Of a DNA stretch of 64,000 nt, positions 1 to 64,000 are shown in pieces (positions within the stretch are counted from its first letter, which is position 1; each line of letters starts with the position of its first letter). This DNA comes from Terriglobus albidus. GTDB lineage: Bacteria; Acidobacteriota; Terriglobia; Terriglobales; Acidobacteriaceae. A program made the translations under genes and the position numbers. Location of the stretch: positions 5,890,001 through 5,954,000 of the forward strand of contig NZ_CP042806.1 of NCBI RefSeq assembly GCF_008000815.1, in the 5' to 3' direction. A model generated the notes under the pieces. That model saw only the letters and a program-made list of their open reading frames with translations. It did no database searches and was not told the DNA's origin.

Positions 1-588
1 CAGCTTGTCTGTTTGCAGGTCCCAGGCAGCGACATACTCGTTAGCAGTCTTCTGAAAGAAGCGCTTCATCTCCGGCTGATCGACGTATCGGTTGTCCCCG
101 GTCCAGTCCCACATGCGGACGATCGCGTCCAGCATGTCGAAGTTCGCCGGCAGGTTGTACCAAAAGTCCTCATCGCTCACATAGTCAGCGGTCGATGGCT
201 TGCCATCTTTATCGATCTCCCAATAGCCAGCCCAGTCGCGCTCCGGTGCAATCGCCGCGGCAAAACGAGACAGCATATTCAAGTTAGCCTTATCCAGACC
301 GAGCGCTGCCGCTCCACGTGCCTGATGCGAGACATCTCGCATGCAGAACGCATCCCGGCCCGGAAGAGCCGCCTCATACCATGGTTCCGCTGCGTCCGAG
401 GTCATGTTGTGGCTGTAAGCAAGCGCCTGCGGCACCGCCCATGCAAACGACTTTTCCAAAGATGGATTGGAGGAGGTAAACCGCAGCGTCGTGGAAGACG
501 CTGCGGTTTGCTGTGCCTGTGCTGTGGCGATACAGATCGCCAGCACAGAAAGTGGGACACCTAAACACGTAATCCAGGCCCGCCGCAT
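1..588 (-). CDS. Secreted six-hairpin glycosidase-like protein, N-terminal part (runs off window)
   Basis: The first 196 codons lie here and the gene continues past base 1. The start ATG (588-586) shares one base with the TGA of the upstream GH27 gene (TGATG), so translational coupling is likely. Residues 1-26 look like a signal peptide ending in AQAQ. The mature part reads RDAFCMRDVSHQ, ERDWAGYWEIDKDGKP and MWDWTGDNRY, the alternating helical and aromatic style of alpha/alpha-toroid ('six-hairpin') glycosidases. The exact GH family cannot be fixed without the C-terminal half. Position downstream of a TonB receptor and an alpha-galactosidase suggests a periplasmic or secreted enzyme acting on galactose-containing oligosaccharides. 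The fold assignment is inference; the reading frame, signal peptide and coupling are seen directly. Confidence 0.75.
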   Translation of the reverse strand, partial: MRRAWITCLGVPLSVLAICIATAQAQQTAASSTTLRFTSSNPSLEKSFAWAVPQALAYSHNMTSDAAEPWYEAALPGRDAFCMRDVSHQARGAAALGLDKANLNMLSRFAAAIAPERDWAGYWEIDKDGKPSTADYVSDEDFWYNLPANFDMLDAIVRMWDWTGDNRYVDQPEMKRFFQKTANEYVAAWDLQTDKL

Positions 589-1757
589 CAATACTCCTTC
601 AGCAGCATGACGCCATGGGATGGAATCGTAATGTTCTTCCCGTCGAACCGTGCCTCAGCGTGCGTCCACACATTACGGAAGCGCAGAGCCTTGAACTGTG
701 AGAGTGTCTGCTGTGCGGACTCAAACGAGAGTGCCGATTCGCCACGGTTGAAGAGCGCGATGGCGTGCTTGCCTCCGCTCAGGTCTTTGCTCCAGATCTC
801 GAGCGGACCCTCCGCCCAGATGCGGCTTCCCTGTTTGCCGAGCTTGTCCTGATCGATGGCGATTGCGTCCTTATTCATCAGGATCTCCCTGGTCTCATCC
901 GACATCTTGCTCAGGTCGTTGCCTGCCAGCAGAGGCGCGGCGAGCATGGCCCACAGGCTCATGTGCACCTCGTACTCTGACTTCTTCATGCCGCCGTTAC
1001 CGACCTCCAGCATGTCGGGGTCGTTCCAATGACCCGGCCCTGCATACTTCTCCAGACCTGCCTGCGAGAAGCCGATCAACGTCATGCGGTCCCAGTTGTC
1101 ACTGATGTCTCCAGTCGTCCGCCAGAGATTGCCTCCTGCCTCCGGAGCCCACTTCCAAACCGCATACAGACCATACTGGCAGTAGCTGTAGACCATTGGC
1201 CTGCCTGTCGATTGGATCGCCTTGTGCATTTTCTCGTAGGCTTCGCGCTGCATGGCTGCTGCTTTCGACAGATCGTCGCCTGCTTCCTGCTTAATGACGT
1301 CGCCGAAGCTGCACTGGTCATACTTCAGATAGTCGATGCCCCACTCGGCATAGGTCTTCGCATCCTGCGCCTCGTGGCCCAGGCTGCCTTCATATCCGGC
1401 ACAGGTCTTTGGCCCAGGCGAGGAATAGATGCCCAGCTTCAATCCCTTGGAATGGACATAGTCCGCGAGCGCTTTCATGTCGGGGAACTTCTCATTGGTA
1501 TGGATCACGCCATCGGCGTCGCGCTTGCCTTCCCAGGTGTCATCGATATTTACGTAGATATAGCCGGCATCGCGCATGCCGGATGCAACCAGAGCGTCTG
1601 CCGCGGCACGCACATCCGCATCGGTCACACGCTCCGCAAAATGGTTCCAGCTATTCCAGCCCATTGGCGAGGTTGCTGCAACGGAGGCCTGCTGCGCCAT
1701 GCAAACGCATGACGCAGCCAGCAGAAGTCCAACAGAATATTTCAACGTTTGAAACAC
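588..1757 (-). CDS. GH27 alpha-galactosidase (melibiase), secreted
   Basis: The protein has 389 residues with a signal peptide (about 1-21, cleavage near CMAQQ), so it should act in the periplasm or outside the cell. The GH27 (beta/alpha)8 barrel begins at PMGWNSWNHF. YLKYDQC places the nucleophile at Asp147. LWRTTGDISDNWD aligns with the WRNFADIDDSW segment of human alpha-galactosidase A and places the acid/base at Asp217. The C-terminus is the usual small beta-sandwich. The start is GTG at 1757, preceded by AAGGAGAG. The family hydrolyses terminal alpha-1,6-galactosides such as melibiose and galactomannan side chains. The gene lies 39 bp after the TonB receptor and overlaps the next gene by one base, so it is the middle gene of an operon. 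Alpha-N-acetylgalactosaminidase or beta-L-arabinopyranosidase activity also occurs in GH27. Confidence 0.93.
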   Translation of the reverse strand: MFQTLKYSVGLLLAASCVCMAQQASVAATSPMGWNSWNHFAERVTDADVRAAADALVASGMRDAGYIYVNIDDTWEGKRDADGVIHTNEKFPDMKALADYVHSKGLKLGIYSSPGPKTCAGYEGSLGHEAQDAKTYAEWGIDYLKYDQCSFGDVIKQEAGDDLSKAAAMQREAYEKMHKAIQSTGRPMVYSYCQYGLYAVWKWAPEAGGNLWRTTGDISDNWDRMTLIGFSQAGLEKYAGPGHWNDPDMLEVGNGGMKKSEYEVHMSLWAMLAAPLLAGNDLSKMSDETREILMNKDAIAIDQDKLGKQGSRIWAEGPLEIWSKDLSGGKHAIALFNRGESALSFESAQQTLSQFKALRFRNVWTHAEARFDGKNITIPSHGVMLLKEY

Positions 1758-1796
1758 GTACTCTCTCCTTCGGGTTGGGTTGATCTCGTACGAGCG

Positions 1797-4700
1797 TTAG
1801 AACGTAAGATGAGCACCCAGTTGCAGTTGCCGCGGGTTGCCATTGGTTCCGGTAATTCTTCCGAAGCCACCATCGCTCAAGCTGGTCCTCGGGTTGGAGT
1901 AGTGAGGAGTGTTCGTCAGGTTGAAGGCATCCATCTGGACCTGCACCTTTGCCTTCTCCGCGAGATCGAAGCTCTTTGACAGCGACAGATCGGAGTTTAC
2001 ATAGGCCGGTCCACGTACCCGTCCATAACCTGAGTTGCCATAGACATAGGGCGCCGGTGTTGTGAAACAGCTCTTATCGAACCACGCATTGAGAGAGCGG
2101 TTCGGCTGCAGACTGCTGCAGGTGATCGATGCCCGGTTGGTGAATCCGGCATTCAAGTTATCGAAGCCCGCGTTGAAAGTGAGCGGCGTACCCGACTGCA
2201 CCATCGTCGTAGTGGCAAACTGCCATCCGCCGACAATAGCATTCCCAATTCCGTTCACGCCACCCAGCAGATAGTGTTTGCGGCCGAATGGCAACTGGTA
2301 GATCGCCGTCGCAATGAAGTTATTAGGAACATCCGGCGCCTGGTTGGTGCCACGACCGTAGTTGAGTGAGTCGACCAGCGGATTCCAGATGCTGGTGTTA
2401 TCGATCTCCTTCGACCACGTGTACGAGACGCGTCCTTCGATGCCAAACGAGGTCGTCTTCTTCGCTTCGACCTGAAGCGCATGATAGAGCGACTTGCCGT
2501 CGGAGGCGCGATACTCGATATCGCTCAACTGTGGAGCGATACCGGCGTAGATACGCCGCGACGTCAGACTTCCGGCGCCGGGCTGCGCCACATCGATATT
2601 GCGGCCGCGATAAAGATGCGTTCCCTTGGTGCCGACATACGTCAAAGAGATCGCCGATGTCGACGTCAGCTGCTGCTGCACGCCGAAGTTCCATGCCGTC
2701 GCCACGTCCACCTGGAAGTTGCGCGGCATGTTCGTCACCGATGTATTCGCAGGTGGCGCAACCGTATTGTTGCTGATGACCGGATTGGTTAGAGCCGGCA
2801 GGCCTGTACCCGAAATAGTCAGCGACGGCGTGTACTGCACCGCCGGATTGACGACGAACTGCTGGAAGAACGGATAGTTTCTCTCCAGGGCTCCACCCAT
2901 GCCGCCAAAGTTACCGGGGAAGTGCGTGATGCCATACGCTCCGTGAACGACGGTGCTGCCGTGGTTCGGCGTATAGGCAAAGCCGACCCGCGGCGAGAAA
3001 CCACCATAGTAGGTATCGACATTCGGCGCGCGATTGCCGTCGCGGGCAACGTCGAGCAGTCCATTGCCCAGGTTGAAGTTTGCCTGGCGGTTCGCCTTAT
3101 CGATCGGCGGCGTGATCAGGTCCCACCGTAGCGCAAGGTTCAGCGTCAGGCTCTGCGATAGATGCCAGTCATCCTGGCCATACAGGGCCAACAGGTTAGC
3201 GCGCGTCGCCGGGGATGCATTCACAAATCCACGCGAGATCTGCGAGGGATTGCCCAGCAGGAAGGAGGCGAACTTGTCTCCGCCCGTCGGGCTGGAGCAG
3301 CCGGGCTGGTTGGTGCAACTGCTGGTGTAGTCGGGGCTGAAGTCGAACTCGCCGGACTGGTTACGGTCTGCGTTGGTAAGCGATGCCTGCAAGCGGCGAT
3401 AGTCTCCGCCAACCACCACCGTATGCGCCCCGAAGACCTGGGTAAAGTTGTCGGTCAACTGGTAGACGTTGGTGATGCGGTGCGCATTGGTCCATCCCTG
3501 CGATCCGGTGGTTGCAACATTCGTATTGCCACCGCCGAAGTTGAAGTTGGCAATGCCGGTCGTTGCCGGATAGTTGGCATAGACACTGTTCGGAATCCCC
3601 AGCGTCTGGTTCGTGTTGCTGTTGATGTCATTGCCGGAATCGACGGTATAGAAGCGGTTAAACCCAAGTCTGAGGCTGTTGATTCTGCGAGCGCTGAAGG
3701 TGTGGTCATAGCCGATGGCTGCGTTATGGTCGCGCGGATTGGAGTTCACATCATTGATCTGGATAAACCGTGTTCCCGGCGAAGGAGCCGTAAGGTCGCG
3801 ATGCTGATACGATTCGCGGGCGAAGATGCGATCGCCGTTCTGCAACTGGTAGTCGACCTTGATATCCGCCGTGTGCAGACGATCTGTCTCAGTCACGTTG
3901 GCATTGAAGTTGTTGATGTTGGCGTTGGCGATGTTGGCTCCAGGCCAGATGCTGTTATCCGCCACCATCTTCGCGGCAACACTATCGAAACGGTTGGTTG
4001 GAATTTGATACGCCGGTCCGCCAGGCGAGTTCACAATCGGAAACGGAGCCTTCGTCTGCGGATCGTAGATCGGCCCGAACTGGCTGGTGAGGAAGTAGCC
4101 CTGCTTCATCAGCGAGGTCGGCACCGTAAGGTTATAGCTCACTCCGTTATTAAGGAAGATGCCCTGGTAGTCCGCGAAGAAGAAGAGACGGTCCTTAAGA
4201 ATCGGTCCGCCAAAGGATCCCCCGAACTGATTTGCCTTATACGGAGCCTTCGTCTTTGCCTCCCAGCGGGTGGCATTCAACGCATCGCCGCGGTAGAACT
4301 CGAACGCCGAGCCGTGCCATGCATTCGTGCCCGACTTAATAATGGCGTTCACCTGGGCTCCGCCGTAGGTGCCTACGGTCGCTGCGGCGTTACTGGTGGA
4401 GATCTTCACCTCCTGGATAGCATCGAGCGGCGGCACCACGTTCATAAATGCATTCAACAGCTCCATATTCGAGACGCCGTCCAGGGTGTAGGTCGTGCCA
4501 CCCCATGGCATGCCGTTGACGCTGGCCGTGATCGAGGTCTGGGCGCCGACGCCTGAAGCCGACTCCGGCGCAGCGCCAAAGCCTGCGGCCACCGAACCCG
4601 GAACGGTCTGCACCAGCTGCGAGAAGATGCGGCCGTTCAGCGGCAGCGCTTGAATCTGCTTCGGCGCCAGTTGCTCCCCCATCGACGAGGTCGAAGTATC

Positions 4701-5129
4701 CACCAGGGGAGGCGCCGTCGTCACCTCGACGCGCTGCATCGACGACCCGACCACCAGCTTTGCGTCTTGCCGCAGAATGCTGTCGGCAGAGATGGTTAGA
4801 CCGACAAGGTGTGCCGTCTGAAATCCATCGGCCTGGATATCCAGCGTGTAGGACCCGATGGGCAGAGCGTCCAGAACGAACTGACCACCCTCCGACGTCT
4901 GCGCTCTGCGCGCGAAGCCGGTCTCGGTATTCGTCGCCGTGACGGCGGCATTGGCAACCACTGCCCCAGTCGGATCTGTCACCATCCCGGAGAGACGTCC
5001 CGAACTGGACTGTCCCTGGGAGAGTGGAGCAAAGGTGAGGAGAATCGCAAGGATGAGGAAAAGCGGAAGTATTCGTTGCACCCGTGGGGCTTGTACCCGT
5101 CGGGCTACACCTTCTATATGGGATTGCAT
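1797..5129 (-). CDS. Oar-like TonB-dependent outer-membrane receptor with carboxypeptidase-regulatory N-terminus
   Basis: The protein has 1110 residues. The signal peptide is followed by a carboxypeptidase-regulatory (SusC/Oar type) beta-sandwich at about residues 45-130 (GRLSGMVTDPTGAVVANA), a plug domain (about 140-270, including LPLNGRIFSQLVQTVPG) and a large barrel ending in Phe (LQLGAHLTF), the outer-membrane insertion signature. The ATG at 5129 is chosen because GGAGG lies five bases upstream; the in-frame TTG at 5141 overlaps that Shine-Dalgarno. Family knowledge: such receptors import oligosaccharides, siderophores or peptides, or shape the cell surface. Here it heads an operon with two glycosidases and no SusD partner, so uptake of galactose-containing oligosaccharides is inferred. 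A divergent membrane-anchored winged-helix gene starts at 5317. Confidence 0.93.
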   Translation of the reverse strand: MQSHIEGVARRVQAPRVQRILPLFLILAILLTFAPLSQGQSSSGRLSGMVTDPTGAVVANAAVTATNTETGFARRAQTSEGGQFVLDALPIGSYTLDIQADGFQTAHLVGLTISADSILRQDAKLVVGSSMQRVEVTTAPPLVDTSTSSMGEQLAPKQIQALPLNGRIFSQLVQTVPGSVAAGFGAAPESASGVGAQTSITASVNGMPWGGTTYTLDGVSNMELLNAFMNVVPPLDAIQEVKISTSNAAATVGTYGGAQVNAIIKSGTNAWHGSAFEFYRGDALNATRWEAKTKAPYKANQFGGSFGGPILKDRLFFFADYQGIFLNNGVSYNLTVPTSLMKQGYFLTSQFGPIYDPQTKAPFPIVNSPGGPAYQIPTNRFDSVAAKMVADNSIWPGANIANANINNFNANVTETDRLHTADIKVDYQLQNGDRIFARESYQHRDLTAPSPGTRFIQINDVNSNPRDHNAAIGYDHTFSARRINSLRLGFNRFYTVDSGNDINSNTNQTLGIPNSVYANYPATTGIANFNFGGGNTNVATTGSQGWTNAHRITNVYQLTDNFTQVFGAHTVVVGGDYRRLQASLTNADRNQSGEFDFSPDYTSSCTNQPGCSSPTGGDKFASFLLGNPSQISRGFVNASPATRANLLALYGQDDWHLSQSLTLNLALRWDLITPPIDKANRQANFNLGNGLLDVARDGNRAPNVDTYYGGFSPRVGFAYTPNHGSTVVHGAYGITHFPGNFGGMGGALERNYPFFQQFVVNPAVQYTPSLTISGTGLPALTNPVISNNTVAPPANTSVTNMPRNFQVDVATAWNFGVQQQLTSTSAISLTYVGTKGTHLYRGRNIDVAQPGAGSLTSRRIYAGIAPQLSDIEYRASDGKSLYHALQVEAKKTTSFGIEGRVSYTWSKEIDNTSIWNPLVDSLNYGRGTNQAPDVPNNFIATAIYQLPFGRKHYLLGGVNGIGNAIVGGWQFATTTMVQSGTPLTFNAGFDNLNAGFTNRASITCSSLQPNRSLNAWFDKSCFTTPAPYVYGNSGYGRVRGPAYVNSDLSLSKSFDLAEKAKVQVQMDAFNLTNTPHYSNPRTSLSDGGFGRITGTNGNPRQLQLGAHLTF

Positions 5130-5178
5130 GTTGGCCTCCAAATCGATCTCAAGTACAGAACCTCAGCGTCATCTGTAT

Positions 5179-5209
5179 TTCGAACGAAGAGAAAGCTATT
5201 GAGTTCGAA
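5179..5209. promoter_or_regulatory. Paired TTCGAA palindromes in the divergent promoter region
   Basis: Two copies of the palindrome TTCGAA lie at 5179-5184 and 5204-5209, exactly 25 bp apart, between the TonB-receptor operon and the membrane-anchored regulator. The spacing of about two and a half helical turns and the location suggest a bipartite operator, but this is inference from pattern alone. Confidence 0.3.
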
Positions 5210-5297
5210 TATCGGTCGTAGAGCTAAATGGGGCTATGTCACAGCGCTACAGGCGCAAAGAGTAGACAAATCTGCTGGAAATGCTGCATGATTGGCA

Positions 5298-5317
5298 ACG
5301 TTACACCTGACGTTACA
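5298..5317 (+). promoter_or_regulatory. Tandem direct repeat ACGTTACA overlapping a start codon
   Basis: ACGTTACA occurs at 5298-5305 and 5310-5317, 12 bp apart. The last A is the first base of the ATG of the downstream winged-helix gene, and no Shine-Dalgarno is visible. A direct repeat of this size would suit a tandem winged-helix regulator binding its own start region. This is a candidate only. Confidence 0.35.
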
Positions 5318-6759
5318 TGGCAAACCGAGAGGACGAGACCGGCGTTTCTGGTACAGCGGAGCCTTTCGAAGGGTACCCACGGCAGACTGTTTCGCCCAAA
5401 GATGCCCTAGAGTGCCTGAACCATGTTTTGCAGTCTGAGACGTTCAAAAGTGCCGCCATGCTTCGGCGGCTGCTCGAGTACATCGGCACCCGCAGTGCCG
5501 ATGGCCGTGCCGAGGATCTGAAGGAATACACCATCGGCGTGGAAGCATTGGACCGCGCCGCGGACTTCGATCCCAAGACCGACACACTTGTCCGTGTCCA
5601 TATCCACCGCCTCCGCGAGAAGCTCTCCCGTTACTACCTGGATGAGGGACGGGAGGATGATGTGCTGATCACGATTCCCCGAGGCCACTATGGCGCCGTC
5701 TTCCTTAAGGCCCCGAGCGGAGCGGCGCAAGAAGGCGCCACCGTCGAGGAGACCATCCCGCCGATGGATGATCCCACTCCACCGGAGCTCACGGTATCGC
5801 AGCCTGGATTCCTGCGCCGTTCTGGATTCCTGCGGCGCTCCTGGCTGGCTATCACGCTCGCGATCGCAGGGCTGGCCGCCGGCGTCTTCATCGGTCTCCG
5901 CGCTGCTCCGAAAAATACGGGCGAGAATGACCTCACACCCGCGGTCGCATCGCTTTGGAGCTCTTTCCTCAACGGAGACAAGCAGCCCATCATCGGCTAT
6001 CCGGATGCGGTTTTTTTGATCGATGAGACAAACGATTTACTCCGCTATCCCTCGGGGGCAGCCGGACAGCGCGGCTCGAAGGTGGAGAGCCATCTTGCCG
6101 AATCGTTTGCTTCCAACCCAGAGCTGGTACGGCGCGCCGGTCCTCTTTATTACGAAGATGGCTATACCGGAACTGGAGAGATTGAGAGCGCAGCAACGCT
6201 TACTTCCCTCTTCCGCCAATTAGGCGCACATGCCGAGATCAAGCGTAGCCGCGATATCACCATCGAAGATCTGCAGAACCACAACGTCGTCCTGCTCGGT
6301 TCCAGCTTTCAGAACAAAGCTGTCGACGAATTGCCGCGTCAGGGCGACTTCCGCTTTGTGAAGGCAGGACCTCGTCATGAGCTATGGGATGGCGAGCTGG
6401 AGAATAGCAAACCTGCGCAGGGCGAAGGCCGCATCTATCGCACGGAGCGTGATCCGGTTAGCGGAGTTCTCCGCGTTGACTACGGCCTGGTCTCCTTTCA
6501 GCCTGGCCTCAGCGCCGGCCGTCACATCGTGATCCTTGGCGGTTTGGACACCACTGGTACGGCCGGCGCGACCAAGTTCGCCACCTCGGAAGAAGGCGCG
6601 GCGCTGTTACAGCAGGCTGGGAAGACCACTAAGAACGGGAAGCAGACGGCCCCGGTGATTCAAGCCATCGTGCGCTGCATGCTGAAAGACGGCAACAGCA
6701 TCTACGGTGTGCGCGCCATCGCCAGCCACGCCTCTGAGTGGCACGAGACGAATCAGTAG
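5317..6759 (+). CDS. Membrane-anchored winged-helix-type regulator, divergent from TonB/GH operon
   Basis: The protein has 480 residues. The N-terminal cytoplasmic part (about 25-130) contains a helical segment and the pattern TDTLVRVHIHRLREKLSRYY...ITIPRGHYGAVF, the recognition-helix and wing portion of an OmpR/CadC-like winged helix as found in many acidobacterial proteins. A single transmembrane helix (WLAITLAIAGLAAGVFIGL, about residues 173-191) follows, then an approximately 280-residue exterior domain I do not recognise. The architecture suggests a CadC/ToxR-like one-component regulator that senses an external signal. Divergent placement and promoter repeats make the TonB/GH operon its likely target. 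The ATG at 5317 has no clear Shine-Dalgarno, so the start is not certain. Confidence 0.8.
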   Translation: MANREDETGVSGTAEPFEGYPRQTVSPKDALECLNHVLQSETFKSAAMLRRLLEYIGTRSADGRAEDLKEYTIGVEALDRAADFDPKTDTLVRVHIHRLREKLSRYYLDEGREDDVLITIPRGHYGAVFLKAPSGAAQEGATVEETIPPMDDPTPPELTVSQPGFLRRSGFLRRSWLAITLAIAGLAAGVFIGLRAAPKNTGENDLTPAVASLWSSFLNGDKQPIIGYPDAVFLIDETNDLLRYPSGAAGQRGSKVESHLAESFASNPELVRRAGPLYYEDGYTGTGEIESAATLTSLFRQLGAHAEIKRSRDITIEDLQNHNVVLLGSSFQNKAVDELPRQGDFRFVKAGPRHELWDGELENSKPAQGEGRIYRTERDPVSGVLRVDYGLVSFQPGLSAGRHIVILGGLDTTGTAGATKFATSEEGAALLQQAGKTTKNGKQTAPVIQAIVRCMLKDGNSIYGVRAIASHASEWHETNQ

Positions 6760-6807
6760 AGCATTCTCCCCTGCGGGTGTAGTCCGGAACTTCCGCATTA
6801 TCCCTCG

Positions 6808-7707
6808 TCACCCCTGAAGGCGCAGTTCCTTCAGATGCCGTCGCACAACCTCCAGAAACAAGCTGACGTTTACCGATGGACGAGTCCGCTCCGGATAGAG
6901 GCCGAACAGCGGCACCTCCGGCGGAGACCAATCCGGGAGCAGCGCGACGAGCTTTCCTCTCCCGGTAAGCTCGTTCGCCAGAAAAGCAGGTGCGATCACC
7001 ACACCAAGGCCCGCGGATGCGAACGCCAGATGCAGGACTGGGTCAGGCACTATCAAACGGGCCAGCACCTTGACCCACACTCTCTCTTTGTTCCGAGTCA
7101 GCTCCCATACCGTAGGGCCCGGCTTACCGGATATCCCTGCGCTGACCAGCCCCTCTAACTCTTCCGGCCGTTCGAAGCGGCCGTGCCTGGCGCGGAACTC
7201 TTTTGACGCAAAGATTCCTTGCGGCACCGATCCAAGCTTCGCAAATCCCGCGGAGGAGTCGGCGAGCGGCCCCGTCTGGATCAGCAGATCTGCATCCACC
7301 TGCACGGGATCGTACTGACCCGAGATCGGAATCAGTTGTAGTTGGACATCTGGATACGTCGACAGGAACTGTGGAATCACGGCATGAAGAAATGCGCGTG
7401 TAAACGTAACCGGCGCGGCGACTCGAAGCAGCCCGCCCGCCTTTCGTGATCGTCCACTCACGTCCAGCTCCGCAAGCTCCAGTTTCTGAATAGCCTCGGA
7501 TACGTTCTCATACAAAGCCCGGCCGGCCGCCGTGGGCGTCACACGGCGGGTCGTACGCTGCAACAGGCGCGTCCCCAGATGCGTCTCCAACTCGGCGATA
7601 CCTTTGCTGACCGCGCTCTTGGTCAAACCCAGCCGGGAAGCGGCACGGGTGAAACTTCCCTCCTCCACGATCACGGTGAACCAGCGCATGTAGTTCAGAT
7701 CGGCCAT
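6808..7707 (-). CDS. LysR-family transcriptional regulator
   Basis: The protein has 299 residues from the ATG at 7707; the open frame extends further upstream, but that extension would overlap the divergent gene and lacks a family match. The N-terminal winged HTH is clear (ADLNYMRWFTVIVEEGSFTR, then LGLTKSAVSKGIAELETHLG), followed by the linker TRRVTPTAAGRALYE and a periplasmic-binding-like effector domain. It is closest to the LysR subgroup that controls neighbouring oxidoreductase or stress genes. It is transcribed away from an isochorismatase-like/pirin/AtaL cluster, with a perfect inverted repeat between them. Autoregulation and control of that cluster are inferred. The effector is unknown. 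Confidence 0.92.
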   Translation of the reverse strand: MADLNYMRWFTVIVEEGSFTRAASRLGLTKSAVSKGIAELETHLGTRLLQRTTRRVTPTAAGRALYENVSEAIQKLELAELDVSGRSRKAGGLLRVAAPVTFTRAFLHAVIPQFLSTYPDVQLQLIPISGQYDPVQVDADLLIQTGPLADSSAGFAKLGSVPQGIFASKEFRARHGRFERPEELEGLVSAGISGKPGPTVWELTRNKERVWVKVLARLIVPDPVLHLAFASAGLGVVIAPAFLANELTGRGKLVALLPDWSPPEVPLFGLYPERTRPSVNVSLFLEVVRRHLKELRLQG

Positions 7708-7733
7708 GCCCTGATCATGTGTCCGGATCCAGT

Positions 7734-7757
7734 GATTGTCAACTATTGGAAACAATC
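7734..7757. promoter_or_regulatory. Candidate LysR operator, GATTGT-N12-ACAATC
   Basis: GATTGT (7734-7739) and ACAATC (7752-7757) form a perfect six-base inverted repeat with 12 bases between the arms, matching the usual T-N11-A geometry of LysR boxes. It lies 27 bp from the LysR start and about 67 bp from the hydrolase start, the normal place for a shared divergent operator. Confidence 0.55.
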
Positions 7758-7824
7758 GGTTCCTCCACAACGATCGATCCCACTCTGACGCTGCACATCC
7801 AATACCCGGAAAGGAAAAATCACC

Positions 7825-8424
7825 ATGCAGCCCTTCACTTCGCAAAATACCGTTCTCCTCCTGATCGACCACCAGGTGGGGACCATGCAGCTCATCAAGA
7901 ACATCGACCAGGAGCTCGCAAAGAAGCAAACCGTCGCCCTTGCCAAGATGGCAAAGATTCTCAACATTCCAACGGTCGTAACCTCAAGCCAGGAAGATCA
8001 TGCGCAGGGCCCTATCCTTCCGGAGATTGCCCGTATCCTGCCGGAGGCTTATGAGGCACGCATCAAGCGGCCCGGTGTCGTGAATGCCTGGGCGTATCCC
8101 GCCTTCAAGGCGGCCGTGGAAGCTACCGGCAGAAAGAACCTCATCATGGCAGGCGTCACCACAGACATCTGCCTGATATTCCCGGCGATCGATGCCGCGA
8201 CGGATGGCTATGGCGTGCAGGCAGTGATCGATGCCTCCGGCTCGCCAAGCGACTTGTCCGAAGAGTTCGCAAGGCAGCGGATGCACGACGCCGGCGTCGT
8301 CCTGACCGCCACAAATACGTTGATTGCCGAGCTGGCGCAGGACTGGTCCACGCCGCATGGCCAGCAACTGATCGGCCTGCTCTTCAGCGATGTCTTTCCC
8401 GCCATCGGGGCTGGGATGAAGTAA
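7825..8424 (+). CDS. Isochorismatase-like cysteine hydrolase (YcaC type)
   Basis: The protein has 199 residues, a typical length. The family triad is visible: Asp15 in LLLIDHQ, a basic residue at Lys81 or Arg82 (IKRPGVVNAW) and nucleophile Cys116 in GVTTDICLIFPA. The fold is the alpha/beta cysteine hydrolase sandwich. Members hydrolyse isochorismate, nicotinamide or other amides, and YcaC itself has no firm substrate. The context (LysR, pirin, AtaL-like protein) resembles small stress or xenobiotic-response clusters. AAAGGA precedes the ATG. It is the first gene of a probable three-gene operon. Confidence 0.9.
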   Translation: MQPFTSQNTVLLLIDHQVGTMQLIKNIDQELAKKQTVALAKMAKILNIPTVVTSSQEDHAQGPILPEIARILPEAYEARIKRPGVVNAWAYPAFKAAVEATGRKNLIMAGVTTDICLIFPAIDAATDGYGVQAVIDASGSPSDLSEEFARQRMHDAGVVLTATNTLIAELAQDWSTPHGQQLIGLLFSDVFPAIGAGMK

Positions 8425-8534
8425 ATCCGCCATCAGATACACGGGGCGTTGGAAGACAGGCAAGCAACACGATGTTTTCCGCGCCCTGTGCCGATCTGCA
8501 TTTTTGCGATATCACCAAGGAGAAAAGGAACATC

Positions 8535-9296
8535 ATGGCTGTACTAACAAAACTCGACCGCTCGATGAAGCGTCGCCATGGATCGAGCGCTTTCGGAATC
8601 GACATTCTGTATCCCGGGCTTGTTCTCGAAGAAGACGATAGCGGCATTGGAGCCATTGGCCGGATCGACCAGGCATGGCTCCAGCCCGGTGCCTTCATTG
8701 CCATGCATCCGCATCGGAACGACGAGATTCTGACCTATCTACGGAGCGGACGGCTGCAACATCGTGACAGTGTCGGCCACGTGGAAGAACTCTCAAACAC
8801 GCGCCTGATGCTGATGAACGCCGGCCACACCTTTCAACACGAAGAACGGGTGCCGGCAGATGGCGGTGCGTTAGAGGCGCTCCAGATCTTCATTCGTCCC
8901 AGCGAGAAGGACCTGGAGCCTGTCGTGCAGTTTCACGATTTCGCAGCGGCGTTCAGTGAAAATGACTGGCGGCTCGTCGCCGGACCGAATGAGGATGCGC
9001 CGCTCAAATTCCGGGCACAGGTCTGGGTCCATGACATTCGACTGACCACAGGACACACTGCAACACTTCCACCTTTCCCTACAGGCGAAGTCTCAAGAAT
9101 CCTGTATGTTTTCGCGGGGCGAATTGCCGTTGCCGGAACTATCCTTGCAGCCGGTGAGAGCATCCTGCTCAACGACGAGGACCTCCAGATTGCGGCACAG
9201 GAAGACAGCGACCTGGTGCTCTTCACAACAGACCCGTCAGCACCTGTATTCAAGCAAGGTATGTTCAGCGGAAATATCGTTGGATTCGATGCCTGA
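8535..9296 (+). CDS. Pirin family protein (metal-binding bicupin)
   Basis: The ATG at 8535 is chosen because a strong AAGGAGAAAAGG lies just upstream; an in-frame ATG at 8472 has none. The product is 253 residues. The N-terminal cupin carries the pirin iron ligands His58 and His60 (MHPHRNDEI) and His102 and Glu104 (GHTFQHEE). A second cupin without obvious ligands follows (about 130-250). Pirins act as redox-sensing cofactors or, in some bacteria (YhhW), as quercetin dioxygenases. Which applies here cannot be told. It is co-oriented with the hydrolase 110 bp upstream. Confidence 0.93.
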   Translation: MAVLTKLDRSMKRRHGSSAFGIDILYPGLVLEEDDSGIGAIGRIDQAWLQPGAFIAMHPHRNDEILTYLRSGRLQHRDSVGHVEELSNTRLMLMNAGHTFQHEERVPADGGALEALQIFIRPSEKDLEPVVQFHDFAAAFSENDWRLVAGPNEDAPLKFRAQVWVHDIRLTTGHTATLPPFPTGEVSRILYVFAGRIAVAGTILAAGESILLNDEDLQIAAQEDSDLVLFTTDPSAPVFKQGMFSGNIVGFDA

Positions 9297-9360
9297 TCTG
9301 GATTGAATCGGTTCACAGTGCAACCATCCCATCAACGACACGCCATACGAGTGAGGAAAC

Positions 9361-9837
9361 ATGATCTACGCAACCGCTACTGTACCCGTGAACCCCGCGG
9401 GAGAAGAACCACTCACCAGAGAGCAGGTATGGAAGGGACTCGTGTTGAAGGCGCGGAATGCGACCCAATTTCTGCCGCCCGGCTTCTGCGATAAGTGCGA
9501 GGTCGTTCAGGAAGGCAAAGATTTCATCGTGCGCGAAGCCATCATCTTTAAGGAGAGCCTGACCGAGATTGTCACCTTTGAGCCAATGACCAAGGTCTCA
9601 TTCCATCAGTTCAAAGGGCCCCGGGAGGGCGTCATCGTCAACGAGCTGATCGACGATGCCGGTGGAGCGCTCCATCTGCGCTTCTATTGCCTGCTCGGCT
9701 TGAGAGGCATTACACCGGACGGCCCGGAGGAGCAGCAGGAGAAAGCTCGCATGAGCAGCGAGGACAAAGGTTATAAGAGCGCCCTGCTGTCGACGCTGGC
9801 GCGTACACGAACGCTGGTGAGAGAGGGAAAGATTTAG
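9361..9837 (+). CDS. AtaL-like (DUF1857) SRPBCC-fold protein
   Basis: The protein has 158 residues. The pattern TREQVWKGLVLKARNATQFL, then REAIIFKE, VTFEPMTKVSFHQ and a C-terminal helix, matches AtaL-like/DUF1857 members of the SRPBCC (START-like) superfamily, which bind hydrophobic ligands in a deep pocket. The substrate is unknown. It lies 64 bp after the pirin in the same direction and is probably the last gene of the LysR-controlled operon. GAGG stands before the ATG. Confidence 0.85.
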   Translation: MIYATATVPVNPAGEEPLTREQVWKGLVLKARNATQFLPPGFCDKCEVVQEGKDFIVREAIIFKESLTEIVTFEPMTKVSFHQFKGPREGVIVNELIDDAGGALHLRFYCLLGLRGITPDGPEEQQEKARMSSEDKGYKSALLSTLARTRTLVREGKI

Positions 9838-9946
9838 GGCGCCTCGAGCGACGGCTTACCGAAGATCCCGGCGTCATAAAAGACGTCCACGCGATATCCT
9901 TCTAAGGTTTGCGCACGTCAAATCGCCGGGGCCTTCGGAGTAACGA

Positions 9947-10627
9947 ATGAATCGCTGCTATCTCGCTGCTGTCCTTCTGCTTGCCACAACAGCGTTCTCA
10001 CAGATACGCGAGAACGCTGCCCGCTTCGTCACCTGGCAGCCGATGGATGTTTCCGCCTTTGAAGACGGCTATAAGCGCCACCTCGCATGGCATCGTTCCG
10101 CGTCTGATCCGTGGACCTGGTATGGCTGGACCATTATCTCCGGCGACCGCTATGGAACCTTCATCGATGCCACCATGTTTCACCAGTGGCCCGACTTCGA
10201 CAACCCGGTCAAGCCGGCGGAAGACGCCGCCGACAACGCCATGAACGTGTTTCCGCATGCGCAGATCCGCTCCGTTGTCAGTTATGAGGTCATGTCGCCA
10301 CTCACCGTCTTCCGGCCGCAGGACATCGAATCCTATCCGCTGATGAGCTTCTTCACGCTACGCCTGCGTCCCGGCGCTGAAAGCGCCTTCGAACACGCGG
10401 CTATCGGCGTGATGCGCAGCATCGGTGGGCCGCACGCTATCCTGCGTCCGGTTACCGGGGCAACGGACTATCTTCTGTTGCTGCCGGCACGCAACAGCAT
10501 TGACCTGCCGGAGAACGCAGAGATCTTCCGCCGGCTGGTTGCAGCCATGCCGCAAGATGCCGTCATCGACACACGACTGGAACTCGCCCGCTTTCGCAGA
10601 GACATGAGCTACTGGCCGCAGTCGTAG
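9947..10627 (+). CDS. Secreted protein of unknown function
   Basis: The protein has 226 residues with a clear signal peptide (MNRCYLAAVLLLATTAFSQ). The mature part is rich in Trp and aromatic residues (HLAWHRSASDPWTWYGWTII) and has two similar halves of alternating strand and helix, reminiscent of a duplicated ferredoxin-like (dimeric alpha/beta barrel) fold. I do not recognise the family. CGGAG lies before the ATG. It is 109 bp after the AtaL-like gene, so it could be an independent unit. A class A hairpin repeat follows the stop codon directly. Confidence 0.7.
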   Translation: MNRCYLAAVLLLATTAFSQIRENAARFVTWQPMDVSAFEDGYKRHLAWHRSASDPWTWYGWTIISGDRYGTFIDATMFHQWPDFDNPVKPAEDAADNAMNVFPHAQIRSVVSYEVMSPLTVFRPQDIESYPLMSFFTLRLRPGAESAFEHAAIGVMRSIGGPHAILRPVTGATDYLLLLPARNSIDLPENAEIFRRLVAAMPQDAVIDTRLELARFRRDMSYWPQS

Positions 10628-10630
10628 GTT

Positions 10631-10724
10631 GTTCGCGCGTAGCGCGAATGTATTGCTTAAGGGGACGGCTTCAGCCGTCCCGTATTACGCCCTGGAGAAA
10701 AGCGGCTTTAGCCTCTGAGGTCAA
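10631..10724 (+). repeat. Class A multi-hairpin intergenic element, copy 1
   Basis: Three successive hairpins: TTCGCGC/GCGCGAA with loop GTA; the perfect stem-loop GGGACGGCTTCAGCCGTCCC preceded by TTGCTTAAG; and GCGGCTTTAGCC, followed by TGAGGTCAA. It begins three bases after the stop of the upstream gene. Downstream, 10725-10806 holds only an A-rich spacer and the motif GAATTTATCGACAT. Confidence 0.85.
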
Positions 10725-10806
10725 GTACGTAGAGGGTAGGAAAGAAGATCCCTGCGGGATGACAAACAAAAAAGCGGTTCCGCACAGCTCGAATTTATCG
10801 ACATAC

Positions 10807-11208
10807 CTAACCGTGTTCGACGCGCGCCTTGATATCCGCATACGCCGCCTCGATCAGCCTGTTCAATGCACTGGTGTTCGCTTCCATCCCTGGCTTCAGC
10901 TTCACATGCCGCATGAACCTACCCGTGCCTTGCAATAGTCGCGCTGGATCTGGCAGGGCTGCGCCGTGAAAGAACCCAACGTTGACGTGGGCGGTGAAGA
11001 CATTGACGTAGCCGAAGGGAGCGTCGCCCAGACACACAACCGGACAGCCGTCATGCAGAAGCTCCCGCACTTCGTCCCCGCATCGCCGCATCACTTCAAA
11101 CCACGCCTGTGCGATGGAACCTAACTCTCCGCGATGTTCGTCCATCCATGCATCGATGGCAGGATCGCGTTCCACGGCGCCATCGAATCGTAGTATCTCC
11201 GCCTTCAT
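10807..11208 (-). CDS. DUF1801-type small protein
   Basis: The product is 133 residues from the ATG at 11208, which has GGAG five bases upstream; the longer open frame runs into the divergent P450 gene. It contains IDAWMDEHRGELGSIAQAWF, CPVVCLGDAPFGYVNVFTAH and GTGRFMRHVKLK, the pattern of DUF1801/YdhG-like proteins (helical start, then a small beta-sheet core with a KxR-rich C-terminal helix). No catalytic role is known. It is divergent from the P450 gene with 70 bp between starts, so the two may share a promoter region. Confidence 0.8.
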   Translation of the reverse strand: MKAEILRFDGAVERDPAIDAWMDEHRGELGSIAQAWFEVMRRCGDEVRELLHDGCPVVCLGDAPFGYVNVFTAHVNVGFFHGAALPDPARLLQGTGRFMRHVKLKPGMEANTSALNRLIEAAYADIKARVEHG

Positions 11209-11278
11209 TGCTGCTCCATTCGCCTTCGCCTCAATATTACCGGCCATTCCATATAGCATCAGTGAAGCGCGACACGCG

Positions 11279-12622
11279 ATGAGCGACATGCCTTTGACCG
11301 AAACGACATTGAAGGGACTTCCCTTTCTCGGCTCTGCGATCCCGCTAAGCCGCGATGCCTTGTCTCTCTTCACCACGTCTTTGCAGGACGCGGACCGCGT
11401 TCGCATGCGCGTCTTCGGTCGCACCGTTCTGCTGCTGAGCCATCCGCAGGACATCGAAGAGGTGCTTGTACGCCGCCGGGACGAGTACGGGCGATCGGCG
11501 GAGATCCTGAAACTGCAACCAATCTTCGGCAAAGGACTGCTCGCCAGCGATGGAGATCTGTGGCGTAAGCAAAGGTCTCTGCTACAGCCGAACTTCGGGC
11601 ACGCCGCCCTGAAGGAATATGCCGCGCAGATGCACAAGACTATCGCGAGGCTGATGGGCACGTGGAACGATGATGCCGTGCTCGATGTGCATCCCGCCAT
11701 GATGCAGTACACCCGCGAGGTGATCTGCGCGGTACTCTTCGGCGATCCGGTTGCCGGAGAACAGCAGCAGCTTGGCGAGGCTGTCACCACCGTCTTCGGC
11801 GACCTGCGAAGCGAGATTCTCTATCTCCCGTTATGGAGAAGACTGCCATTCAAACGCAGCCGTTCCTGGAATCAGGCCGTCGCTGTTCTCGACCGCTCTA
11901 TTCGAACCGCGATCGGCCAGCGGCGAAATCTGCCGCCATCGGGAAGCGACCTGCTTGACCTGCTGATGCATGCCAGCACGGCGGATGGCTACACCATGTC
12001 AGATGAGCAGTTGCGCGATGAGATTCTGACCTTCTTTCTTGCAGGCCACGAGACCGCCGCTCTCGGTCTGACCTGGGCACTGCATCTGCTGGCACAACAT
12101 CCGGCGGTACAGCAGAAGGTGACTGAAGAAGTAACCGCACTTCTGAACGACGGCGGCTCTCTCGCTGAGTCCTTCACGAAGCTGCCATGGACAACGGCCG
12201 TGGTGAAAGAAGCACTACGTCTCTATCCGCCGGTATGGAGCATGGGACGAAGAGCGGTCGCGAATACCGAGCTCGAGAGTGCTCCGGTAGAGAACGGAAC
12301 TGACATCTGGATCTGCGTCTATCGGCTTCATCGGGACCCGCGCTGGTATCCCGATCCGCATACCTTCGAACCGGAAAGATGGATCGACGCGCCGCCTCCC
12401 CGCAGCTTCACTTATCTTCCCTTCGGTATCGGACCACGGGTCTGTATCGGACAACACTTCGCGATGATGGAGTCCATCATCGGACTCGCCGCAATCCTCA
12501 GCAGGTTCCGGGTAGAAGCAACCGCCAAAGCAGCTCCGGAGTTCAGTGCATGGATTACACTTCGTCCGAAGACCCCGATCCGCCTTCGGCTGCGGGAGTT
12601 TCGGGATAATACTCGAGGATAA
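11279..12622 (+). CDS. Cytochrome P450
   Basis: The start at 11279 gives 447 residues, the standard soluble bacterial P450 length; earlier in-frame starts overlap the divergent gene. The I-helix oxygen-activation motif AGHETA is at 255-260, the ExxR motif at Glu311/Arg314 (KEALRLYPP), and the heme loop FGIGPRVCIG has thiolate ligand Cys389. The sequence style (AGHETAALGLTWALHLL, PVWSMGRRA) resembles the CYP4/CYP102-like bacterial class acting on fatty acids or terpenoids, but the substrate is not predictable. No ferredoxin or reductase gene is adjacent, so electron partners must be encoded elsewhere. Confidence 0.95.
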   Translation: MSDMPLTETTLKGLPFLGSAIPLSRDALSLFTTSLQDADRVRMRVFGRTVLLLSHPQDIEEVLVRRRDEYGRSAEILKLQPIFGKGLLASDGDLWRKQRSLLQPNFGHAALKEYAAQMHKTIARLMGTWNDDAVLDVHPAMMQYTREVICAVLFGDPVAGEQQQLGEAVTTVFGDLRSEILYLPLWRRLPFKRSRSWNQAVAVLDRSIRTAIGQRRNLPPSGSDLLDLLMHASTADGYTMSDEQLRDEILTFFLAGHETAALGLTWALHLLAQHPAVQQKVTEEVTALLNDGGSLAESFTKLPWTTAVVKEALRLYPPVWSMGRRAVANTELESAPVENGTDIWICVYRLHRDPRWYPDPHTFEPERWIDAPPPRSFTYLPFGIGPRVCIGQHFAMMESIIGLAAILSRFRVEATAKAAPEFSAWITLRPKTPIRLRLREFRDNTRG

Positions 12623-12640
12623 TCGGTACTCCCATCACAG

Positions 12641-12764
12641 ACCTCAGCGGCTAAAAGCCGCCTTCCCTATGGAACTCTGTATGGGACGGCTGAAGCCGTC
12701 CCCTTAAGCGAGGCATTCGCGCCAACGGCGCGAAATGGTTGCGCTAACGCGCAACGGTTCGCTT
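12641..12764 (-). repeat. Class A multi-hairpin element, copy 2, extending into the DUF899 remnant
   Basis: Read on the minus strand: an extra hairpin GTTGCGC-GTTA-GCGCAAC, a TTCGCGCC/GGCGCGAA hairpin, CTTAAG, a GGGACGGC/GCCGTCCC hairpin, then GGCTTTTAGCCGCTGAGGT. The extra hairpin supplies the last codons and stop of the truncated DUF899 gene. It fills the space between the convergent P450 and DUF899 genes. Confidence 0.85.
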
Positions 12765-13028
12765 AACCAGGGTGTCTTTATCGCCGAAGAGCTGTGAGAA
12801 ATGCACCTGGCCGTTCGGCCCCTGGAAGGTATAGTCTTCCGGAATCCTGCCTCCGAGGGGCAGAGCGCGGCGGAGCTCAGCAACCCGTTCGATGTTGCGC
12901 CGAAGGTCAATCTCCTCAGCGAGGAGTGCATTACGGGCCCGGCGATATTCCTGGCTTTCGTTGGGAAAGTGCATTTGGTTCTTTGCCGCAAGCTCTGTTG
13001 CGGGAGTGAGGCGAGGATCGTGGACCAT
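12744..13028 (-). pseudogene. DUF899 thioredoxin-like gene truncated at a class A repeat
   Basis: Start and upstream region look intact: TAAGGAGA precedes the ATG, and the first about 87 residues match the N-terminus of DUF899 proteins (NESQEYRRARNALLAEEIDL, RRNIERVAELRRALPLGG, EDYTFQGPNG...QLFGDKDTLV). A complete DUF899 protein is normally around 220-260 residues and continues with a thioredoxin-like domain containing CxMC or similar. Here the frame leaves the family immediately after DTLV and ends seven codons later (KRTVAR, stop) inside repeat-type sequence. The redox domain is absent, so the product cannot have the family's function. Truncation by repeat insertion or a repeat-associated deletion is inferred. 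Confidence 0.75.
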
Positions 13029-13143
13029 TCGCTTCTCCTTAGGGGGAGGTCACGTGCCAGCACACATTCTAATCATCCTGTGCGGCGATCTGTGCCGGCC
13101 CCATCAGTCCTTGCGAACGTGACTACAATGGAGGGAACTGTTT

Positions 13144-14856
13144 ATGGCAAACGAAGACATCCGGAACACCACTCCCGACCCCACCAACACACCCGAAACC
13201 GCTGACGACTCCACGGAGTCCTTCGGCGCGCTTCTCTCACAGTTTGAGAAGGAACATTCCGATCGATCGAAGTCAGAGCCCTCCCAGAAGGAAGGCATCG
13301 TGGTATCGATCTCGCCGGAGTCTGTGTTTCTGGATATAGGCTTCAAGGTTGAAGGCGTGCTGCCTCGTTCGGCCTTTGAGAACAACGCCGATGGCGTCGC
13401 TGTGGGAGACCGCTTTCCTGTCTCGGTCAAGGGACGCAACGAAGAGGGCTACTACGCGCTCTCGCGTTTGAAGATTGCACAACCGACAGACTGGGCTTCG
13501 CTGGAAGCAGCCTTTGCGCAGAAGACGCCTGTGGTTGGTATCGTGACCGGCGTTGTGAAGGGCGGCCTGACGGTCGATGTCGGTGTTCGTGCCTTTCTGC
13601 CTGCCTCGCGGAGCGGCACCCGCGATGCCGCCGAGTTGGAGAAGCTTGTCGGCCAGGAGATCACCTGCCGCCTCACTAAAGTGGACGCGGCCGACGAAGA
13701 CGTCGTCGTGGACCGCCGCGTCATCCTTGAAGATCAGGCCCGTCAGCTTCAGCAGCAGCGATACTCCGAAGTACGTGAAGGAGACATCGTCACCGGCCAG
13801 GTTCGCAGCCTTGCCAGCTACGGCGCATTTGTCGACCTGGGTGGCGTGGATGGCCTGCTGCACGTCAGCGATATCACCTGGCAGCGCATCAGCAGCCCCG
13901 AAGAAGTTCTTCAGGTCGGCCAGCAGGTGCAGGTCAAGGTTCTGAAGGTCGATGCCGACAGCAAGCGCATCTCGCTTGGCATGAAGCAATTGCAGCCCGA
14001 GCCCTGGGACACGGCGGGAGAACGCTATCCCCTTGGCCAGCGCGTCAGCGGTACCGTGAAGCGCATTGCCGACTTTGGCGCCTTTGTCGAGGTAGAGCCC
14101 GGCATCGAAGGCCTGATCCATATCTCTGAGATGTCGTGGGTCAACAAGGTACGCAAGGTCAGCGATCTGCTCAAGCTGCATGACACGGTGGAAGCGGTTG
14201 TCCTCGGCATTAGCCCGGCGGAGCGCCGTCTCTCCCTTGGATTGAAGCAGGCGCTCGGCGATCCGTGGGCCGCCGTTCCGCAGAAGTATCCTGCAGGTTC
14301 CGTGATTGAAGGACCGGTCATGCGGCTGACGAAGTTCGGCGCTTTTGTGCAACTGGCTGAAGGCGTGGAAGGTCTGGTGCATATCAGCGAGATCGATGCG
14401 GAGAAGCGCATCAACCATCCGCAGGATGTGCTGAAGGTAGGGGAGGTGGTCAAAGCCCAGGTGCTCGCCGTCGATATGGAGAAGCGGCAGATCAAGCTGA
14501 GCATCAAGCAGCTTGTTCCGACACACCTGGACGAGTTCCTTGCCGAGCATTCCACCGGTGACACCGTATCGGGCCGCGTGATCCAGCAGAGCGGAGATCA
14601 TGCCGTCGTGGAGCTTGGCGAAGGCATTCTTGCTGACTGCACCATCTCTGGGAAAGCTGAAACCGCCACATCGAGCGCGGCTGCTCCCGCACTCGATCTT
14701 TCAGCCTTGAGCTCCATGCTGAATGCACGCTGGAAGGGCGATGCGAAAGCATCTACCTCACAGGCACAACCGCTTCAAGTAGGACAGGTGCGCAAGTTCA
14801 CCATCGCTACGATGGACGCCTCCACGAAGAAGATCGCGCTGGAGCTGGTGAACTAG
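13144..14856 (+). CDS. rpsA: 30S ribosomal protein S1
   Basis: The protein has 570 residues, normal for a Gram-negative-type S1. Six S1 (OB-fold) domains are visible at about 50-110, 127-195, 213-283, 300-370, 384-456 and 472-560. Domains 3-5 are canonical (YGAFVDLGGVDGLLHVSDI; FGAFVEVEPGIEGLIHISEM; FGAFVQLAEGVEGLVHISEI). Domains 1-2 are the ribosome-binding type and domain 6 is degenerate. The family binds mRNA at the 30S platform and helps initiate translation on structured or weak-SD messages. GGAGGG lies before the ATG. A PEP-mutase-like gene starts 27 bp later. A second, specialised S1-domain paralogue is possible but less likely. Confidence 0.93.
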   Translation: MANEDIRNTTPDPTNTPETADDSTESFGALLSQFEKEHSDRSKSEPSQKEGIVVSISPESVFLDIGFKVEGVLPRSAFENNADGVAVGDRFPVSVKGRNEEGYYALSRLKIAQPTDWASLEAAFAQKTPVVGIVTGVVKGGLTVDVGVRAFLPASRSGTRDAAELEKLVGQEITCRLTKVDAADEDVVVDRRVILEDQARQLQQQRYSEVREGDIVTGQVRSLASYGAFVDLGGVDGLLHVSDITWQRISSPEEVLQVGQQVQVKVLKVDADSKRISLGMKQLQPEPWDTAGERYPLGQRVSGTVKRIADFGAFVEVEPGIEGLIHISEMSWVNKVRKVSDLLKLHDTVEAVVLGISPAERRLSLGLKQALGDPWAAVPQKYPAGSVIEGPVMRLTKFGAFVQLAEGVEGLVHISEIDAEKRINHPQDVLKVGEVVKAQVLAVDMEKRQIKLSIKQLVPTHLDEFLAEHSTGDTVSGRVIQQSGDHAVVELGEGILADCTISGKAETATSSAAAPALDLSALSSMLNARWKGDAKASTSQAQPLQVGQVRKFTIATMDASTKKIALELVN

Positions 14857-14883
14857 CGATCATAGGAAACACGGAGGAAAATT

Positions 14884-15720
14884 ATGGCTCCAGATCGTCG
14901 CGCGAAGGTAGAGAAGTTCCGCAACCTGCACGTACGGCCTGGAGCCTTCATCATTCCGAACCCATGGGATGTTGGCACCACACGTCTGCTGACGCATCTC
15001 GGCTTCGAAGCGCTGGCGACCACCAGCATGGGTTACGCCTTTTCGGTCGGACAGAAAGACAACACGCTGAGCCGCGAACAGGCGATCTCTCATATCGCCG
15101 CCATTGCCGCGGCTACCGATCTGCCGGTCAATGCCGATCTGGAGAACTGCTTCGGTGACGCACCGGAGGTGGCGGCAGAGACCATACGCCTGGCTGCCGA
15201 AGCCGGTGTCTCCGGCGGTTCAATTGAAGATGCGACCGGAGATGCAGCGAATCCCATCTATGCACGCGAGTTCGCGACAGAACGCGTGCGAGCGGCTGTA
15301 GAAGCAGCACGCAATGTTCCCGGCGGATTCGTCCTCACGGCACGCGCAGAGAACTATCTGCACGGGCGGCCGGACCTGGCCGATACCATCGCGCGACTGC
15401 AGGCGTATCAGGAAGCCGGCGCGGATGTGCTGTATGCACCGGGCCTTCGCACCAAGGACGACATCGCTGCGGTGGTATCGTCTGTCGATCGGCCGGTGAA
15501 TGTCGTGATGGGATTGCAAGGGGTGCAACTCAGCCGCGAGGAGTTAGCCAAACTCGGCGTGAAACGCATCAGCGTGGGGAGTTCGCTTTATCGCACAGCG
15601 CTCGGCGCGTTTCTGCGCGCAGCGCATGAGATGGCTGGGGCGGGAACTTTTACGTTTGCGGGCGATGCAGCGAATCCGAAAGAAGTAGCTGCGTTGTTGA
15701 CTGGTGAAGAGCTCGGGTAA
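14884..15720 (+). CDS. Isocitrate lyase/PEP phosphomutase superfamily protein
   Basis: The protein has 278 residues. The superfamily pattern is clear: PNPWDVGTTRLLTHLGFEAL (barrel start), TTSMGYAFSVGQKD, LPVNADLENCFGD (metal site; Asp and Glu), GVSGGSIEDATGD, then VLTARAENYLHG. The loop usually reading KKCGH in isocitrate lyases or KRCGH in methylisocitrate lyases is ENCFGDAPE here. This places it in the large uncharacterised subgroup that includes carboxyvinyl-carboxyphosphonate mutase-like and oxaloacetase-like enzymes. It probably makes or breaks a C-C or P-C bond in a small keto acid. CGGAGG precedes the ATG. It is likely cotranscribed with rpsA, with no obvious functional link. Confidence 0.9.
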   Translation: MAPDRRAKVEKFRNLHVRPGAFIIPNPWDVGTTRLLTHLGFEALATTSMGYAFSVGQKDNTLSREQAISHIAAIAAATDLPVNADLENCFGDAPEVAAETIRLAAEAGVSGGSIEDATGDAANPIYAREFATERVRAAVEAARNVPGGFVLTARAENYLHGRPDLADTIARLQAYQEAGADVLYAPGLRTKDDIAAVVSSVDRPVNVVMGLQGVQLSREELAKLGVKRISVGSSLYRTALGAFLRAAHEMAGAGTFTFAGDAANPKEVAALLTGEELG

Positions 15721-15749
15721 GCCACGCACTGGGTTTTGAAAGATCGGTA

Positions 15750-15860
15750 CCTCAGCGGCTAAAGCCGCCTCTTTCTGAGCTTCTATACGGGACGGCTAAA
15801 GCCGTCCCCTTAAGCAAGGCATTCGCACCTTTGGCGCGAAACAGTTGCGCCAAGCGCAAC
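15750..15860 (-). repeat. Class A multi-hairpin element, copy 3
   Basis: On the minus strand it has GTTGCGCTTGGCGCAAC, a TTCGCGCC-type hairpin, GCCTTGCTTAAGG, a GGGACGGC/GCCGTCCC stem-loop, and GGCGGCTTTAGCCGCTGAGG. It forms a head-to-head pair with copy 4. The 15861-15970 space between them shows no gene. Confidence 0.85.
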
Positions 15861-15970
15861 GATGATCGAGCAATATAGTGAAGATCTATTCTGCCGTCAC
15901 ACGCTCTATCAACTTCACCGTGTCCTGAGGACAGAACACAAGAGAGACGCTCGACAAACAAAGCTTGCCT

Positions 15971-16067
15971 CTCCTTCGCGCACCGCGCGAATGTCTTGCT
16001 TAAGGACACGGCTTTAGCCGTGTCGTACAGACTAGAAAGAGTTGGCGGCTTTAGCCGCTGAGGGCAA
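15971..16067 (+). repeat. Class A multi-hairpin element, copy 4
   Basis: TTCGCGC/GCGCGAA hairpin, TGTCTTGCTTAAG, stem-loop GACACGGCTTTAGCCGTGTC, then GGCGGCTTTAGCCGCTGAGGGCAA. The second stem differs from copies 1-3 (GACACGGC instead of GGGACGGC), yet both arms change together. The remaining 16068-16271 holds nothing I recognise. Confidence 0.85.
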
Positions 16068-16271
16068 TACTCTCAGAATCCCCGCCTTGTCATTTCGAAG
16101 TCGCCTCGGCAAAGAAAACCTTCTCGACATGGTCCCGTTGTGTATGGAGCTCCCAGTACAACGGAACAATCGCTTCGGGCTCGGCGCCTGGCTGCTGGCC
16201 GATCCACGCCCCGATGGCGACGTGTCCGCTACCCAAACACAGGAACAATTTGTCGATATACTCCGAGATCC

Positions 16272-17804
16272 TTACCGCGCCGTCCCCCAAATCGACTTCA
16301 ACCGCCAACTTCTCCCTGACACCGCAATCGCCTTCGTCCCTCCCTCACGAAAGACAACAGCTTTCACATTGCTGGTTGGCGGAAGCACAAGATTGGTCAT
16401 CGCAATCGTCCCATCCTGCGCGAAGACCTCCACCGAGGAACGATCCACCACAATCTTCAGATTCCACGGCCGTGTCGCAACCGTGCGAGCATCGGTCCTG
16501 ACAAGAAAGTTCTCCCCGGGAGATACACCCGCGTGGATGCGGTCGGCATAGACGACATGACCTGCCGTATCAAAGCCGATCTCAGTCCAATGGCTGTCGT
16601 CGGAGTAAAGGCGGACACCAAAACTCTCCGCATCTGTCGGAGCAAACGTAAGCTGCATCTCCATCGGGGACTCCAACGAAAGAAGCTCGGCTATTTCCTG
16701 CTTTGCAGCAAGCTGCTTGCGGATCGGTCGCGCCGCACCGTCATGCAAGGGAGCGGTGACTGGGTCTTCGCTGAGCACAAACGAGTCGCCATCCTTCACA
16801 GCGACGACACGCCTGGGCAAGGTCATCTGACCACGCCAGGGCTGGGTTGGAAGCTTATCGGCGTACTGCCAGTTACTCATCCATCCCAGCAGCGTGGGCT
16901 TTTCTCCCGGCGGCAGGTGGTTAAAGCTGATCGCGCAGTAGCTGTCCTTACCGTAATCGGTCCAGCGCACCGGGGTTCCTGGGAGCGAATGAAATTCCCG
17001 CCCATCGAAGTTGCCGAGGAAATACTGTTCCCCTGAGCCTCCCTGCAACGCCCCGGGATTGATGCCGACCTTCAGCGCCCAGATTTTCCTGCCACCATCA
17101 GCGGGTACTTGAAGCAGATCAGGGCACTCCCACTGCCCACCTGTCGCGCCTTCCGGACCAAACGTTGAGACCTTCGCCCACTGCTTCAGATCGGTGGAGG
17201 TATAGAACGCAACCTTATGTTCGTTGGGCAGTGCCACCGCCATCACCCAGCGATGGATCTGGTCGTTCCAGCTCACGTTCGGATCGCGAAAGTCAGCCAT
17301 ATCTAGATCGAGCACTGGATTGCCCGCGTAGAACTGCCAGGTGCGTCCGCGATCCTGGCTGGAGGCGATGCTCTGGCTCTCCCGCTGTTCACGTCCATTG
17401 CCAGGGCGATGACTTGTGTAGATGGCGACCATGCAAGGCTTGCCATCCTTGCACAGGCCGCTGGTGTTGTGTTCGTCCACCACAACGCTGCCGGTGAAGA
17501 TCATCTCTCCATCGTGCTCGGGCAATGCCACCGGAAGCTCTTTCCAGTGGAGCAGATCGCTGCTTACCGCGTGGCCCCAGCTCATGTGTCCCCATTTGTC
17601 GCCGAAGGGGTTGTATTGAAAGAACAGGTGATACTCGCCGTCGAAGTGAACAAGGCCATTCGGATCGTTGGTCCAGTTCTGCCGCGGAGAAAAGTGAACC
17701 TGCGGACGGTACGGTTCTGCATACGGCTTCCTGTCCTGGCATGAACCCGAAATGCTTCCTAATGCCACCAGCGCGAGCATTGCAATCACGTTGCATTTCA
17801 ACAT
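16272..17804 (-). CDS. GH32 fructan hydrolase (levanase/exo-inulinase type), secreted
   Basis: The ATG at 17804 gives 510 residues with a signal peptide (MLKCNVIAMLALVALGSISG, then SCQ; the Cys could be lipidated, but the lipobox is weak). The five-bladed propeller catalytic domain carries WTNDPNG with nucleophile Asp47, FRDP with transition-state stabiliser Asp174, and WECPD with acid/base Glu226. The C-terminal beta-sandwich contains SSVEVFAQDG, typical of GH32. Single-domain GH32 enzymes of this type release fructose from levan, inulin or sucrose. The gene is divergent from a MarR-GNAT gene, whose operator lies about 115 bp upstream of the GH32 start. No transporter is adjacent. Confidence 0.94.
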   Translation of the reverse strand: MLKCNVIAMLALVALGSISGSCQDRKPYAEPYRPQVHFSPRQNWTNDPNGLVHFDGEYHLFFQYNPFGDKWGHMSWGHAVSSDLLHWKELPVALPEHDGEMIFTGSVVVDEHNTSGLCKDGKPCMVAIYTSHRPGNGREQRESQSIASSQDRGRTWQFYAGNPVLDLDMADFRDPNVSWNDQIHRWVMAVALPNEHKVAFYTSTDLKQWAKVSTFGPEGATGGQWECPDLLQVPADGGRKIWALKVGINPGALQGGSGEQYFLGNFDGREFHSLPGTPVRWTDYGKDSYCAISFNHLPPGEKPTLLGWMSNWQYADKLPTQPWRGQMTLPRRVVAVKDGDSFVLSEDPVTAPLHDGAARPIRKQLAAKQEIAELLSLESPMEMQLTFAPTDAESFGVRLYSDDSHWTEIGFDTAGHVVYADRIHAGVSPGENFLVRTDARTVATRPWNLKIVVDRSSVEVFAQDGTIAMTNLVLPPTSNVKAVVFREGGTKAIAVSGRSWRLKSIWGTAR

Positions 17805-17918
17805 GAAGAGGTCACTTCCCTTTCGAGCCTTCGTGCATGGAAGCCTACAGATCGCTCTGCACAGACGCAACCCATCTGCCCGCCCTTCCGAGTTGCACAA
17901 AACCGCCCATTCGAGCTA

Positions 17919-17935
17919 TGTTGTCAGTGACAACA
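17919..17935. promoter_or_regulatory. Candidate MarR operator, TGTTGTC-AGT-GACAACA
   Basis: A perfect inverted repeat with seven-base arms and a three-base spacer (17919-17925, 17929-17935) lies just upstream of the MarR-GNAT gene, about 20 bp from its likely ATG. Size and placement fit a MarR dimer site used for autoregulation. It also lies in the shared region with the divergent GH32 gene. Confidence 0.6.
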
Positions 17936-17954
17936 CATGTTTGCGGAGGTGCGG

Positions 17955-18878
17955 ATGTCTCTTGTTGGAGAAGTGCGAAGCTTCAACCGGTTCTATACCC
18001 GTGAGATTGGCCTGCTGGCCGAACACCTTCCGGCGAGCGAGTTCTCCCTCGCCGAAGCACGCGTGCTCTACGAGCTGGCACAGGCGGGCGAGCAGACTGC
18101 GGCGGACATTATCCGCACGCTCGGAATGGACAAGGCCCACGTCAGCCGCATCACCGCCCGCTTTCGGGCAGCCGGTCTGGTGAAAAGCCGCATCAGCCCG
18201 GAGCACGGCAAGCACAAACTGCTCTCGCTGACCGCCGCCGGGAAACGAACCTTCAAGCGGATGAACGACGGCACCGAAGCGCAGATCGAGACGCTGCTCG
18301 CGCCGCTCACGTCCGAGAATCGCCGGCGCCTGGCAAAGGGTATGCAGGAGATCCAATCTTCTCTTCTTCAACCAAAGCCACCATCGGCAGCGGACGTGCG
18401 GCTTCGCCCGCTGAAGGTGGGCGACCTGGGCTGGATCACGCATCGTCAGGGGGTTCTCTATACGCAGGAGTATGGCTGGGACTGGACCTACGAAGGCCTG
18501 GTGGCCCAGATCCTCGGCATCTTCGCCGCCAACTTCGACGCAACGCGCGAGGATGCATGGATCGCGGAACTGGACGATCAGGTTGTTGGCTCCGTGTTCC
18601 TGATGAAGACCGACGATCCTCAGGTCGCGAAGCTGCGGTTGCTTTATGTCGACCCGGCAGCCAGGGGTCTGGGTGTCGGCTCGCGACTGGTGAATGCCTG
18701 CATCGAGCGCGCGCGCGAGCTGGGATACCGCAAACTCACACTTTGGACCAACGACATCCTGGTCTCCGCCCGCAAGATCTATCAGGCAGCGGGCTTCACC
18801 CTGCAGGAAGAAAACCGTCACCACTCCTTCGGCAAAGACCTGGTCGGCCAGACCTGGACGCTCGATCTGAAGCAGTAG
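17955..18878 (+). CDS. MarR-type regulator fused to a GNAT acetyltransferase
   Basis: The start at 17955 has GGAGGT four bases upstream; the in-frame ATG at 17937 abuts the palindrome and has none. The product is 307 residues. Residues 1-140 form a MarR winged helix (FSLAEARVLYELAQAGEQTA, then LGMDKAHVSRITARFRAAGL). Residues 145-307 form a GNAT domain with acetyl-CoA motif A (LRLLYVDPAARGLGVGSRLV) and motif B (LGYRKLTLWTNDIL...YQAAGF). The fusion is a known bacterial architecture; some members acetylate small molecules, and the regulator senses an unknown ligand. The regulated gene may be itself or the divergent GH32 gene. Confidence 0.92.
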   Translation: MSLVGEVRSFNRFYTREIGLLAEHLPASEFSLAEARVLYELAQAGEQTAADIIRTLGMDKAHVSRITARFRAAGLVKSRISPEHGKHKLLSLTAAGKRTFKRMNDGTEAQIETLLAPLTSENRRRLAKGMQEIQSSLLQPKPPSAADVRLRPLKVGDLGWITHRQGVLYTQEYGWDWTYEGLVAQILGIFAANFDATREDAWIAELDDQVVGSVFLMKTDDPQVAKLRLLYVDPAARGLGVGSRLVNACIERARELGYRKLTLWTNDILVSARKIYQAAGFTLQEENRHHSFGKDLVGQTWTLDLKQ

Positions 18879-18925
18879 TCAGAGAACTTCCGGCTCCGGA
18901 AGGTCAAAGACAGTGCATTCCCCGC

Positions 18926-18984
18926 TTGACACCCCTAAACATCTAGGCTTAACGTACTTCCCATACCTAGTTGCTTAGGGGAGG
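18926..18984 (+). promoter_or_regulatory. PadR promoter with long interrupted inverted repeat and Shine-Dalgarno
   Basis: TTGACA (18926-18931) is a strong -35. A 16-base arm (18932-18947, beginning CCCCTAA and ending CTAGG) pairs at 14 of 16 positions with 18966-18981 (CCTAG...TTAGGGG), the arms flanking the expected -10. The second arm runs into the Shine-Dalgarno GGGGAGG (18978-18984) for the GTG at 18989. A bound regulator would block both promoter and ribosome site, so PadR autoregulation is inferred. Confidence 0.55.
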
Positions 18985-18988
18985 CGGC

Positions 18989-19315
18989 GTGGCGAAGAAC
19001 GACTTGCAAGGGACGCTGGATCTGCTGGTCCTCAAGACTCTCTCACAGGTGAGAGAGATGCATGGCTACGGAATTGTGGCTCACATTCAACAGGCATCGG
19101 ACGATCTGCTTCGCGTTGAGGAAGGGTCGTTGTACCCGGCGCTGCATCGGATGGAGCAACAGGGATGGATCGCCGCGGACTGGGCCATGACCGAAACAAA
19201 CCGCAAGGCGAAGTATTACAAACTGACCGCTGCGGGACGAAAGCGCCTACAGGAAGAAGAGAAAAACTTTGAGCATCTGGTAAAAGGCGTACGCGCCATT
19301 CTGCGCTACGCGTGA
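18989..19315 (+). CDS. PadR-family regulator paired with ADOP permease
   Basis: The product is 108 residues from the GTG at 18989 (GGGGAGG upstream). It is the standard short Pad[50 protein letters not shown], then a wing and a C-terminal helix for dimerisation. It lies nine bases before a large permease gene, with GAGGTGA in the gap, so the two are cotranscribed. In Acidobacteriota such PadR genes almost always precede this permease type and are believed to control it. Confidence 0.93.
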   Translation: MAKNDLQGTLDLLVLKTLSQVREMHGYGIVAHIQQASDDLLRVEEGSLYPALHRMEQQGWIAADWAMTETNRKAKYYKLTAAGRKRLQEEEKNFEHLVKGVRAILRYA

Positions 19316-19324
19316 GGTGAAGCC

Positions 19325-21955
19325 ATGTCGCTGCTTCGACGTATTGCGAATCTCTTCTCTCGATCGAAGGTGGATCGGGAGATTGACGCCGAGCTTCGTT
19401 TCCACATCGAGATGCGGATCGACGAGAACATGGCGAACGGCATGCCGGAAGAAGAGGCACGGCGCGACGCACTGCTGCGCTTCGGCAATCTGTCGAGCAC
19501 GAAGGAGCATGTCACTGGAGCCGATGCGGCGTTGACGCTCTATAGCGTCTGGTCGGATATACGGCATGCGTGCCGGCAGTTGCGGAAGAATCCCGGATTC
19601 TCCTCGACAGCCATTCTGGTATTGGCGCTGGGAATGTGCGCCAGTATCGCGATCTTTGCGTTTGTCGATGCCGTCCTGATCCGGCCGTTACCGTATCAGA
19701 GTCCCTCGCGGCTGGTTGCGTTGTTCGAGAGCACATCACTGGGACCTCGTTTTCATCTCTCGTATCTCGACTACCTGGACTGGAAGCGACAGAACAAGGT
19801 CTTCGATTCGCTGGAAGCGTACGACAATCTGTTTTTTGCGCAGAGCACAAGGACGGGGACACAGCGGGTACCAGGCGCCACCGTAAGTGCCGGTTTCTTT
19901 CGTACGCTTGGCATTGCCCCCATCCTTGGACGTGACTTTCACGAAGGCGAGGACACTCCGAGTGCTCCGCGTACTGTGATTCTGAGCTATGCCGCGTGGC
20001 AGAACCGCTACGGCAAGCGTGAGGATGTGCTGGGTCAGACGGTCACGCTGGAGGGCGTTCCGTATGTCATCATCGGAGTTCTGCCGCGGGAGTTTCACTT
20101 CGCACCCGCGGGGCCGTCGGAGTTCTGGACATCGCTTCATGAGTCCTCTGATCCCAACAATCGCGGATCCCACGGACTGTGGGCGATTGCACGCCTGAAA
20201 GACGGAATGACGCTGGACACGGCCTCGGCCGACATGAGTTCGATCGCAGAGCAACTGGCGAGACAGTATCCGGATTCCGATGGTGGGCGAGGTGCAACTG
20301 TCTTTCCGTTATCTGAGGTGATCGTCGGCAACCTCCGTCCGATTCTGTTGCTGCTGTTGAGCGGAGCGGTGTTGCTACTGTTGATTGCCTGTGTGAATGT
20401 CTCCGGCCTGATGCTGGTTCGCTCCGAGAATCGCCGACACGAGATCGCAGTCCGCGGCGCGTTGGGCGCCTCGCGCATGAGGCTCTTCCGGCAGTTCGTG
20501 ACGGAAGGAGTTTTGCTCGCCGCGGCGGGAAGTGCCATGGGCGCCGGCGCAGCTTATGGAGTCATCCATCTCCTGTTGAAACTTGTACCGGCGAAGATGC
20601 TGGAAGACATGCCTTATCTGCGTGGACTCGGGCTGAACCTGCACGTTACAGGCTTTGCCGTAGCGACTGGCCTGGTGATGGCAATTCTTTTTTCTCTCAC
20701 GCCCTCCCTTCGCCTGTCGTTGAGTGACCTGCGTTCCGGCTTGGTGGAGGGGGGCCGTGGTGGCGCCAAAGCGACGTGGAAGCATCTGGGGGCGAACCTT
20801 GTGGTACTGGAACTATGCACCGCGATGGTATTGCTGGTAGGTGCAGGCTTGCTGGGCAAGAGCTTCTATCAGCTGCTGCACGTCGATATCGGCCTTCAGC
20901 CGGATCACCTGGCGATGATCGGACTGCGATCACCACACCTCCGCTATGCAAAACCCGAGCAGATGGTTGCCTTGACGCAGCGTGTGATGGAGCAGGCGAA
21001 CAGACTGCCTGGAGTGCGATCAGTGGCAGTGGCGCAACAGGCGCCCGTGGCAAATGTAGCTGGAGGAAATACGGCCTTCGAGATCATCGGCAGGCCGCAA
21101 CATGGGACGGCCTATGAAGCGGTCAATCGCCAGGTGGGTGGGAGTTACTTCACCACAATACGGGCGAGGCTGGCGCAAGGACGCTACTTCACCGAAACAG
21201 ACGACGCTTCGAAGCCCCGTGTGATGATCGTCAACCAGACCTTTGCGCGAAAGTACTTTCCCGGAGAAGATGCGATTGGAAAGCATATCCGGTACGACGC
21301 ATCGTCCCCTGTGATCGAGATCGTCGGCATCGTCGAAGACATCAAGGAAGGACCTCTCGATGCGGAATTGCAGCCGGTGCTGTATACGCCGTTCAACCAG
21401 GAGCCGGCCAACTCCTTCTGTATCGTCGTCAGGACGGTTCATGCGCCGCAGGAGCTGTTGAAGTCGCTGGAAGGAACGGTGCACGGGATCGATCCTGACA
21501 TTTTGGCCTTCAACGCCGAGACGGCAGAGGACCGCATCCATAACCTGCAGTCGACCTATCTTCATCGCTCCTCTGCATGGCTTGTAAGTGGATTCGCGGC
21601 GATGGCGCTGTTGCTGGGCGTTGTCGGTCTGTACGGTGTAATCGCCTACTCGGTAAGTCAGCGGACCAGGGAGATTGGAGTGCGCATGGCTTTGGGCGCA
21701 CAACGCAGCTCCGTCTACCAGTTGATTATGAAAGACGCGGGCAGGGTGATAGCCTTCGGCGTTCTAAGTGGAGCAATCTGCTCGGTGATCACAGCCAGCA
21801 TGATGCGAAAACTGCTCTTCGGTACAGCGCCGTGGGACGCAGGCACGCTCGCCACTGTGACAGCGGTGCTTGCGGCTTCGGCACTGCTCGCCAGCTATAT
21901 TCCTGCTCGGCGAGCCGCTTCGGTCGATCCGGTTCAGGCACTGCGCTCCGAATGA
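19325..21955 (+). CDS. ADOP-type FtsX/MacB-like ABC permease
   Basis: The protein has 876 residues. An N-terminal approximately 75-residue helical segment (SKVDREIDAELRFHIEMRID...EEEARRDALLRFG) is the ADOP signature. A transmembrane helix (about 95-117), a MacB periplasmic-core domain and two FtsX-type transmembrane bundles separated by a second periplasmic domain follow. The final bundle contains GLYGVIAYSVSQRTREIGVR, MALGAQ and ends SVDPVQALRSE. No ATPase is encoded nearby, the 'orphan' feature of this family. By analogy with MacB it may transmit force for export or envelope remodelling rather than form a channel. The substrate is unknown. Confidence 0.93.
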   Translation: MSLLRRIANLFSRSKVDREIDAELRFHIEMRIDENMANGMPEEEARRDALLRFGNLSSTKEHVTGADAALTLYSVWSDIRHACRQLRKNPGFSSTAILVLALGMCASIAIFAFVDAVLIRPLPYQSPSRLVALFESTSLGPRFHLSYLDYLDWKRQNKVFDSLEAYDNLFFAQSTRTGTQRVPGATVSAGFFRTLGIAPILGRDFHEGEDTPSAPRTVILSYAAWQNRYGKREDVLGQTVTLEGVPYVIIGVLPREFHFAPAGPSEFWTSLHESSDPNNRGSHGLWAIARLKDGMTLDTASADMSSIAEQLARQYPDSDGGRGATVFPLSEVIVGNLRPILLLLLSGAVLLLLIACVNVSGLMLVRSENRRHEIAVRGALGASRMRLFRQFVTEGVLLAAAGSAMGAGAAYGVIHLLLKLVPAKMLEDMPYLRGLGLNLHVTGFAVATGLVMAILFSLTPSLRLSLSDLRSGLVEGGRGGAKATWKHLGANLVVLELCTAMVLLVGAGLLGKSFYQLLHVDIGLQPDHLAMIGLRSPHLRYAKPEQMVALTQRVMEQANRLPGVRSVAVAQQAPVANVAGGNTAFEIIGRPQHGTAYEAVNRQVGGSYFTTIRARLAQGRYFTETDDASKPRVMIVNQTFARKYFPGEDAIGKHIRYDASSPVIEIVGIVEDIKEGPLDAELQPVLYTPFNQEPANSFCIVVRTVHAPQELLKSLEGTVHGIDPDILAFNAETAEDRIHNLQSTYLHRSSAWLVSGFAAMALLLGVVGLYGVIAYSVSQRTREIGVRMALGAQRSSVYQLIMKDAGRVIAFGVLSGAICSVITASMMRKLLFGTAPWDAGTLATVTAVLAASALLASYIPARRAASVDPVQALRSE

Positions 21956-22004
21956 GTGCATCGGCGAAACGTCCAGCCCCGACAGAGTTGTAGAATTCCC
22001 TCCG

Positions 22005-22520
22005 ATGAGGCAGATCTTCGCTATTGTCGGCTCAGCAATCTTCCTGGTCATTGCGCCGGGAACGATTGCGGGGTACATCCCCTGGCGAATCTGCCGGTGG
22101 CAAGTGCAAGCGCCACTGGCCGGAATCTTCGCGTTTCGCATTCTCGGATTATTGCTGATGGTCGCAGGTCTGCCTGTCCTGCTGGATTCCTTCGCACGCT
22201 TCGCGATTCAGGGTTTCGGTACTCCCGCGCCAGTCTTTCCAACGCGCCAGCTCGTCGTCAGCGGCCTCTATCGCTACGTCCGAAACCCCATGTATGTGGC
22301 GGTCGTGTCGTTGATTCTGGGACAGGGGTTGTTCTTTGGCGATCTCCGCGTTCTTGAATACGGCATTGCAATCTGGGTGGCCTTCCATTTGTTTGTGCTG
22401 CTCTACGAGGAGCCCACCCTGAGAAATACCTACGGCGCTGAGTACGACGTCTTTTGCGTCAATGTCCACCGATGGATTCCGTGCTTACGCCCCTGGAAGC
22501 AGAGCGGGCACGATAGTTAA
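22005..22520 (+). CDS. Isoprenylcysteine carboxyl methyltransferase (ICMT)-like membrane protein
   Basis: The ATG at 22005 gives 171 residues; an earlier in-frame start lies inside the permease gene. There are four hydrophobic helices. The family core GLYRYVRNPMYVAVVSLILGQGL...YEEPTLRNTYGAEYDVF matches the phosphatidylethanolamine/ICMT methyltransferase family, with the RNPMY and EEP motifs that form the SAM and lipid site. Bacterial members methylate small molecules or lipids; the substrate here is unknown. It lies 49 bp after the permease and may be read through with it. Confidence 0.88.
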   Translation: MRQIFAIVGSAIFLVIAPGTIAGYIPWRICRWQVQAPLAGIFAFRILGLLLMVAGLPVLLDSFARFAIQGFGTPAPVFPTRQLVVSGLYRYVRNPMYVAVVSLILGQGLFFGDLRVLEYGIAIWVAFHLFVLLYEEPTLRNTYGAEYDVFCVNVHRWIPCLRPWKQSGHDS

Positions 22521-22555
22521 CTTCACTCTCTCGTCGCCGATTCAAATTGACTCCA

Positions 22556-25228
22556 TCACTCATGGCGAAGAGCCACCATGGGATCGATGGCTGCAGCTCG
22601 AATACTCGGAACGAGGCAGGCGACGAGTGTCGCGATCAACAGCAGGACAGGCACCAGCACGAACGTGAGCGGATCGAGGGCAGGTACCTGGTAGAGAAAA
22701 CTACGCAGAAGGTGCGCGAAGGCAATGCCACCGACAATGCCAATACCCAGTCCAGCAAGCAGCAGCGAGAGACCCTCGTTCAGAATGAGCCTGGCAATGT
22801 GGGCGCGGGAAGAACCGAGCGCCATGCGCAGGCCGATCTCGCCGGTGCGCTGACGTACGGTATAGGCAAGCAGACCATAGACACCGACGATCGCGAGGAA
22901 GAGGGCTATGCCGGAAAAGACGGAGAGCAGCGTCGTCTGAAAGCGCCGGGGCGCGGTAGCATGTGCGGTAAGCTCGCTCATAAGCCGGATGTGAGAGAGG
23001 GGAAGGTTTGGATCGATGGAGCGGACGGCCGAGCGTAGTGCGGCGATAGTCGCGCTCTGAGGCAACGAAGAACGCACTGCCACCGTGACGCCGATCGGAG
23101 GCGCAAACGAAGAAAAGAAGGGAGTATAGATCTGCGGGACGGCTGCGGTCTCAATACTTTCGTTCCGGATATCCTGAACAACTCCGACGATCGTGGCCCA
23201 GGGATCATCCGAGTTAGTCCGAAGCCGATGACCAATGGGGTCTTTGCCTGCGAGGTACGTATTGGCGAAGGTCTGGTTGATGATGACGACAAAGCGCGGT
23301 GCAGATGTGTCTTCTTCCGCGGTGAAGTAACGCCCTCTCAGCAGGGGAATCTGCATCGCAGTGAAGTAGCCGGAAGAGACGTCGCGAGACTCCACCCATT
23401 GGTTCTTTTGATTCGGATAACCATCGACCCACAGTGTGGTTATGCTTTCCGAGTCTGAGAGAGGAAGATAGTTAACCAGGCCCGCAGCACTCAAACCCGG
23501 CTGCGAGGAAACTCCTTCGAGGACCGATGCATAGAAGGCGCGGCGCTTGTCCTCAGTGTCAGCCGATGTGCTCACGGGAAGGCCGGCCGTCAACGTGGAG
23601 GGGGAGAAGCCCGCCTGGACGGAGAGCACCTTCCGATAGCTGCGAAGGAAGAGCCCTGCACCAGTCAACAACACAACGACGAGCGCGACCTGCGCGACGA
23701 CCAGACCGCGACGAAGGCGCCGACGATCGACGATGAGGCGTGTGCCCGCACTGGACAAAAAGTCCGCGACATTGATCCGTGTCCCTGAGAGTGCCGGAAG
23801 CGTGCCGAAAAGGATGCTGGTGACAAAGCTGATAAGGATGAGAAAGACCATCGTGCGGAGATCGAGCGAGGTGGTCTCCATATGCGGGATGTTGCCAGGA
23901 TTGAGTTTTATGAGGGCTCGAATGAAGAACAGGGCAAGCCCCACGCCGATGATGCCGGCGGCGCTGGCGAGCAAAAGCGATTCTGTAAGCATCTGGCGCA
24001 CAAGGCGGCCGCGACTGGCGCCGAGGGTAGTGCGTACTCCCAATTCGTGGCGACGGCCAGCTGCGCGCGCCAGCAGGAGATTCGCGGCGTTTGCGCAGGC
24101 AATCAACAGAACAGAGCCAACCGCCCCAAGCAGAAGCAGCATCAGCGGACGCGCACCGCCGAGAACCGTCTGGGTAAGCGGTTTGACCAATGCGATCATA
24201 CCGCCGCTGAAGATGAGATCGTGATGCAACGGCTGGAGGCGAGCGACGAGTGGACTCATCTCGGCCTGAGCATCTTTTACTGACACACCTGGAGCGAGGC
24301 GAGCGAGAGCATTTATGCTGCTTGGGTCACGGCTTGCGCGTTCTTGCGCCGTAAGCGCAATGGGAACCCACAATTGGGTGTCCGCGATGTTTCCATTGCC
24401 GAAGGCGAGATCCGTTTTGTGTGGATAGCCGAAGCCGGAAGGCATGACGCCGACAACGTGATAGGTTTCACCGTCGAGCGTGATATTGCGACTCAAAACA
24501 TCATCGGAGCCGGCGAAGAGTGACTGCCAGAGCGAGTAGCTGAGGACAACGGAGCGGCTGTTTCCGGGTTCCTGGTCTGCATCTCGGAATTCACGGCCGA
24601 TGAGCGGCGCAGCTTCAAGTGTGTGGAAGAAACTCGAATCGACCCGTGCGACGCCAACACGCTCAGGCTGATCGCCGGTATTGAGGTTCATGCTCTTCTG
24701 ATCGAACATGGTCATCGATGCAAAGGAGCGGACCTGTGCGCGAATTTCAAAAAAGTCGGCGTTGCTGGGACCCGTCGCCTCCTGTGGAATCTCCTTCAGA
24801 TGCGGATTTGGCGTGTAGAGATAGACCAGGCGGCTTGCATCGCCGTAGGGCAGCGAGCGCAACAGAACGGCGTTGACCAGAGAGAAGATCGCCGTACACG
24901 CGCCGATGCCAATCGCAAGGGTAAGCACCGTGACCGCGGTAAATCCGGGCTGCCGCCGCAGAGAGCGCACGCCGTAGCGGACATCTTGCGCGAGGTCCTC
25001 GAGCAGTGCGGTTCCCCGAGATTCGTAAGTGGACTGTGTCGCTTCGGCAAAACTGCCGAACTCCTTCTGTGCAGCCGTACGTGCCTGCCGCGGCGACATG
25101 CCTCTCGCGATATTGCGCTCGATCAGGGTGTCGAGGTGAAAGCGAAGCTCGTCGTTCAGCTCCGCGTTGGCGGCATCGCGATGGAACAGTGAATGAAGAC
25201 GGTGGCGAAGACTATCGATGAATCGCAT
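22556..25228 (-). CDS. ADOP-type FtsX/MacB-like ABC permease, second copy
   Basis: The protein has 890 residues and the same architecture as the plus-strand copy: ADOP helix ([20 protein letters not shown]), first transmembrane helix (about 90-115), MacB core, FtsX bundle, second periplasmic domain and a final bundle ([35 protein letters not shown]; end [10 protein letters not shown]). The two are clearly paralogous but far from identical, so this is not a recent duplication. It lies 13 bp after its own PadR gene, with GAGGTG before the ATG, and converges on the ICMT-like gene. Confidence 0.93.
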
Positions 25229-25241
25229 AGGACACCTCGGT

Positions 25242-25571
25242 TTATACAGAGCGAAGTACGCCGTAGACAGCAGAAGAGAGACGATCCCAGGAGGCCTCTT
25301 CAGACTTCAGTCGGGCTCGACCTGCTTTGGTCAGCGAGTAAAACTTGGCGCGCCGGTTATTTTCTGACTCACCCCACTCGGCCGTAATCCAGGCCTGATG
25401 TTCAAGGCGGTGAAGTGCGGGATAGAGTGCGCTTTGGTTAACACGCAGAACATCGTTGGAGAGCTGACGAACGCGGTCGGCAATGGCGAGGCCGTGCATT
25501 GGCCCAGGCGTGAGCACTTTGAGAATCAGAAGATCAAGTGTGCCCTGCAGTAGTTCGTTGGACTTCGTCAT
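25242..25571 (-). CDS. PadR-family regulator, second copy
   Basis: The product is 109 residues: [56 protein letters not shown], then [20 protein letters not shown]. It is similar to the other PadR in this window but diverged. A perfect palindrome sits at its Shine-Dalgarno. It is cotranscribed with the adjacent permease and divergent from the GH3 gene, 193 bp away. Confidence 0.93.
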
Positions 25572-25576
25572 CCTCT

Positions 25577-25595
25577 CACCTCAATGATTGAGGTG
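25577..25595. promoter_or_regulatory. Candidate PadR operator: perfect 9-base palindrome over the Shine-Dalgarno
   Basis: CACCTCAAT (25577-25585) and ATTGAGGTG (25587-25595) form a perfect inverted repeat with a one-base centre. On the minus strand the TGAGGTG arm is part of the Shine-Dalgarno region (GAGGTGAGAGG) of the PadR start at 25571. This fits a tight autoregulatory site. Confidence 0.65.
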
Positions 25596-25764
25596 TAGAA
25601 TATATGAAAGGGAAAGTGATTGGCAACTTAACCAGGTGCGATAAGCGTGCTTCTCCTCGCCGCAGCCGGTTTCACGCTGTAACAATTCTCCTTCCCTGCC
25701 GAAACCACAGACCCGAACAAACTGCGTAGAATAAGGTCGATTCTGCATCGAAGGGATTCCATCG

Positions 25765-28119
25765 ATGATTCGTCTCTACCTTCCCCTGTTCCTCGGTTGT
25801 GTCTTCTGTGGCCTCGTCGCGGGTTCGTACGCCCAACGTCCCCTTCCATCGAATAAAGAGCTGGCCAGTCCCCAGATCGAACGGAGAGTGGATGCCTTGC
25901 TCCGTCAGATGACGCTGACGGAGAAGATCGGGCAGCTTGTCCAGTACAACGCCACACAATCGCACCCTGCAGGGACTGAGAAGAAATCGACGGCTGCGCT
26001 GAACGTCAACCCGCCCGGTCCGGGTGGGGTTGACAGCTATGAGCTGGCGCAGAAAGGCGAACTGGGTTCCATGCTGAACGCCGTCGGCCAGGATCTGACG
26101 AATCACTTTCAGCATGCGGCGGTGGATCAGACGCGGCTGCACATCCCGCTTCTGTTCGGGGCGGATGTTGTGCACGGCTTTCGTACGATCTTCCCGGTGC
26201 CGCTGGCAACCGCTTCGAGCTGGGATCCTGATCTCATCACCGAGATGGGCCGAACGGCAGCAATTGAAGCCCGTACCGCAGGCGTGAACTGGTTCTACTC
26301 TCCCATGGTCGATATCGCACGCGATCCGCGATGGGGTCGATGCACCGAAGGAGCGGGAGAGGATCCGTATCTGGGCTCCGTCATCGCTCGTGCCTACATC
26401 CGTGGCTATCAGGGCAAGAGTCTGGGTGATCGCAACTCCGTCGCCGCCTCAGTCAAACACTACGCAGCCTATGGAGCGGCGGAGGCCGGGCGCGACTACA
26501 ACACGACAGACATGAGCGACCTGTTGCTGCGCCAGGTGTACCTTGCGCCCTATCGCGCGGCGGCACAGGAAGGTGCAGCGACATTCATGTCGGCCTTCAA
26601 CTCGCTCAATGGTGTGCCAGCCAGCGCCAACCCTTACCTGATGCAGACGATCCTGCGCGAGGAGTGGGGCTTCAACGGCTTCATCGTCTCCGACTACACC
26701 GCAGTGATGGAGCTGATCCGGCATGGCATCGCGCTGGATGCCGCCAGCGCCACGGAAAAGGCTCTCAAGGCCGGTGTGGACATCGACATGAACGCGCACT
26801 TCTATGACAAGGAACTTCCCGCGCTGGTGAACTCAGGCAAGGTTCCGATGGCCGTTGTCGATGAGGCAGTGCGCCGCATTCTGCGGGTGAAGTTCGCTCT
26901 CGGACTCTTCGAACATCCCTTCACCGAAGGGCCTGAGGTTACAAGAGCCGTGCCAGAGCACAGACCGCTGGCTCGCCGCGCGGCGGAAGAGTCTTTCGTC
27001 CTGCTGCAGAATAAGCCCGTCAATGGAAAGCCGCTTCTACCGCTGACGGGAAATGGGCGCAATATCGCCCTTATTGGACCGCTGGCAGATGATGCCCCTG
27101 ACATGGTGGGTGCGTGGTCCGGTGCGAATAACTTCGAGGACGTCCACACGCTGCGCCAAAGCTTTACCGAAGCAGCACAGCAGGAAGGGTTCGCCCTGGC
27201 CTATGCGAAAGGCACCGATATCTCGGGCAACTCCAACGCAGGTTTTGAGGCGGCAGTTGCGGCAGCCGAGGAGGCAGATGTCGTGGTCATGGCGCTGGGA
27301 GAATCCAGTGACATGAGCGGCGAGGCGGCTTCGCGTACTCACCTTGATCTTCCTGGCAACCAGCAGGCATTACTGGAAGCCGTACAGGCGACCGGTAAGC
27401 CGATCGTGCTTCTGATCTTCTCCGGCCGGCCGCTTGTGCTGAAGTGGGCCAGCGAACATGTTCCCGCCGTAATGGAGGTCTGGTTCCCTGGCATGGAGAC
27501 CGGCCCGGCCATCACCAACGTGCTCTTCGGCAAGACCGCACCTTCAGGGAAGCTCACCATGAGCTTCCCGCAATCAGTAGGACAAGTACCGATCTATTAC
27601 AACCGCCTGCCGACGGGCCGTCCGATTCAATACCCGGATCCGGCGCACCCAGATGCCTACGTTGAGAAGAAGTATGTCTCCCGCTACCTGGATGAGTCGA
27701 ACGATCCTCTCTTCCCCTTCGGTCATGGCCTGACCTACACCGCCTTTGCTTATAAGGACGTTTCTGTTTCTGCCCAACGCGTGAACGCTTCCGCATTGAT
27801 GAAGGACAGAAAAGCCAACCCGTTGATTGCGTCAGCCATCATCACGAACACGGGCGAGCGTGAAGGCTCTGAAGTCGTTCAGTGCTACATCAACATTCGT
27901 GGAGCAAGCACGGAACAACCGGTACGCAGCCTGCAAGGGTTCGCCCGTGTAACGCTCAAGCCGGGAGAGTCCAGAAAGGTCGAATTTCCCCTCGGCTTTG
28001 ACGAGCTTTCGTTTTACAACGCGAAGAGCCAGCAGGTGATCGAACCCGCGGAGTATACGGTCTTCATCGGCGGCAGTTCCCTTGCCGATCAGGCGGCGCG
28101 GTTCGTTACGTTGCCTTAG
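25765..28119 (+). CDS. GH3 beta-glucosidase/beta-xylosidase, periplasmic
   Basis: The protein has 784 residues with signal peptide MIRLYLPLFLGCVFCGLVAG (cleavage near SYAQ). The (beta/alpha)8 domain includes PLLFGADVVHGFRTIFPVPL, WGRCTEGAGEDPYLG and KHYAAYG. The nucleophile is Asp310 in FIVSDYTAV. The alpha/beta sandwich domain follows (VVVMALGESSDMSGEAASR), and the C-terminus is an FnIII-like domain (VVQCYINIRGAS...GFARVTLKPGES). Length and order match BglX-type enzymes. It probably hydrolyses cello- or xylo-oligosaccharides in the periplasm. AAGGGA stands before the ATG. No transporter is adjacent, and class A and C repeats follow. Confidence 0.95.
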   Translation: MIRLYLPLFLGCVFCGLVAGSYAQRPLPSNKELASPQIERRVDALLRQMTLTEKIGQLVQYNATQSHPAGTEKKSTAALNVNPPGPGGVDSYELAQKGELGSMLNAVGQDLTNHFQHAAVDQTRLHIPLLFGADVVHGFRTIFPVPLATASSWDPDLITEMGRTAAIEARTAGVNWFYSPMVDIARDPRWGRCTEGAGEDPYLGSVIARAYIRGYQGKSLGDRNSVAASVKHYAAYGAAEAGRDYNTTDMSDLLLRQVYLAPYRAAAQEGAATFMSAFNSLNGVPASANPYLMQTILREEWGFNGFIVSDYTAVMELIRHGIALDAASATEKALKAGVDIDMNAHFYDKELPALVNSGKVPMAVVDEAVRRILRVKFALGLFEHPFTEGPEVTRAVPEHRPLARRAAEESFVLLQNKPVNGKPLLPLTGNGRNIALIGPLADDAPDMVGAWSGANNFEDVHTLRQSFTEAAQQEGFALAYAKGTDISGNSNAGFEAAVAAAEEADVVVMALGESSDMSGEAASRTHLDLPGNQQALLEAVQATGKPIVLLIFSGRPLVLKWASEHVPAVMEVWFPGMETGPAITNVLFGKTAPSGKLTMSFPQSVGQVPIYYNRLPTGRPIQYPDPAHPDAYVEKKYVSRYLDESNDPLFPFGHGLTYTAFAYKDVSVSAQRVNASALMKDRKANPLIASAIITNTGEREGSEVVQCYINIRGASTEQPVRSLQGFARVTLKPGESRKVEFPLGFDELSFYNAKSQQVIEPAEYTVFIGGSSLADQAARFVTLP

Positions 28120-28144
28120 ACCGTATGGACGATAGAGCCCATGC

Positions 28145-28269
28145 ATTGGGTGGGAGATTCGAGCGAAGCTCTCTTTCGCGCATAGCGTGAATGCCTTGCT
28201 TAAGGACACGGCTTCAGCCGTGTCGTACACAAGGTGCAAAAGTAGTGCGGCTTTAGCCGCTGAGGGCAA
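28145..28269 (+). repeat. Class A multi-hairpin element, copy 5
   Basis: Includes the 5' extension GAGC-GAA-GCTC seen in copies 6 and 7, a TTCGCGCATAGCGTGAA hairpin with one mismatch, TTGCTTAAG, stem-loop GACACGGCTTCAGCCGTGTC and GCGGCTTTAGCCGCTGAGGGCAA. It lies just downstream of the GH3 gene. The motif AGTATCGACAAATTCACC follows at 28278-28295. Confidence 0.85.
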
Positions 28270-28306
28270 GGCAAGGAAGTATCGACAAATTCACCTTCAG
28301 AATTAT

Positions 28307-28440
28307 GGAGCGGGCCTTCAGCTCTTTAACTTCAAATCTGCCGGGTACCTGGGGCGTTGCTCAGGCTGGTATAGAGCGCGCGTTTCCACCCCAATGAACA
28401 AGTTCATCGGGGACCCCGGCCTTCAGCGCTCAATACTCAA
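28307..28440 (+). repeat. Class C intergenic repeat, copy 1
   Basis: About 130 bp, closely similar to 41770-41903. Landmarks in order: GAGCGGGCCTTCAGC, CTGGGGCGTTGC, GGCTGGTATAGA, then a hairpin of arms CCCCAATGAAC and GTTCATCGGGG, and CCCCGGCCTTCA. After it, 28443-28462 reads GAATTTGTCGATACGCCCC. No gene is seen between 28120 and 28533. Confidence 0.75.
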
Positions 28441-28533
28441 GTCGAATTTGTCGATACGCCCCAGTAACCCTTAAACGCTGAGATCTCGCCCATGCGGGCG
28501 AGATCTCGGTGGTTCTGCCTTGCCTTCCCTCAG

Positions 28534-31500
28534 CTAAGGCGTAGTGATGGACACATTGTCGAAGGTTGCGGTGCACAACTGGGCGTTATTCCTGCTGCTG
28601 ACTACCAATCCGATGTATGCACTACTCGCCATCGAAATGGTGACCGTGCCCTGCTGGGTCCAGGTCACACCGTCCGAGGAGTAGTAGCCGGTAAAGGTGC
28701 TGCCGTTGCGAACGACGCGAACCCAGTAGGGAGCCACGAGGCCGGCGGTTCTGCTGCCGCTCGTAGCGCTGCCTGTCGTCGTACGAGTGACCCAGGTGAC
28801 ACCGTTCGCAGGTGTGACGTTGATGTTCGCCATCGTCGAGCCGGTGGCGAGCGTCTCGCGGATCATCACGCCTGCCTGCGCTCCGCTGTTGGTGTTGGTC
28901 ATGCTGACCACCCTGGCCGTGATGGTGTAGCTGGTGCCCGCGGTCTGGTATGCATAGTTGAACTGATCGGCGGTGCCGGTGATGCTGCTGCCCGAACCGG
29001 TCACCGTATACGTGCCACCGCTGTAGCTGGCGCTACCGGCAAGGCTCACGCTGCCGATGTCCTGATCGGTCCAACCCGTCGGAAGACCTGTAGCCGTATT
29101 CACCACCAGGGTGACTGTCGCCGAGTGTGACAGACTGCCGTCAACGCCCGTGATCGTCAGTGTGTAGGTACCCGCAGGAGTTGCTGTCGTTGTCGAAACG
29201 GTTAGCGTCGAGCTTCCCGAACCAGTGACCGACGTTGGGCTGAAGCTGCCCGTGGCTCCGGTGGGCAGCCCGCTCACGCTCAGGCTCACCGTATCGGCGA
29301 AGCCGTTCAGCGCGCCGATCGTTGTTGTGTAGGTGGTGCCGTTGCCCTGCGTCACCGTCTGCGAACTCGGTGTGGCCGAGATACTGAAGTCCGCCGGTCC
29401 TTGTACAGCCAGCGTCACTGTCGCCGAGTGCGTCAGGGTACCGCTGGCGCCCGTGATCGTCAGGGTGTAGGTACCCACTGGAGTTGTCGTTGCGGTCGAG
29501 ACTGTCAGCGTCGAGCTACCTGAACCCGCGACTGACGTTGGGCTGAAGCTCGCGGAGGCACCGGTAGGCAAGCCGCTCACGCTCAGACTCGTCGTACCGG
29601 TGAAGCCATTCACAGCGCTGATCGATGTCGTGTAGGTGGCGTTGCTGCCTTGCGTAACCGTCCGCGAGCTAGGACTTGCCGAGATGCTGAAGTCCGCCGG
29701 TCCCTGCACGATCAGCGTCACTGTCCCGGTGTGCGTCACGGTGCCGTTGGTGCCTGTGATCGTCAGCGTATACGTGCCTGCTGGAGTTGTCGTTGCCGTC
29801 GTAACTGACAGCGTTGAGCTTCCCGAGCCGGAGACCGACGTCGGACTGAGGCTGGCGGTAGCTCCGGTTGGCAATCCACTCACACTCAGATTCACCGTGT
29901 CGGTGAAGCCATTCAGTGCGCTGACCGTCGTTGTATAGGTGGTGCTGTTGCCCTGCGTCACCGTCTGCGAACTCGGTGTATCCGAGATGCTGAAGTCAGG
30001 CGTCGGAGTACCGACAGTCATCCTGTGGATGACGATCGAGTTGTTGTTGTAATTGTCTTTGCTGACCAGGTAGTCGCCATTGCTCGCCTGGTAAGCCCGA
30101 ATGCCATACATCGAATCCACATCGTTGCCCACCGCCACGTTGGAGTTGGCAGTGGTCATCGTCAGGTCATTGGCGCCGGTCGTCAGGTTGTAAGCATCAA
30201 TATCGGGCACGGTATGGACATACGAGATGAACAGATAGTTGCCCGCCGCGGCGCGTCCTTTGGGGTTCTGCGTGGTCTTCAGGTTGATGACCTGGTTGGG
30301 AGTGGTGGTGTTGCCCGCCATCCAGCCGTGGTACACCTCAACGCGGCCGCCCAGCGAGGTCCAATCGGTGCCGTTCCCGTTCATCAGGACCATCGTGTCG
30401 GTAGATGGAATGTACTCGATGCCTGCCAGCGGCGCGATGGTCGACGGAGTCGGTGTGGTTGTTGGTGTTCCGTAGATCGGTTTGCCATTGGCATCGAAGC
30501 CCGTCAGCGGGTAATGCGTGATCGCATTGGTCTTATCCAGCCCAACCCAGATATCACCATTCGTGTCGAGGCAGAACCCGTTTCGGACACGGGCCAGGGT
30601 ATTGAAGTAGTTGGTATAGCCCGCCGGACTGGTCTGGCCCGGCAAAGTGCCGAAAGGAACCGAAGCGTACTGGCCGGTGGGGAAATAAGAAAAGATGAAG
30701 AGGTCAGGGTTCTGACCGGTGGCCGCGAGGATGCGATGGCCGTTGACGCTGGTCATGATGCCGAAGTCGAAGCCGCGGCTGTTGTTGGTCACATCCACGC
30801 GCGGATCTGTCGGATAGTCGAGCGCATCGACGCTGTTGCCAACGTATCCTCCGCCGCCCGTACCCGAGAAAACGTCCTGTCCACCGTATAAGTAGGCGCC
30901 GTCGGTGCCGGGGTCAAAGGCGGCGTTGCCTTCAAAGTTCAGTGCCTGCAGCGTGTATTGAAGTACGCCGGAACTGTTGTACGCGTGAAGATCGGTCTTT
31001 CCGTTGCGTCCAAGATCCCAGGTTCCTCCCCAGGGATTGTTGAGAACGTACAGGTTTCCGGCGCTGTCTTTCCCGATACCAACGATGCGGGTGAAGCGCT
31101 GGCTACCGGTCTGTCCCTTGACTCCCGCAGTGGTGTCGAGATATCCGCCCTGCACACCAAAGGTTCCAACCAGAGTCGGCGTGCTCGACAAGTTTCCGTA
31201 GATCTGGATGTTCATGTTCGGCCCCTGGTCGCCGACCATCAACTGGTTATTCACGCTGTCAAAGTACATCGCCGAAGGCCTCGCGCTGGAACCCAGGCTG
31301 ATGGTGTTCAACACGGTCCCCGACGAGGAGAACTCCTGGATCGTTCCCTCGTTCATCTGGGCGACCCATACGTTCCCCGATCCATCAACCGCGATCGCGC
31401 CGGGATCGGTGAGGGTCCAATCCGATTGCCACACGCCAGCGGTCGTGTAGCAACGCACCAGGTTGTCAGGATGATCGCTGACATACACCAGCGTTCCAGT

Positions 31501-31965
31501 GTCTGCGATACCCGTGATCACATCCGCGCGCCGCTCAGTCTTATCCGTACTCGCCGACCATGTCAGATCCCGCACGTGGGTGCTGCGGTTGTAACGGCCA
31601 ATATAGCCGCTGCCTCCGAGGGTGGTGTTGTATTGCAGCGCGGCGAAGAGATACGTGCCATCGCCACTGATCGACCCGCCCATGGTTTCGCCGTGCGCGC
31701 CGATGGTGCCTGTTTTTTGGCCATTCTGGTAGATGTTGATGCTTCCCTGACTTTCGTCCCACATGGAAGCGGTATAGATAACGCCCTCAGGCGCTACCCA
31801 CATGGACCGCATGGCATTGCCTACATACGTGGGGGTAGTCGAATACGTGTTGCCTACCCAGGTCGTTGTGTAGCTCGCTTGAGCATGGCTGATCGTCGCG
31901 CTTATCAGCAGCAGGAAGAGACAGGTGATCGCAAAGAATGCTGACCAACCTCGTTTTGCAGGCAT
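28534..31965 (-). CDS. Large secreted protein: propeller-like N-terminus, three Ig-like repeats, concanavalin-like C-terminus
   Basis: The protein has 1143 residues with signal peptide (LFLLLISATISHAQA). Residues about 35-640 contain repeated blade-like segments (GAIAVDGSGNVWVAQMNEGT, KDSAGNLYVLNNPWGG, LDTNGDIWVGLDKTN) typical of NHL/SBBP beta-propellers. Three approximately 90-residue Ig-like modules follow, each beginning DFSIS..PSS.TVTQG and ending YTLTITG. The last approximately 190 residues (from GWTDQDIGSVSLAGSASYSG) resemble a jelly-roll lectin-like domain found in acidobacterial and myxobacterial secreted enzymes. No catalytic residues are evident. A carbohydrate-binding or adhesive surface role is likely. 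GGAG stands before the ATG. No anchor was seen. Confidence 0.85.
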   Translation of the reverse strand: MPAKRGWSAFFAITCLFLLLISATISHAQASYTTTWVGNTYSTTPTYVGNAMRSMWVAPEGVIYTASMWDESQGSINIYQNGQKTGTIGAHGETMGGSISGDGTYLFAALQYNTTLGGSGYIGRYNRSTHVRDLTWSASTDKTERRADVITGIADTGTLVYVSDHPDNLVRCYTTAGVWQSDWTLTDPGAIAVDGSGNVWVAQMNEGTIQEFSSSGTVLNTISLGSSARPSAMYFDSVNNQLMVGDQGPNMNIQIYGNLSSTPTLVGTFGVQGGYLDTTAGVKGQTGSQRFTRIVGIGKDSAGNLYVLNNPWGGTWDLGRNGKTDLHAYNSSGVLQYTLQALNFEGNAAFDPGTDGAYLYGGQDVFSGTGGGGYVGNSVDALDYPTDPRVDVTNNSRGFDFGIMTSVNGHRILAATGQNPDLFIFSYFPTGQYASVPFGTLPGQTSPAGYTNYFNTLARVRNGFCLDTNGDIWVGLDKTNAITHYPLTGFDANGKPIYGTPTTTPTPSTIAPLAGIEYIPSTDTMVLMNGNGTDWTSLGGRVEVYHGWMAGNTTTPNQVINLKTTQNPKGRAAAGNYLFISYVHTVPDIDAYNLTTGANDLTMTTANSNVAVGNDVDSMYGIRAYQASNGDYLVSKDNYNNNSIVIHRMTVGTPTPDFSISDTPSSQTVTQGNSTTYTTTVSALNGFTDTVNLSVSGLPTGATASLSPTSVSGSGSSTLSVTTATTTPAGTYTLTITGTNGTVTHTGTVTLIVQGPADFSISASPSSRTVTQGSNATYTTSISAVNGFTGTTSLSVSGLPTGASASFSPTSVAGSGSSTLTVSTATTTPVGTYTLTITGASGTLTHSATVTLAVQGPADFSISATPSSQTVTQGNGTTYTTTIGALNGFADTVSLSVSGLPTGATGSFSPTSVTGSGSSTLTVSTTTATPAGTYTLTITGVDGSLSHSATVTLVVNTATGLPTGWTDQDIGSVSLAGSASYSGGTYTVTGSGSSITGTADQFNYAYQTAGTSYTITARVVSMTNTNSGAQAGVMIRETLATGSTMANINVTPANGVTWVTRTTTGSATSGSRTAGLVAPYWVRVVRNGSTFTGYYSSDGVTWTQQGTVTISMASSAYIGLVVSSRNNAQLCTATFDNVSITTP

Positions 31966-32287
31966 AGGGGATCTCCTAAGCCTTCTGCCTTTTCTTCATG
32001 GCCGGAAGGCTTTAGCACGGTGGTGTTGTAAATTCCACGAGCCTTCTAATGTGCGGTGTAAAGGCGAGTCAATACGGATGCCTCACCTAATCTCTTCAAC
32101 GAAATGCGTTTCATTTTCTACGTTTGCCCGCATGGCAGGGCCTGCTTCCTTGATCGAAGCAATTCCCAACAGCAATGCGGATCTTCTTGAACCGTGCTCT
32201 CTTCCTCGACAAGCGTCATCAGCACTGCTGCAAGAGCATGAGTTTGTTTCACACAGTAAAACTCTCAGAGCGAGCGCTGCAGGCGCT

Positions 32288-32420
32288 GGTGGGAGCAGCG
32301 GGGTCCCCGGCCAGCTTGCTGGCTGCGGTGATCAGCGGGCTTCAGCCCGCTGATAAAGGCGTAAAAGACATTCCTCATTGCACCAACAAACGCGGGCTGA
32401 AGCTCGCGTCTCCCACCCGG
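32288..32420 (+). repeat. Class B hairpin repeat, copy 1
   Basis: Starts GGTGGGAGCAGCGG, contains the perfect hairpin AGCGGGCTTCAGCCCGCT and the tail GATAAAGGCGTAAAA, and ends with CGCGGGCTGAAGCTCGCG and TCCCACC, an inverted match of its beginning. The preceding 31966-32287 holds no gene I can support and nothing else recognisable. Confidence 0.7.
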
Positions 32421-32506
32421 ATCGGGGTTGCGCTCGATGCATCACCCCAACGAACCGGTTCGCCGGAACCCCGAGACTCCCACATAAGCTTCGCGTATGT
32501 GAGTAG

Positions 32507-32552
32507 GTACCGGGGACATGGTTTACACGCAGTACCGGAGACAAGGTTTACA
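32507..32552 (+). repeat. Tandem subterminal repeats at the left end of the IS481 element
   Basis: Two 21-base units, GTACCGGGGACATGG plus TTTACA (32507-32527) and GTACCGGAGACAAGG plus TTTACA (32532-32552), 25 bp apart and matching at 19 of 21 bases. Such tandem sites near the end are usual in this IS481 subgroup and probably bind transposase. No matching right end was found past 33766. Confidence 0.55.
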
Positions 32553-32605
32553 GATACGGGAAGAGTGGCTCTTCAACGAGGACCGAGACGCAAGAAGATG
32601 CGTTT

Positions 32606-33766
32606 ATGTCCTGGAAAGAGAGTCGCGTTGTGGATCAACGCTTACAGTTCTTATCGAGTTATCAGAAGGAAGAGATGTCTCTAACGGACTTGTGCCATGA
32701 GTATGGCATCTCACGTCCAACCGCATACAAATGGATCAAGCGTTACAACGAAGTCGGGCCGGAGGGCCTGCTGGACATGTCACGCAGGCCGCACAGTTGT
32801 TCTCATGCGACGCCAGAACAACTTGTGAACGAGGTGCTGGCCTTGCGCAAGCGGTTCCCATCCTGGGGAGCGCGCAAACTGAAAGCACGCTTGGAGCGCA
32901 TGAACCCTAACGTTGTCTGGCCTGCTTCGAGCACTATCGGAGAGATCCTCCGGCGCTCCGGGCTGACTAATCCCGTGCGCAAGAGACGCAGAACCACACC
33001 GTACTCGCAACCGTTCTCTGAGGTAACTGCCCCGAACCAGCTGTGGTGCATGGACTTTAAGGGGTGGTTCCGTACTGGCGATGGCCAACGCTGCGATCCC
33101 TTTACGATCACGGATGCCCACAGCCGTTACTTGATTCGCTGTCAAGCCATTACTCGCATGGATACTGCGCATGTTCGTGCGATCTGCGAGTCTGCTATGC
33201 GCGAGTTCGGAGTTCCTGAGCGAATTCGAACTGACAACGGCGCACCCTTCTCAGGGACCGGAATTCTCGGTCTTTCGCGTCTCTCGCTGGAATGGCAACG
33301 TCTTGGTATCGTCCATGAGCGCATTCAGCCGGGTAAACCTCAGCAAAATGGCAGGCATGAACGGATGCACCGGACGTTGAAGCAGGACACGACCAACCCT
33401 GCTGCCAAGACAATCCGTGCACAGCAGAAACGGTTTGATTAGTTTCGTCACGTCTACAACAACGAACGGCCACACGAAGCACTCGATCACGAAACTCCGG
33501 GAAGTTTGTACGCTCCAAGCACAAGGCTCTTGCCACGCTACACAAAGGCCTACGTTTATCCTGCTCATTTCCAGACGCGACGGGTGAACGATGCAGGCGA
33601 TATTAGCTGGCACAAGAGCCGCGTCTTCATCAGTGAGGTCTTCCGTGGGGAAGACATCGGTCTGGAAAAGGTTGAAGACCACTTCTACAAAATCTACTTT
33701 TGCAATCTCGAAGTAGGCGAGTTCGATGTCAACGATCTTCGGTTCCGTCCAGGGCTTCGTCCGTGA
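32606..33766 (+). pseudogene. IS481-family transposase interrupted by an amber codon
   Basis: The frame is continuous from 32606 to 33766 except for TAG at 33440-33442. The N-terminal HTH (LTDLCHEYGISRPTAYKWIK) and the integrase core are intact: MDFKGWF (Asp), RTDNGAPF (Asp) and NGRHERMHRTLK (Glu) form the DDE triad. The stop lies between QKRFD and FRHVYNNERPHEAL, where relatives usually have Glu or Gln, so one base change explains it. The remaining 108 codons are undamaged, meaning inactivation is recent. The truncated 278-residue product keeps the DDE triad but loses the C-terminal beta-barrel domain. Confidence 0.88.
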
Positions 33767-33771
33767 CCTCG

Positions 33772-33810
33772 GAGCGGGATGGGCCAGACTGTGGGCTCCA
33801 TCCCGCTCAG
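33772..33810 (+). terminator. Hairpin downstream of the IS481 transposase
   Basis: GAGCGGGATGG (33772-33782) pairs perfectly with CCATCCCGCTC (33797-33807), loop about 14 bases. There is no long T tract, so it may be a terminator or part of the element's right end. Confidence 0.4.
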
Positions 33811-33867
33811 ATTTCAGAGGCGATGGATTGCTTGCCATATGCCGACTTGTAAAGCTGAACGAAGGCT

Positions 33868-34833
33868 CTACTTTGCAAGATATTGCGGGGACGCAGGAGG
33901 AACGCCTTCAGGCAAAGGGGAGCCCGTTAGGATCATGCTTCTACGATTGATCTCACGCCGAAAACTTTCATCGAGGTAGAGGTCAGGTGTCCGAGGGGAC
34001 TCTGTCAAAATCGACACCGGTCCAAGGTAAAGTAAGGCGTTGGCTCCATTAGGAGCCACTTGTCGCATTAGCAATAAGGCGTCATTTCCCTGCGTGATGC
34101 TCCGTTCAAGAGCCGCTGCATCAGACACTTGTGCGCGGTCGTGATAGGGCTCTACGACAAAGAACGACTGTGGATAAGCTTCTTCGACCAACGCCCGCAT
34201 CTTGTCTGCTGCTCGGAAGTGGATGCCTCCGTAGATCACTAAAGCCTTCTTGTGTTTGGCGAGTATCTCCGATTTGATCAATTCCGCAGGGTGCAGGTCG
34301 CGTTGTGCGAACTGGGGCAAATCCTTTGAAGTCCTAATCTGTTTCCAGTCGATGGAAGGTTCCCCAAGCCATACGTGAATCTGTTCAGCAGGCGGCTGTC
34401 CCTTGTTCACTCTTCGGATCTCTGCGAAGACGTTCAGATATCCAATATTTGTGACGGTAGGCAGCCAGCCGAGTGTGTCTGTCCAAACCGCTCGCAGCTG
34501 TTCGTAGGGGACATCCTCTCCGGCAACATATCGGTCAATCGTGGTCTGTTGTGCCGCGCCGCCAAACTCTACCACCACATTCCCGACCTCTTTGGAAAAA
34601 CGGGGGTACTTCAACAGCTTGACGTAGAAGTCCTCTTCCTGAGCGAGCCCATGCCAGTCCTCTATGCCGACAAGAGGGAACTGTTGAAACGCATTCAACA
34701 CTCCCTCTTCGGCAGAAATCGGAGACGTTGAATTCGAGCCCTCAATACGGGTTGCTTGCGCAAGCAGAACTCCCAGCATGAGGTTAAGAACTAGAGCGGA
34801 CAACACTCGGAACATGCCATTCGGTTTTCTCAC
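33868..34833 (-). CDS. Secreted protein, possible ChaN/EreA/TraB-like superfamily member
   Basis: The product is 321 residues from the GTG at 34833 (GAGGTGAAACCAC upstream); an ATG six codons later (MFRVLSALVLNLMLGVLLAQ) is an alternative and starts the signal peptide. The motif PLVGIEDWHGLAQEEDFYVK resembles the G-E-x-H-G site of the ChaN/erythromycin-esterase-like superfamily. YGGIHFRAADKMRALVEE near residue 220 would be the second conserved His region of that fold. The function is unknown; heme or metal handling or hydrolysis are possibilities from the superfamily. It stands alone, convergent with the broken IS481 element. Confidence 0.65.
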   Translation of the reverse strand: MRKPNGMFRVLSALVLNLMLGVLLAQATRIEGSNSTSPISAEEGVLNAFQQFPLVGIEDWHGLAQEEDFYVKLLKYPRFSKEVGNVVVEFGGAAQQTTIDRYVAGEDVPYEQLRAVWTDTLGWLPTVTNIGYLNVFAEIRRVNKGQPPAEQIHVWLGEPSIDWKQIRTSKDLPQFAQRDLHPAELIKSEILAKHKKALVIYGGIHFRAADKMRALVEEAYPQSFFVVEPYHDRAQVSDAAALERSITQGNDALLLMRQVAPNGANALLYLGPVSILTESPRTPDLYLDESFRREINRRSMILTGSPLPEGVPPASPQYLAK

Positions 34834-34965
34834 GTGGTTTCACCTCGTACGACCACTGGGATTTGAAGTCCTCCAGAATGGACGGCTACAAGGGCTAATG
34901 GTCACGAGAAACGCCGTTCTCGTTAGTTGGCAATACGCGACTTCGACATCGTTGCAAAGACGGAA

Positions 34966-35073
34966 AGCGTTGGAAATGACTAGGAGAGGAAAGCATGGAA
35001 AGCCATGAAACCGGCTTTCCACCCTTCCCTCTCCTCTTGGAAATCCCTGCGGGATTCCCACATTCCCAACGCT
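34966..35073. repeat. Long nested palindrome in the intergenic region
   Basis: AGCGTTGGAAATG (34966-34978) pairs with CATTCCCAACGCT (35061-35073) with one mismatch; AGGAGAGG pairs with CCTCTCCT further in (right arm interrupted); and GGAAAGCC (34997-35004) pairs with GGCTTTCC (35013-35020) at the centre. The result is one extended cruciform or hairpin of about 108 bases. The rest of 34834-35299 shows no gene; CAAATTTGTCGATACGTGAT at 35238-35257 repeats a motif seen beside other intergenic repeats. Confidence 0.65.
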
Positions 35074-35299
35074 TCGACGGCTGGAGATATTCTTAATTCA
35101 GACCGGGCTTGGCCAGCCTTTATTCAGAACCAGAGCCGCTTTCTTCGCGAGGGGCTTGTAAGCTCTCTCCCCGGTATGAAACGTAAATCATCTCCCGGTG
35201 CTCTCATGTGGGGCACCCCTTGCATGGGCTCTATCAAATTTGTCGATACGTGATAGTCTCCGTATCACGAGCCGGGAAGGCTCATAAAACTCAATTGCC

Positions 35300-36214
35300 A
35301 TGGACTACGACGCAATCATCGTTGGAGGCAGCTTTGCGGGCTTATCTGCAGCGATGCAACTGGCGCGGGCGCGCAGGCGAGTTCTACTCCTGGATTCCGG
35401 AAAGCCGAGAAACCGGTTTGCGCCGTTCTCTCATGGCCTTTTCGGCCACGATGGGCAACCGCCGCAGGCTATTCTGGCGAACGGGCGATTGCAACTGCTC
35501 TCGTACGACACCGTGTCGCTCAGCGAAAGCCTGGCAACCAGCGCAGCCAGGACGGGAGGAAAATTCGGCGTTACCGTGGCCGATGGCACGATTCACACGG
35601 CTTCGCGCCTGATTCTTGCCACGGGAGTGAGCGATGACCTCACCGGCTTTCCCGGGTTGCAGGAGCGTTGGGGCATCAGCATTTTTCACTGTTTCTACTG
35701 CCATGGATATGAAGTAGCCGGAAAACGCCTGGGCGTACTCGCGACCAGCGACCGGGCTTTGCAGACAGCACTGCTGCTGCCGGACTGGAGCGAGCACGTG
35801 GCTCTCTTTACGAACGGCGTGCTCACACTGAACGATGAGCAACTGGATGCGCTTGGCGCGCGTGGAGTGTCTGTTGAAACAACGCCCGTGGTTGCCTTAG
35901 TCGGAGCGGCCCCTGGTCTCTCCGGGTTGCGCCTGGCGGACGGGCGCGTTGCCTCTGTCGATGCGATCTTCACGAATCCTCGCACTCGCATGTCAAGCGC
36001 GCTTGCGGAGCAGCTTGGCTGCGAATTTGACGAAGGCCCGTCCGGTCCGTTCATCCGCACCGGCGCCGACAAACAGACCACGGTACACGGAGTCTACGCA
36101 GCGGGCGATGCAGCACGTCCGGGACACAATGCCTCGTGGGCCGTTGCCGATGGAGTGACGGCGGGAATCTCCTGCCACCAATCTCTTACTCTGCCTCAGC
36201 CCTCGTGCCGCTGA
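35300..36214 (+). CDS. FAD/NAD(P)-dependent thioredoxin-reductase-like oxidoreductase
   Basis: The protein has 304 residues. FAD-binding IIVGGSFAGLSAAMQLARAR is at 6-25. A redox-active pair Cys131/Cys134 sits in IFHCFYCHGYE, replacing the CATC of classical thioredoxin reductase. The C-terminal FAD motif is GVYAAGDAARPGHNASWAVA. The CxxCHGYE version is typical of the low-molecular-weight 'thioredoxin reductase-like' group, including dithiol oxidases such as HlmI/GliT and ferredoxin-linked members. NADPH-binding residues in the central domain are weak (LGVLATSDRALQT, without GxGxxA), so it may act as an oxidase. It converges on the regulator gene 13 bp away. Confidence 0.9.
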   Translation: MDYDAIIVGGSFAGLSAAMQLARARRRVLLLDSGKPRNRFAPFSHGLFGHDGQPPQAILANGRLQLLSYDTVSLSESLATSAARTGGKFGVTVADGTIHTASRLILATGVSDDLTGFPGLQERWGISIFHCFYCHGYEVAGKRLGVLATSDRALQTALLLPDWSEHVALFTNGVLTLNDEQLDALGARGVSVETTPVVALVGAAPGLSGLRLADGRVASVDAIFTNPRTRMSSALAEQLGCEFDEGPSGPFIRTGADKQTTVHGVYAAGDAARPGHNASWAVADGVTAGISCHQSLTLPQPSCR

Positions 36215-36227
36215 CCGCTGCGGCGGC

Positions 36228-37967
36228 TCAGGATTCCATATGCAACGTTCGACGGCCTTCGAGCGACTCGAACGCGGCCTCCGCTGCCTGGCTTCTATCC
36301 TTCACCACATCCAGCAGCCCCGAAAATTGCGGACATGCGCGAATCGAGTCCAGCCAGGGATCGGACACCATCGCCGGGTAGCAGGAGAAACCGCTCGCAA
36401 CAACGCGCTCGAGCAGCTTGAGGGAGGCGTCTGTCTGACTCAGGTGAGCCAGGTGCCGGGTGAGGTAATAGAGTCCTTCCGGATCGCTGAACCCCGAGGA
36501 GACGATGGCCTCTACAGCAGCGATACTTCCCGCCTCGTCGCCTTCGATCAACCTGCGGGAGGCTCTCGCGAAGTGGCCCATCCTGCCCGCGACCTTCTCC
36601 TCAAGCAGGCGCAACCCGTGGATCGCCTCCTCCCTTCGCCCCGCTTCCGCCGACGACAGGCCTACGATGTACGGATCATTTTCGATCTTCGCATTCGCAG
36701 CGCGCTGATAGTCCCTTTGCAGAAACCACGTGTGCTGGACGCTGGTCCGGATCTTCGGATCAAGAGCGATCGCGCGACGATGTGCCGCCACGGAGGCGTC
36801 GAGTAAGCCGCAGTAGCGCAAAGGGCTCACCAGGCCGGCAAACAGTTCCGGATCTGCCGCATCCCGGGCGCGGGAGAGAAGACGTTTCATGGCGTCGGCT
36901 GCACGACCCAGATCAACTTCCAGTTGCGCATACCCCTTATGCGCGATACCGAGATCGGGATTGAGATCGAGAGCCTGCCGGAAGGCCGCTTCCGCTCGGC
37001 GTTGCTCCGCAGGGGTCTCGGAAGAGATGAACTTGGCCATGACGTGGTGCATTCTTCCCAGCCGCGCCCACGCCGGTGCATAGCAAGGATCGGCCTCCAC
37101 GCAGCGCAGATACAGGTCTCGAGCCGTTTCCCATTGCTTTGAATCGTTACTGAATTGATTGGCGCGCAGGTAATATTCGTAGGCCTTTGCATCGGATGGC
37201 ACATCCTGCCGCAGAATTCGCTGCTCCGTGGCCGAGAGCCGCAGCTCCAGCGCGTTCACAACGCACTCCGTGATCTCGTCCTGCAGACGGAAGATGTTGC
37301 CAATCGAGGTCTGCATCGACTGCGAGCACAATAACGTACCGCTTGCGGCGTCCGTCAGCTGGGCGACAATGCGGATCTCATCGCCTGCGGCGAGCAGCGT
37401 ACCGGTCACGATCAGATCGACATCCGCCTCGGCTGCGATCTTCCTGAAATCGGGATCGGCCGCTGAAAATCGCGATGCCGCCAGGCTGGAGCGCACCACC
37501 AGCGACTTGAGGGTGGAAAGCGACGTCGCCAACGCGTCCGGAAGACTGAAGGCCAGAAAATCTGTCGCCGGATCAGACCGGAGGATACGGAATGGCAAAA
37601 CGATCAGCCGCGTAAGCCTTTTCGGTACCGTGGAAGCCGCTGTCTCGACAGGCATAAGAAACCGGTAACCTCGGCGCGGCAGCGTTTCAATAAAACGAGG
37701 CGTGCCGGCGGTGTCACCCACTGCCTCGCGGATCTGCCGGATACAGAAGTTCAGGCCCTGCTCAAAGTCGACAAAGGTATCGTCACGCCAGACGCGTTCC
37801 CGGATCTCCGCGCGCGTCAGCACCTCGCCACTGCGGCTGACCAACAGCGCCAGCACCCGGAATGGCTGCGGCGGCAGCTTGATCCGGTCCCCGTTGCGGC
37901 GCAGCTCCCCGGAAGTCATATCAAGTTCAAAGACATCGAAGCGAAGGGTCTTAGCGAAGTCACTCAT
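36228..37967 (-). CDS. Winged-helix/TPR transcriptional regulator (CadC-like, soluble)
   Basis: The protein has 579 residues. An OmpR-type winged helix occupies about 5-105 (LRFDVFELDMTSGELRRNGD, LTRAEIRERVWRDDTFVDFE, FIETLPRRGYRFLMPV). A domain similar to adenylate-cyclase-associated 'FlgO/TolB-like' segments follows (LIVLPFRILRSDPATDFLAF, VDLIVTGTLLAAGDEIRIVAQLTD), then TPR units (about 270-530; RDLYLRCVEADPCYAPAWAR, AFRQALDLNPDLGIAHKGYA). No transmembrane helix was seen. This is a hallmark architecture of Acidobacteriota. It may control the flavoprotein or the peroxiredoxin/MBL genes nearby, but that is only positional. Confidence 0.9.
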   Translation of the reverse strand: MSDFAKTLRFDVFELDMTSGELRRNGDRIKLPPQPFRVLALLVSRSGEVLTRAEIRERVWRDDTFVDFEQGLNFCIRQIREAVGDTAGTPRFIETLPRRGYRFLMPVETAASTVPKRLTRLIVLPFRILRSDPATDFLAFSLPDALATSLSTLKSLVVRSSLAASRFSAADPDFRKIAAEADVDLIVTGTLLAAGDEIRIVAQLTDAASGTLLCSQSMQTSIGNIFRLQDEITECVVNALELRLSATEQRILRQDVPSDAKAYEYYLRANQFSNDSKQWETARDLYLRCVEADPCYAPAWARLGRMHHVMAKFISSETPAEQRRAEAAFRQALDLNPDLGIAHKGYAQLEVDLGRAADAMKRLLSRARDAADPELFAGLVSPLRYCGLLDASVAAHRRAIALDPKIRTSVQHTWFLQRDYQRAANAKIENDPYIVGLSSAEAGRREEAIHGLRLLEEKVAGRMGHFARASRRLIEGDEAGSIAAVEAIVSSGFSDPEGLYYLTRHLAHLSQTDASLKLLERVVASGFSCYPAMVSDPWLDSIRACPQFSGLLDVVKDRSQAAEAAFESLEGRRTLHMES

Positions 37968-38096
37968 CGAAATCTCAGTTCTTGCTCATCTCGAATGCAT
38001 GGATAAGTCGTTGCTACAGCAGTACAAGTGATTCATCGAGCTTCCGCGGAGCGGCGAAACTCCAACACCTAAAACTGACTGGGAGGCCGTAAGACC

Positions 38097-38750
38097 ATGA
38101 GAATCAATGATATCGCGCCCGATTTTGAAGCCGCAACCACACATGGAACCATCCATTTCCACGACTGGCTCGGCGACGCCTGGGGTGTGCTCTTCTCTCA
38201 CCCGAAGGACTTTACGCCGGTGTGCACCACCGAACTCGGCTACCTGGCAGGACTGAAGCCGGAGTTCGAAAGGCGGAACTGCAAGATTATCGGACTCAGC
38301 ATTGATCCGGTCAACAATCACGAAAAGTGGGCCGAGGACATCGAGAAATCGCAGGGACACGCGGTGAATTACCCCATGATCGGCGACTTTGACCTGAAAG
38401 TCGCAAAGCTCTACGAGATGCTTCCCGCCGAAGCCGGAGACGCCTGTGACGGCCGCACAGCAGCCACCAACGCCACGGTTCGTACCGTCTTCGTGATCGG
38501 CCCGGACAAGAAGATCAAGCTAATGCTCGCCTATCCGATGACCACCGGACGCAACTTCGATGAGGTACTGCGGGTGATCGATTCGATGCAGCTCACGACG
38601 GCACACGCGGTTGCTACGCCGGTGAACTGGAAGCAGGGCGAAGATGTCATCATCGTGCCCGCCGTCTCGGATGAAGCGGCCAGGGAGAAGTATCCCGCGG
38701 GCTGGAACACAGTGTTGCCTTATCTGCGTCTCGTAGCGCAACCGTCCTAA
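38097..38750 (+). CDS. 1-Cys peroxiredoxin (Prx6 type)
   Basis: The protein has 217 residues. The peroxidatic site is Cys43 in HPKDFTPVCTTELG, followed by the Prx6-type C-terminal extension (VATPVNWKQGEDVIIVPAVS, ending PYLRLV). Members reduce H2O2 and organic peroxides using a single catalytic cysteine; the reductant is often glutathione or ascorbate. GGGAGG precedes the ATG. The MBL-rhodanese gene starts 24 bp downstream, so peroxide and persulfide removal appear to be coupled in one operon. Confidence 0.95.
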   Translation: MRINDIAPDFEAATTHGTIHFHDWLGDAWGVLFSHPKDFTPVCTTELGYLAGLKPEFERRNCKIIGLSIDPVNNHEKWAEDIEKSQGHAVNYPMIGDFDLKVAKLYEMLPAEAGDACDGRTAATNATVRTVFVIGPDKKIKLMLAYPMTTGRNFDEVLRVIDSMQLTTAHAVATPVNWKQGEDVIIVPAVSDEAAREKYPAGWNTVLPYLRLVAQPS

Positions 38751-38774
38751 CCACACCATTCAGGAGACAGCGTC

Positions 38775-40181
38775 ATGCAAACAGTACAGATCGAGCGCTT
38801 CTACCTTGGTTGTCTCGCCCACGCCTCCTACATGGTCGCATCCGAAGGCGTGGCCGCGGTGATCGATCCCCAGCGGGACGTGGATATCTATCTTGAAGCC
38901 GCAGCCCAGAACGGATGGAAGATCGAGTACATCATCGAGACGCATGTTCACGCCGACTTTGTCTCAGGACATCTCGAACTTGCCCAGCACACCGGGGCGC
39001 AGATCTATCTTGGCGCCGGGTCCGGAGCTGAGTTTCCTCACATTGCCGTCAAAGACGGAGACAGTATTGAGTTCGGCCAATGCTATCTCCGGTTTCTGCA
39101 GACGCCTGGGCACACGCTCGAAAGCATCTGCATTTTGATGCAGGATCGCGGTCAGCCGGAAAGGCCGGCCGCCGTCTTCACTGGAGATACCTTATTTGTC
39201 GGTGACGTGGGGAGGCCAGACCTTTCACCAACCCACACACCACAGCAACTCGCCGCCGCTCTGTATGAGAGTCTGCACAAAAAGCTGCTGACGCTTCCCG
39301 ACGATACCGAGATCTATCCTGCCCACGGAGCGGGTTCCCTGTGCGGGCGCAACATGAGCCTGGAGAGCTCTTCGACGATCGGAAAGCAGCGGCATTCCAA
39401 CTACGCGTTACAGGCGCGCAGCAGTGAGGAGTTCATCCACCTGCTCACGGATAATCTCGCTGCGGCGCCTGAGTATTTCGCCCGTGAAGTCACCCTCAAC
39501 CGCAAAGGCGCGAGCCAGCTTTCTCAATTGCCGCGGCTTGCACCGCTGCCCGCCGCAGAGGTTCATCACCTGCAAAACGAGGGCGCCGTTGTATTGGACA
39601 CGCGGCCATCGGCCCAGTTTGCCGCGGCGCACGTGCCCGGATCGATCCATATCGCGCTCACCGGCCAATATGCCTCGTGGGCGGCTCGCATTCTCGGCCT
39701 GGACACGCCGCTCATTATCGTGAGCGAAGACCCCGGGAGCGTGCGTGAATCGCAGATGCGACTTGCTCGCGTCGGTATGGAATCCGTCGCAGGATACCTG
39801 GAAGACGGCATCGCCGGCTGGGCAAAAGGCGGCTTCGACTTCGACTCGATTCCGCAGGTCGCTGTGGTGGATCTTGCTGATCTGCTCAACAACGAGCCGG
39901 ATCAGGTTAGGGTGCTCGATGTGCGAGAGATGGCGGAAGTGGAAGCCGGCGCAATCCCGGACAGTCAGAATATTCCGTTAGGCAAGCTGAAGGCGCGTCT
40001 TGGAGAGTTGCCTTCAGAAAAGCTGATCGTCGTGCACTGCAAAAGCGGTTATCGCAGCTCAATTGCCGCCAGCATTCTGCGTCACGCGGGGATCAGGAAT
40101 GTGGTCAACCTTATGGGCGGCTTCGAAGCCTGGAAGGCGGCCGGGCTTCCGTGCACACTCCCCCATCCTGCCGTGGCATAG
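38775..40181 (+). CDS. MBL-fold persulfide dioxygenase-like protein with two rhodanese domains
   Basis: The protein has 468 residues. Residues 1-240 are an ETHE1-like metallo-beta-lactamase domain with THVHADFVSGH (His57, His59, Asp61, His66), FLQTPGHTLES and YPAHGAGSLCG. Rhodanese domain 1 (about 265-350) lacks a catalytic cysteine in its loop (IIVSEDPGSVRE). Domain 2 (about 370-465) has VVHCKSGYRS with Cys422. ETHE1-type enzymes oxidise glutathione persulfide to sulfite; the rhodanese would deliver or remove sulfane sulfur. The order MBL-rhodanese-rhodanese is known in bacteria. CAGGAGA lies upstream. Confidence 0.94.
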   Translation: MQTVQIERFYLGCLAHASYMVASEGVAAVIDPQRDVDIYLEAAAQNGWKIEYIIETHVHADFVSGHLELAQHTGAQIYLGAGSGAEFPHIAVKDGDSIEFGQCYLRFLQTPGHTLESICILMQDRGQPERPAAVFTGDTLFVGDVGRPDLSPTHTPQQLAAALYESLHKKLLTLPDDTEIYPAHGAGSLCGRNMSLESSSTIGKQRHSNYALQARSSEEFIHLLTDNLAAAPEYFAREVTLNRKGASQLSQLPRLAPLPAAEVHHLQNEGAVVLDTRPSAQFAAAHVPGSIHIALTGQYASWAARILGLDTPLIIVSEDPGSVRESQMRLARVGMESVAGYLEDGIAGWAKGGFDFDSIPQVAVVDLADLLNNEPDQVRVLDVREMAEVEAGAIPDSQNIPLGKLKARLGELPSEKLIVVHCKSGYRSSIAASILRHAGIRNVVNLMGGFEAWKAAGLPCTLPHPAVA

Positions 40182-40244
40182 AGATCTGAATAACGGGAAT
40201 ACAGCCAGTCCTTATCTCTGCAATATGTCTTGAAAGGAAGAAGT

Positions 40245-40619
40245 ATGAAGATCGAACATCAGGCTTCCCATAGCGTACGATTCAGCATCCAGCGCCGCGA
40301 AGATACGGCGTCTGGCGTGGTGATCTTCCAACTGTCAGGACCATTTACCGTACGGCACATGTACGGTTCTATCTCTCCTGTTGCTTTGGACCATATCCTG
40401 GAATCAACACCGAGTAACACGGAATGTGGGGTTCACATCTTCGACCTCAGGCAAGTTCCCTACATGGACTTCGCCGGCCTCAGCCTGATTGTCCATCATT
40501 GCCGTGAGTGTCGATGTAGAGGAATCCACACCATCGCCACCGGAGTAGATCAACGCGTCCTTAATCGGTTTAAATCATCCAGGATGGAGAACGTGCTTCC
40601 GATGACGTTGGCACATTAG
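40245..40619 (+). CDS. STAS-domain protein without the phospho-acceptor serine
   Basis: The ATG at 40245 has GAAAGGAAG before it and gives 124 residues. The beta-alpha pattern IFQLSGPFTV...VHIFDLRQVPYMDFAGLSLI matches STAS anti-anti-sigma proteins. The canonical D-S-S-G phosphorylation loop reads Asp75-Phe76-Ala77-Gly78, so the usual Ser is Ala. It should not be switched by a kinase in the SpoIIAA manner. It may be a constitutive binder, or part of a non-phospho complex. It may be read through from the sulfur operon (63 bp gap). Confidence 0.85.
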   Translation: MKIEHQASHSVRFSIQRREDTASGVVIFQLSGPFTVRHMYGSISPVALDHILESTPSNTECGVHIFDLRQVPYMDFAGLSLIVHHCRECRCRGIHTIATGVDQRVLNRFKSSRMENVLPMTLAH

Positions 40620-40699
40620 GAGTGTTCTACCGCGTTCTCGTCAACTCGGAGAACTAAGCGTTTAACTAAAGGTGAAATGCGAAAGATTATGGTTGCAGA

Positions 40700-40729
40700 G
40701 GAGGCCACCATTGTGGCCTCCTTTCCTTT
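40700..40729 (+). terminator. Rho-independent terminator-like hairpin just before the esterase start
   Basis: GGAGGCCAC (40700-40708) and GTGGCCTCC (40713-40721) pair perfectly with loop CATT, followed by TTTCCTTT. It ends two bases before the esterase ATG at 40732. It would terminate the STAS transcript, or be a leader hairpin controlling the esterase. Confidence 0.6.
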
Positions 40730-40731
40730 GC

Positions 40732-41571
40732 ATGAACAAGATCATGTTTCGCTGGTGCGCAGTTTGGATTGCGGCGTTGAGCGTCTCTGCGGCGGCGCAG
40801 ACGTGGGACCCGCCGGTTGGCCATCGTGTCACCTACAAGAACGTCGACGGACGCGAGCTTGGGCTATGGATTCTCGAGCCGAAGGATGTCGGCGCCCGGG
40901 ACTACGCCGCGGAACGCCCCGCTGTATTGCTGATTCACGGCGGCGGCTGGGTGAACGGTGCTCCTGGAGTGCACAACGATCAGGCGAAGGCGGTCGCCGC
41001 GCATGGTGCGGTTGCGATTCTATTACAGTACCGTTTGCTTGCTGCCAACTCGCACGAGGAACCGCGCATCTGCGTAGAAGATACGAAGAGCGCGATGCGA
41101 TGGATTCGCAGGCATGCATCCGAACTCCATCTCGATGCGAAGAAGATTGCGGCAGGCGGAAGCTCTGCCGGTGGATACAACGCCGCGTTTGCTGCCGTCG
41201 CAGCGGGATGGGACGATCCGCAAGATGATCTGCGCGTCTCCGCCAGGCCGGGCGCTCTGGTGCTGCTGAACCCTGCTCTCGATGTTCACTACGCAAGCAA
41301 CCTGTTTCACCACGACGAGAAGCTGTCACCGATGAGCTATGTGAATAAGGACGTTCCGCCGATGTTGATCATGAGCGGCAGCGATGATCCGGTGATCCAT
41401 GCGGATGTGCTGCGCAGGTACGCAGCACAGTTGAAGGCCGCAGGCGTGCGGTGCGAACTGCATATCTATCCCGGACAGGTGCACTCGTTCTATAAGAAGG
41501 AGCCGTATCTCTCCGAAACGAATGCGTTGATGGTGGAGTTTCTGTATTCGCTGGGGTTTGTTTATCGCTGA
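40732..41571 (+). CDS. Secreted alpha/beta-hydrolase esterase (BD-FAE/HSL-like)
   Basis: The product is 279 residues from the ATG at 40732 (alternative ATG 40744; neither has a clear Shine-Dalgarno). The signal peptide ends near SVSAAAQ. The oxyanion hole is HGGGW (69-73), the nucleophile is Ser145 in GGSSAGG, and the acid and base are Asp218/219 (SGSDDPV) and His251 (GQVHSF). The family removes acetyl or feruloyl groups from plant xylan or cleaves short-chain esters. This fits the glycosidases elsewhere in the window, though no GH is adjacent. Confidence 0.9.
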   Translation: MNKIMFRWCAVWIAALSVSAAAQTWDPPVGHRVTYKNVDGRELGLWILEPKDVGARDYAAERPAVLLIHGGGWVNGAPGVHNDQAKAVAAHGAVAILLQYRLLAANSHEEPRICVEDTKSAMRWIRRHASELHLDAKKIAAGGSSAGGYNAAFAAVAAGWDDPQDDLRVSARPGALVLLNPALDVHYASNLFHHDEKLSPMSYVNKDVPPMLIMSGSDDPVIHADVLRRYAAQLKAAGVRCELHIYPGQVHSFYKKEPYLSETNALMVEFLYSLGFVYR

Positions 41572-41634
41572 TTGGGTGCACTATGAGCGCTGAAGACCGG
41601 GGTCCCGAACGAACTTGTTCGTTGAGTGAACGAT

Positions 41635-41744
41635 TCGAGCGCAGCTCCCGTTCGCGCATAGCGCGAATGTATTGCTTAAGGGGACGGCTTCAGCCGTCCC
41701 GCATTGACGCCTGAACGCAACGCGGCTTTAGACGCTGAGGTCAG
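41635..41744 (+). repeat. Class A multi-hairpin element, copy 6
   Basis: GAGCGCAGCTC, TTCGCGCATAGCGCGAA, TGTATTGCTTAAG, stem-loop GGGACGGCTTCAGCCGTCCC and GCGGCTTTAGACGCTGAGGTCA. Immediately upstream (41588-41620) is a diverged inverted fragment of the class C end: CGCTGAAGACCGGGGTCCC followed by GAACGAACTTGTTCGTT. Confidence 0.85.
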
Positions 41745-41769
41745 GTTGGTGGAGATATCAACGAATGAA

Positions 41770-41903
41770 CTATAGAGCGGGCCTTCAGCCCTTTAACACC
41801 TTTGTGGATGCCGGACACCTGGGGCGTTGCCCGGCTGGTATAGAACGCGCCTTTCCACCCCAATGAACAAGTTCATTGGGGACCCCGGCCTTCATCGCTT
41901 ATG
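41770..41903 (+). repeat. Class C intergenic repeat, copy 2
   Basis: Shares GAGCGGGCCTTCAGC, CTGGGGCGTTGC, GGCTGGTATAGAACGCGCC and the perfect hairpin arms CCCCAATGAAC/GTTCATTGGGG with the copy at 28307-28440. As at that site, it directly follows a class A element. The rest of 41572-41998 has no gene. Confidence 0.75.
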
Positions 41904-41998
41904 TTTCCGGTCGCCGAACCTCTACTGCGGGTTAGCCACGCTCAGGGCCTCAACGAAAGTGTTTCTTGAGGCGACTCGGGACGGCGATGAAAACTCAC

Positions 41999-42910
41999 TC
42001 ACAACTGACGCCGGAACTCTGATGGCGTCGTTCCAATACGTTTCCGGAAGACGCTTGCGAGATGCGACTGGCTGGAGAAGCCACATGCCGCGGCGATATC
42101 GATGAGCGGGCTTGTCGACGACGTCAACAATGTCATCGCATGGTGGATGCGCATCTGCATGTGGTACTCATAGGGCGTAACGCCGGTAGTGACCTGGAAC
42201 ATGCGGAGGAAATGGGCTCTGCTGTAGCCACACAGCGATGCCAGATCACCCAGCCTGATCCGCGCATGCAGGTTGTCGCCGAGCATCTCCGCAACGCGAC
42301 GGAATGCGTACGGCGGCAATGCAGAGATCTTCTCCCGGTACGCTGAGGCTCGCTCCGCATGCAGTTCGAGGGAGCGGATCGCAAGCTCGTGCGTGAGCGA
42401 ATCGACATAAAGCCGGCCGCAGGGAGAGCCACTTTGCAGCAGCGCGATGAGCCTTTCGAAGAGCTGGCGCAGACGGATGTCGTGAAGATTGGTGCGAATG
42501 TGCAGCGGGATTGAACGTCCGCTGAACTCTTCTTCCATGACCTCCCGCATGTACTCCGGCGCGAAGGCACAGTAGGCAAACTCCGCCGCCCCCTTCACCT
42601 TTACCTCCGTAATGCGGCCCGCCGGAAACAGGGTGATTGCGCCCTCTGACTTTACGATGTTTCTGAACCGGCCCAATGGTGTGCGTTGCTCGAACACCGT
42701 AGAACGCGCCAGGTGCATGGAGACGACATAGGCATCCAGTTGGGCTTCGACCCGCTCTCCCGGCTCACAGACATACCGCTCCATCAACACCGGCTCAGGA
42801 AAATCGATTTCCCGGCTGGTGAACAGGACCTTCGCCGGCCCCGGAGCGATGACGGGCGTCAATGATTTATGAGAGGCTGTTATCGTCTGGAGCATGGGGC
42901 GACCGGCCAT
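41999..42910 (-). CDS. AraC-family transcriptional regulator
   Basis: The protein has 303 residues. The C-terminal double HTH is clear: RIRLGDLASLCGYSRAHFLR, MFQVTTGVTPYEY, then SPLIDIAAACGFSSQSHLAS and VFRKRIGTTPSEF. The N-terminal approximately 190 residues form a cupin-like sensing domain without a recognised ligand. It is divergent from an RND efflux operon 185 bp away, with an inverted repeat between them, so control of efflux is likely. An alternative ATG lies at 42895. Confidence 0.93.
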   Translation of the reverse strand: MAGRPMLQTITASHKSLTPVIAPGPAKVLFTSREIDFPEPVLMERYVCEPGERVEAQLDAYVVSMHLARSTVFEQRTPLGRFRNIVKSEGAITLFPAGRITEVKVKGAAEFAYCAFAPEYMREVMEEEFSGRSIPLHIRTNLHDIRLRQLFERLIALLQSGSPCGRLYVDSLTHELAIRSLELHAERASAYREKISALPPYAFRRVAEMLGDNLHARIRLGDLASLCGYSRAHFLRMFQVTTGVTPYEYHMQMRIHHAMTLLTSSTSPLIDIAAACGFSSQSHLASVFRKRIGTTPSEFRRQL

Positions 42911-42950
42911 TCCTTCCCAAAGCGATCTACGTTAGATGACCCGATAACCC

Positions 42951-42979
42951 GTTTTGATCCAAAGAATTTAGCTCAAAAC
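42951..42979. promoter_or_regulatory. Candidate operator GTTTTGA-N15-TCAAAAC between AraC and RND genes
   Basis: A perfect seven-base inverted repeat (42951-42957 and 42973-42979) lies in the divergent intergenic region, 41 bp from the AraC start and about 117 bp from the RND start. AraC proteins usually bind direct repeats, so this could serve another factor. Confidence 0.35.
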
Positions 42980-43095
42980 CAGATGGCACGCGGATGCGTC
43001 TTCCCATTGAGACTGCAGCCCGGGCATAAAGTCGCATGATTCTGTGAGACTGCCGCCAGACGTGACCCATAAACTGCAAACTTGAGGGACCCTCA

Positions 43096-46000
43096 ATGTG
43101 GATTGTTCGCCTAGCGCTTCGACGACCGTACACCTTCGTTGTGCTGTCGTTGCTGCTGTTTATTCTCGGTCCGGTCATGATGCTTCGGACACCAGTCGAT
43201 ATTTTTCCGAATATCGACATTCCGGTGGTCTCGGTTATCTGGAACTACTCCGGTCTCTCTCCCGAGCAGTTGAGCGATCGCATCGTGGTCACGTTTGAGC
43301 GAAACCTGACCACCACGGTCAACGATATCGATCACACCGAATCGCAGACGCTGAACGGTGTTTCGATCGTCAAGATCTTCTTTCACTCGAATGTGAACAT
43401 CGCTCAGGCGGTAGCACAGGTCACGGCCGTGGCGCAGACGGCGCTTCGCCAGTTTCCGCAGGGCACAACTCCTCCGCTCGTCATCCAGTACAACGCGTCG
43501 AGTGTTCCTGTCCTGCAACTTGGCCTTTCAGGACAAGGGCTGACCGAACAGCAACTGAACGACTTCGGCCTGAACTTCATCCGCACACAGCTCGCGACCG
43601 TGCAGGGCGCGCAGATGCCGTTCCCCTATGGCGGAAAACAGCGCCAGGTCCAGGTGGATCTCGATACGCATAAGATGCAGGCGTTTGGGGTGTCTGCCGC
43701 GGATGTGGTGAACACGATCGGCCAGCAAAGCATCATTCTTCCGGCCGGCGATGTGAAGATGGGGCACCTGGACTACCAGGTTGAAACCAACAGCGCTCCG
43801 TCCACGATCGAGGGGCTGAACAATCTGCCGATCAAGACGGCCAACGGGGCCACCATCTACATCCGCGATATCGGCAACGTGCGTGACGGCTTCCCTCCGC
43901 AAACCAATATCGTTCGTGTCGATGGACAACGTGCGTCGCTGATGACGATCCAGAAGATCGGTAAGAGCTCGACGCTGGATATTATTTCCAACATCCGGAG
44001 CGCCCTGCCGGCAGTCCTGGCGCAATTGCCGCCGCAACTGAAGGTCAAGCCGATCGCCGATCAGTCGGTATTCGTCCGTGGCGCGATCAGCGGAGTCGTT
44101 CGTGAGGCGGTCATTGCCGCCGCCCTGACCGCCCTCATGATCCTCATCTTCCTGGGGAGCTGGCGCTCAACAATCATCATTGCGGTCTCGATCCCGCTCT
44201 CCATCATCTGTTCCCTGCTGATGCTCGCCGCCCTGGGCGAAACCATCAACATCATGACGCTGGGCGGACTTGCGCTCGCGGTCGGAATCCTGGTGGACGA
44301 TGCGACCGTAGAGATTGAGAACATCAACCGCAATATTGAAGAAGGGAAAGAAGTCGAGCAGGCGATTCTCGACGGCGCCGCCCAGATCGCGGTTCCGGCC
44401 TTCGTCTCCACGCTCTGCATCTGCATCGTCTTTGTGCCGATGTTCTTCCTCGGCGGAGTCGCGAGATACCTTTTCGTTCCCCTTGCTGAGGCGGTAGTCT
44501 TCGCCATGCTGGCGTCGTACTTCCTCTCGCGAACCATCGTTCCCACGATGGCAAAGTATCTGCTGAAGCCGCACGAACACAACGCGCACAAGAAGGGATC
44601 GATCTTCACACGGATGTCCCAGGCATTCGAACGGGGATTCGAACACCTGCGCAGCGGCTACATGAAGCTGTTGCATCTGTGTGTCGCTCATCGCGTCCCT
44701 GTCATGCTGGGTATGGTCGCGTTCTGGGTGATATCGATCGCGCTGCTGTATCCCTTCCTGGGACAGGACTTCTTCCCCAGTGTCGATGGGGGCCAGTTCA
44801 AGCTCCACCTGCGCGGCCATACCGGAACCAGGATCGAAGACACCGCGGCGCTCTGCGATCGCGTAGAAGAGCTGATCCGCCAGGAGGTCCCGTCGGCGGA
44901 GATCACCTCAATCATCGACAACATCGGACTCCCCTACTCAGGACTAAATCTCAGCTACTCGAACTCTGCCCCGGTCGGTACGGCCGATGCGGATATCCTG
45001 GTATCGCTCTCGGAAGACCATCATCCCACAGGCGATTACACCAGGAGGCTGCGCGAGAAGTTGCTGCAGCAGTTCCCCGGTGTTGAGTTCTACTACCTGC
45101 CGACCGATATGGTCAGCCAGATTCTCAACTTCGGCCTGCCCGCGCAGCTCGATATCCAGGTCGTCGGACAGCAGGTTGAGCAGAACCGTCAGTTTGCCGA
45201 AACGCTGATGCGTGAGATCCGTCACATTCCCGGAACCACCGATCTTCGCATCCAGCAGCCGTTCAATCTTCCTGTCTGGAAGTTGAATGTCGATCGCACA
45301 CGCGCGCAGCAGGTTGGCTACAGCGAACGCGATGTAGTCCAGAATGTACTGGTCGGCCTGAGCGGAAGCTTCCAGACCTCGCCGACCTTCTATCTGAATC
45401 CCCAGAACCACGTCAGCTATAACATCGCCGTACAAACGCCGGAATCGAAGGTGCAAAACCTGTCGGACCTGCAGAACTTCCCCATCGCATTGAATGGCAG
45501 CGGCAGGGACCCGCAGATTCTGGGCAATCTGTCCACGATTGAACGCGGAACGGAGCAAGCCACGGTAAGCCACTACAACGCTCGCCCTGTCATCGATATC
45601 GACGGCGCGGTGGAAGGCACCGACCTGGCGAGCGTCGCCAAGCGCATCAACCAGATCGTCGCGAATCATCAGAAAGAGCTTCCACGCGGTTCACAGATCT
45701 TTATCCGCGGGCAGATTCAGACGATGAAGGATTCGTTCGAGGGACTTATCTTCGGCCTGATCTTCTCCGTTGTTCTTGTGTATGCGCTGATTGTCGTCAA
45801 CTTCCAGAGCTGGCTCGATCCGTTCATCATCATCTCGGCATTGCCCGGCGCTCTTTGCGGCATTGTGTGGTTCCTGTTCCTGACTCACACGCATGTCAGC
45901 GTTCCCGCGCTGACCGGATCGATCATGTGCATGGGTGTCGCGACGGCCAACTCGATTCTGATGATCAGCTTCGCCAAGGATCAGATGATTGCGGGAGAGA

Positions 46001-46266
46001 ACTCGCGCGCCGCGGCGCTGCAGGCAGGCTTCACACGCTTTCGGCCGGTTCTGATGACAGCCCTCGCCATGATCATAGGCATGGTGCCAATGGCCCTTGG
46101 CCTTGGAGACGGTGGCGAGCAAAACGCACCTCTTGGCCGTGCCGTCATCGGCGGCCTGCTGCTGGCGACCTTCGGAACACTGACCTTCGTCCCAATGTTC
46201 TTCTCCTTCATGCATCGAAACGATAAGCCCGCTGTGGAATCAACGCCGGACGAGAGTGAGATATGA
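43096..46266 (+). CDS. RND efflux transporter, inner-membrane pump (HAE1-like)
   Basis: The protein has 1056 residues, full RND length. Twelve transmembrane helices are arranged in two halves: first helix about 10-30, a block at about 335-480, a central break near 530, and C-terminal helices at about 880-1040. Proton-relay Asp401/Asp402 sit in GILVDDATVEIEN. Between are the porter and docking loops (HSNVNIAQAVAQVTAVAQTA; FPYGGKQRQVQVDL). The family exports drugs, solvents or siderophores with proton uptake. The start codon follows a weak GAGGGAC. It overlaps the membrane-fusion gene by four bases (ATGA). The gene order pump, adaptor, outer-membrane factor differs from the usual adaptor-first order. 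Confidence 0.95.
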   Translation: MWIVRLALRRPYTFVVLSLLLFILGPVMMLRTPVDIFPNIDIPVVSVIWNYSGLSPEQLSDRIVVTFERNLTTTVNDIDHTESQTLNGVSIVKIFFHSNVNIAQAVAQVTAVAQTALRQFPQGTTPPLVIQYNASSVPVLQLGLSGQGLTEQQLNDFGLNFIRTQLATVQGAQMPFPYGGKQRQVQVDLDTHKMQAFGVSAADVVNTIGQQSIILPAGDVKMGHLDYQVETNSAPSTIEGLNNLPIKTANGATIYIRDIGNVRDGFPPQTNIVRVDGQRASLMTIQKIGKSSTLDIISNIRSALPAVLAQLPPQLKVKPIADQSVFVRGAISGVVREAVIAAALTALMILIFLGSWRSTIIIAVSIPLSIICSLLMLAALGETINIMTLGGLALAVGILVDDATVEIENINRNIEEGKEVEQAILDGAAQIAVPAFVSTLCICIVFVPMFFLGGVARYLFVPLAEAVVFAMLASYFLSRTIVPTMAKYLLKPHEHNAHKKGSIFTRMSQAFERGFEHLRSGYMKLLHLCVAHRVPVMLGMVAFWVISIALLYPFLGQDFFPSVDGGQFKLHLRGHTGTRIEDTAALCDRVEELIRQEVPSAEITSIIDNIGLPYSGLNLSYSNSAPVGTADADILVSLSEDHHPTGDYTRRLREKLLQQFPGVEFYYLPTDMVSQILNFGLPAQLDIQVVGQQVEQNRQFAETLMREIRHIPGTTDLRIQQPFNLPVWKLNVDRTRAQQVGYSERDVVQNVLVGLSGSFQTSPTFYLNPQNHVSYNIAVQTPESKVQNLSDLQNFPIALNGSGRDPQILGNLSTIERGTEQATVSHYNARPVIDIDGAVEGTDLASVAKRINQIVANHQKELPRGSQIFIRGQIQTMKDSFEGLIFGLIFSVVLVYALIVVNFQSWLDPFIIISALPGALCGIVWFLFLTHTHVSVPALTGSIMCMGVATANSILMISFAKDQMIAGENSRAAALQAGFTRFRPVLMTALAMIIGMVPMALGLGDGGEQNAPLGRAVIGGLLLATFGTLTFVPMFFSFMHRNDKPAVESTPDESEI

Positions 46267-47510
46267 GCGAATCAAAGAAAAATGAAGTAGGTGGCGGACA
46301 GCAGCACCCGGAGCAACTCCCGCAGCGAGGGAGTTCCCGCAACGTCGTCCTCGGTCTGATCCTTGTCCTGCTGCTGTTGGTGATTGGCGCCGTCGCGGGT
46401 GTGTTCACGCGCGGCAAAGACAATAAAGAGCTGGAGAGATACACCGCAGCCAACGCCGCTCCCACCGTGGACCTGGTCGCTCCCAAGCGACAGGGTGCGG
46501 GCAAAGAGATTGTTCTTCCGGGCAATATGCAGGCGTTCACCCTGGCCCCTATCTACGCCAGAACCAGTGGCTACGTTCGTTCGTGGACGCATGACATTGG
46601 CTCCCATGTAAAGCAGGGTGAGCTGCTTGCAGTGATCGAGACGCCGGAGCTTGACCAGCAGCTTGCACAGGCGAAGGCAGATCTCGAAAGCGCAAAGACC
46701 AATGCCAGCATCGCGAAGGTCACGTCTGACAGATATCAGGACCTCGTGGGCAGCAACGCTGTCTCGCAGCAGGACACCGACAATGCTGTAAGCGTAACCC
46801 AGCAGCGCAACGCCGCTGTGCAGTCAGCGGAAGCCAACGTTCGCAGGCTGCAGGAGCTGGTTGGCTTTGAGCGCATCATCGCGCCCTTCGATGGTGTCAT
46901 CACGGCCCGCAACCTGGACGTGGGACAACTGATTACCGCCTCGGGAAGCACCGTGACCGCAGGCGCCGGGACCAATGTTGTTAGCCGGCAGGTCTTCGAC
47001 CTGTCAGACATTCGCAGGCTGCGCGTCTTCGTGAACGTTCCCCAGATGTACACACCCGATGCCGCTGTCGGCATGACCGCCTCACTGACACTGCCTCAGT
47101 ATCCGGGAAAGACCTTCACCGGAAAGCTTGTACGCACTGCCAGCGCCGTTGATCCCGGCACACGGACGTTGCTTGTGGAAGTGGATGTCGACAACAAAAC
47201 CGGGGAGTTGCTGCCGGGAAGCTACACGGAGGTTCACCTTAAGTCGACCGGTGAGGTGCCGGTGCTGCTCATTCCTGTAACCGCCCTGATCCTGAACGCG
47301 GAAGGACAACAGGTTGCCACGGTCGATGCACAGAATAAGGTCCATATGGTTCGAGTCACCACCGGCCGTGATTTTGGCACCACCGTTGAAGTGCTGAGCG
47401 GACTGGCAGAGGACCAGAAGGTTGTCGCCACCCCCTCGGACTCTCTTGCGGAAGGCGATGCCGTTCGGGTTGTCGCGCCGAAGCAAGACAACACAGGAGG
47501 CGCGAAGTGA
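46263..47510 (+). CDS. RND periplasmic adaptor (membrane-fusion protein)
   Basis: The protein has 415 residues. One transmembrane or signal-anchor helix is present (NVVLGLILVLLLLVIGAVAG, about 28-47). The lipoyl half-motifs are at about 85-115 (LAPIYARTSGYVRSW, HVKQGELLAVIETPELDQQL) and about 195-225 (FERIIAPFDGVITARNLDVG). An alpha-hairpin coiled coil (about 115-190), beta-barrel and membrane-proximal domains complete the architecture. It links the pump to the outer-membrane channel. It overlaps both neighbours by four bases, so it is translationally coupled. Confidence 0.95.
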   Translation: MSESKKNEVGGGQQHPEQLPQRGSSRNVVLGLILVLLLLVIGAVAGVFTRGKDNKELERYTAANAAPTVDLVAPKRQGAGKEIVLPGNMQAFTLAPIYARTSGYVRSWTHDIGSHVKQGELLAVIETPELDQQLAQAKADLESAKTNASIAKVTSDRYQDLVGSNAVSQQDTDNAVSVTQQRNAAVQSAEANVRRLQELVGFERIIAPFDGVITARNLDVGQLITASGSTVTAGAGTNVVSRQVFDLSDIRRLRVFVNVPQMYTPDAAVGMTASLTLPQYPGKTFTGKLVRTASAVDPGTRTLLVEVDVDNKTGELLPGSYTEVHLKSTGEVPVLLIPVTALILNAEGQQVATVDAQNKVHMVRVTTGRDFGTTVEVLSGLAEDQKVVATPSDSLAEGDAVRVVAPKQDNTGGAK

Positions 47511-48961
47511 CACGCAGGGCAAGTCTGGCTGCCGTAGGGATGGTTGGCGCTGCCCTGAGTATGGGCGGTTGCAAGGTCGGCCCTGCGTACAAGGCGCCGG
47601 CGGTGCAGGCTCCTCCTGCCTATTCCGAGAATGGCGCCAACGGCGGGCCAACGGGTAACTGGAGTGCCGCCGCTCCCGCTGACGATAAGAGCCGCGGTCA
47701 ATGGTGGACGGTCTATAACGATGCCACTTTGGATCAGTTGGAAGAACAGTGCGCCAACGCCAACCTGAGCATCGCTGCGGCCTCACAAGCATACGAGCAG
47801 TCGCACGCGCTGGTGCAGAGTGTGCGCTCAGCGCTCTTCCCTTCGGTGTCGATCGGAGCCTCGGCCACACGCAACCGCATTTCGTCCTACAGGCCGCTGC
47901 GTCCGACCACTGCTCCGAACTACTACTGGGACTTCCTGATTCCGCTCTCCATAAGCTGGGAGCCCGATATCTGGGGCCGTGTCCATCGCCAGATTGAGTC
48001 TGCCTCCGCTACTGCTCAGGCCTCGGCCGCCGACCTGGCGAACACCCGTCTCAGCCTGCAGGGAACGCTTGCAGCAACCTACTTCCAGATCCGCGGGATC
48101 GATCTGCAGACCAAGCTGCTGCAATCGACCGTGGATGCCTACACGGAGACCCTGGGTCTGACAGAGAACCGTCGCAAAGGTGGACTGGCGTCGGAGAGCG
48201 ATGTCGAGCAGGCGAAGACGCAACTGGAACAGACACGCGCGCAGTTGATCGATCTCGGCGTACAGCGTGCAAAGCTTGAGCATGCGATTGCTGTTCTGAT
48301 CGCCGTTCCTGCTCAAACCTACAAGCTCGCCGAAAAGCCACTGGACGGCGACCCGCCCGCGATTCCTGTCGGTATCCCCTCAGAGCTCTTGCAGCGCCGG
48401 CCGGACATCGCCACAGCTGAGCGCCGTGTCGCGGCAGCGAACGCGCTGATCGGAGTTCAGAAAGCAGCGTACTACCCGAACATCACCCTGGGCGCGAACG
48501 GCGGTGTTGAGAGCAGCGACATCACCAACCTTATGAATACGGGCTCGACGCTGTGGAATGCAGGCCCGTCAGCAAGCGAGATTCTTTTCGACGCGGGCCG
48601 CAGGAAAGCAAACGTACAGGCGGCAGTGGCACAGCGGGAACAGGCTGCGGCTCTCTACCAGCAGCAGGTTCTCTCGGCCTTCCGCGACGTGGAAGATCAG
48701 CTCTCGTCACTCCGCATCCTGGCGGATGAAGCCCAGGTCCAGCAACGCGCCGTCGCCAGCGCTGAACGTTCGACCGAGCTTTCTATTCTTCGTTATAAGC
48801 GCGGACTCGCACCTTATCTTGAAGTACTGACCAATCAGACGATCCAGCTTTCCAACGAGCGTGTCGCCGCCGGACTGGTCGCGGACAGAATCGTAGCGAG
48901 CGTCGGATTGCAGATCGCCATCGGCGGAGGCTGGAACTCACTGCAACTGCCGAAGAATTAG
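47507..48961 (+). CDS. RND outer-membrane factor (NodT/OprM family lipoprotein)
   Basis: The product is 484 residues from the GTG at 47507 (GTGA overlap). The signal peptide ends with a lipobox-like SMGGC, lipidation at Cys22, followed by KVGPAYKAPAV as in OprM/NodT proteins. Two OEP (TolC-like) helical repeats are present: about 75-260 (QWWTVYNDATLDQLEEQC) and about 290-470 (GIPSELLQRRPDIATAERRV). The C-terminus GLQIAIGGGW is typical. It forms the exit duct of the tripartite pump. It is the last gene of the operon; a class A element follows the stop. Confidence 0.95.
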   Translation: MTRRASLAAVGMVGAALSMGGCKVGPAYKAPAVQAPPAYSENGANGGPTGNWSAAAPADDKSRGQWWTVYNDATLDQLEEQCANANLSIAAASQAYEQSHALVQSVRSALFPSVSIGASATRNRISSYRPLRPTTAPNYYWDFLIPLSISWEPDIWGRVHRQIESASATAQASAADLANTRLSLQGTLAATYFQIRGIDLQTKLLQSTVDAYTETLGLTENRRKGGLASESDVEQAKTQLEQTRAQLIDLGVQRAKLEHAIAVLIAVPAQTYKLAEKPLDGDPPAIPVGIPSELLQRRPDIATAERRVAAANALIGVQKAAYYPNITLGANGGVESSDITNLMNTGSTLWNAGPSASEILFDAGRRKANVQAAVAQREQAAALYQQQVLSAFRDVEDQLSSLRILADEAQVQQRAVASAERSTELSILRYKRGLAPYLEVLTNQTIQLSNERVAAGLVADRIVASVGLQIAIGGGWNSLQLPKN

Positions 48962-48967
48962 AGCAAT

Positions 48968-49119
48968 ACACTGGGTGCCCCATCCATCGCGATAGCGATG
49001 GGTGGGATATTTGAGCGAAGCTCCGTTCGCGCATAGCGCGAATGTATTGCTTAAGGGGACGGCTTCAGCCGTCCCGCATCGACATCAGAGAGGCAGGCGG
49101 CTTTAGCCGCTGAGGTCAA
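48968..49119 (+). repeat. Class A multi-hairpin element, copy 7 (longest)
   Basis: Contains an extra 5' hairpin (CCATCGC-GATA-GCGATGG), GAGC-GAA-GCTC, TTCGCGCATAGCGCGAA, TTGCTTAAG, GGGACGGCTTCAGCCGTCCC and GGCGGCTTTAGCCGCTGAGGTCAA. It starts seven bases after the efflux operon and could act as its transcript end. Confidence 0.85.
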
Positions 49120-49157
49120 TGCATCGAAAAAGATGTCGTACTTTGGCGACTAGATTT

Positions 49158-49239
49158 GACCTCAGCGGCTAAAGCCACATGTCTTGCATGCGCTCAAACG
49201 GCATGGCTGAAGCCATGCCCTTAAGCAAGACGGAGCGCC
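49158..49239 (-). repeat. Class A multi-hairpin element, copy 8
   Basis: Inverted relative to copy 7, 38 bp away. Stems differ but remain paired: GGCATGGCTTCAGCCATGCC on the minus strand and AGCGCTGAAGGCGCT. The final GGCTTTAGCCGCTGAGGTCAA is conserved. Confidence 0.8.
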
Positions 49240-49277
49240 TTCAGCGCTTATCTAGCTGAAGCCCGCTGCTCCCACCC
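49240..49277 (-). repeat. Class B repeat fragment
   Basis: On the minus strand it reads GGGTGGGAGCAGCGGGCTTCAGC and then a degenerate continuation, matching the starts of the other class B copies. It directly abuts copy 8 of class A. The remaining space to 49524 has only the promoter below. Confidence 0.6.
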
Positions 49278-49318
49278 AAACTCCTCCATACCGACGTGCC
49301 TTGCCGCAGCAAACCTGC

Positions 49319-49348
49319 TTGACGACCATAAAAGTAGAATGCTACATA
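49319..49348 (+). promoter_or_regulatory. Candidate sigma-70 promoter
   Basis: TTGACG (49319-49324) and TACATA (49343-49348) with an 18-bp spacer, about 175 bp upstream of the secreted unknown gene at 49525. Prediction by eye only. Confidence 0.4.
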
Positions 49349-49524
49349 GGATATGTCATTTTCGGAAGAGTAAGGAAGGAAGACGAAGCCTATGGGAAAA
49401 GTCGGTAGATATCGTCAACCTTTCTTGCTCACTTCCGGTGACGAAGTTTTATCCCCGGTGTCTAACTGACCGAATCTCCAATTCCCGCCTGGATACTCAG
49501 GCGCCAGATAGTCGAGGCACAGCC

Positions 49525-50172
49525 ATGCGAATCTCTACAATGCTCGTGGTTCTTGGGGGACTCACGGCCCAGATCTCAGGACAGCCTGGCCAGACAACCC
49601 GTTTTGCAGAGGCGATGTTTATGCCAGAGGACAGGGCCGAGGATTCCTATGCTATTTATTCGCAACTGCTCAAGAGTGGTCCTATTGAATGGCGAGAGGC
49701 CAGCAGACAGCAGTGGCTTATCGAAGAAATCACCAATGCCACTCCACTCAGTACTGCTTGCCGGGCGCCCGAAGGCGGCCCGCTTAGGATGAATCCACAT
49801 CTGGCCGTCGAGGCCCCGGCGGATCGGCAAGCGGAGTGGGCCGAGGTTTTGGCGGACTACGACCAACACTGTCACGATGTGGTTCGCCTGAACCGGCAGA
49901 ATTTCAAAACCGAACTCCCGGTTCACCTGCTGAACACCGAAGATCGTTATAGATATATGCGGAACCCCAACAAACCGCCGGCGGAACTCGCCCATGGTGC
50001 AGGCATGCATCAGTTTACTGAGGTCTTCTTCAATACAAACCACACGCTGGCGCTGGTGGAGGAAGGCATGTGGTGCGGCTCGCTCTGCGGAAACTGGATG
50101 TGGGTTGTGCTTCAGCGGAAGCAGGATGGGTGGGAGATGCTGCCGTGGGTACGCGCTGCTGCGTTCTCCTAG
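49525..50172 (+). CDS. Secreted protein of unknown function
   Basis: The ATG at 49525 starts a signal peptide (MRISTMLVVLGGLTAQISG), giving 215 residues; an upstream extension of the frame has no family-like sequence. The mature part contains AEDSYAIYSQLLKSGPIEW, DYDQHCHDVVRLNRQNFKTE and LALVEEGMWCGSLCGNWMWVVLQRKQDGWEM. This C-terminal pattern is shared with small secreted proteins of Acidobacteriota. Two Cys near the C-terminus (CGSLC) may form a disulfide. I do not recognise a function. Confidence 0.7.
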   Translation: MRISTMLVVLGGLTAQISGQPGQTTRFAEAMFMPEDRAEDSYAIYSQLLKSGPIEWREASRQQWLIEEITNATPLSTACRAPEGGPLRMNPHLAVEAPADRQAEWAEVLADYDQHCHDVVRLNRQNFKTELPVHLLNTEDRYRYMRNPNKPPAELAHGAGMHQFTEVFFNTNHTLALVEEGMWCGSLCGNWMWVVLQRKQDGWEMLPWVRAAAFS

Positions 50173-50175
50173 ACA

Positions 50176-50260
50176 TTGCCATTGGCGGGACTCGACAGAT
50201 CCATCGCGAGCGTCGGGCTACAGCTCGCCATCGGCATACCGCCCTCGTGGAAGCCCTGGT
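50176..50260 (+). pseudogene. Possible remnant of an RND outer-membrane-factor C-terminus
   Basis: This stretch encodes LAGLDRSIASVGLQLAIG, close to the C-terminus of the OMF 1.2 kb upstream (AAGLVADRIVASVGLQIAIG). It follows the TAG of the preceding gene in the same frame and has no start of its own. A rearranged fragment of a paralogue is the simplest reading. The rest of 50173-50422 holds nothing else. Confidence 0.3.
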
Positions 50261-50422
50261 TTGTCCAAAACACCTCGCAGCCCCTTTCAGGGAACCGCCT
50301 TGCCGACGTAAACTCACTAGCTGGAACCAGAAATAATTCTGGTACTTGCCCTTACTGGCAGCATCAAAAGCGTGGTCTGATGCGATTGCTGGCTATTACC
50401 CGCTACGAGGTAGAAATACGCT

Positions 50423-51406
50423 ATGGCAACGGCGGCATACATAATTCGGCCTCAACTTGTCGAGCGTCGCGCGCGACTCCAGGCCGCTTCAGGATCGGTT
50501 CCTGACGACTATCTTCGAGAGCTTCTTGCGGAAGTAGATACTGCTCTCGCGAAGATCGAGGTCGGACGTTACGGCTTGTGTGAGACATGTAATGACTCCA
50601 TTGAAAAAGATCGGCTGGAGCTCGACCCTCTCTGCCGATTCTGTCTCGACCACCTGGACGACAAGGAACGGGCACAGCATCAAAAAGATCTTGATCTGGC
50701 AACACAGATCCAATTTCAGCTTTTGCCGCCGAGAAATCTCACACTGGAACGATGGGAGGCACAGTACCGCTACGAGCCTGTAGGGGCCGTGGGAGGCGAC
50801 TACTGCGAGGTAAGCCTGCAGGGTGACGCCGCCAGTGGCAACCAGCGCCTCTTTTTCGCAGTTGGCGATGTGGCCGGCAAAGGAGTCGCGGCATCCTTGC
50901 TGATGATGCACCTCAGCGCCATCTTTCGTAGCTTACTGTCGATGAACCTTTCACTTGCAGAGATCGTCACAAGAGCGAACCGCCTCTTCTGCGAGAGCAC
51001 CGGGCCGGCTCACTATGCAACCCTGGTGTGCGGTCGAGCTACCACGGACGGAATCGAGATATGCAACGCCGGGCACTGTCCGCCCCTCCTTCTGCTTCAT
51101 CACGGAACCGAATGGCTGGATTCAAACGGTCTCCCCCTGGGTATCTCCCCAAGTGCTCAGTACACGGTGACGCAGCACACCCCATGCGACGGAGAGTGTC
51201 TCGTCTTTTACTCCGATGGCATCACCGAGGCCACGAGTCCATCGGGAGACGACTACCAGCATGAGCGTTTGATCCAGACCCTCAGAGAACGGTTCCAGCA
51301 TGGCGCACACGCCATGTGTGACGCCGTACTGCACGATCTCGGACAATTCCGCGGAGCGACTCCAGCCGCTGATGATGTAACTCTTTTAATCGTGCGGCGC
51401 CACTAG
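50423..51406 (+). CDS. DksA/TraR-type zinc finger fused to a SpoIIE/RsbU-like PP2C phosphatase
   Basis: The protein has 327 residues. Residues 1-78 resemble DksA/TraR: a helical N-terminus, then ALAKIEVGRYGLCETCNDSI, with Cys53, Cys56, Cys71 and Cys74 as zinc ligands (CRFC). Residues about 100-327 are a SpoIIE-type PP2C domain: EPVGAVGGDYCEV, FFAVGDVAGKGVAASLLMMH, LVFYSDGITEA and ADDVTLLIV carry the metal-binding Asp residues. Such phosphatases dephosphorylate STAS anti-anti-sigma factors. The zinc finger may bind RNA polymerase or simply sense. The only STAS protein in the window (40245-40619) lacks the serine, so the substrate lies elsewhere. Confidence 0.88.
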   Translation: MATAAYIIRPQLVERRARLQAASGSVPDDYLRELLAEVDTALAKIEVGRYGLCETCNDSIEKDRLELDPLCRFCLDHLDDKERAQHQKDLDLATQIQFQLLPPRNLTLERWEAQYRYEPVGAVGGDYCEVSLQGDAASGNQRLFFAVGDVAGKGVAASLLMMHLSAIFRSLLSMNLSLAEIVTRANRLFCESTGPAHYATLVCGRATTDGIEICNAGHCPPLLLLHHGTEWLDSNGLPLGISPSAQYTVTQHTPCDGECLVFYSDGITEATSPSGDDYQHERLIQTLRERFQHGAHAMCDAVLHDLGQFRGATPAADDVTLLIVRRH

Positions 51407-51426
51407 ACTGGAACTCGTTGAACGAC

Positions 51427-52500
51427 CTACGTTCTTGCCTCGTACACGATATTAAAAGGTGTTTCCGTGGCCCGCCGGAAATGTGTGAACCCTGCGTTGG
51501 TTACCACATCGCGAATTCGCGCCTCGCCGGCCTGCGCGCCGAGGCACATTCCAACTTCCTGCGAGCGGGAGCAGGGTGTGCACAGGAGCGTCGAAAAGGA
51601 GTAATAGACCCGGCCGACTGGATTCAAATTGTCTTTGAGTTCGTCGTTGGCAAAAGGCTCCACAATCATCCAGGTACCCCCTGGAGCCAGGGACTGCCGC
51701 ACATGTTTGGCTGCCCCGACGGGGTCGCCCATATCGTGGAGGCAATCGAACACGGCGACAAAGTCATAGTCTTTGCCGGGAAACTCTTTGGCTTTGGCCA
51801 CCTCGAAGTGAACCCGATCGGACAGACCTTCCTTTTGCGCTTTTTCGCGCGCTGCCTCAACGGATTTGTCGTGGTAATCGAATCCAAAGAACTCCGATTT
51901 TGGAAAGGCTTTGGCCATCAGGATGGTGGATGATCCGGTGCCACATCCAACGTCGGCTACCCGCGCTCCTTGTTCAAGCTTTGCCTGGACACCCTGAAGT
52001 GCAGGGATCCAGGAACTGACGAGATTCGCAGCATAACCGGGCCGAAAGAACTTCTCGCACCCATGGAACACGCCCTCAACATGCTCACCCCAGCCCATGC
52101 CAGCCCCGGTTCGAAAGGATTCCGCAATTCGCGGCACGGCAGCCAACGAGCCCAATGCCAGTTCGAAGGCGCCGGGCAGATATGCCGGACTATCTTCCGT
52201 GGCAAGCGTGAACGCCTGTTCCGGAGTGAGGCTGAACTGCTGAGTCGATGCGTCGTATGTGATGTATCCGCCTGCTGCCTGTGACGCCAGCCATTCGCGC
52301 AGGTATCGCTCGTCTGTTCCCGTCTTTTTTGCCAGCTCAGCCGACGTCGCAGGTGCACCGGCGAGGGCCTTGTATAAGCCGAGTTTTTCACCGATCACCA
52401 CCATGCCGGCATGCACGGAAGCACCCAGGTCGTCGATGAACTTTCCCAGGAAGGCGTTCAGTTGATCCATATTGATGACAGGAGCCTGTGTCGTCGCCAT
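51427..52500 (-). CDS. Class I SAM-dependent methyltransferase with N-terminal winged-helix
   Basis: The protein has 357 residues. The N-terminus (about 20-100) is a winged-helix dimerisation-type domain (GLYKALAGAPATSAELAKKT, DERYLREWLASQAAGGYITY). The Rossmann methyltransferase begins at VADVGCGTGSSTI (181-193), with FFGFDYHDKSVEAA (motif II) and AVFDCLHDMGDP (motif IV). The layout matches O-methyltransferase-like proteins found in bacteria and mycobacteria. The substrate is unknown. AAGGAGA precedes the ATG. It is convergent with the phosphatase gene. Confidence 0.92.
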   Translation of the reverse strand: MATTQAPVINMDQLNAFLGKFIDDLGASVHAGMVVIGEKLGLYKALAGAPATSAELAKKTGTDERYLREWLASQAAGGYITYDASTQQFSLTPEQAFTLATEDSPAYLPGAFELALGSLAAVPRIAESFRTGAGMGWGEHVEGVFHGCEKFFRPGYAANLVSSWIPALQGVQAKLEQGARVADVGCGTGSSTILMAKAFPKSEFFGFDYHDKSVEAAREKAQKEGLSDRVHFEVAKAKEFPGKDYDFVAVFDCLHDMGDPVGAAKHVRQSLAPGGTWMIVEPFANDELKDNLNPVGRVYYSFSTLLCTPCSRSQEVGMCLGAQAGEARIRDVVTNAGFTHFRRATETPFNIVYEART

Positions 52501-52665
52501 AAGAGTCTCCTTTGCGGTGAGAGCATCTCCGCCCGGCCGAGATTAGGAGCAGCAGCAGCCGGTTTCGAGGCGGTAATTGTGCGCCGCTCACGTAGTGAAA
52601 ATCAAGCTTTCAGCGATGTTCCCGAAATCCGGACGGTTTCGATTGCAGTCAAGCTGTTCAAAACC

Positions 52666-52763
52666 TTGCCCTCAGCGGCTAAAGCCGCGTTGCTTTCTGA
52701 GCCCCGTACGGCACGGCTAAAAGCCGTGCCCTTAAGCAAGACAGAGCTCCTTCGGAGCTTTGC
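52666..52763 (-). repeat. Class A multi-hairpin element, copy 9
   Basis: On the minus strand: GCTCCGAAGGAGC hairpin, CTTGCTTAAG, stem of GGCACGGC and GCCGTGCC, then GCGGCTTTAGCCGCTGAGGGCAA. All stems differ in sequence from copies 1-8 yet pair. It forms an inverted pair with copy 10. Of the 52501-53023 gap, nothing else is recognisable. Confidence 0.85.
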
Positions 52764-52879
52764 CCAAGAAGCACCGCGAGACTTAGCCTCACGCATCGAT
52801 CTCCACGGTACGACCTGACAGAGATAGAGGGCTTTGCCACGTTACTCTGAAGCCGTTGCGCGCGGCGCAGCCGTTTCTC

Positions 52880-52970
52880 ACCGTAGGTGCGAATGTCTTG
52901 CTTAAGGGGACGGCTTTCAGCCGTCCCATATCTGTCCGACGAACAAAGCCGTTTTAACCGCTGAGGGCAA
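52880..52970 (+). repeat. Class A multi-hairpin element, copy 10
   Basis: CACCGTAGGTGCGAATGTC replaces the usual first hairpin, followed by TTGCTTAAG, GGGACGGC/GCCGTCCC, and a decayed AAGCCGTTTTAACCGCTGAGGGCAA. The motif CATCGTCAAATTCGCC follows at 52981. The end lies 54 bp from the histidine kinase stop. Confidence 0.8.
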
Positions 52971-53023
52971 GACTAGGGTGCATCGTCAAATTCGCCTTCA
53001 GCGCTTATATTGCCCCACTCCCT

Positions 53024-54415
53024 CTAAGTCACACCTTGCACGCTTTCAGACACCAACGGAAGCCACACCTGAAAACAGGTATCACCTGGACGAGATTCGA
53101 CATGGATCTCACCCTGGTGGTTCCGGACAATTCGCAACGCCGTATCGAGTCCCAGTCCCGTTCCCTCACCGATACCCTTCGTCGTGAAGAACGGTTCAAA
53201 GATATGTGGCCGTATCTCCTCCGGGATACCTGGACCGTTGTCGCCAATCTCGACAACGGCCATCTCGCCCTGACGCGATGTCCGTAGCCGCAGGTCTCCT
53301 TTGCCGGCCATCGCCTCAATGGCATTGAGGATGAGATTCGTCCAAACCTGGTTGAGCTGGCTTCCGAAGGAGTTCACCAGCAACGGAACCGGTTGATAGT
53401 CCCGTACAATCGTGATCCCTTCCCGGAGCTTGTGATCGAAGATCGCCAGAGTCGACTCCAGGCTGCGCACGATATCGACATCCTGCACCGGCGCCTGGTC
53501 CAGGTAGGTGTATTCCTTAACGGCGCCCACCAGCTCCGAGATACGCGAAGTACTGGTCACAATCGCACGGGAGAGCACACCAAGCTCCGCCGTTGCGGCC
53601 AGCCGTGTCACCGCCGCGTGCACAGCCGCAGGATCAAGCTTGAGCAGGATGGACCGCAACGCCTCCGGCTGGACCTGGCATCTTGCCAACGCGGAGGAGG
53701 ATTGCCAGGTCTCATGCTCTCCCAGCGAGAGCAGAACCAATGCGATCTGATCCTCCAAATCACCCAATGCCAGCGGGTCGGGATCGCAATCGGGTAGGAG
53801 CTGTTTTTCAAAGTGCACCAGGTCCAGTCGCTGCTCCTCGGAGAGGGCGCATCGCCCCAGCTCAAACGAAGCGAACTTCAGGCGGTCCAGATGTTCCTGT
53901 AACTGACTTGCCGCACGCGCAGCCGCTGATGCTGGATTATTCAGTTCATGCGCCAGACCTGCCGACAGTCTGCCCAGAGAAAATAGCCGGTCTCTCTGTT
54001 GCTCGATGCGGGTGCCCTCCCGAATCCGGTCAGACATCTTCGCGACCAGCCGCGCGGTAAACTCCGGCATCTTCGGAATCAGTTCGGGAAACATCGAAAC
54101 AGGAAACCGCAACAGTCTCGCCTTGTTCAGCGCGATACCCGTGACGGTGAACTCCTTCATCCGCGAGAACGGATACACCCCGGTGACTTCGCCGGCTGGG
54201 GAGGGCAGTACGACAGTGTCGCCGCCGAACTCGCCGCGCCACTGAAACTGCCCTTCCAGCAGAACGAATAGCCAGGCCGGAGGATCGCCTTTCCGTGCGA
54301 ACGGCTCTCCCGCTTCAAGATGCACCTCTTCTGCGTGACTCAGAAACCACTCTAGCTGGTCATCAGGCAGGTTCGCGAAGGCAGAAATGCCTCCGAGCAC
54401 AGATCGGTCAATCAC
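53024..54415 (-). CDS. Sensor histidine kinase with N-terminal cyclic-nucleotide-binding-like domain
   Basis: The product is 463 residues from the GTG at 54415 (AGAGG upstream). Residues 10-125 form a CNB-type beta-roll (AGEPFARKGDPPAWLFVLLE). There is no transmembrane helix, so it is cytoplasmic. The H-box GLAHELNNPASAA has phosphorylatable His156. An unusually long insertion of about 140 residues separates it from the ATPase N-box (NQVWTNLILNAIEAM), G1 DNGPGIP, F-box EPFFTTKGIGEG and G2 TGLGLDTA. The CNB plus HisKA/HATPase combination is known in Acidobacteriota and Proteobacteria. No response regulator is adjacent. Confidence 0.92.
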   Translation of the reverse strand: MIDRSVLGGISAFANLPDDQLEWFLSHAEEVHLEAGEPFARKGDPPAWLFVLLEGQFQWRGEFGGDTVVLPSPAGEVTGVYPFSRMKEFTVTGIALNKARLLRFPVSMFPELIPKMPEFTARLVAKMSDRIREGTRIEQQRDRLFSLGRLSAGLAHELNNPASAAARAASQLQEHLDRLKFASFELGRCALSEEQRLDLVHFEKQLLPDCDPDPLALGDLEDQIALVLLSLGEHETWQSSSALARCQVQPEALRSILLKLDPAAVHAAVTRLAATAELGVLSRAIVTSTSRISELVGAVKEYTYLDQAPVQDVDIVRSLESTLAIFDHKLREGITIVRDYQPVPLLVNSFGSQLNQVWTNLILNAIEAMAGKGDLRLRTSRQGEMAVVEIGDNGPGIPEEIRPHIFEPFFTTKGIGEGTGLGLDTALRIVRNHQGEIHVESRPGDTCFQVWLPLVSESVQGVT

Positions 54416-54478
54416 AGGAACCTCTTTTCACGGGAAGAGAAACTGGAGCAAGTCCATTCTCTAACATCTCGCCCTCAC

Positions 54479-54712
54479 TCAGACCATCGTCCCGGGACCC
54501 TGCATCCCCTAGACCGCAGGAACATTCGACGTGTAGAGGTAGTACGTCTTATCAGTCTCGTTGGCCAGTATCCAGGGATCATGCAGCGGCATGTTCGGCA
54601 ACGTCAACGATGCCGCTTCGGGGGGTTGCGCCCGTAGGACACCGCACATCAACAGCGTCACGACGCACAGGCCTGTTATCGCCTGCGAACTCTTCCACAT
54701 CCCTTTGCGCAT
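54479..54712 (-). pseudogene. GH43 glycosidase remnant with two in-frame stops
   Basis: AGAGGGAA and a signal peptide (MRKGMWKSSQAITGLCVVTL...CGVLRAQ) start a 67-residue frame with LPNMPLHDPWILANETDKTY YLYTSN, the first-blade motif of GH43 (catalytic base Asp in HDPWI). It stops at TAG (54509-54511), but the frame continues with GMQGPGTMV, as expected for GH43, before TGA at 54479-54481. The rest of the propeller is gone. It shows that an arabinan- or xylan-active enzyme once stood here. Confidence 0.7.
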
Positions 54713-54793
54713 GCCGTTCCCTCTAACGGAACCACGATAGCAAAGTCGTCGAAAGAGCGACTTGAATTGATGACGACAGTGGTGCGTGAGAAC

Positions 54794-54950
54794 GGGTGGG
54801 AGCAGCGGGCTTCAGCCCGCTGATAAAGGCATAAAAAATAAATGGGCTTTAGCCCTGGGCCTTTTCTATCCAACAACCAAAAGGCCCAAGGCTAAAGCCC
54901 ATCTCTCTCTGGATCTACTAAACCCAGGGCTGAAGCCCTCGGCTCCACCC
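54794..54950 (+). repeat. Class B repeat with a long nested hairpin
   Basis: Starts GGTGGGAGCAGCGGGCTTCAGCCCGCTGATAAAGGCATAAAA in the style of the copy at 32288 (given here only as landmarks GGTGGGAGCAGCGG and GATAAAGGCATAAAA). Next, ATGGGCTTTAGCC (54842-54854) pairs with GGCTAAAGCCCAT (54890-54902) and GGGCCTTTT (54857-54865) with AAAAGGCCC (54879-54887): 22 paired bases with one two-base bulge. It ends GGGCTGAAGCCC and CCACCC. It lies between the GH43 remnant and the outer-membrane protein. Confidence 0.75.
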
Positions 54951-55008
54951 GTTCAACTCACCGACTGTCGTCATGGATCCAAGTTGATCTTCTCGACAAA
55001 CGAAGAGC

Positions 55009-55599
55009 TCAAAAACGCACAACCACACCCGAGCTCAAGCGCAGGTTATTCTGCACCGTTGTCGTGCCATTCGATAGAGAGGTCCTTAGCCAGTCAGCTT
55101 CGATCGCACGCACGTAGACACGCGATGAAACGCGATAGTTCACGCCTCCGCCGATCATGAGCGCCGCCCCCTTAGCGCTGGACGTTGCGCCATTGGGATT
55201 CGGAAACAGACTATTGCTTCCGCGCGCCACCCCTCCCATGGCCTGGCCATAGACCTTGAGCCGTCCCTGGAGAGAGGAGATGCTGTAACGCGGGCCGATG
55301 ACCGCCGCTGTCAGGTCTAAGCCCACGTTCGTACCGGGCATTTTGCCAGTATGCAAGCGGGAGAGATCCGCCCCGAGGCTCCACCGATGCGTCAGCGCTC
55401 TTTCCACCTGAACGCCGCCGCCCTTCATCCAAAAGTTGAACGCGGGAACCGTGTTGGCACGGGCGGCATGAAAGTTAGCCGCAATCTCCATCGAGCCGTA
55501 TTTCGGCCCATTGGATTCCGGGCGCGCCTGCGCCCATACGCGTGCTGTGCTGAAAATGCAGCCTGCAACGAGCACTACTCCGAGAATGTTGTAACGCAT
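55009..55599 (-). CDS. Small outer-membrane beta-barrel protein
   Basis: The protein has 196 residues. The signal peptide ends near ARVWAQA. The mature part alternates short amphipathic strands (GSMEIAANFHAARANT, HRWSLGADLSRLH, GPRYSISSLQGRLKVYGQAM, GGVNYRVSSRVYVRAIEADW) and ends VVVRF, so an eight-stranded OmpA/OmpW-like porin fold is likely. Function is unknown. It is downstream of the giant protein in the same direction (36 bp gap), so it may be part of its operon. Confidence 0.85.
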   Translation of the reverse strand: MRYNILGVVLVAGCIFSTARVWAQARPESNGPKYGSMEIAANFHAARANTVPAFNFWMKGGGVQVERALTHRWSLGADLSRLHTGKMPGTNVGLDLTAAVIGPRYSISSLQGRLKVYGQAMGGVARGSNSLFPNPNGATSSAKGAALMIGGGVNYRVSSRVYVRAIEADWLRTSLSNGTTTVQNNLRLSSGVVVRF

Positions 55600-55635
55600 A
55601 CTATCTCTCCTTGCTACTGCACGTTGCGTGTCTGG

Positions 55636-58600
55636 TTATTGCACGTTGAGTTCCAGATCGGTGGAATGAGAATCCGGTCCGGCGGTAACGGTAACAGTCA
55701 CGGTGTAATTCTTCGCCGCCTGGCCGAAGAACCCGTTGCTAGATCCGCATCCGGTCAAGCCGGCCAACGCCGCGAGTGTTCCCACGACAACAAACATGAT
55801 TGCCAGATGGCCCATCAGCTTTCTGCGTGCGCGGCGGAGCCGGTAGGCAAACGGAAGCAGCAGAGCAGCCCAGGCAACCGAGGGCAGACCATTGCTGTGG
55901 CTGTTCGTCGGTTGAGAAACCACAGCGGCCGTCTGCCCCGGCACATGGAAGGTGAGTGAGACATTGTCCAGCGTCGTCGTCGCAGGAACCTGCCACGAGT
56001 TCGCAGACAGTTGCATCCACGGCTTCGTGCTCAGCTCAGCGGTCGCTCCCTGCGGCAGACCGGTGACCGTAAGTGTCGCTGCAACCGGGAAGCTGCTTCC
56101 GCTCGTCGGAGCGATGGCGACCTGATACGTCGCCGAGTTACCGGGAACCACCGTCTGCGAAGCGCCGTTCCCTACCGCCTTGAGCGAGAAGTCGACGACA
56201 CTCTGGGTTACGACGTTTGCCGTTGCCGCCACGTAGTTCGCATCTCCGCTGTAGACAGCGGTGATGGCATGACTTCCAGTGGCAAGAGCAGATGTAGTCA
56301 ACGATGCAACACCGTTGCTCAGAGCCGCCGTTCCCAACAGGGTGCTGCCATCCATAAAGCTGATGCTGCCGGTAGGTTGAGTGGTTGAGGAGGCGACGGT
56401 AGAGGTCAAGGTGACATCGCCCTGCAGCATGCTCGTATTCACGCTGGAAGTAAGCGTGATACCCGGCGCGCCTTTTGCGGCGCTTCCGCTCTCCGGCAGC
56501 AATGCAGAGATACCGCCATCCGCCGTAATGCCCATGATGCCGGTACGCAGCCCATTACCTATCGGAGTGAAGTTGATCGTGATGGTGCAGTTTGCCTGCG
56601 CGGCCAAGGTTGCCGGGCAGGTTGTAGTGAATGGGAACTCTGTCGCATTCGTCGTACCGATTGCCAGATGCGTCAGCGGAAGTGCCGATCCGGTGTTCCT
56701 GATTGTCACCGTCTGCACCGCGCCCGTACCCACCGAGGTCACGGAGAAGCTCACCTGGGGAAGCGAGATATCGATCCCCGGCGGAATAGCGGACGCCGAG
56801 ACCGCCACCACACCAACGGTCGAGGACGATGTCGAAGATGTGTTTGCCTGAACCGCCTGAGTATGCGGACGCATGATGCTGCCACCCGTCGCCGCAATGC
56901 CTGCTCCTGAAGAGAACGTCACCGTTCCGGTAATGGCGCCGGTGCTTGCCGGTGTCACCGTGATATCGACGGTGCAGGAGGCGCCGTTTGCCAGCGATGT
57001 ACCGCAGTTGTCCGTCTCAGTGAACTGACCGCTGGGTGTAATCACCAGGTTGTTCAACGCCTGGCCGGTATTGTTCGTCAGCGTTGCGGTCTGCGAGGCG
57101 GAATGCTTACCTAAGGTCTGCACTCCGAAATTCATCACCGGCGGAGTAAGCGTCAGACCATAGGGACTGCCGTCACCCGCAAGCGAGACCTGTTGCGTAC
57201 CACCGCCTGCATTGTCGTTGATCGTCAACACTCCCGTGCGATGGCCCAACGCCGTCGGCACGAAACGTGCCGTCAGCGTGCAGAATCCTCCCACTGGGAC
57301 GGTCGCCCCGCAGTTGTCGGTCTCTGTAAAGTCGCCCTGGGTACTGAAACCGCTCATCTGCAGCGGGACATTCCCGCTGTTGGTCAGCGTCACACTTAAC
57401 GCGGTACCCGTAGCCTGCGAGGTCGAGACGTAGGGATAGCTTCCGAACGCCAGCGTTGTTGGGAAGACAGTGACACCCGCCTGCTGGCCAACGCCGCTCA
57501 ACGAGATCAGATGAATGCCATCGACATTGTTCGCGATCTGGATAACGCCGGTGCGTGTTCCTATCGTCGTAGGCGTCATCGTGACATTCAGGATGCAGTA
57601 GCCGCCCACGGGGATAGCGCTCGCCGTACAGGTATCCGTCTCAGCAAAATCTCCCGTCGCATTGATCGCCGTGATCTGCAACGGCGCCGATCCGGTATTC
57701 CACACCGTCACGGTCTGTGCCTGGCTGGCAGTGCCCACAGCCAAGCTACCGAAGAAGACCGTCGAAGGCGAGATGGCGATACCAGGAAGCGTTCCCTGTC
57801 CGCTCAACGCCACAACCGTCGACACCTGACCGGATGCATCGCTGAACTGCAGTGAGCCATACAGGGATCCCGTCGCAGTCGGCGCAAAGCTCACGCTGAT
57901 CAGGCAGGAGCCGCCTACCGGCAACACCGCCGGGCATTGATCTGATTCAACGAAATTGTTCGACACGGTAATCGGGTTCAGTGTCAGCGGTGTTGTACCG
58001 GTGTTCTTCGCCGTCACTGTCTGCGCCATACTGACGGTGTTGACCACCTGTGCGCCAAAGAGCAGGAACGAGGGCGACATCGTAACGCTTGCATTCGTGC
58101 CCTCTCCCTGCAGCGTCACCGTCTGCGAACCGGCGGTATCACTGATCGTAACCGTGCCCGGCAACAATCCTGTCAAGGTTGGCGTGAAGGTTACATTGAC
58201 GCTGCAGCTGGCGCCTGCCGCGATCTGTCCCGTGCAGTTGGTTGTATCCGCGAAGTTCGCCGTCGTGGTTACGGAATTGATGGTCACCGGACCGGTACCG
58301 GTGTTCGTAAAGATCACGGTTTGTGCCAACGAGGATGTATTGACCGGCCGGCTTCCAAAGAGCAGCTCAGCCGTGCTGAGAGTTGCTCCGGGAACCAGGC
58401 CTGTGCCCGTCAACGAGATCGTCTGCGATCCCTGGCTATCGCTTACAGTCAATACGCCGGATTCAGCACCCGCAATCTTCGGTGCATACACGACGTTGAT
58501 CGTGCAGCTTGCGCCTGCAGCCAGCGAAGCCGCGCAGTTATTCGTTTGTGCGAAGTCTCCAACAATGCCGAAGCCGATTCCGGTAAGAGCTGCGCTGCCT

Positions 58601-61600
58601 GTATTGGTCAGCGTTGCGGTCAATGTTTGGCTTGCCGATCCGACCAGCGTTGCCGGGAATGCCTGCGCGCCCGGCGTCAACGACACGCCTGCCTCTGTTC
58701 CCGTACCGGAGAGATTCACCACCTGGCTCTGGCCGCCCGCATTGTCAGTCAACGTAAGAGTTCCCGTACGGCTGCCGATCGCTGTTGGCGTAAAGGTCAC
58801 CGTCAAACTGCAGTTGCTGCCTGCCGGCACCGATGCGCACTTACCCGTCGTTGCGAAATCGCCTGTCGTCGCGATGTTCGAGATCACGAGCGGAGCCGTG
58901 CCTGTGTTGCGGATCGTCAGCGTCTGGCCCGTGCTTGCCGTAGAAACAACTTCACTGCCAAAACCCAGTGCAGCCGGTGAGACCTGGATGCCAGGCGCGG
59001 TGCCTATACCTGTCATCGGCACAGTCTGCGCTACGTTCGACTGTGCGTTGGTGATGGTCAAGGTCTCTGCACGCGATCCAGCGACTGTCGGTGTAAAGGT
59101 CACATTCACGCTGCAATTACCCTGCGCTGCAATCACCGCACACGCGCTTGCGGCGTGGAAGTCACCGTTTGCCTGTATGCCGGTGATGGTTACCGGGAAA
59201 GCATTGGGATTGGTAATGATCAGCGTCTGCGCCAGGCTGGTGGTGCCTACCGGCTGGTTGAGGAAGTTCAAGGACGCGAGACTGAGGTTCAGTGTCGCAC
59301 CAATACTCGTGATACTCTGCGTCACCTGTGATGCCGCGACGTAATTGCTATTCCCCGCCTGATTCGCCGCCACGACGACTGGACCAACGCCTGTAACCGT
59401 CAACCGACTACCGCTGACTGCCCCAGGACCCGAAAGAACGCTGAAGACAACCGGATTTCCTGATGCTCCGCCGGTTGCGGACAGCAGAAGCGCTCCGCTT
59501 CCGTAGATCACCTGCGCCGGCAATGCGGCAAAGGTAATGCTCTGCGCGGCCGGTGAAATCACCACCGTGCCGGTCGCAGTGCCGCTGTAGTTGGCATCGT
59601 TGATCGTAGCCACCATGGTGTAGCTGCCTGCGGCCGTAGGAACAGTCGCACCACCGTTGTAGGTGGTGGTCACCGTAAGGCCGGAGGGCGAGGTGGTCAC
59701 CGTGCCTGCCTGGGGCGATCCAGTGTAGGTGAGGTTCAGATTGCTCAGCGTTACTGTCGCCGTCGCCTGGTTCACCGCGAAGGTCTGCGCGGTACCGGTC
59801 ACGGCCGCGTAGTTTGTTCCTGCTGTTGCACTTGCTGTCAGCGAGCAAGTACCTACTCCAACGTAGCGCACTACGCCACTGGTCACGGTGCAGATGCCGG
59901 TCGAGTTTGAAGTTACTGAGGCTGTGCCGTCACCGATATAGCTGAACGTAGGTATGAAATCGTGACCGTAGGTCCCGCTGGCCGGGAGGTTTGAAATGCT
60001 GATCGTCGGAGTCGCCTGGCTTACCGAAAACATCTGAGCCGTGCCGGTCACGGCTGCGTAGTTGCTGCCTGCTGTCGCACTTGCTGTCAGCGAGCAAGTA
60101 CCTACTCCAACGTAGCGCACTACGCCACTGGTCACGGTGCAGATGCTGGTCGAGTTTGAAGTTACTGAGGCTGTGCCGTCACCGATATAGCCGAACGTAG
60201 GTATGAAATCGTGACCGTAGATCCCGCTGGCCGGAAGATTGGAGATACTGATCGTCGGCGCAGCCTGGCCCACAGAGAAGGTCTGGGCCGTACCCGTGAC
60301 CGCCACGTAGTTCGTCCCTGCCGTTGCGCTTGCTGTCAGCGAGCAGGTGCCTACTCCAACGTAGTGCACTACACCACTCGTCACCGTGCAGACACTGCTC
60401 GAGTTCGAGCTCACCGACGTTGTGCCATCGCCGGTGTAACTGAAGGTCGGCGTGAAGCTGCCACCGTAGGTTCCGCTGGCCGGAAGATTCGAAACGCTGA
60501 TTGTCGGCGTCGCCTGACCAACAGAGAAGGTCTGCGCAGTGCCAGTTACCGCTGCGTAGTTCGTTCCTGCCGTTGCGCTTGAAGTCAGCGAGCATGTGCC
60601 CACTCCGACGTAGTGCACCACGCCGCTGGTCACGGTACAGACACTGGTCGAGTTCGAGCTCACCGACGTCGTTCCATCGCCCGAATAGCTGAAGGTCGGC
60701 GTAAAGCTACCACCGTAAGTTCCGCTGGCAGGTAGGTTCGAGACGCTGATCGTCGGCGTCGCCTGACCCACAGAGAAGGTCTGCGCAGTGCCAGTTACCG
60801 CTGCGTAGTTCGTTCCAGCCGTTGCGCTTGAAGTCAGCGAGCATGTGCCCACTCCGACGTAGTGCACCACGCCGCTGGTCACCGTGCAGACGCTGGTCGA
60901 GTTCGAGCTCACCGAGGTTGTACCGTCGCCCGTATAGCTGAAGGTCGGCGTAAAGCTACCACCGTAAGTTCCGCTGGCAGGTAGGTTCGAGACGCTGATT
61001 GTCGGCGTCGCCTGACCGATGGAGAAGGTCTGCGCCGTACCGGTCACAGCCGCATAGTTCGTGCCCGCCGTAGCGCTCGCTGTCAATGAGCAGGTCCCCA
61101 CGCCAGCGTAGTGCACGACACCGCTGGTCACCGTGCAGATGCTGGTCGAGTTCGAGCTCACCGAGGTTGTACCGTCGCCTGTATAGCTGAAGGTCGGCGT
61201 AAAGCTGCCGCCATAAGTTCCACTTGCCGGAAGGTTCGAGATACTGATCGTCGGCGTACCCTGGCCTACAGAGAAGGTCTGTGCTGAACCTGTAACCGTG
61301 TTGTAATTCGTACCCGCTGTCGCGCTCGATGTCAGCGAGCAGGTGCCTGTGCCAACGTAGTGCACTACACCGCTAGTCACCGTGCAGACGCTGGTCGAAT
61401 TTGAGCTCACCGAAGTTGTGCCATCACCCGTGTAGCTGAAGGTCGGCGTGAAGCTGCCGCCGTAGCTTCCACTCGCTGGAAGGTTCGAGATGCTGATCGT
61501 TGGCGTCGCCTGGCCAACGGAGAAGGTCTGCGCCGAACCGGTCACTGCTCCATAGTTCGTGCCTGCCGTCGCGCTTGAGGTCAACGAGCAGGTACCAACC

Positions 61601-64000
61601 CCGACGTAATGAACCACGCCACTGGTGACGGTGCAGACGCCGGTCGAATTTGAGCTCACCGAAGCTGTGCCATCACCCGTGTAGCTGAAGGTCGGCGTAA
61701 AGCTGCCGCCGTAAGTTCCACTCGCCGGAAGGTTCGAGATACTGATTGTCGGCGTCGCCTGGCCAACGGAGAAAGTCTGCACGCTCCCCGTCACAGCAGC
61801 ATAGTTCGTGCCCGCCGTCGCACTCGCTGTCATCGAGCATGTGCCCACACCAACGTAGTGCACCACGCCGCTGGTCACGGTACAGACACTGGTCGAGTTC
61901 GAGCTCACCGACGTCGTTCCATCGCCCGAATAGCTGAAGGTCGGCGTAAAGCTACCACCGTAAGTTCCGCTGGCAGGTAGGTTCGAGACGCTGATCGTCG
62001 GCGTCGCCTGACCCACAGAGAAGGTCTGCGCAGTGCCAGTTACCGCTGCGTAGTTCGTTCCAGCCGTTGCGCTTGAAGTCAGCGAGCATGTGCCCACTCC
62101 GACGTAGTGCACCACGCCGCTGGTCACCGTGCAGACGCTGGTCGAGTTCGAGCTCACCGAGGTTGTACCGTCGCCCGTATAGCTGAAGGTCGGCGTAAAG
62201 CTACCGCCATAAGTTCCACTGGCGGGAAGGTTCGAGACGCTGATTGTCGGCGTCGCCTGACCGATGGAGAAGGTCTGCGCCGTACTGGTCACAGCCGCAT
62301 AGTTCGTGCCCGCCGTAGCGCTCGCTGTCAATGAGCAGGTGCCCACGCCAACGTAGTGCACTACACCGCTGGTCACCGTGCAGATGCTGGTCGAGTTCGA
62401 GCTCACCGAGGTTGTACCGTCGCCTGTATAGCTGAAGGTCGGCGTAAAGCTGCCGCCATAAGTTCCACTTGCCGGAAGGTTCGAGATACTGATCGTCGGC
62501 GTACCCTGGCCCACAGAGAAGGTCTGTGCTGAACCTGTAACCGTGTTGTAATTCGTACCCGCTGTCGCGCTCGATGTCAGCGAGCAGGTGCCTGTGCCAA
62601 CGTAGTGCACTACACCGCTAGTCACCGTGCAGACGCTGGTCGAATTTGAGCTCACCGAAGTTGTGCCATCACCCGTGTAGCTGAAGGTCGGCGTGAAGCT
62701 GCCGCCGTAGCTTCCACTCGCTGGAAGGTTCGAGATGCTGATCGTTGGCGTCGCCTGGCCAACGGAGAAGGTCTGCGCCGAACCGGTCACTGCTCCATAG
62801 TTCGTGCCTGCCGTCGCGCTTGAGGTCAACGAGCAGGTACCAACCCCGACGTAATGAACCACGCCACTGGTGACGGTGCAGACGCCGGTCGAATTTGAGC
62901 TCACCGAAGCTGTGCCATCACCCGTGTAGCTGAAGGTCGGCGTAAAGCTGCCGCCGTAAGTTCCACTCGCCGGAAGGTTCGAGATACTGATTGTCGGCGT
63001 CGCCTGGCCAACGGAGAAAGTCTGCACGCTCCCCGTCACAGCAGCATAGTTCGTGCCCGCCGTCGCACTCGCTGTCATCGAGCATGTGCCCACACCAACG
63101 TAGTGCACTACACCGCTGGTCACAGAGCAGACGCTGGTCGAATTCGAGCTCGCCGAAGCTGTGCCGTCGCCGGTATAGCTGAAGGTCGGCGTAAAGCTGC
63201 CGCCATAAGTCCCGCTAGCTGGCACATTTGAGATGCTGATCGTCGGCGTCGCCTGGCCAACAGAGAAGGTCTGCGCTGTACCCGTGGTTGCGTTGTAGTT
63301 GGTCCCAGCCGTTGCACTCGCTGTCAGCGAACAGGTGCCCGTGCCAACATAGTGCACCACGCCGCTGCTCACGGTACAAACACTGGCCGAGTTCGAGCTT
63401 ACGGATTTCGTACCATCGCCGGTGTAGCTGTATGTCGGTGTAAAGCTGCCGCCATAGGTTCCACTGGCAGGCAGATTCGAGATCGCAATCGTCGTTGATT
63501 GCTTTGAGGACACCGTTATCGATGTAGTCGCTTCGGCGTCGTCCGAGGTGTTGAGAGTCGTGTCGATCTGCGAGGCGGATACCAGGCCGTAGAAGAAATC
63601 GGTATACGTTCCCACAGTGGCAGGGATCGCGGTCTGGAAGGTCAGATCTGCCGAACCGTTCGCGGGGACAGTGAAGGTACCCGACCAGATCAATGTACTT
63701 CCGTTGATCGATGGATCGGAGATAGAGGCTCCTGCAAAGGTGGAGCTGCCGTTGATGTAGTTCTCCGCGTCCGGCGAGGCCGCCAGGGCATCGATGAATT
63801 CATCCAGGGAAGCCGCAACCGACCCGGAATTGGTGATATGCACCGTATACGTAGCGGTACCGCCGCTAAGCCCGAATGAGGTCGGTGTCACCGACATGGA
63901 CAACAGCAGCGTGTTGGTGGCGGCCTGAATGGGCGGAATATTTCCCAGCGACGAGACCGTGGTGTGTTTGATCTGCGAACCGCTATTGATATACGCAATC
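55636..64000 (-). CDS. Giant surface protein with 83-residue tandem repeats and choice-of-anchor-D domains (N-terminus outside window)
   Basis: The frame is open from 63999 to the stop at 55636, at least 2787 residues; the start lies beyond the window (an in-frame TTG at 63903 is not a real start, because coding continues upstream). Order: a conserved-repeat (DUF11-like) domain (63500-64000), fifteen 83-residue repeats (59758-63492), an MBG-type Ig domain and a further Ig module (about 59310-59757), nine choice-of-anchor-D/HYDIN-like domains of about 100 residues with xGxFxxTxxC motifs (about 56470-59305), an Ig-like Big domain (about 56190-56465), and a C-terminal region with two hydrophobic stretches around RLRRARRKLMGH and then LTGCGSS. 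Secreted adhesin or biofilm protein is likely; domain functions are inferred. Confidence 0.9.
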   Translation of the reverse strand, partial: IAYINSGSQIKHTTVSSLGNIPPIQAATNTLLLSMSVTPTSFGLSGGTATYTVHITNSGSVAASLDEFIDALAASPDAENYINGSSTFAGASISDPSINGSTLIWSGTFTVPANGSADLTFQTAIPATVGTYTDFFYGLVSASQIDTTLNTSDDAEATTSITVSSKQSTTIAISNLPASGTYGGSFTPTYSYTGDGTKSVSSNSASVCTVSSGVVHYVGTGTCSLTASATAGTNYNATTGTAQTFSVGQATPTISISNVPASGTYGGSFTPTFSYTGDGTASASSNSTSVCSVTSGVVHYVGVGTCSMTASATAGTNYAAVTGSVQTFSVGQATPTISISNLPASGTYGGSFTPTFSYTGDGTASVSSNSTGVCTVTSGVVHYVGVGTCSLTSSATAGTNYGAVTGSAQTFSVGQATPTISISNLPASGSYGGSFTPTFSYTGDGTTSVSSNSTSVCTVTSGVVHYVGTGTCSLTSSATAGTNYNTVTGSAQTFSVGQGTPTISISNLPASGTYGGSFTPTFSYTGDGTTSVSSNSTSICTVTSGVVHYVGVGTCSLTASATAGTNYAAVTSTAQTFSIGQATPTISVSNLPASGTYGGSFTPTFSYTGDGTTSVSSNSTSVCTVTSGVVHYVGVGTCSLTSSATAGTNYAAVTGTAQTFSVGQATPTISVSNLPASGTYGGSFTPTFSYSGDGTTSVSSNSTSVCTVTSGVVHYVGVGTCSMTASATAGTNYAAVTGSVQTFSVGQATPTISISNLPASGTYGGSFTPTFSYTGDGTASVSSNSTGVCTVTSGVVHYVGVGTCSLTSSATAGTNYGAVTGSAQTFSVGQATPTISISNLPASGSYGGSFTPTFSYTGDGTTSVSSNSTSVCTVTSGVVHYVGTGTCSLTSSATAGTNYNTVTGSAQTFSVGQGTPTISISNLPASGTYGGSFTPTFSYTGDGTTSVSSNSTSICTVTSGVVHYAGVGTCSLTASATAGTNYAAVTGTAQTFSIGQATPTISVSNLPASGTYGGSFTPTFSYTGDGTTSVSSNSTSVCTVTSGVVHYVGVGTCSLTSSATAGTNYAAVTGTAQTFSVGQATPTISVSNLPASGTYGGSFTPTFSYSGDGTTSVSSNSTSVCTVTSGVVHYVGVGTCSLTSSATAGTNYAAVTGTAQTFSVGQATPTISVSNLPASGTYGGSFTPTFSYTGDGTTSVSSNSSSVCTVTSGVVHYVGVGTCSLTASATAGTNYVAVTGTAQTFSVGQAAPTISISNLPASGIYGHDFIPTFGYIGDGTASVTSNSTSICTVTSGVVRYVGVGTCSLTASATAGSNYAAVTGTAQMFSVSQATPTISISNLPASGTYGHDFIPTFSYIGDGTASVTSNSTGICTVTSGVVRYVGVGTCSLTASATAGTNYAAVTGTAQTFAVNQATATVTLSNLNLTYTGSPQAGTVTTSPSGLTVTTTYNGGATVPTAAGSYTMVATINDANYSGTATGTVVISPAAQSITFAALPAQVIYGSGALLLSATGGASGNPVVFSVLSGPGAVSGSRLTVTGVGPVVVAANQAGNSNYVAASQVTQSITSIGATLNLSLASLNFLNQPVGTTSLAQTLIITNPNAFPVTITGIQANGDFHAASACAVIAAQGNCSVNVTFTPTVAGSRAETLTITNAQSNVAQTVPMTGIGTAPGIQVSPAALGFGSEVVSTASTGQTLTIRNTGTAPLVISNIATTGDFATTGKCASVPAGSNCSLTVTFTPTAIGSRTGTLTLTDNAGGQSQVVNLSGTGTEAGVSLTPGAQAFPATLVGSASQTLTATLTNTGSAALTGIGFGIVGDFAQTNNCAASLAAGASCTINVVYAPKIAGAESGVLTVSDSQGSQTISLTGTGLVPGATLSTAELLFGSRPVNTSSLAQTVIFTNTGTGPVTINSVTTTANFADTTNCTGQIAAGASCSVNVTFTPTLTGLLPGTVTISDTAGSQTVTLQGEGTNASVTMSPSFLLFGAQVVNTVSMAQTVTAKNTGTTPLTLNPITVSNNFVESDQCPAVLPVGGSCLISVSFAPTATGSLYGSLQFSDASGQVSTVVALSGQGTLPGIAISPSTVFFGSLAVGTASQAQTVTVWNTGSAPLQITAINATGDFAETDTCTASAIPVGGYCILNVTMTPTTIGTRTGVIQIANNVDGIHLISLSGVGQQAGVTVFPTTLAFGSYPYVSTSQATGTALSVTLTNSGNVPLQMSGFSTQGDFTETDNCGATVPVGGFCTLTARFVPTALGHRTGVLTINDNAGGGTQQVSLAGDGSPYGLTLTPPVMNFGVQTLGKHSASQTATLTNNTGQALNNLVITPSGQFTETDNCGTSLANGASCTVDITVTPASTGAITGTVTFSSGAGIAATGGSIMRPHTQAVQANTSSTSSSTVGVVAVSASAIPPGIDISLPQVSFSVTSVGTGAVQTVTIRNTGSALPLTHLAIGTTNATEFPFTTTCPATLAAQANCTITINFTPIGNGLRTGIMGITADGGISALLPESGSAAKGAPGITLTSSVNTSMLQGDVTLTSTVASSTTQPTGSISFMDGSTLLGTAALSNGVASLTTSALATGSHAITAVYSGDANYVAATANVVTQSVVDFSLKAVGNGASQTVVPGNSATYQVAIAPTSGSSFPVAATLTVTGLPQGATAELSTKPWMQLSANSWQVPATTTLDNVSLTFHVPGQTAAVVSQPTNSHSNGLPSVAWAALLLPFAYRLRRARRKLMGHLAIMFVVVGTLAALAGLTGCGSSNGFFGQAAKNYTVTVTVTAGPDSHSTDLELNVQ
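60608..61852 (-). repeat. Higher-order 1245-bp duplication, downstream copy
   Basis: Five repeat units (the C-terminal part of unit 7, units 8-11 and the N-terminal part of unit 12) match 61853-63097 almost base for base at an offset of exactly 1245 bp. Examples: TGCACGCTCCCCGTCACAGC near 61778 and 63023; CACCACGCCGCTGGTCACGG at 60616 and 61861. Confidence 0.88.
61853..63097 (-). repeat. Higher-order 1245-bp duplication, upstream copy
   Basis: Contains the C-terminal part of unit 2, units 3-6 and the N-terminal part of unit 7. Unit 7 is chimeric: its first half matches unit 12 (SYSGDG) and its second half unit 2 (CSMTASATAG, TGSVQTF), so the crossover lies within unit 7. A few differences (for example HYVGVG versus HYAGVG in units 5 and 10) have accumulated since. 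Confidence 0.85.

Follow-up and report, generated by a model that had tools for sequence, protein, structure and literature searches.

The 64-kb window analysed here (positions 5890001-5954000 of contig NZ_CP042806.1 of Terriglobus albidus, an acidobacterium from soil) contains ten copies of a three-hairpin element of ~95 bp, located at seven sites, and one weak match that might be a decayed copy.

Copy 1, 10631..10724, + strand: three hairpins; stem 1 GGGACGGC/GCCGTCCC
Copy 2, 12638..12733, - strand: GGGACGGC; 15 bp past a cytochrome P450 stop codon
Copy 3, 15746..15839, - strand: GGGACGGC; head-to-head with copy 4
Copy 4, 15974..16067, + strand: GACACGGC/GCCGTGTC; head-to-head with copy 3
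Copy 5, 28174..28269, + strand: GACACGGC; flanked by convergent genes
Copy 6, 41650..41744, + strand: GGGACGGC; flanked by convergent genes
Copy 7, 49025..49119, + strand: GGGACGGC; tail-to-tail with copy 8
Copy 8, 49156..49250, - strand: GGCATGGC/GCCATGCC; tail-to-tail with copy 7
Copy 9, 52666..52761, - strand: GGCACGGC/GCCGTGCC; head-to-head with copy 10
Copy 10, 52876..52970, + strand: GGGACGGC; tail stem GCCGT/ACCGC imperfect; head-to-head with copy 9
Possible decayed copy (uncertain), 54801..54862, + strand: weak covariance-model match, 28.3 bits, E 1.6e-4

All ten copies had been noticed in a sequence-only reading of this DNA and were recovered. The starts given there at 28145, 41635 and 48968 included flanking sequence, and the motif described as shared, GCGGCTTTAGCCGCTGAGG(T/G)CAA, was exact in four of the ten copies. 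None of the copies was inside any of the 18 Pfam-supported ORFs tested, and an Rfam search of the window returned no family at gathering score.

An exact pattern for the element head matched the genome 95 times, compared to 0 matches for the reversed control. The covariance model search that had been proposed, with a model made from 42 copies, identified at least 150 copies in the genome, all matches listed having E <2e-14. For the analysis of single copies, 158 were kept from a further set of 192 model matches; the 34 that were dropped were overlapping duplicates and most matches below ~50 bits. In the element, two hairpins that differ from each other form an inverted doublet, and a third, more variable hairpin precedes most copies. 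Among the 152 of 158 copies that were parsed, the 5' feet, read from the outside inwards, were conserved as TTAAG on hairpin 1 and CCTCA on hairpin 2, a conservation that is partly circular because parsing required the anchors TAAG and near-TGAGG. These feet stand directly 5' of the hairpins in place of the GT[AG]G of a canonical GTAG REP. The linker between the two inverted hairpins was 19-22 nt in 149/152 copies, a near-fixed spacer as in REPINs. Stem 1 was perfectly paired in 137/152 parsed copies, with seven different 5' arms, and GU-type intermediates (GGCATGGC/GCCGTGCC) were present in 3/152. On the inner side of stem 1, GTAC, which also reads GTAC on the opposite strand, came next in 41/152 copies and GTAG in 10. 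An upstream hairpin of at least 5 bp within the 35 bases before the head was found in 120/152 copies, with 34 different 5' arms; in 92 of these, the distance from its end to the head was exactly 4 nt. A comparable hairpin occurred in 10.8% of random 35-mers of the genome. The earlier description of a first hairpin that varies in sequence yet stays paired was borne out. Among the 150 copies listed, 48 of 49 neighbouring pairs less than 400 bp apart were inverted. The family is high in copy number and palindromic, and it is intergenic in the window, where position was checked.

Both arms of the stems change together, as had been seen among the window copies. In the across-species comparison, two-sided changes were seen in 12 of 13 stem pairs, a result reached by 0/500 shuffles, and slid controls lowered the pairing to 29-54%. 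Covariation was also compared with a tree-based null of our own, in which Fitch changes were relocated on a FastTree tree and evaluated with a G statistic with APC in 60 simulations. The within-genome set had 144 copies (143 distinct), and 54 of the 63 rows of the across-species alignment were used, with 3 truncated and 6 gappy rows excluded. Only stem pairs reached E<0.05, both within the genome (2/1891 column pairs) and across species (4/2016). The covariation behind the earlier proposal of a selected RNA or single-stranded DNA structure survived this null in both sets.

Seven Y1 transposase genes (PF01797 matches) are present in the genome and none of them is in the window, in agreement with the earlier statement that it holds no RAYT gene. 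A search for a RAYT beside a copy had also been proposed, and three of the seven genes, near 5757, 5760 and 5797 kb, are located between inverted element copies, the nearest of them 92 kb upstream of the window. At each of these three loci, one flanking copy is cut in a hairpin loop by an IS5 element. In the three enclosed RAYTs, and in L126 and L127 from other genomes, the element ends 26-29 bp ahead of the RAYT start, and the opposite flanking copy encodes the last residues of the RAYT, YLSG, and its stop codon. The three enclosed RAYTs (L005, L006 and L007) were all above the cut-off of NF047646 (REP-associated tyrosine transposase). A profile of 14 RAYTs gave its best match to the E. coli TnpArep structure 4er8 (E 3.8e-19), and H57, H59 and Y112 were invariant in the 14 sequences, so that the HUH motif, single tyrosine and profile of a RAYT are all present. 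No element copy was found within 1.5 kb on each side of the four other Y1 genes (L001-L004). Two of these, L002 and L003, were likewise above the NF047646 cut-off; thus, being a RAYT is not alone predictive of copies.

The enclosure scan covered 30 of 76 loci. Other genomes supplied 22 homologous RAYT loci (L126-L147; 21 acidobacterial); the RAYT was enclosed by inverted copies in 14, and 3 had a one-sided copy, 2 another arrangement, and 3 no copy or a distant weak match. No copies were detected at nine non-acidobacterial loci (L146, L148-L155), where a model from T. albidus would miss diverged families. With copies scored among at most 119 candidates per genome, and with the copy counts for G000 and G008 to be read as 'at least', copies were present but no RAYT match reached E 1e-10 in 6/41 genomes, and the reverse held in 4/41.

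Orthologous sites in G008 and G015 differed in their elements. Copy 1 is present in both, with an extra inverted copy in G015, and no counterpart of copy 2 was detected in the equivalent stretch of either genome, where only the right flank aligns. Copies 3 and 4 are absent in G015, in which both flanks align, and in G008, in which the left flank aligns. The copy 6 site of G015 has a copy in the opposite orientation. At the site of copies 7 and 8, G008 has a tail-to-tail pair too and G015 a different repeat instead, and at that of copies 9 and 10 there is one copy in G008 and a fused remnant in G015. Comparison of 45 and 96 element sites with available loci yielded no clean empty site.

Copies in this genome are densest around the RAYT genes: of 102 sites, 43 were within 200 kb, with 6.4 expected, and 0.2-2% of random positions matched this. 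Nearby copies were also more alike (Mantel r 0.21; 0/2000 permutations). However, local spread in cis from the RAYT genes was disfavoured, since the density signal was weak in other genomes (random positions were as good in 11 percent of cases for G011 and 37 percent for G004, and no peak at the RAYT was visible by eye in G007), decay showed no trend with distance (Spearman 0.05), and an unrelated repeat family was skewed in the same direction (8 matches in 184 kb from the hot half, the window among them, and 0 in 280 kb from the cold half). A general chromosomal compartment is therefore preferred over cis-preference as the explanation of the uneven density. A correlation between distance to consensus and distance to RAYT was set aside, as the consensus is itself determined by the nearby copies, which confounds the comparison.

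In a genome-wide search with an exact pattern, the left ends of 18/18 IS481 and 7/7 IS110 elements were in GGCT-type hairpins, and 24 of these 25 hairpins were recognisably of the present family. These transposon ends, together with those of IS5 at the loci seen, may be of use in studies of target choice, including that of RNA-guided IS110.

These results suggest, with a probability of roughly 0.85, that the copies are RAYT-associated REP/TIR (REPIN-like) non-autonomous mobile repeats. The RAYT genes between inverted copies support the analogy with RAYT-moved REP/BIME elements that had been drawn from the window, although the element departs from the canonical GTAG REP. The full unit would be element, RAYT gene and inverted element, and the dispersed copies would be the ends of this unit minus the gene. 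In the most likely mechanism, the RAYT, a Y1 HUH transposase, would bind the folded single-stranded hairpins and recognise their feet, and would cut and rejoin the hairpins through a single-stranded intermediate, spreading copies in trans. Stem pairing may be kept because the RAYT needs a folded hairpin. Against this reading, the repeats lack a canonical GT[AG]G foot, even though the residues reported to recognise that foot have counterparts at matching spacing in the RAYT; clean empty sites are likewise missing among the sites compared, two further Y1 proteins above the RAYT cut-off have no copies beside their genes, and some genomes have copies or a RAYT alone.

It is unlikely that the copies are instead host-selected RNA elements (3' ends, mRNA stabilisers or bidirectional terminators) with past or incidental mobility, an explanation that is compatible with the RAYT reading. 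Three of the seven sites lie between convergent Pfam-supported genes, with two more if unassigned ORFs are genes, and the GU-type intermediates also fit a role in RNA. One hairpin is terminator-like in 7/10 copies (7/30 listed sites), but terminator-like sites were no commoner than in shuffles (19 versus a mean of 15.6, sd 4.1; 11 versus 9.5, sd 3.9), and a terminator reading was rejected even though seven copies contribute a listed site. Furthermore, the same elements enclose RAYT genes, and related species show differing and rearranged copies.

Spread by gene conversion, recombination or a different IS, with the RAYT as a mere carrier, appears more improbable still. Inverted pairs and remnants of fused copies are evidence of recombination, IS481, IS110 and IS5 elements have cut many copies, and there are the six genomes with copies and no RAYT match. 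However, the IS elements cut the hairpins and do not enclose them. Copies enclose related RAYTs at numerous loci in Acidobacteriota, and none is near the other four Y1 genes of this genome. There is very little likelihood that the paired changes reflect shared descent of a few subfamilies, with no selection for pairing. Events in stem 1 were indeed few within the genome (0-7 Fitch changes per column), where 2/13 stem pairs reached E<0.05, but the confinement of such values to stem pairs, the two-sided changes across species with their shuffled and slid controls, and the upstream hairpin maintained with so many different arms all argue for selection.

The RAYT-associated reading can be compared with known systems. 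Acidobacterial RAYT-like Y1 genes that lie within terminal inverted repeats (TIRtrons/TIRYT) have already been described, and a sharply defined protein group was named from Terriglobus saanensis, Koribacter, Acidobacterium and Granulicella (PMC3733652). Like the present element, TIRtrons have a Y1 gene within TIRs, which in some cases overlap the gene and in others make up dispersed families and dimers, a likeness of arrangement that may or may not extend to the TIR sequence; unlike it, their TIRs are not described as having paired stem changes or three hairpins in the part of that report consulted. REP/REPIN families with compensatory or complementary stem changes have also been reported (PMC3116915, PMC2817692). 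The present element resembles REPINs and BIMEs in its inverted hairpin doublets, high copy number, extragenic position and copies enclosing a RAYT, but differs in its feet (TTAAG and CCTCA versus GT[AG]G), in its unlike doublet hairpins and in the extra outer hairpin of most copies. By motif, the RAYT is similar to TnpAREP subclass 2.5/RAYT group 3 (DHxH, WQ, ~150 aa, YI..NP; PMC6006769), with DHIH and YIA[QR]NP in place of DH[LF]H and YI[VI]ANP. Its W, Q, D, H and R are at the guide-recognition spacing of that report, a judgement from spacing rather than from an alignment with the E. coli protein; unlike those of this subclass, the repeats here are without GT[AG]G.

It is conceivable, though we consider it doubtful, that acidobacterial RAYTs changed their guide. 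Such RAYTs would have kept W, Q, D, H and R spaced as in the GTAG pocket while recognising TTAAG and CCTCA, a pair of dissimilar feet carried by hairpins that also differ, so that one small transposase would move an asymmetric doublet whose feet and stems co-evolved with it across genera. The RAYT-associated reading would add to the RAYT-linked repeats a family from Acidobacteriota whose foot is not GTAG, and the large natural series of paired stem variants in many genera would provide material for testing RAYT recognition.

The sequence-only reading had described ten copies of the element in the window, and all ten (10/10) were recovered, spread over seven sites. Three of the seven sites (15.7/16.0, 28.2, and 41.7 kb) fall between convergent genes that both have Pfam support, and the sites at 10.7 and 12.7 kb also lie between convergent genes if unassigned open reading frames are counted as genes. 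The genome is a single contig of 6405582 bases, in which the window occupies 5890001-5954000. The exact head pattern had 95 matches genome-wide, compared to 0 with a reversed control, and a genome search with covariance model R1, built from 42 copies, returned at least 150 element matches.

From head to tail, the element consists of hairpin A, TTGCTTAAG, hairpin 1, a linker, hairpin 2, and TGAGG. Hairpin A is variable, with a stem of at least 5 bp in 120 of 152 copies, 34 different 5' arms, and an end exactly 4 nt before the head in 92 copies. Hairpin 1 has an 8-bp stem and, in most copies, the loop TTCA or TTTA; the chief variants of its stem, each accompanied by its complement, are GGGACGGC (51), GGCACGGC (45), GGCATGGC (29), and GACACGGC (6). 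The linker between hairpins 1 and 2 is 19 to 22 nt long in 149/152 copies, and the 5-bp stem of hairpin 2 is GCGGC/GCCGC in 112/152. Conservation of the feet equaled or exceeded that of the stems, but TAAG and a near match to TGAGG were required for parsing. Five copies folded as single-stranded DNA were more stable than dinucleotide shuffles (z, -2.8 to -4.8); of their five minimum-energy folds, all contained hairpin 1, four hairpin A, and just two hairpin 2.

The proposal that the stems covary was statistically supported against a tree-based null, both within the genome and across species. Among 143 distinct rows from the genome, only 2 of 1891 column pairs reached E<0.05, both in stem 1. 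In a cross-species alignment of 63 copies from 28 RAYT loci, 4 of 2016 pairs did so, every one a stem pair, and the seven best-ranked pairs were all stem pairs. In this alignment 95.8% of cells were paired, both sides had changed in 12 of 13 pairs, and none of 500 shuffles reached any of five pairing measures. Sliding the alignment, which had originally been fitted to the structure, lowered pairing to 29-54%. Neither of the outcomes named beforehand as contrary, a lack of supported covariation or decay of one unpaired ancestor, was what was found.

The suggested check for a RAYT gene beside a copy was also positive: three RAYT genes of the genome lie between inverted element copies. They are among seven Y1 transposase genes and are located near 5757, 5760, and 5797 kb, the nearest ending 92 kb ahead of the window. 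The three are 88-94% identical, with the third as reference, and exceed the NF047646 cut-off, as do L002 and L003, the two that were scored among the four other Y1 genes. No element copies were found within 1.5 kb of those four. At each enclosed RAYT, one flanking copy is interrupted by an IS5 element. In the three RAYTs and in L126 and L127, homologous loci of other genomes, the gap from element end to start codon is 26-29 bp, and the other enclosing copy supplies the final residues YLSG and the stop codon; DEYLSG is the common C terminus of L126, L127, and L128. The enclosure survey took in 30 of 76 loci found; of the 22 homologous loci (L126-L147), 14 were enclosed, 3 had a one-sided copy, 2 had another arrangement, and 3 had none or a distant weak match. 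Across 41 genomes (our own and 40 relatives), element matches at E 0.001 were found in 24 and RAYT matches at E 1e-10 in 22, with both in 18, elements alone in 6, RAYT alone in 4, and neither in 13, counts that ignore relatedness.

Comparison of orthologous sites in G008 (same genus) and G015, two related genomes, indicated turnover. The element at window position 10631 is common to both, with an additional inverted copy in G015. The pair at 15746/15974 is missing in G015, where both flanks align, and in G008, where the left flank aligns; copy 12638 was not found in either genome, the right flank alone aligning. At 41.7 kb the G015 copy is oppositely oriented; the 49-kb site is occupied by a pair in G008 and by a different repeat in G015; and the 52.7-kb site holds one copy in G008 and a fused remnant in G015. 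None of the loci compared provided a clean empty site.

Other transposons lie in the hairpins:

Loci L291-L308, at 1501: IS481 left ends, own genome, 18 by exact pattern
Loci L309-L315, at 1501: IS110 left ends, own genome, 7 by exact pattern
Loci L005, L006, L007, L040, L041, L052, L236, L244, L254: IS5-family or similar-ended element, ends CAGTTTGCGG
Loci L018, L041, L043, L053, L233, L241, L247, L251, L254: IS5-family or similar-ended element, ends CAGGCTGCGG

By exact pattern genome-wide, a GGCT-type hairpin arm precedes 18/18 IS481 and 7/7 IS110 left ends. The IS481 ends are in hairpin 1, where 16/18 adjoin CACGGC, 1 CATGGC, and none GGGACGGC; one lies in a degenerate context not clearly of the element family. 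All seven IS110 ends (7/7) are in hairpin 2, and by eye the IS110 3' noncoding stretch has segments similar to the target. The IS5-family element and an unassigned element with similar ends occupy the same hairpin loops, in loci picked for having copies and thus biased; a few such ends are in other palindromes (L043 and L233). In the five loci with both ends visible (L005-L007, L018, and L052), the 4-nt loop is present by eye on both sides of the insertion. REPs are known as IS targets (PMC1525189).

A second repeat family (GAGCGGGCCTTCAGCCC, followed in fuller copies by CTGGGGCGTTGCCCCAG) is present at about 28305-28345 and 41767-41853 of the window and in the matching stretches of G008 and G015. 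In the Terriglobus albidus chromosome, 41% (from 5.0 Mb past position 0 to 1.2 Mb) holds 139 of the 150 element copies listed. The second family shows the same split in sampled tiles, the window included, as does the noncoding fraction (0.132 versus 0.076).

The RAYT protein profile had E. coli TnpArep (structure 4er8) as its top match, and the motifs DHIH, WQRGFTDHRIR, and YIA[QR]NP are nearest to, yet not identical with, those of subclass 2.5 in PMC6006769. Earlier studies describe REPIN hairpins with compensatory changes (PMC3116915), inferred selection for complementary mutations in REPs (PMC2817692), and subfamilies with alternative complementary stem residues (PMC3733652); the last also reports acidobacteria, Terriglobus saanensis among them, whose RAYT-like genes have TIRs. 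Beyond PMC3733652 and PMC6006769, no other account of such acidobacterial repeats was seen among the papers listed by searches of one open-access library. Because its feet differ, the element is not a canonical GTAG REP. It belongs with RAYT-associated repeats and works like them, where any mechanism beyond the association is what we infer.
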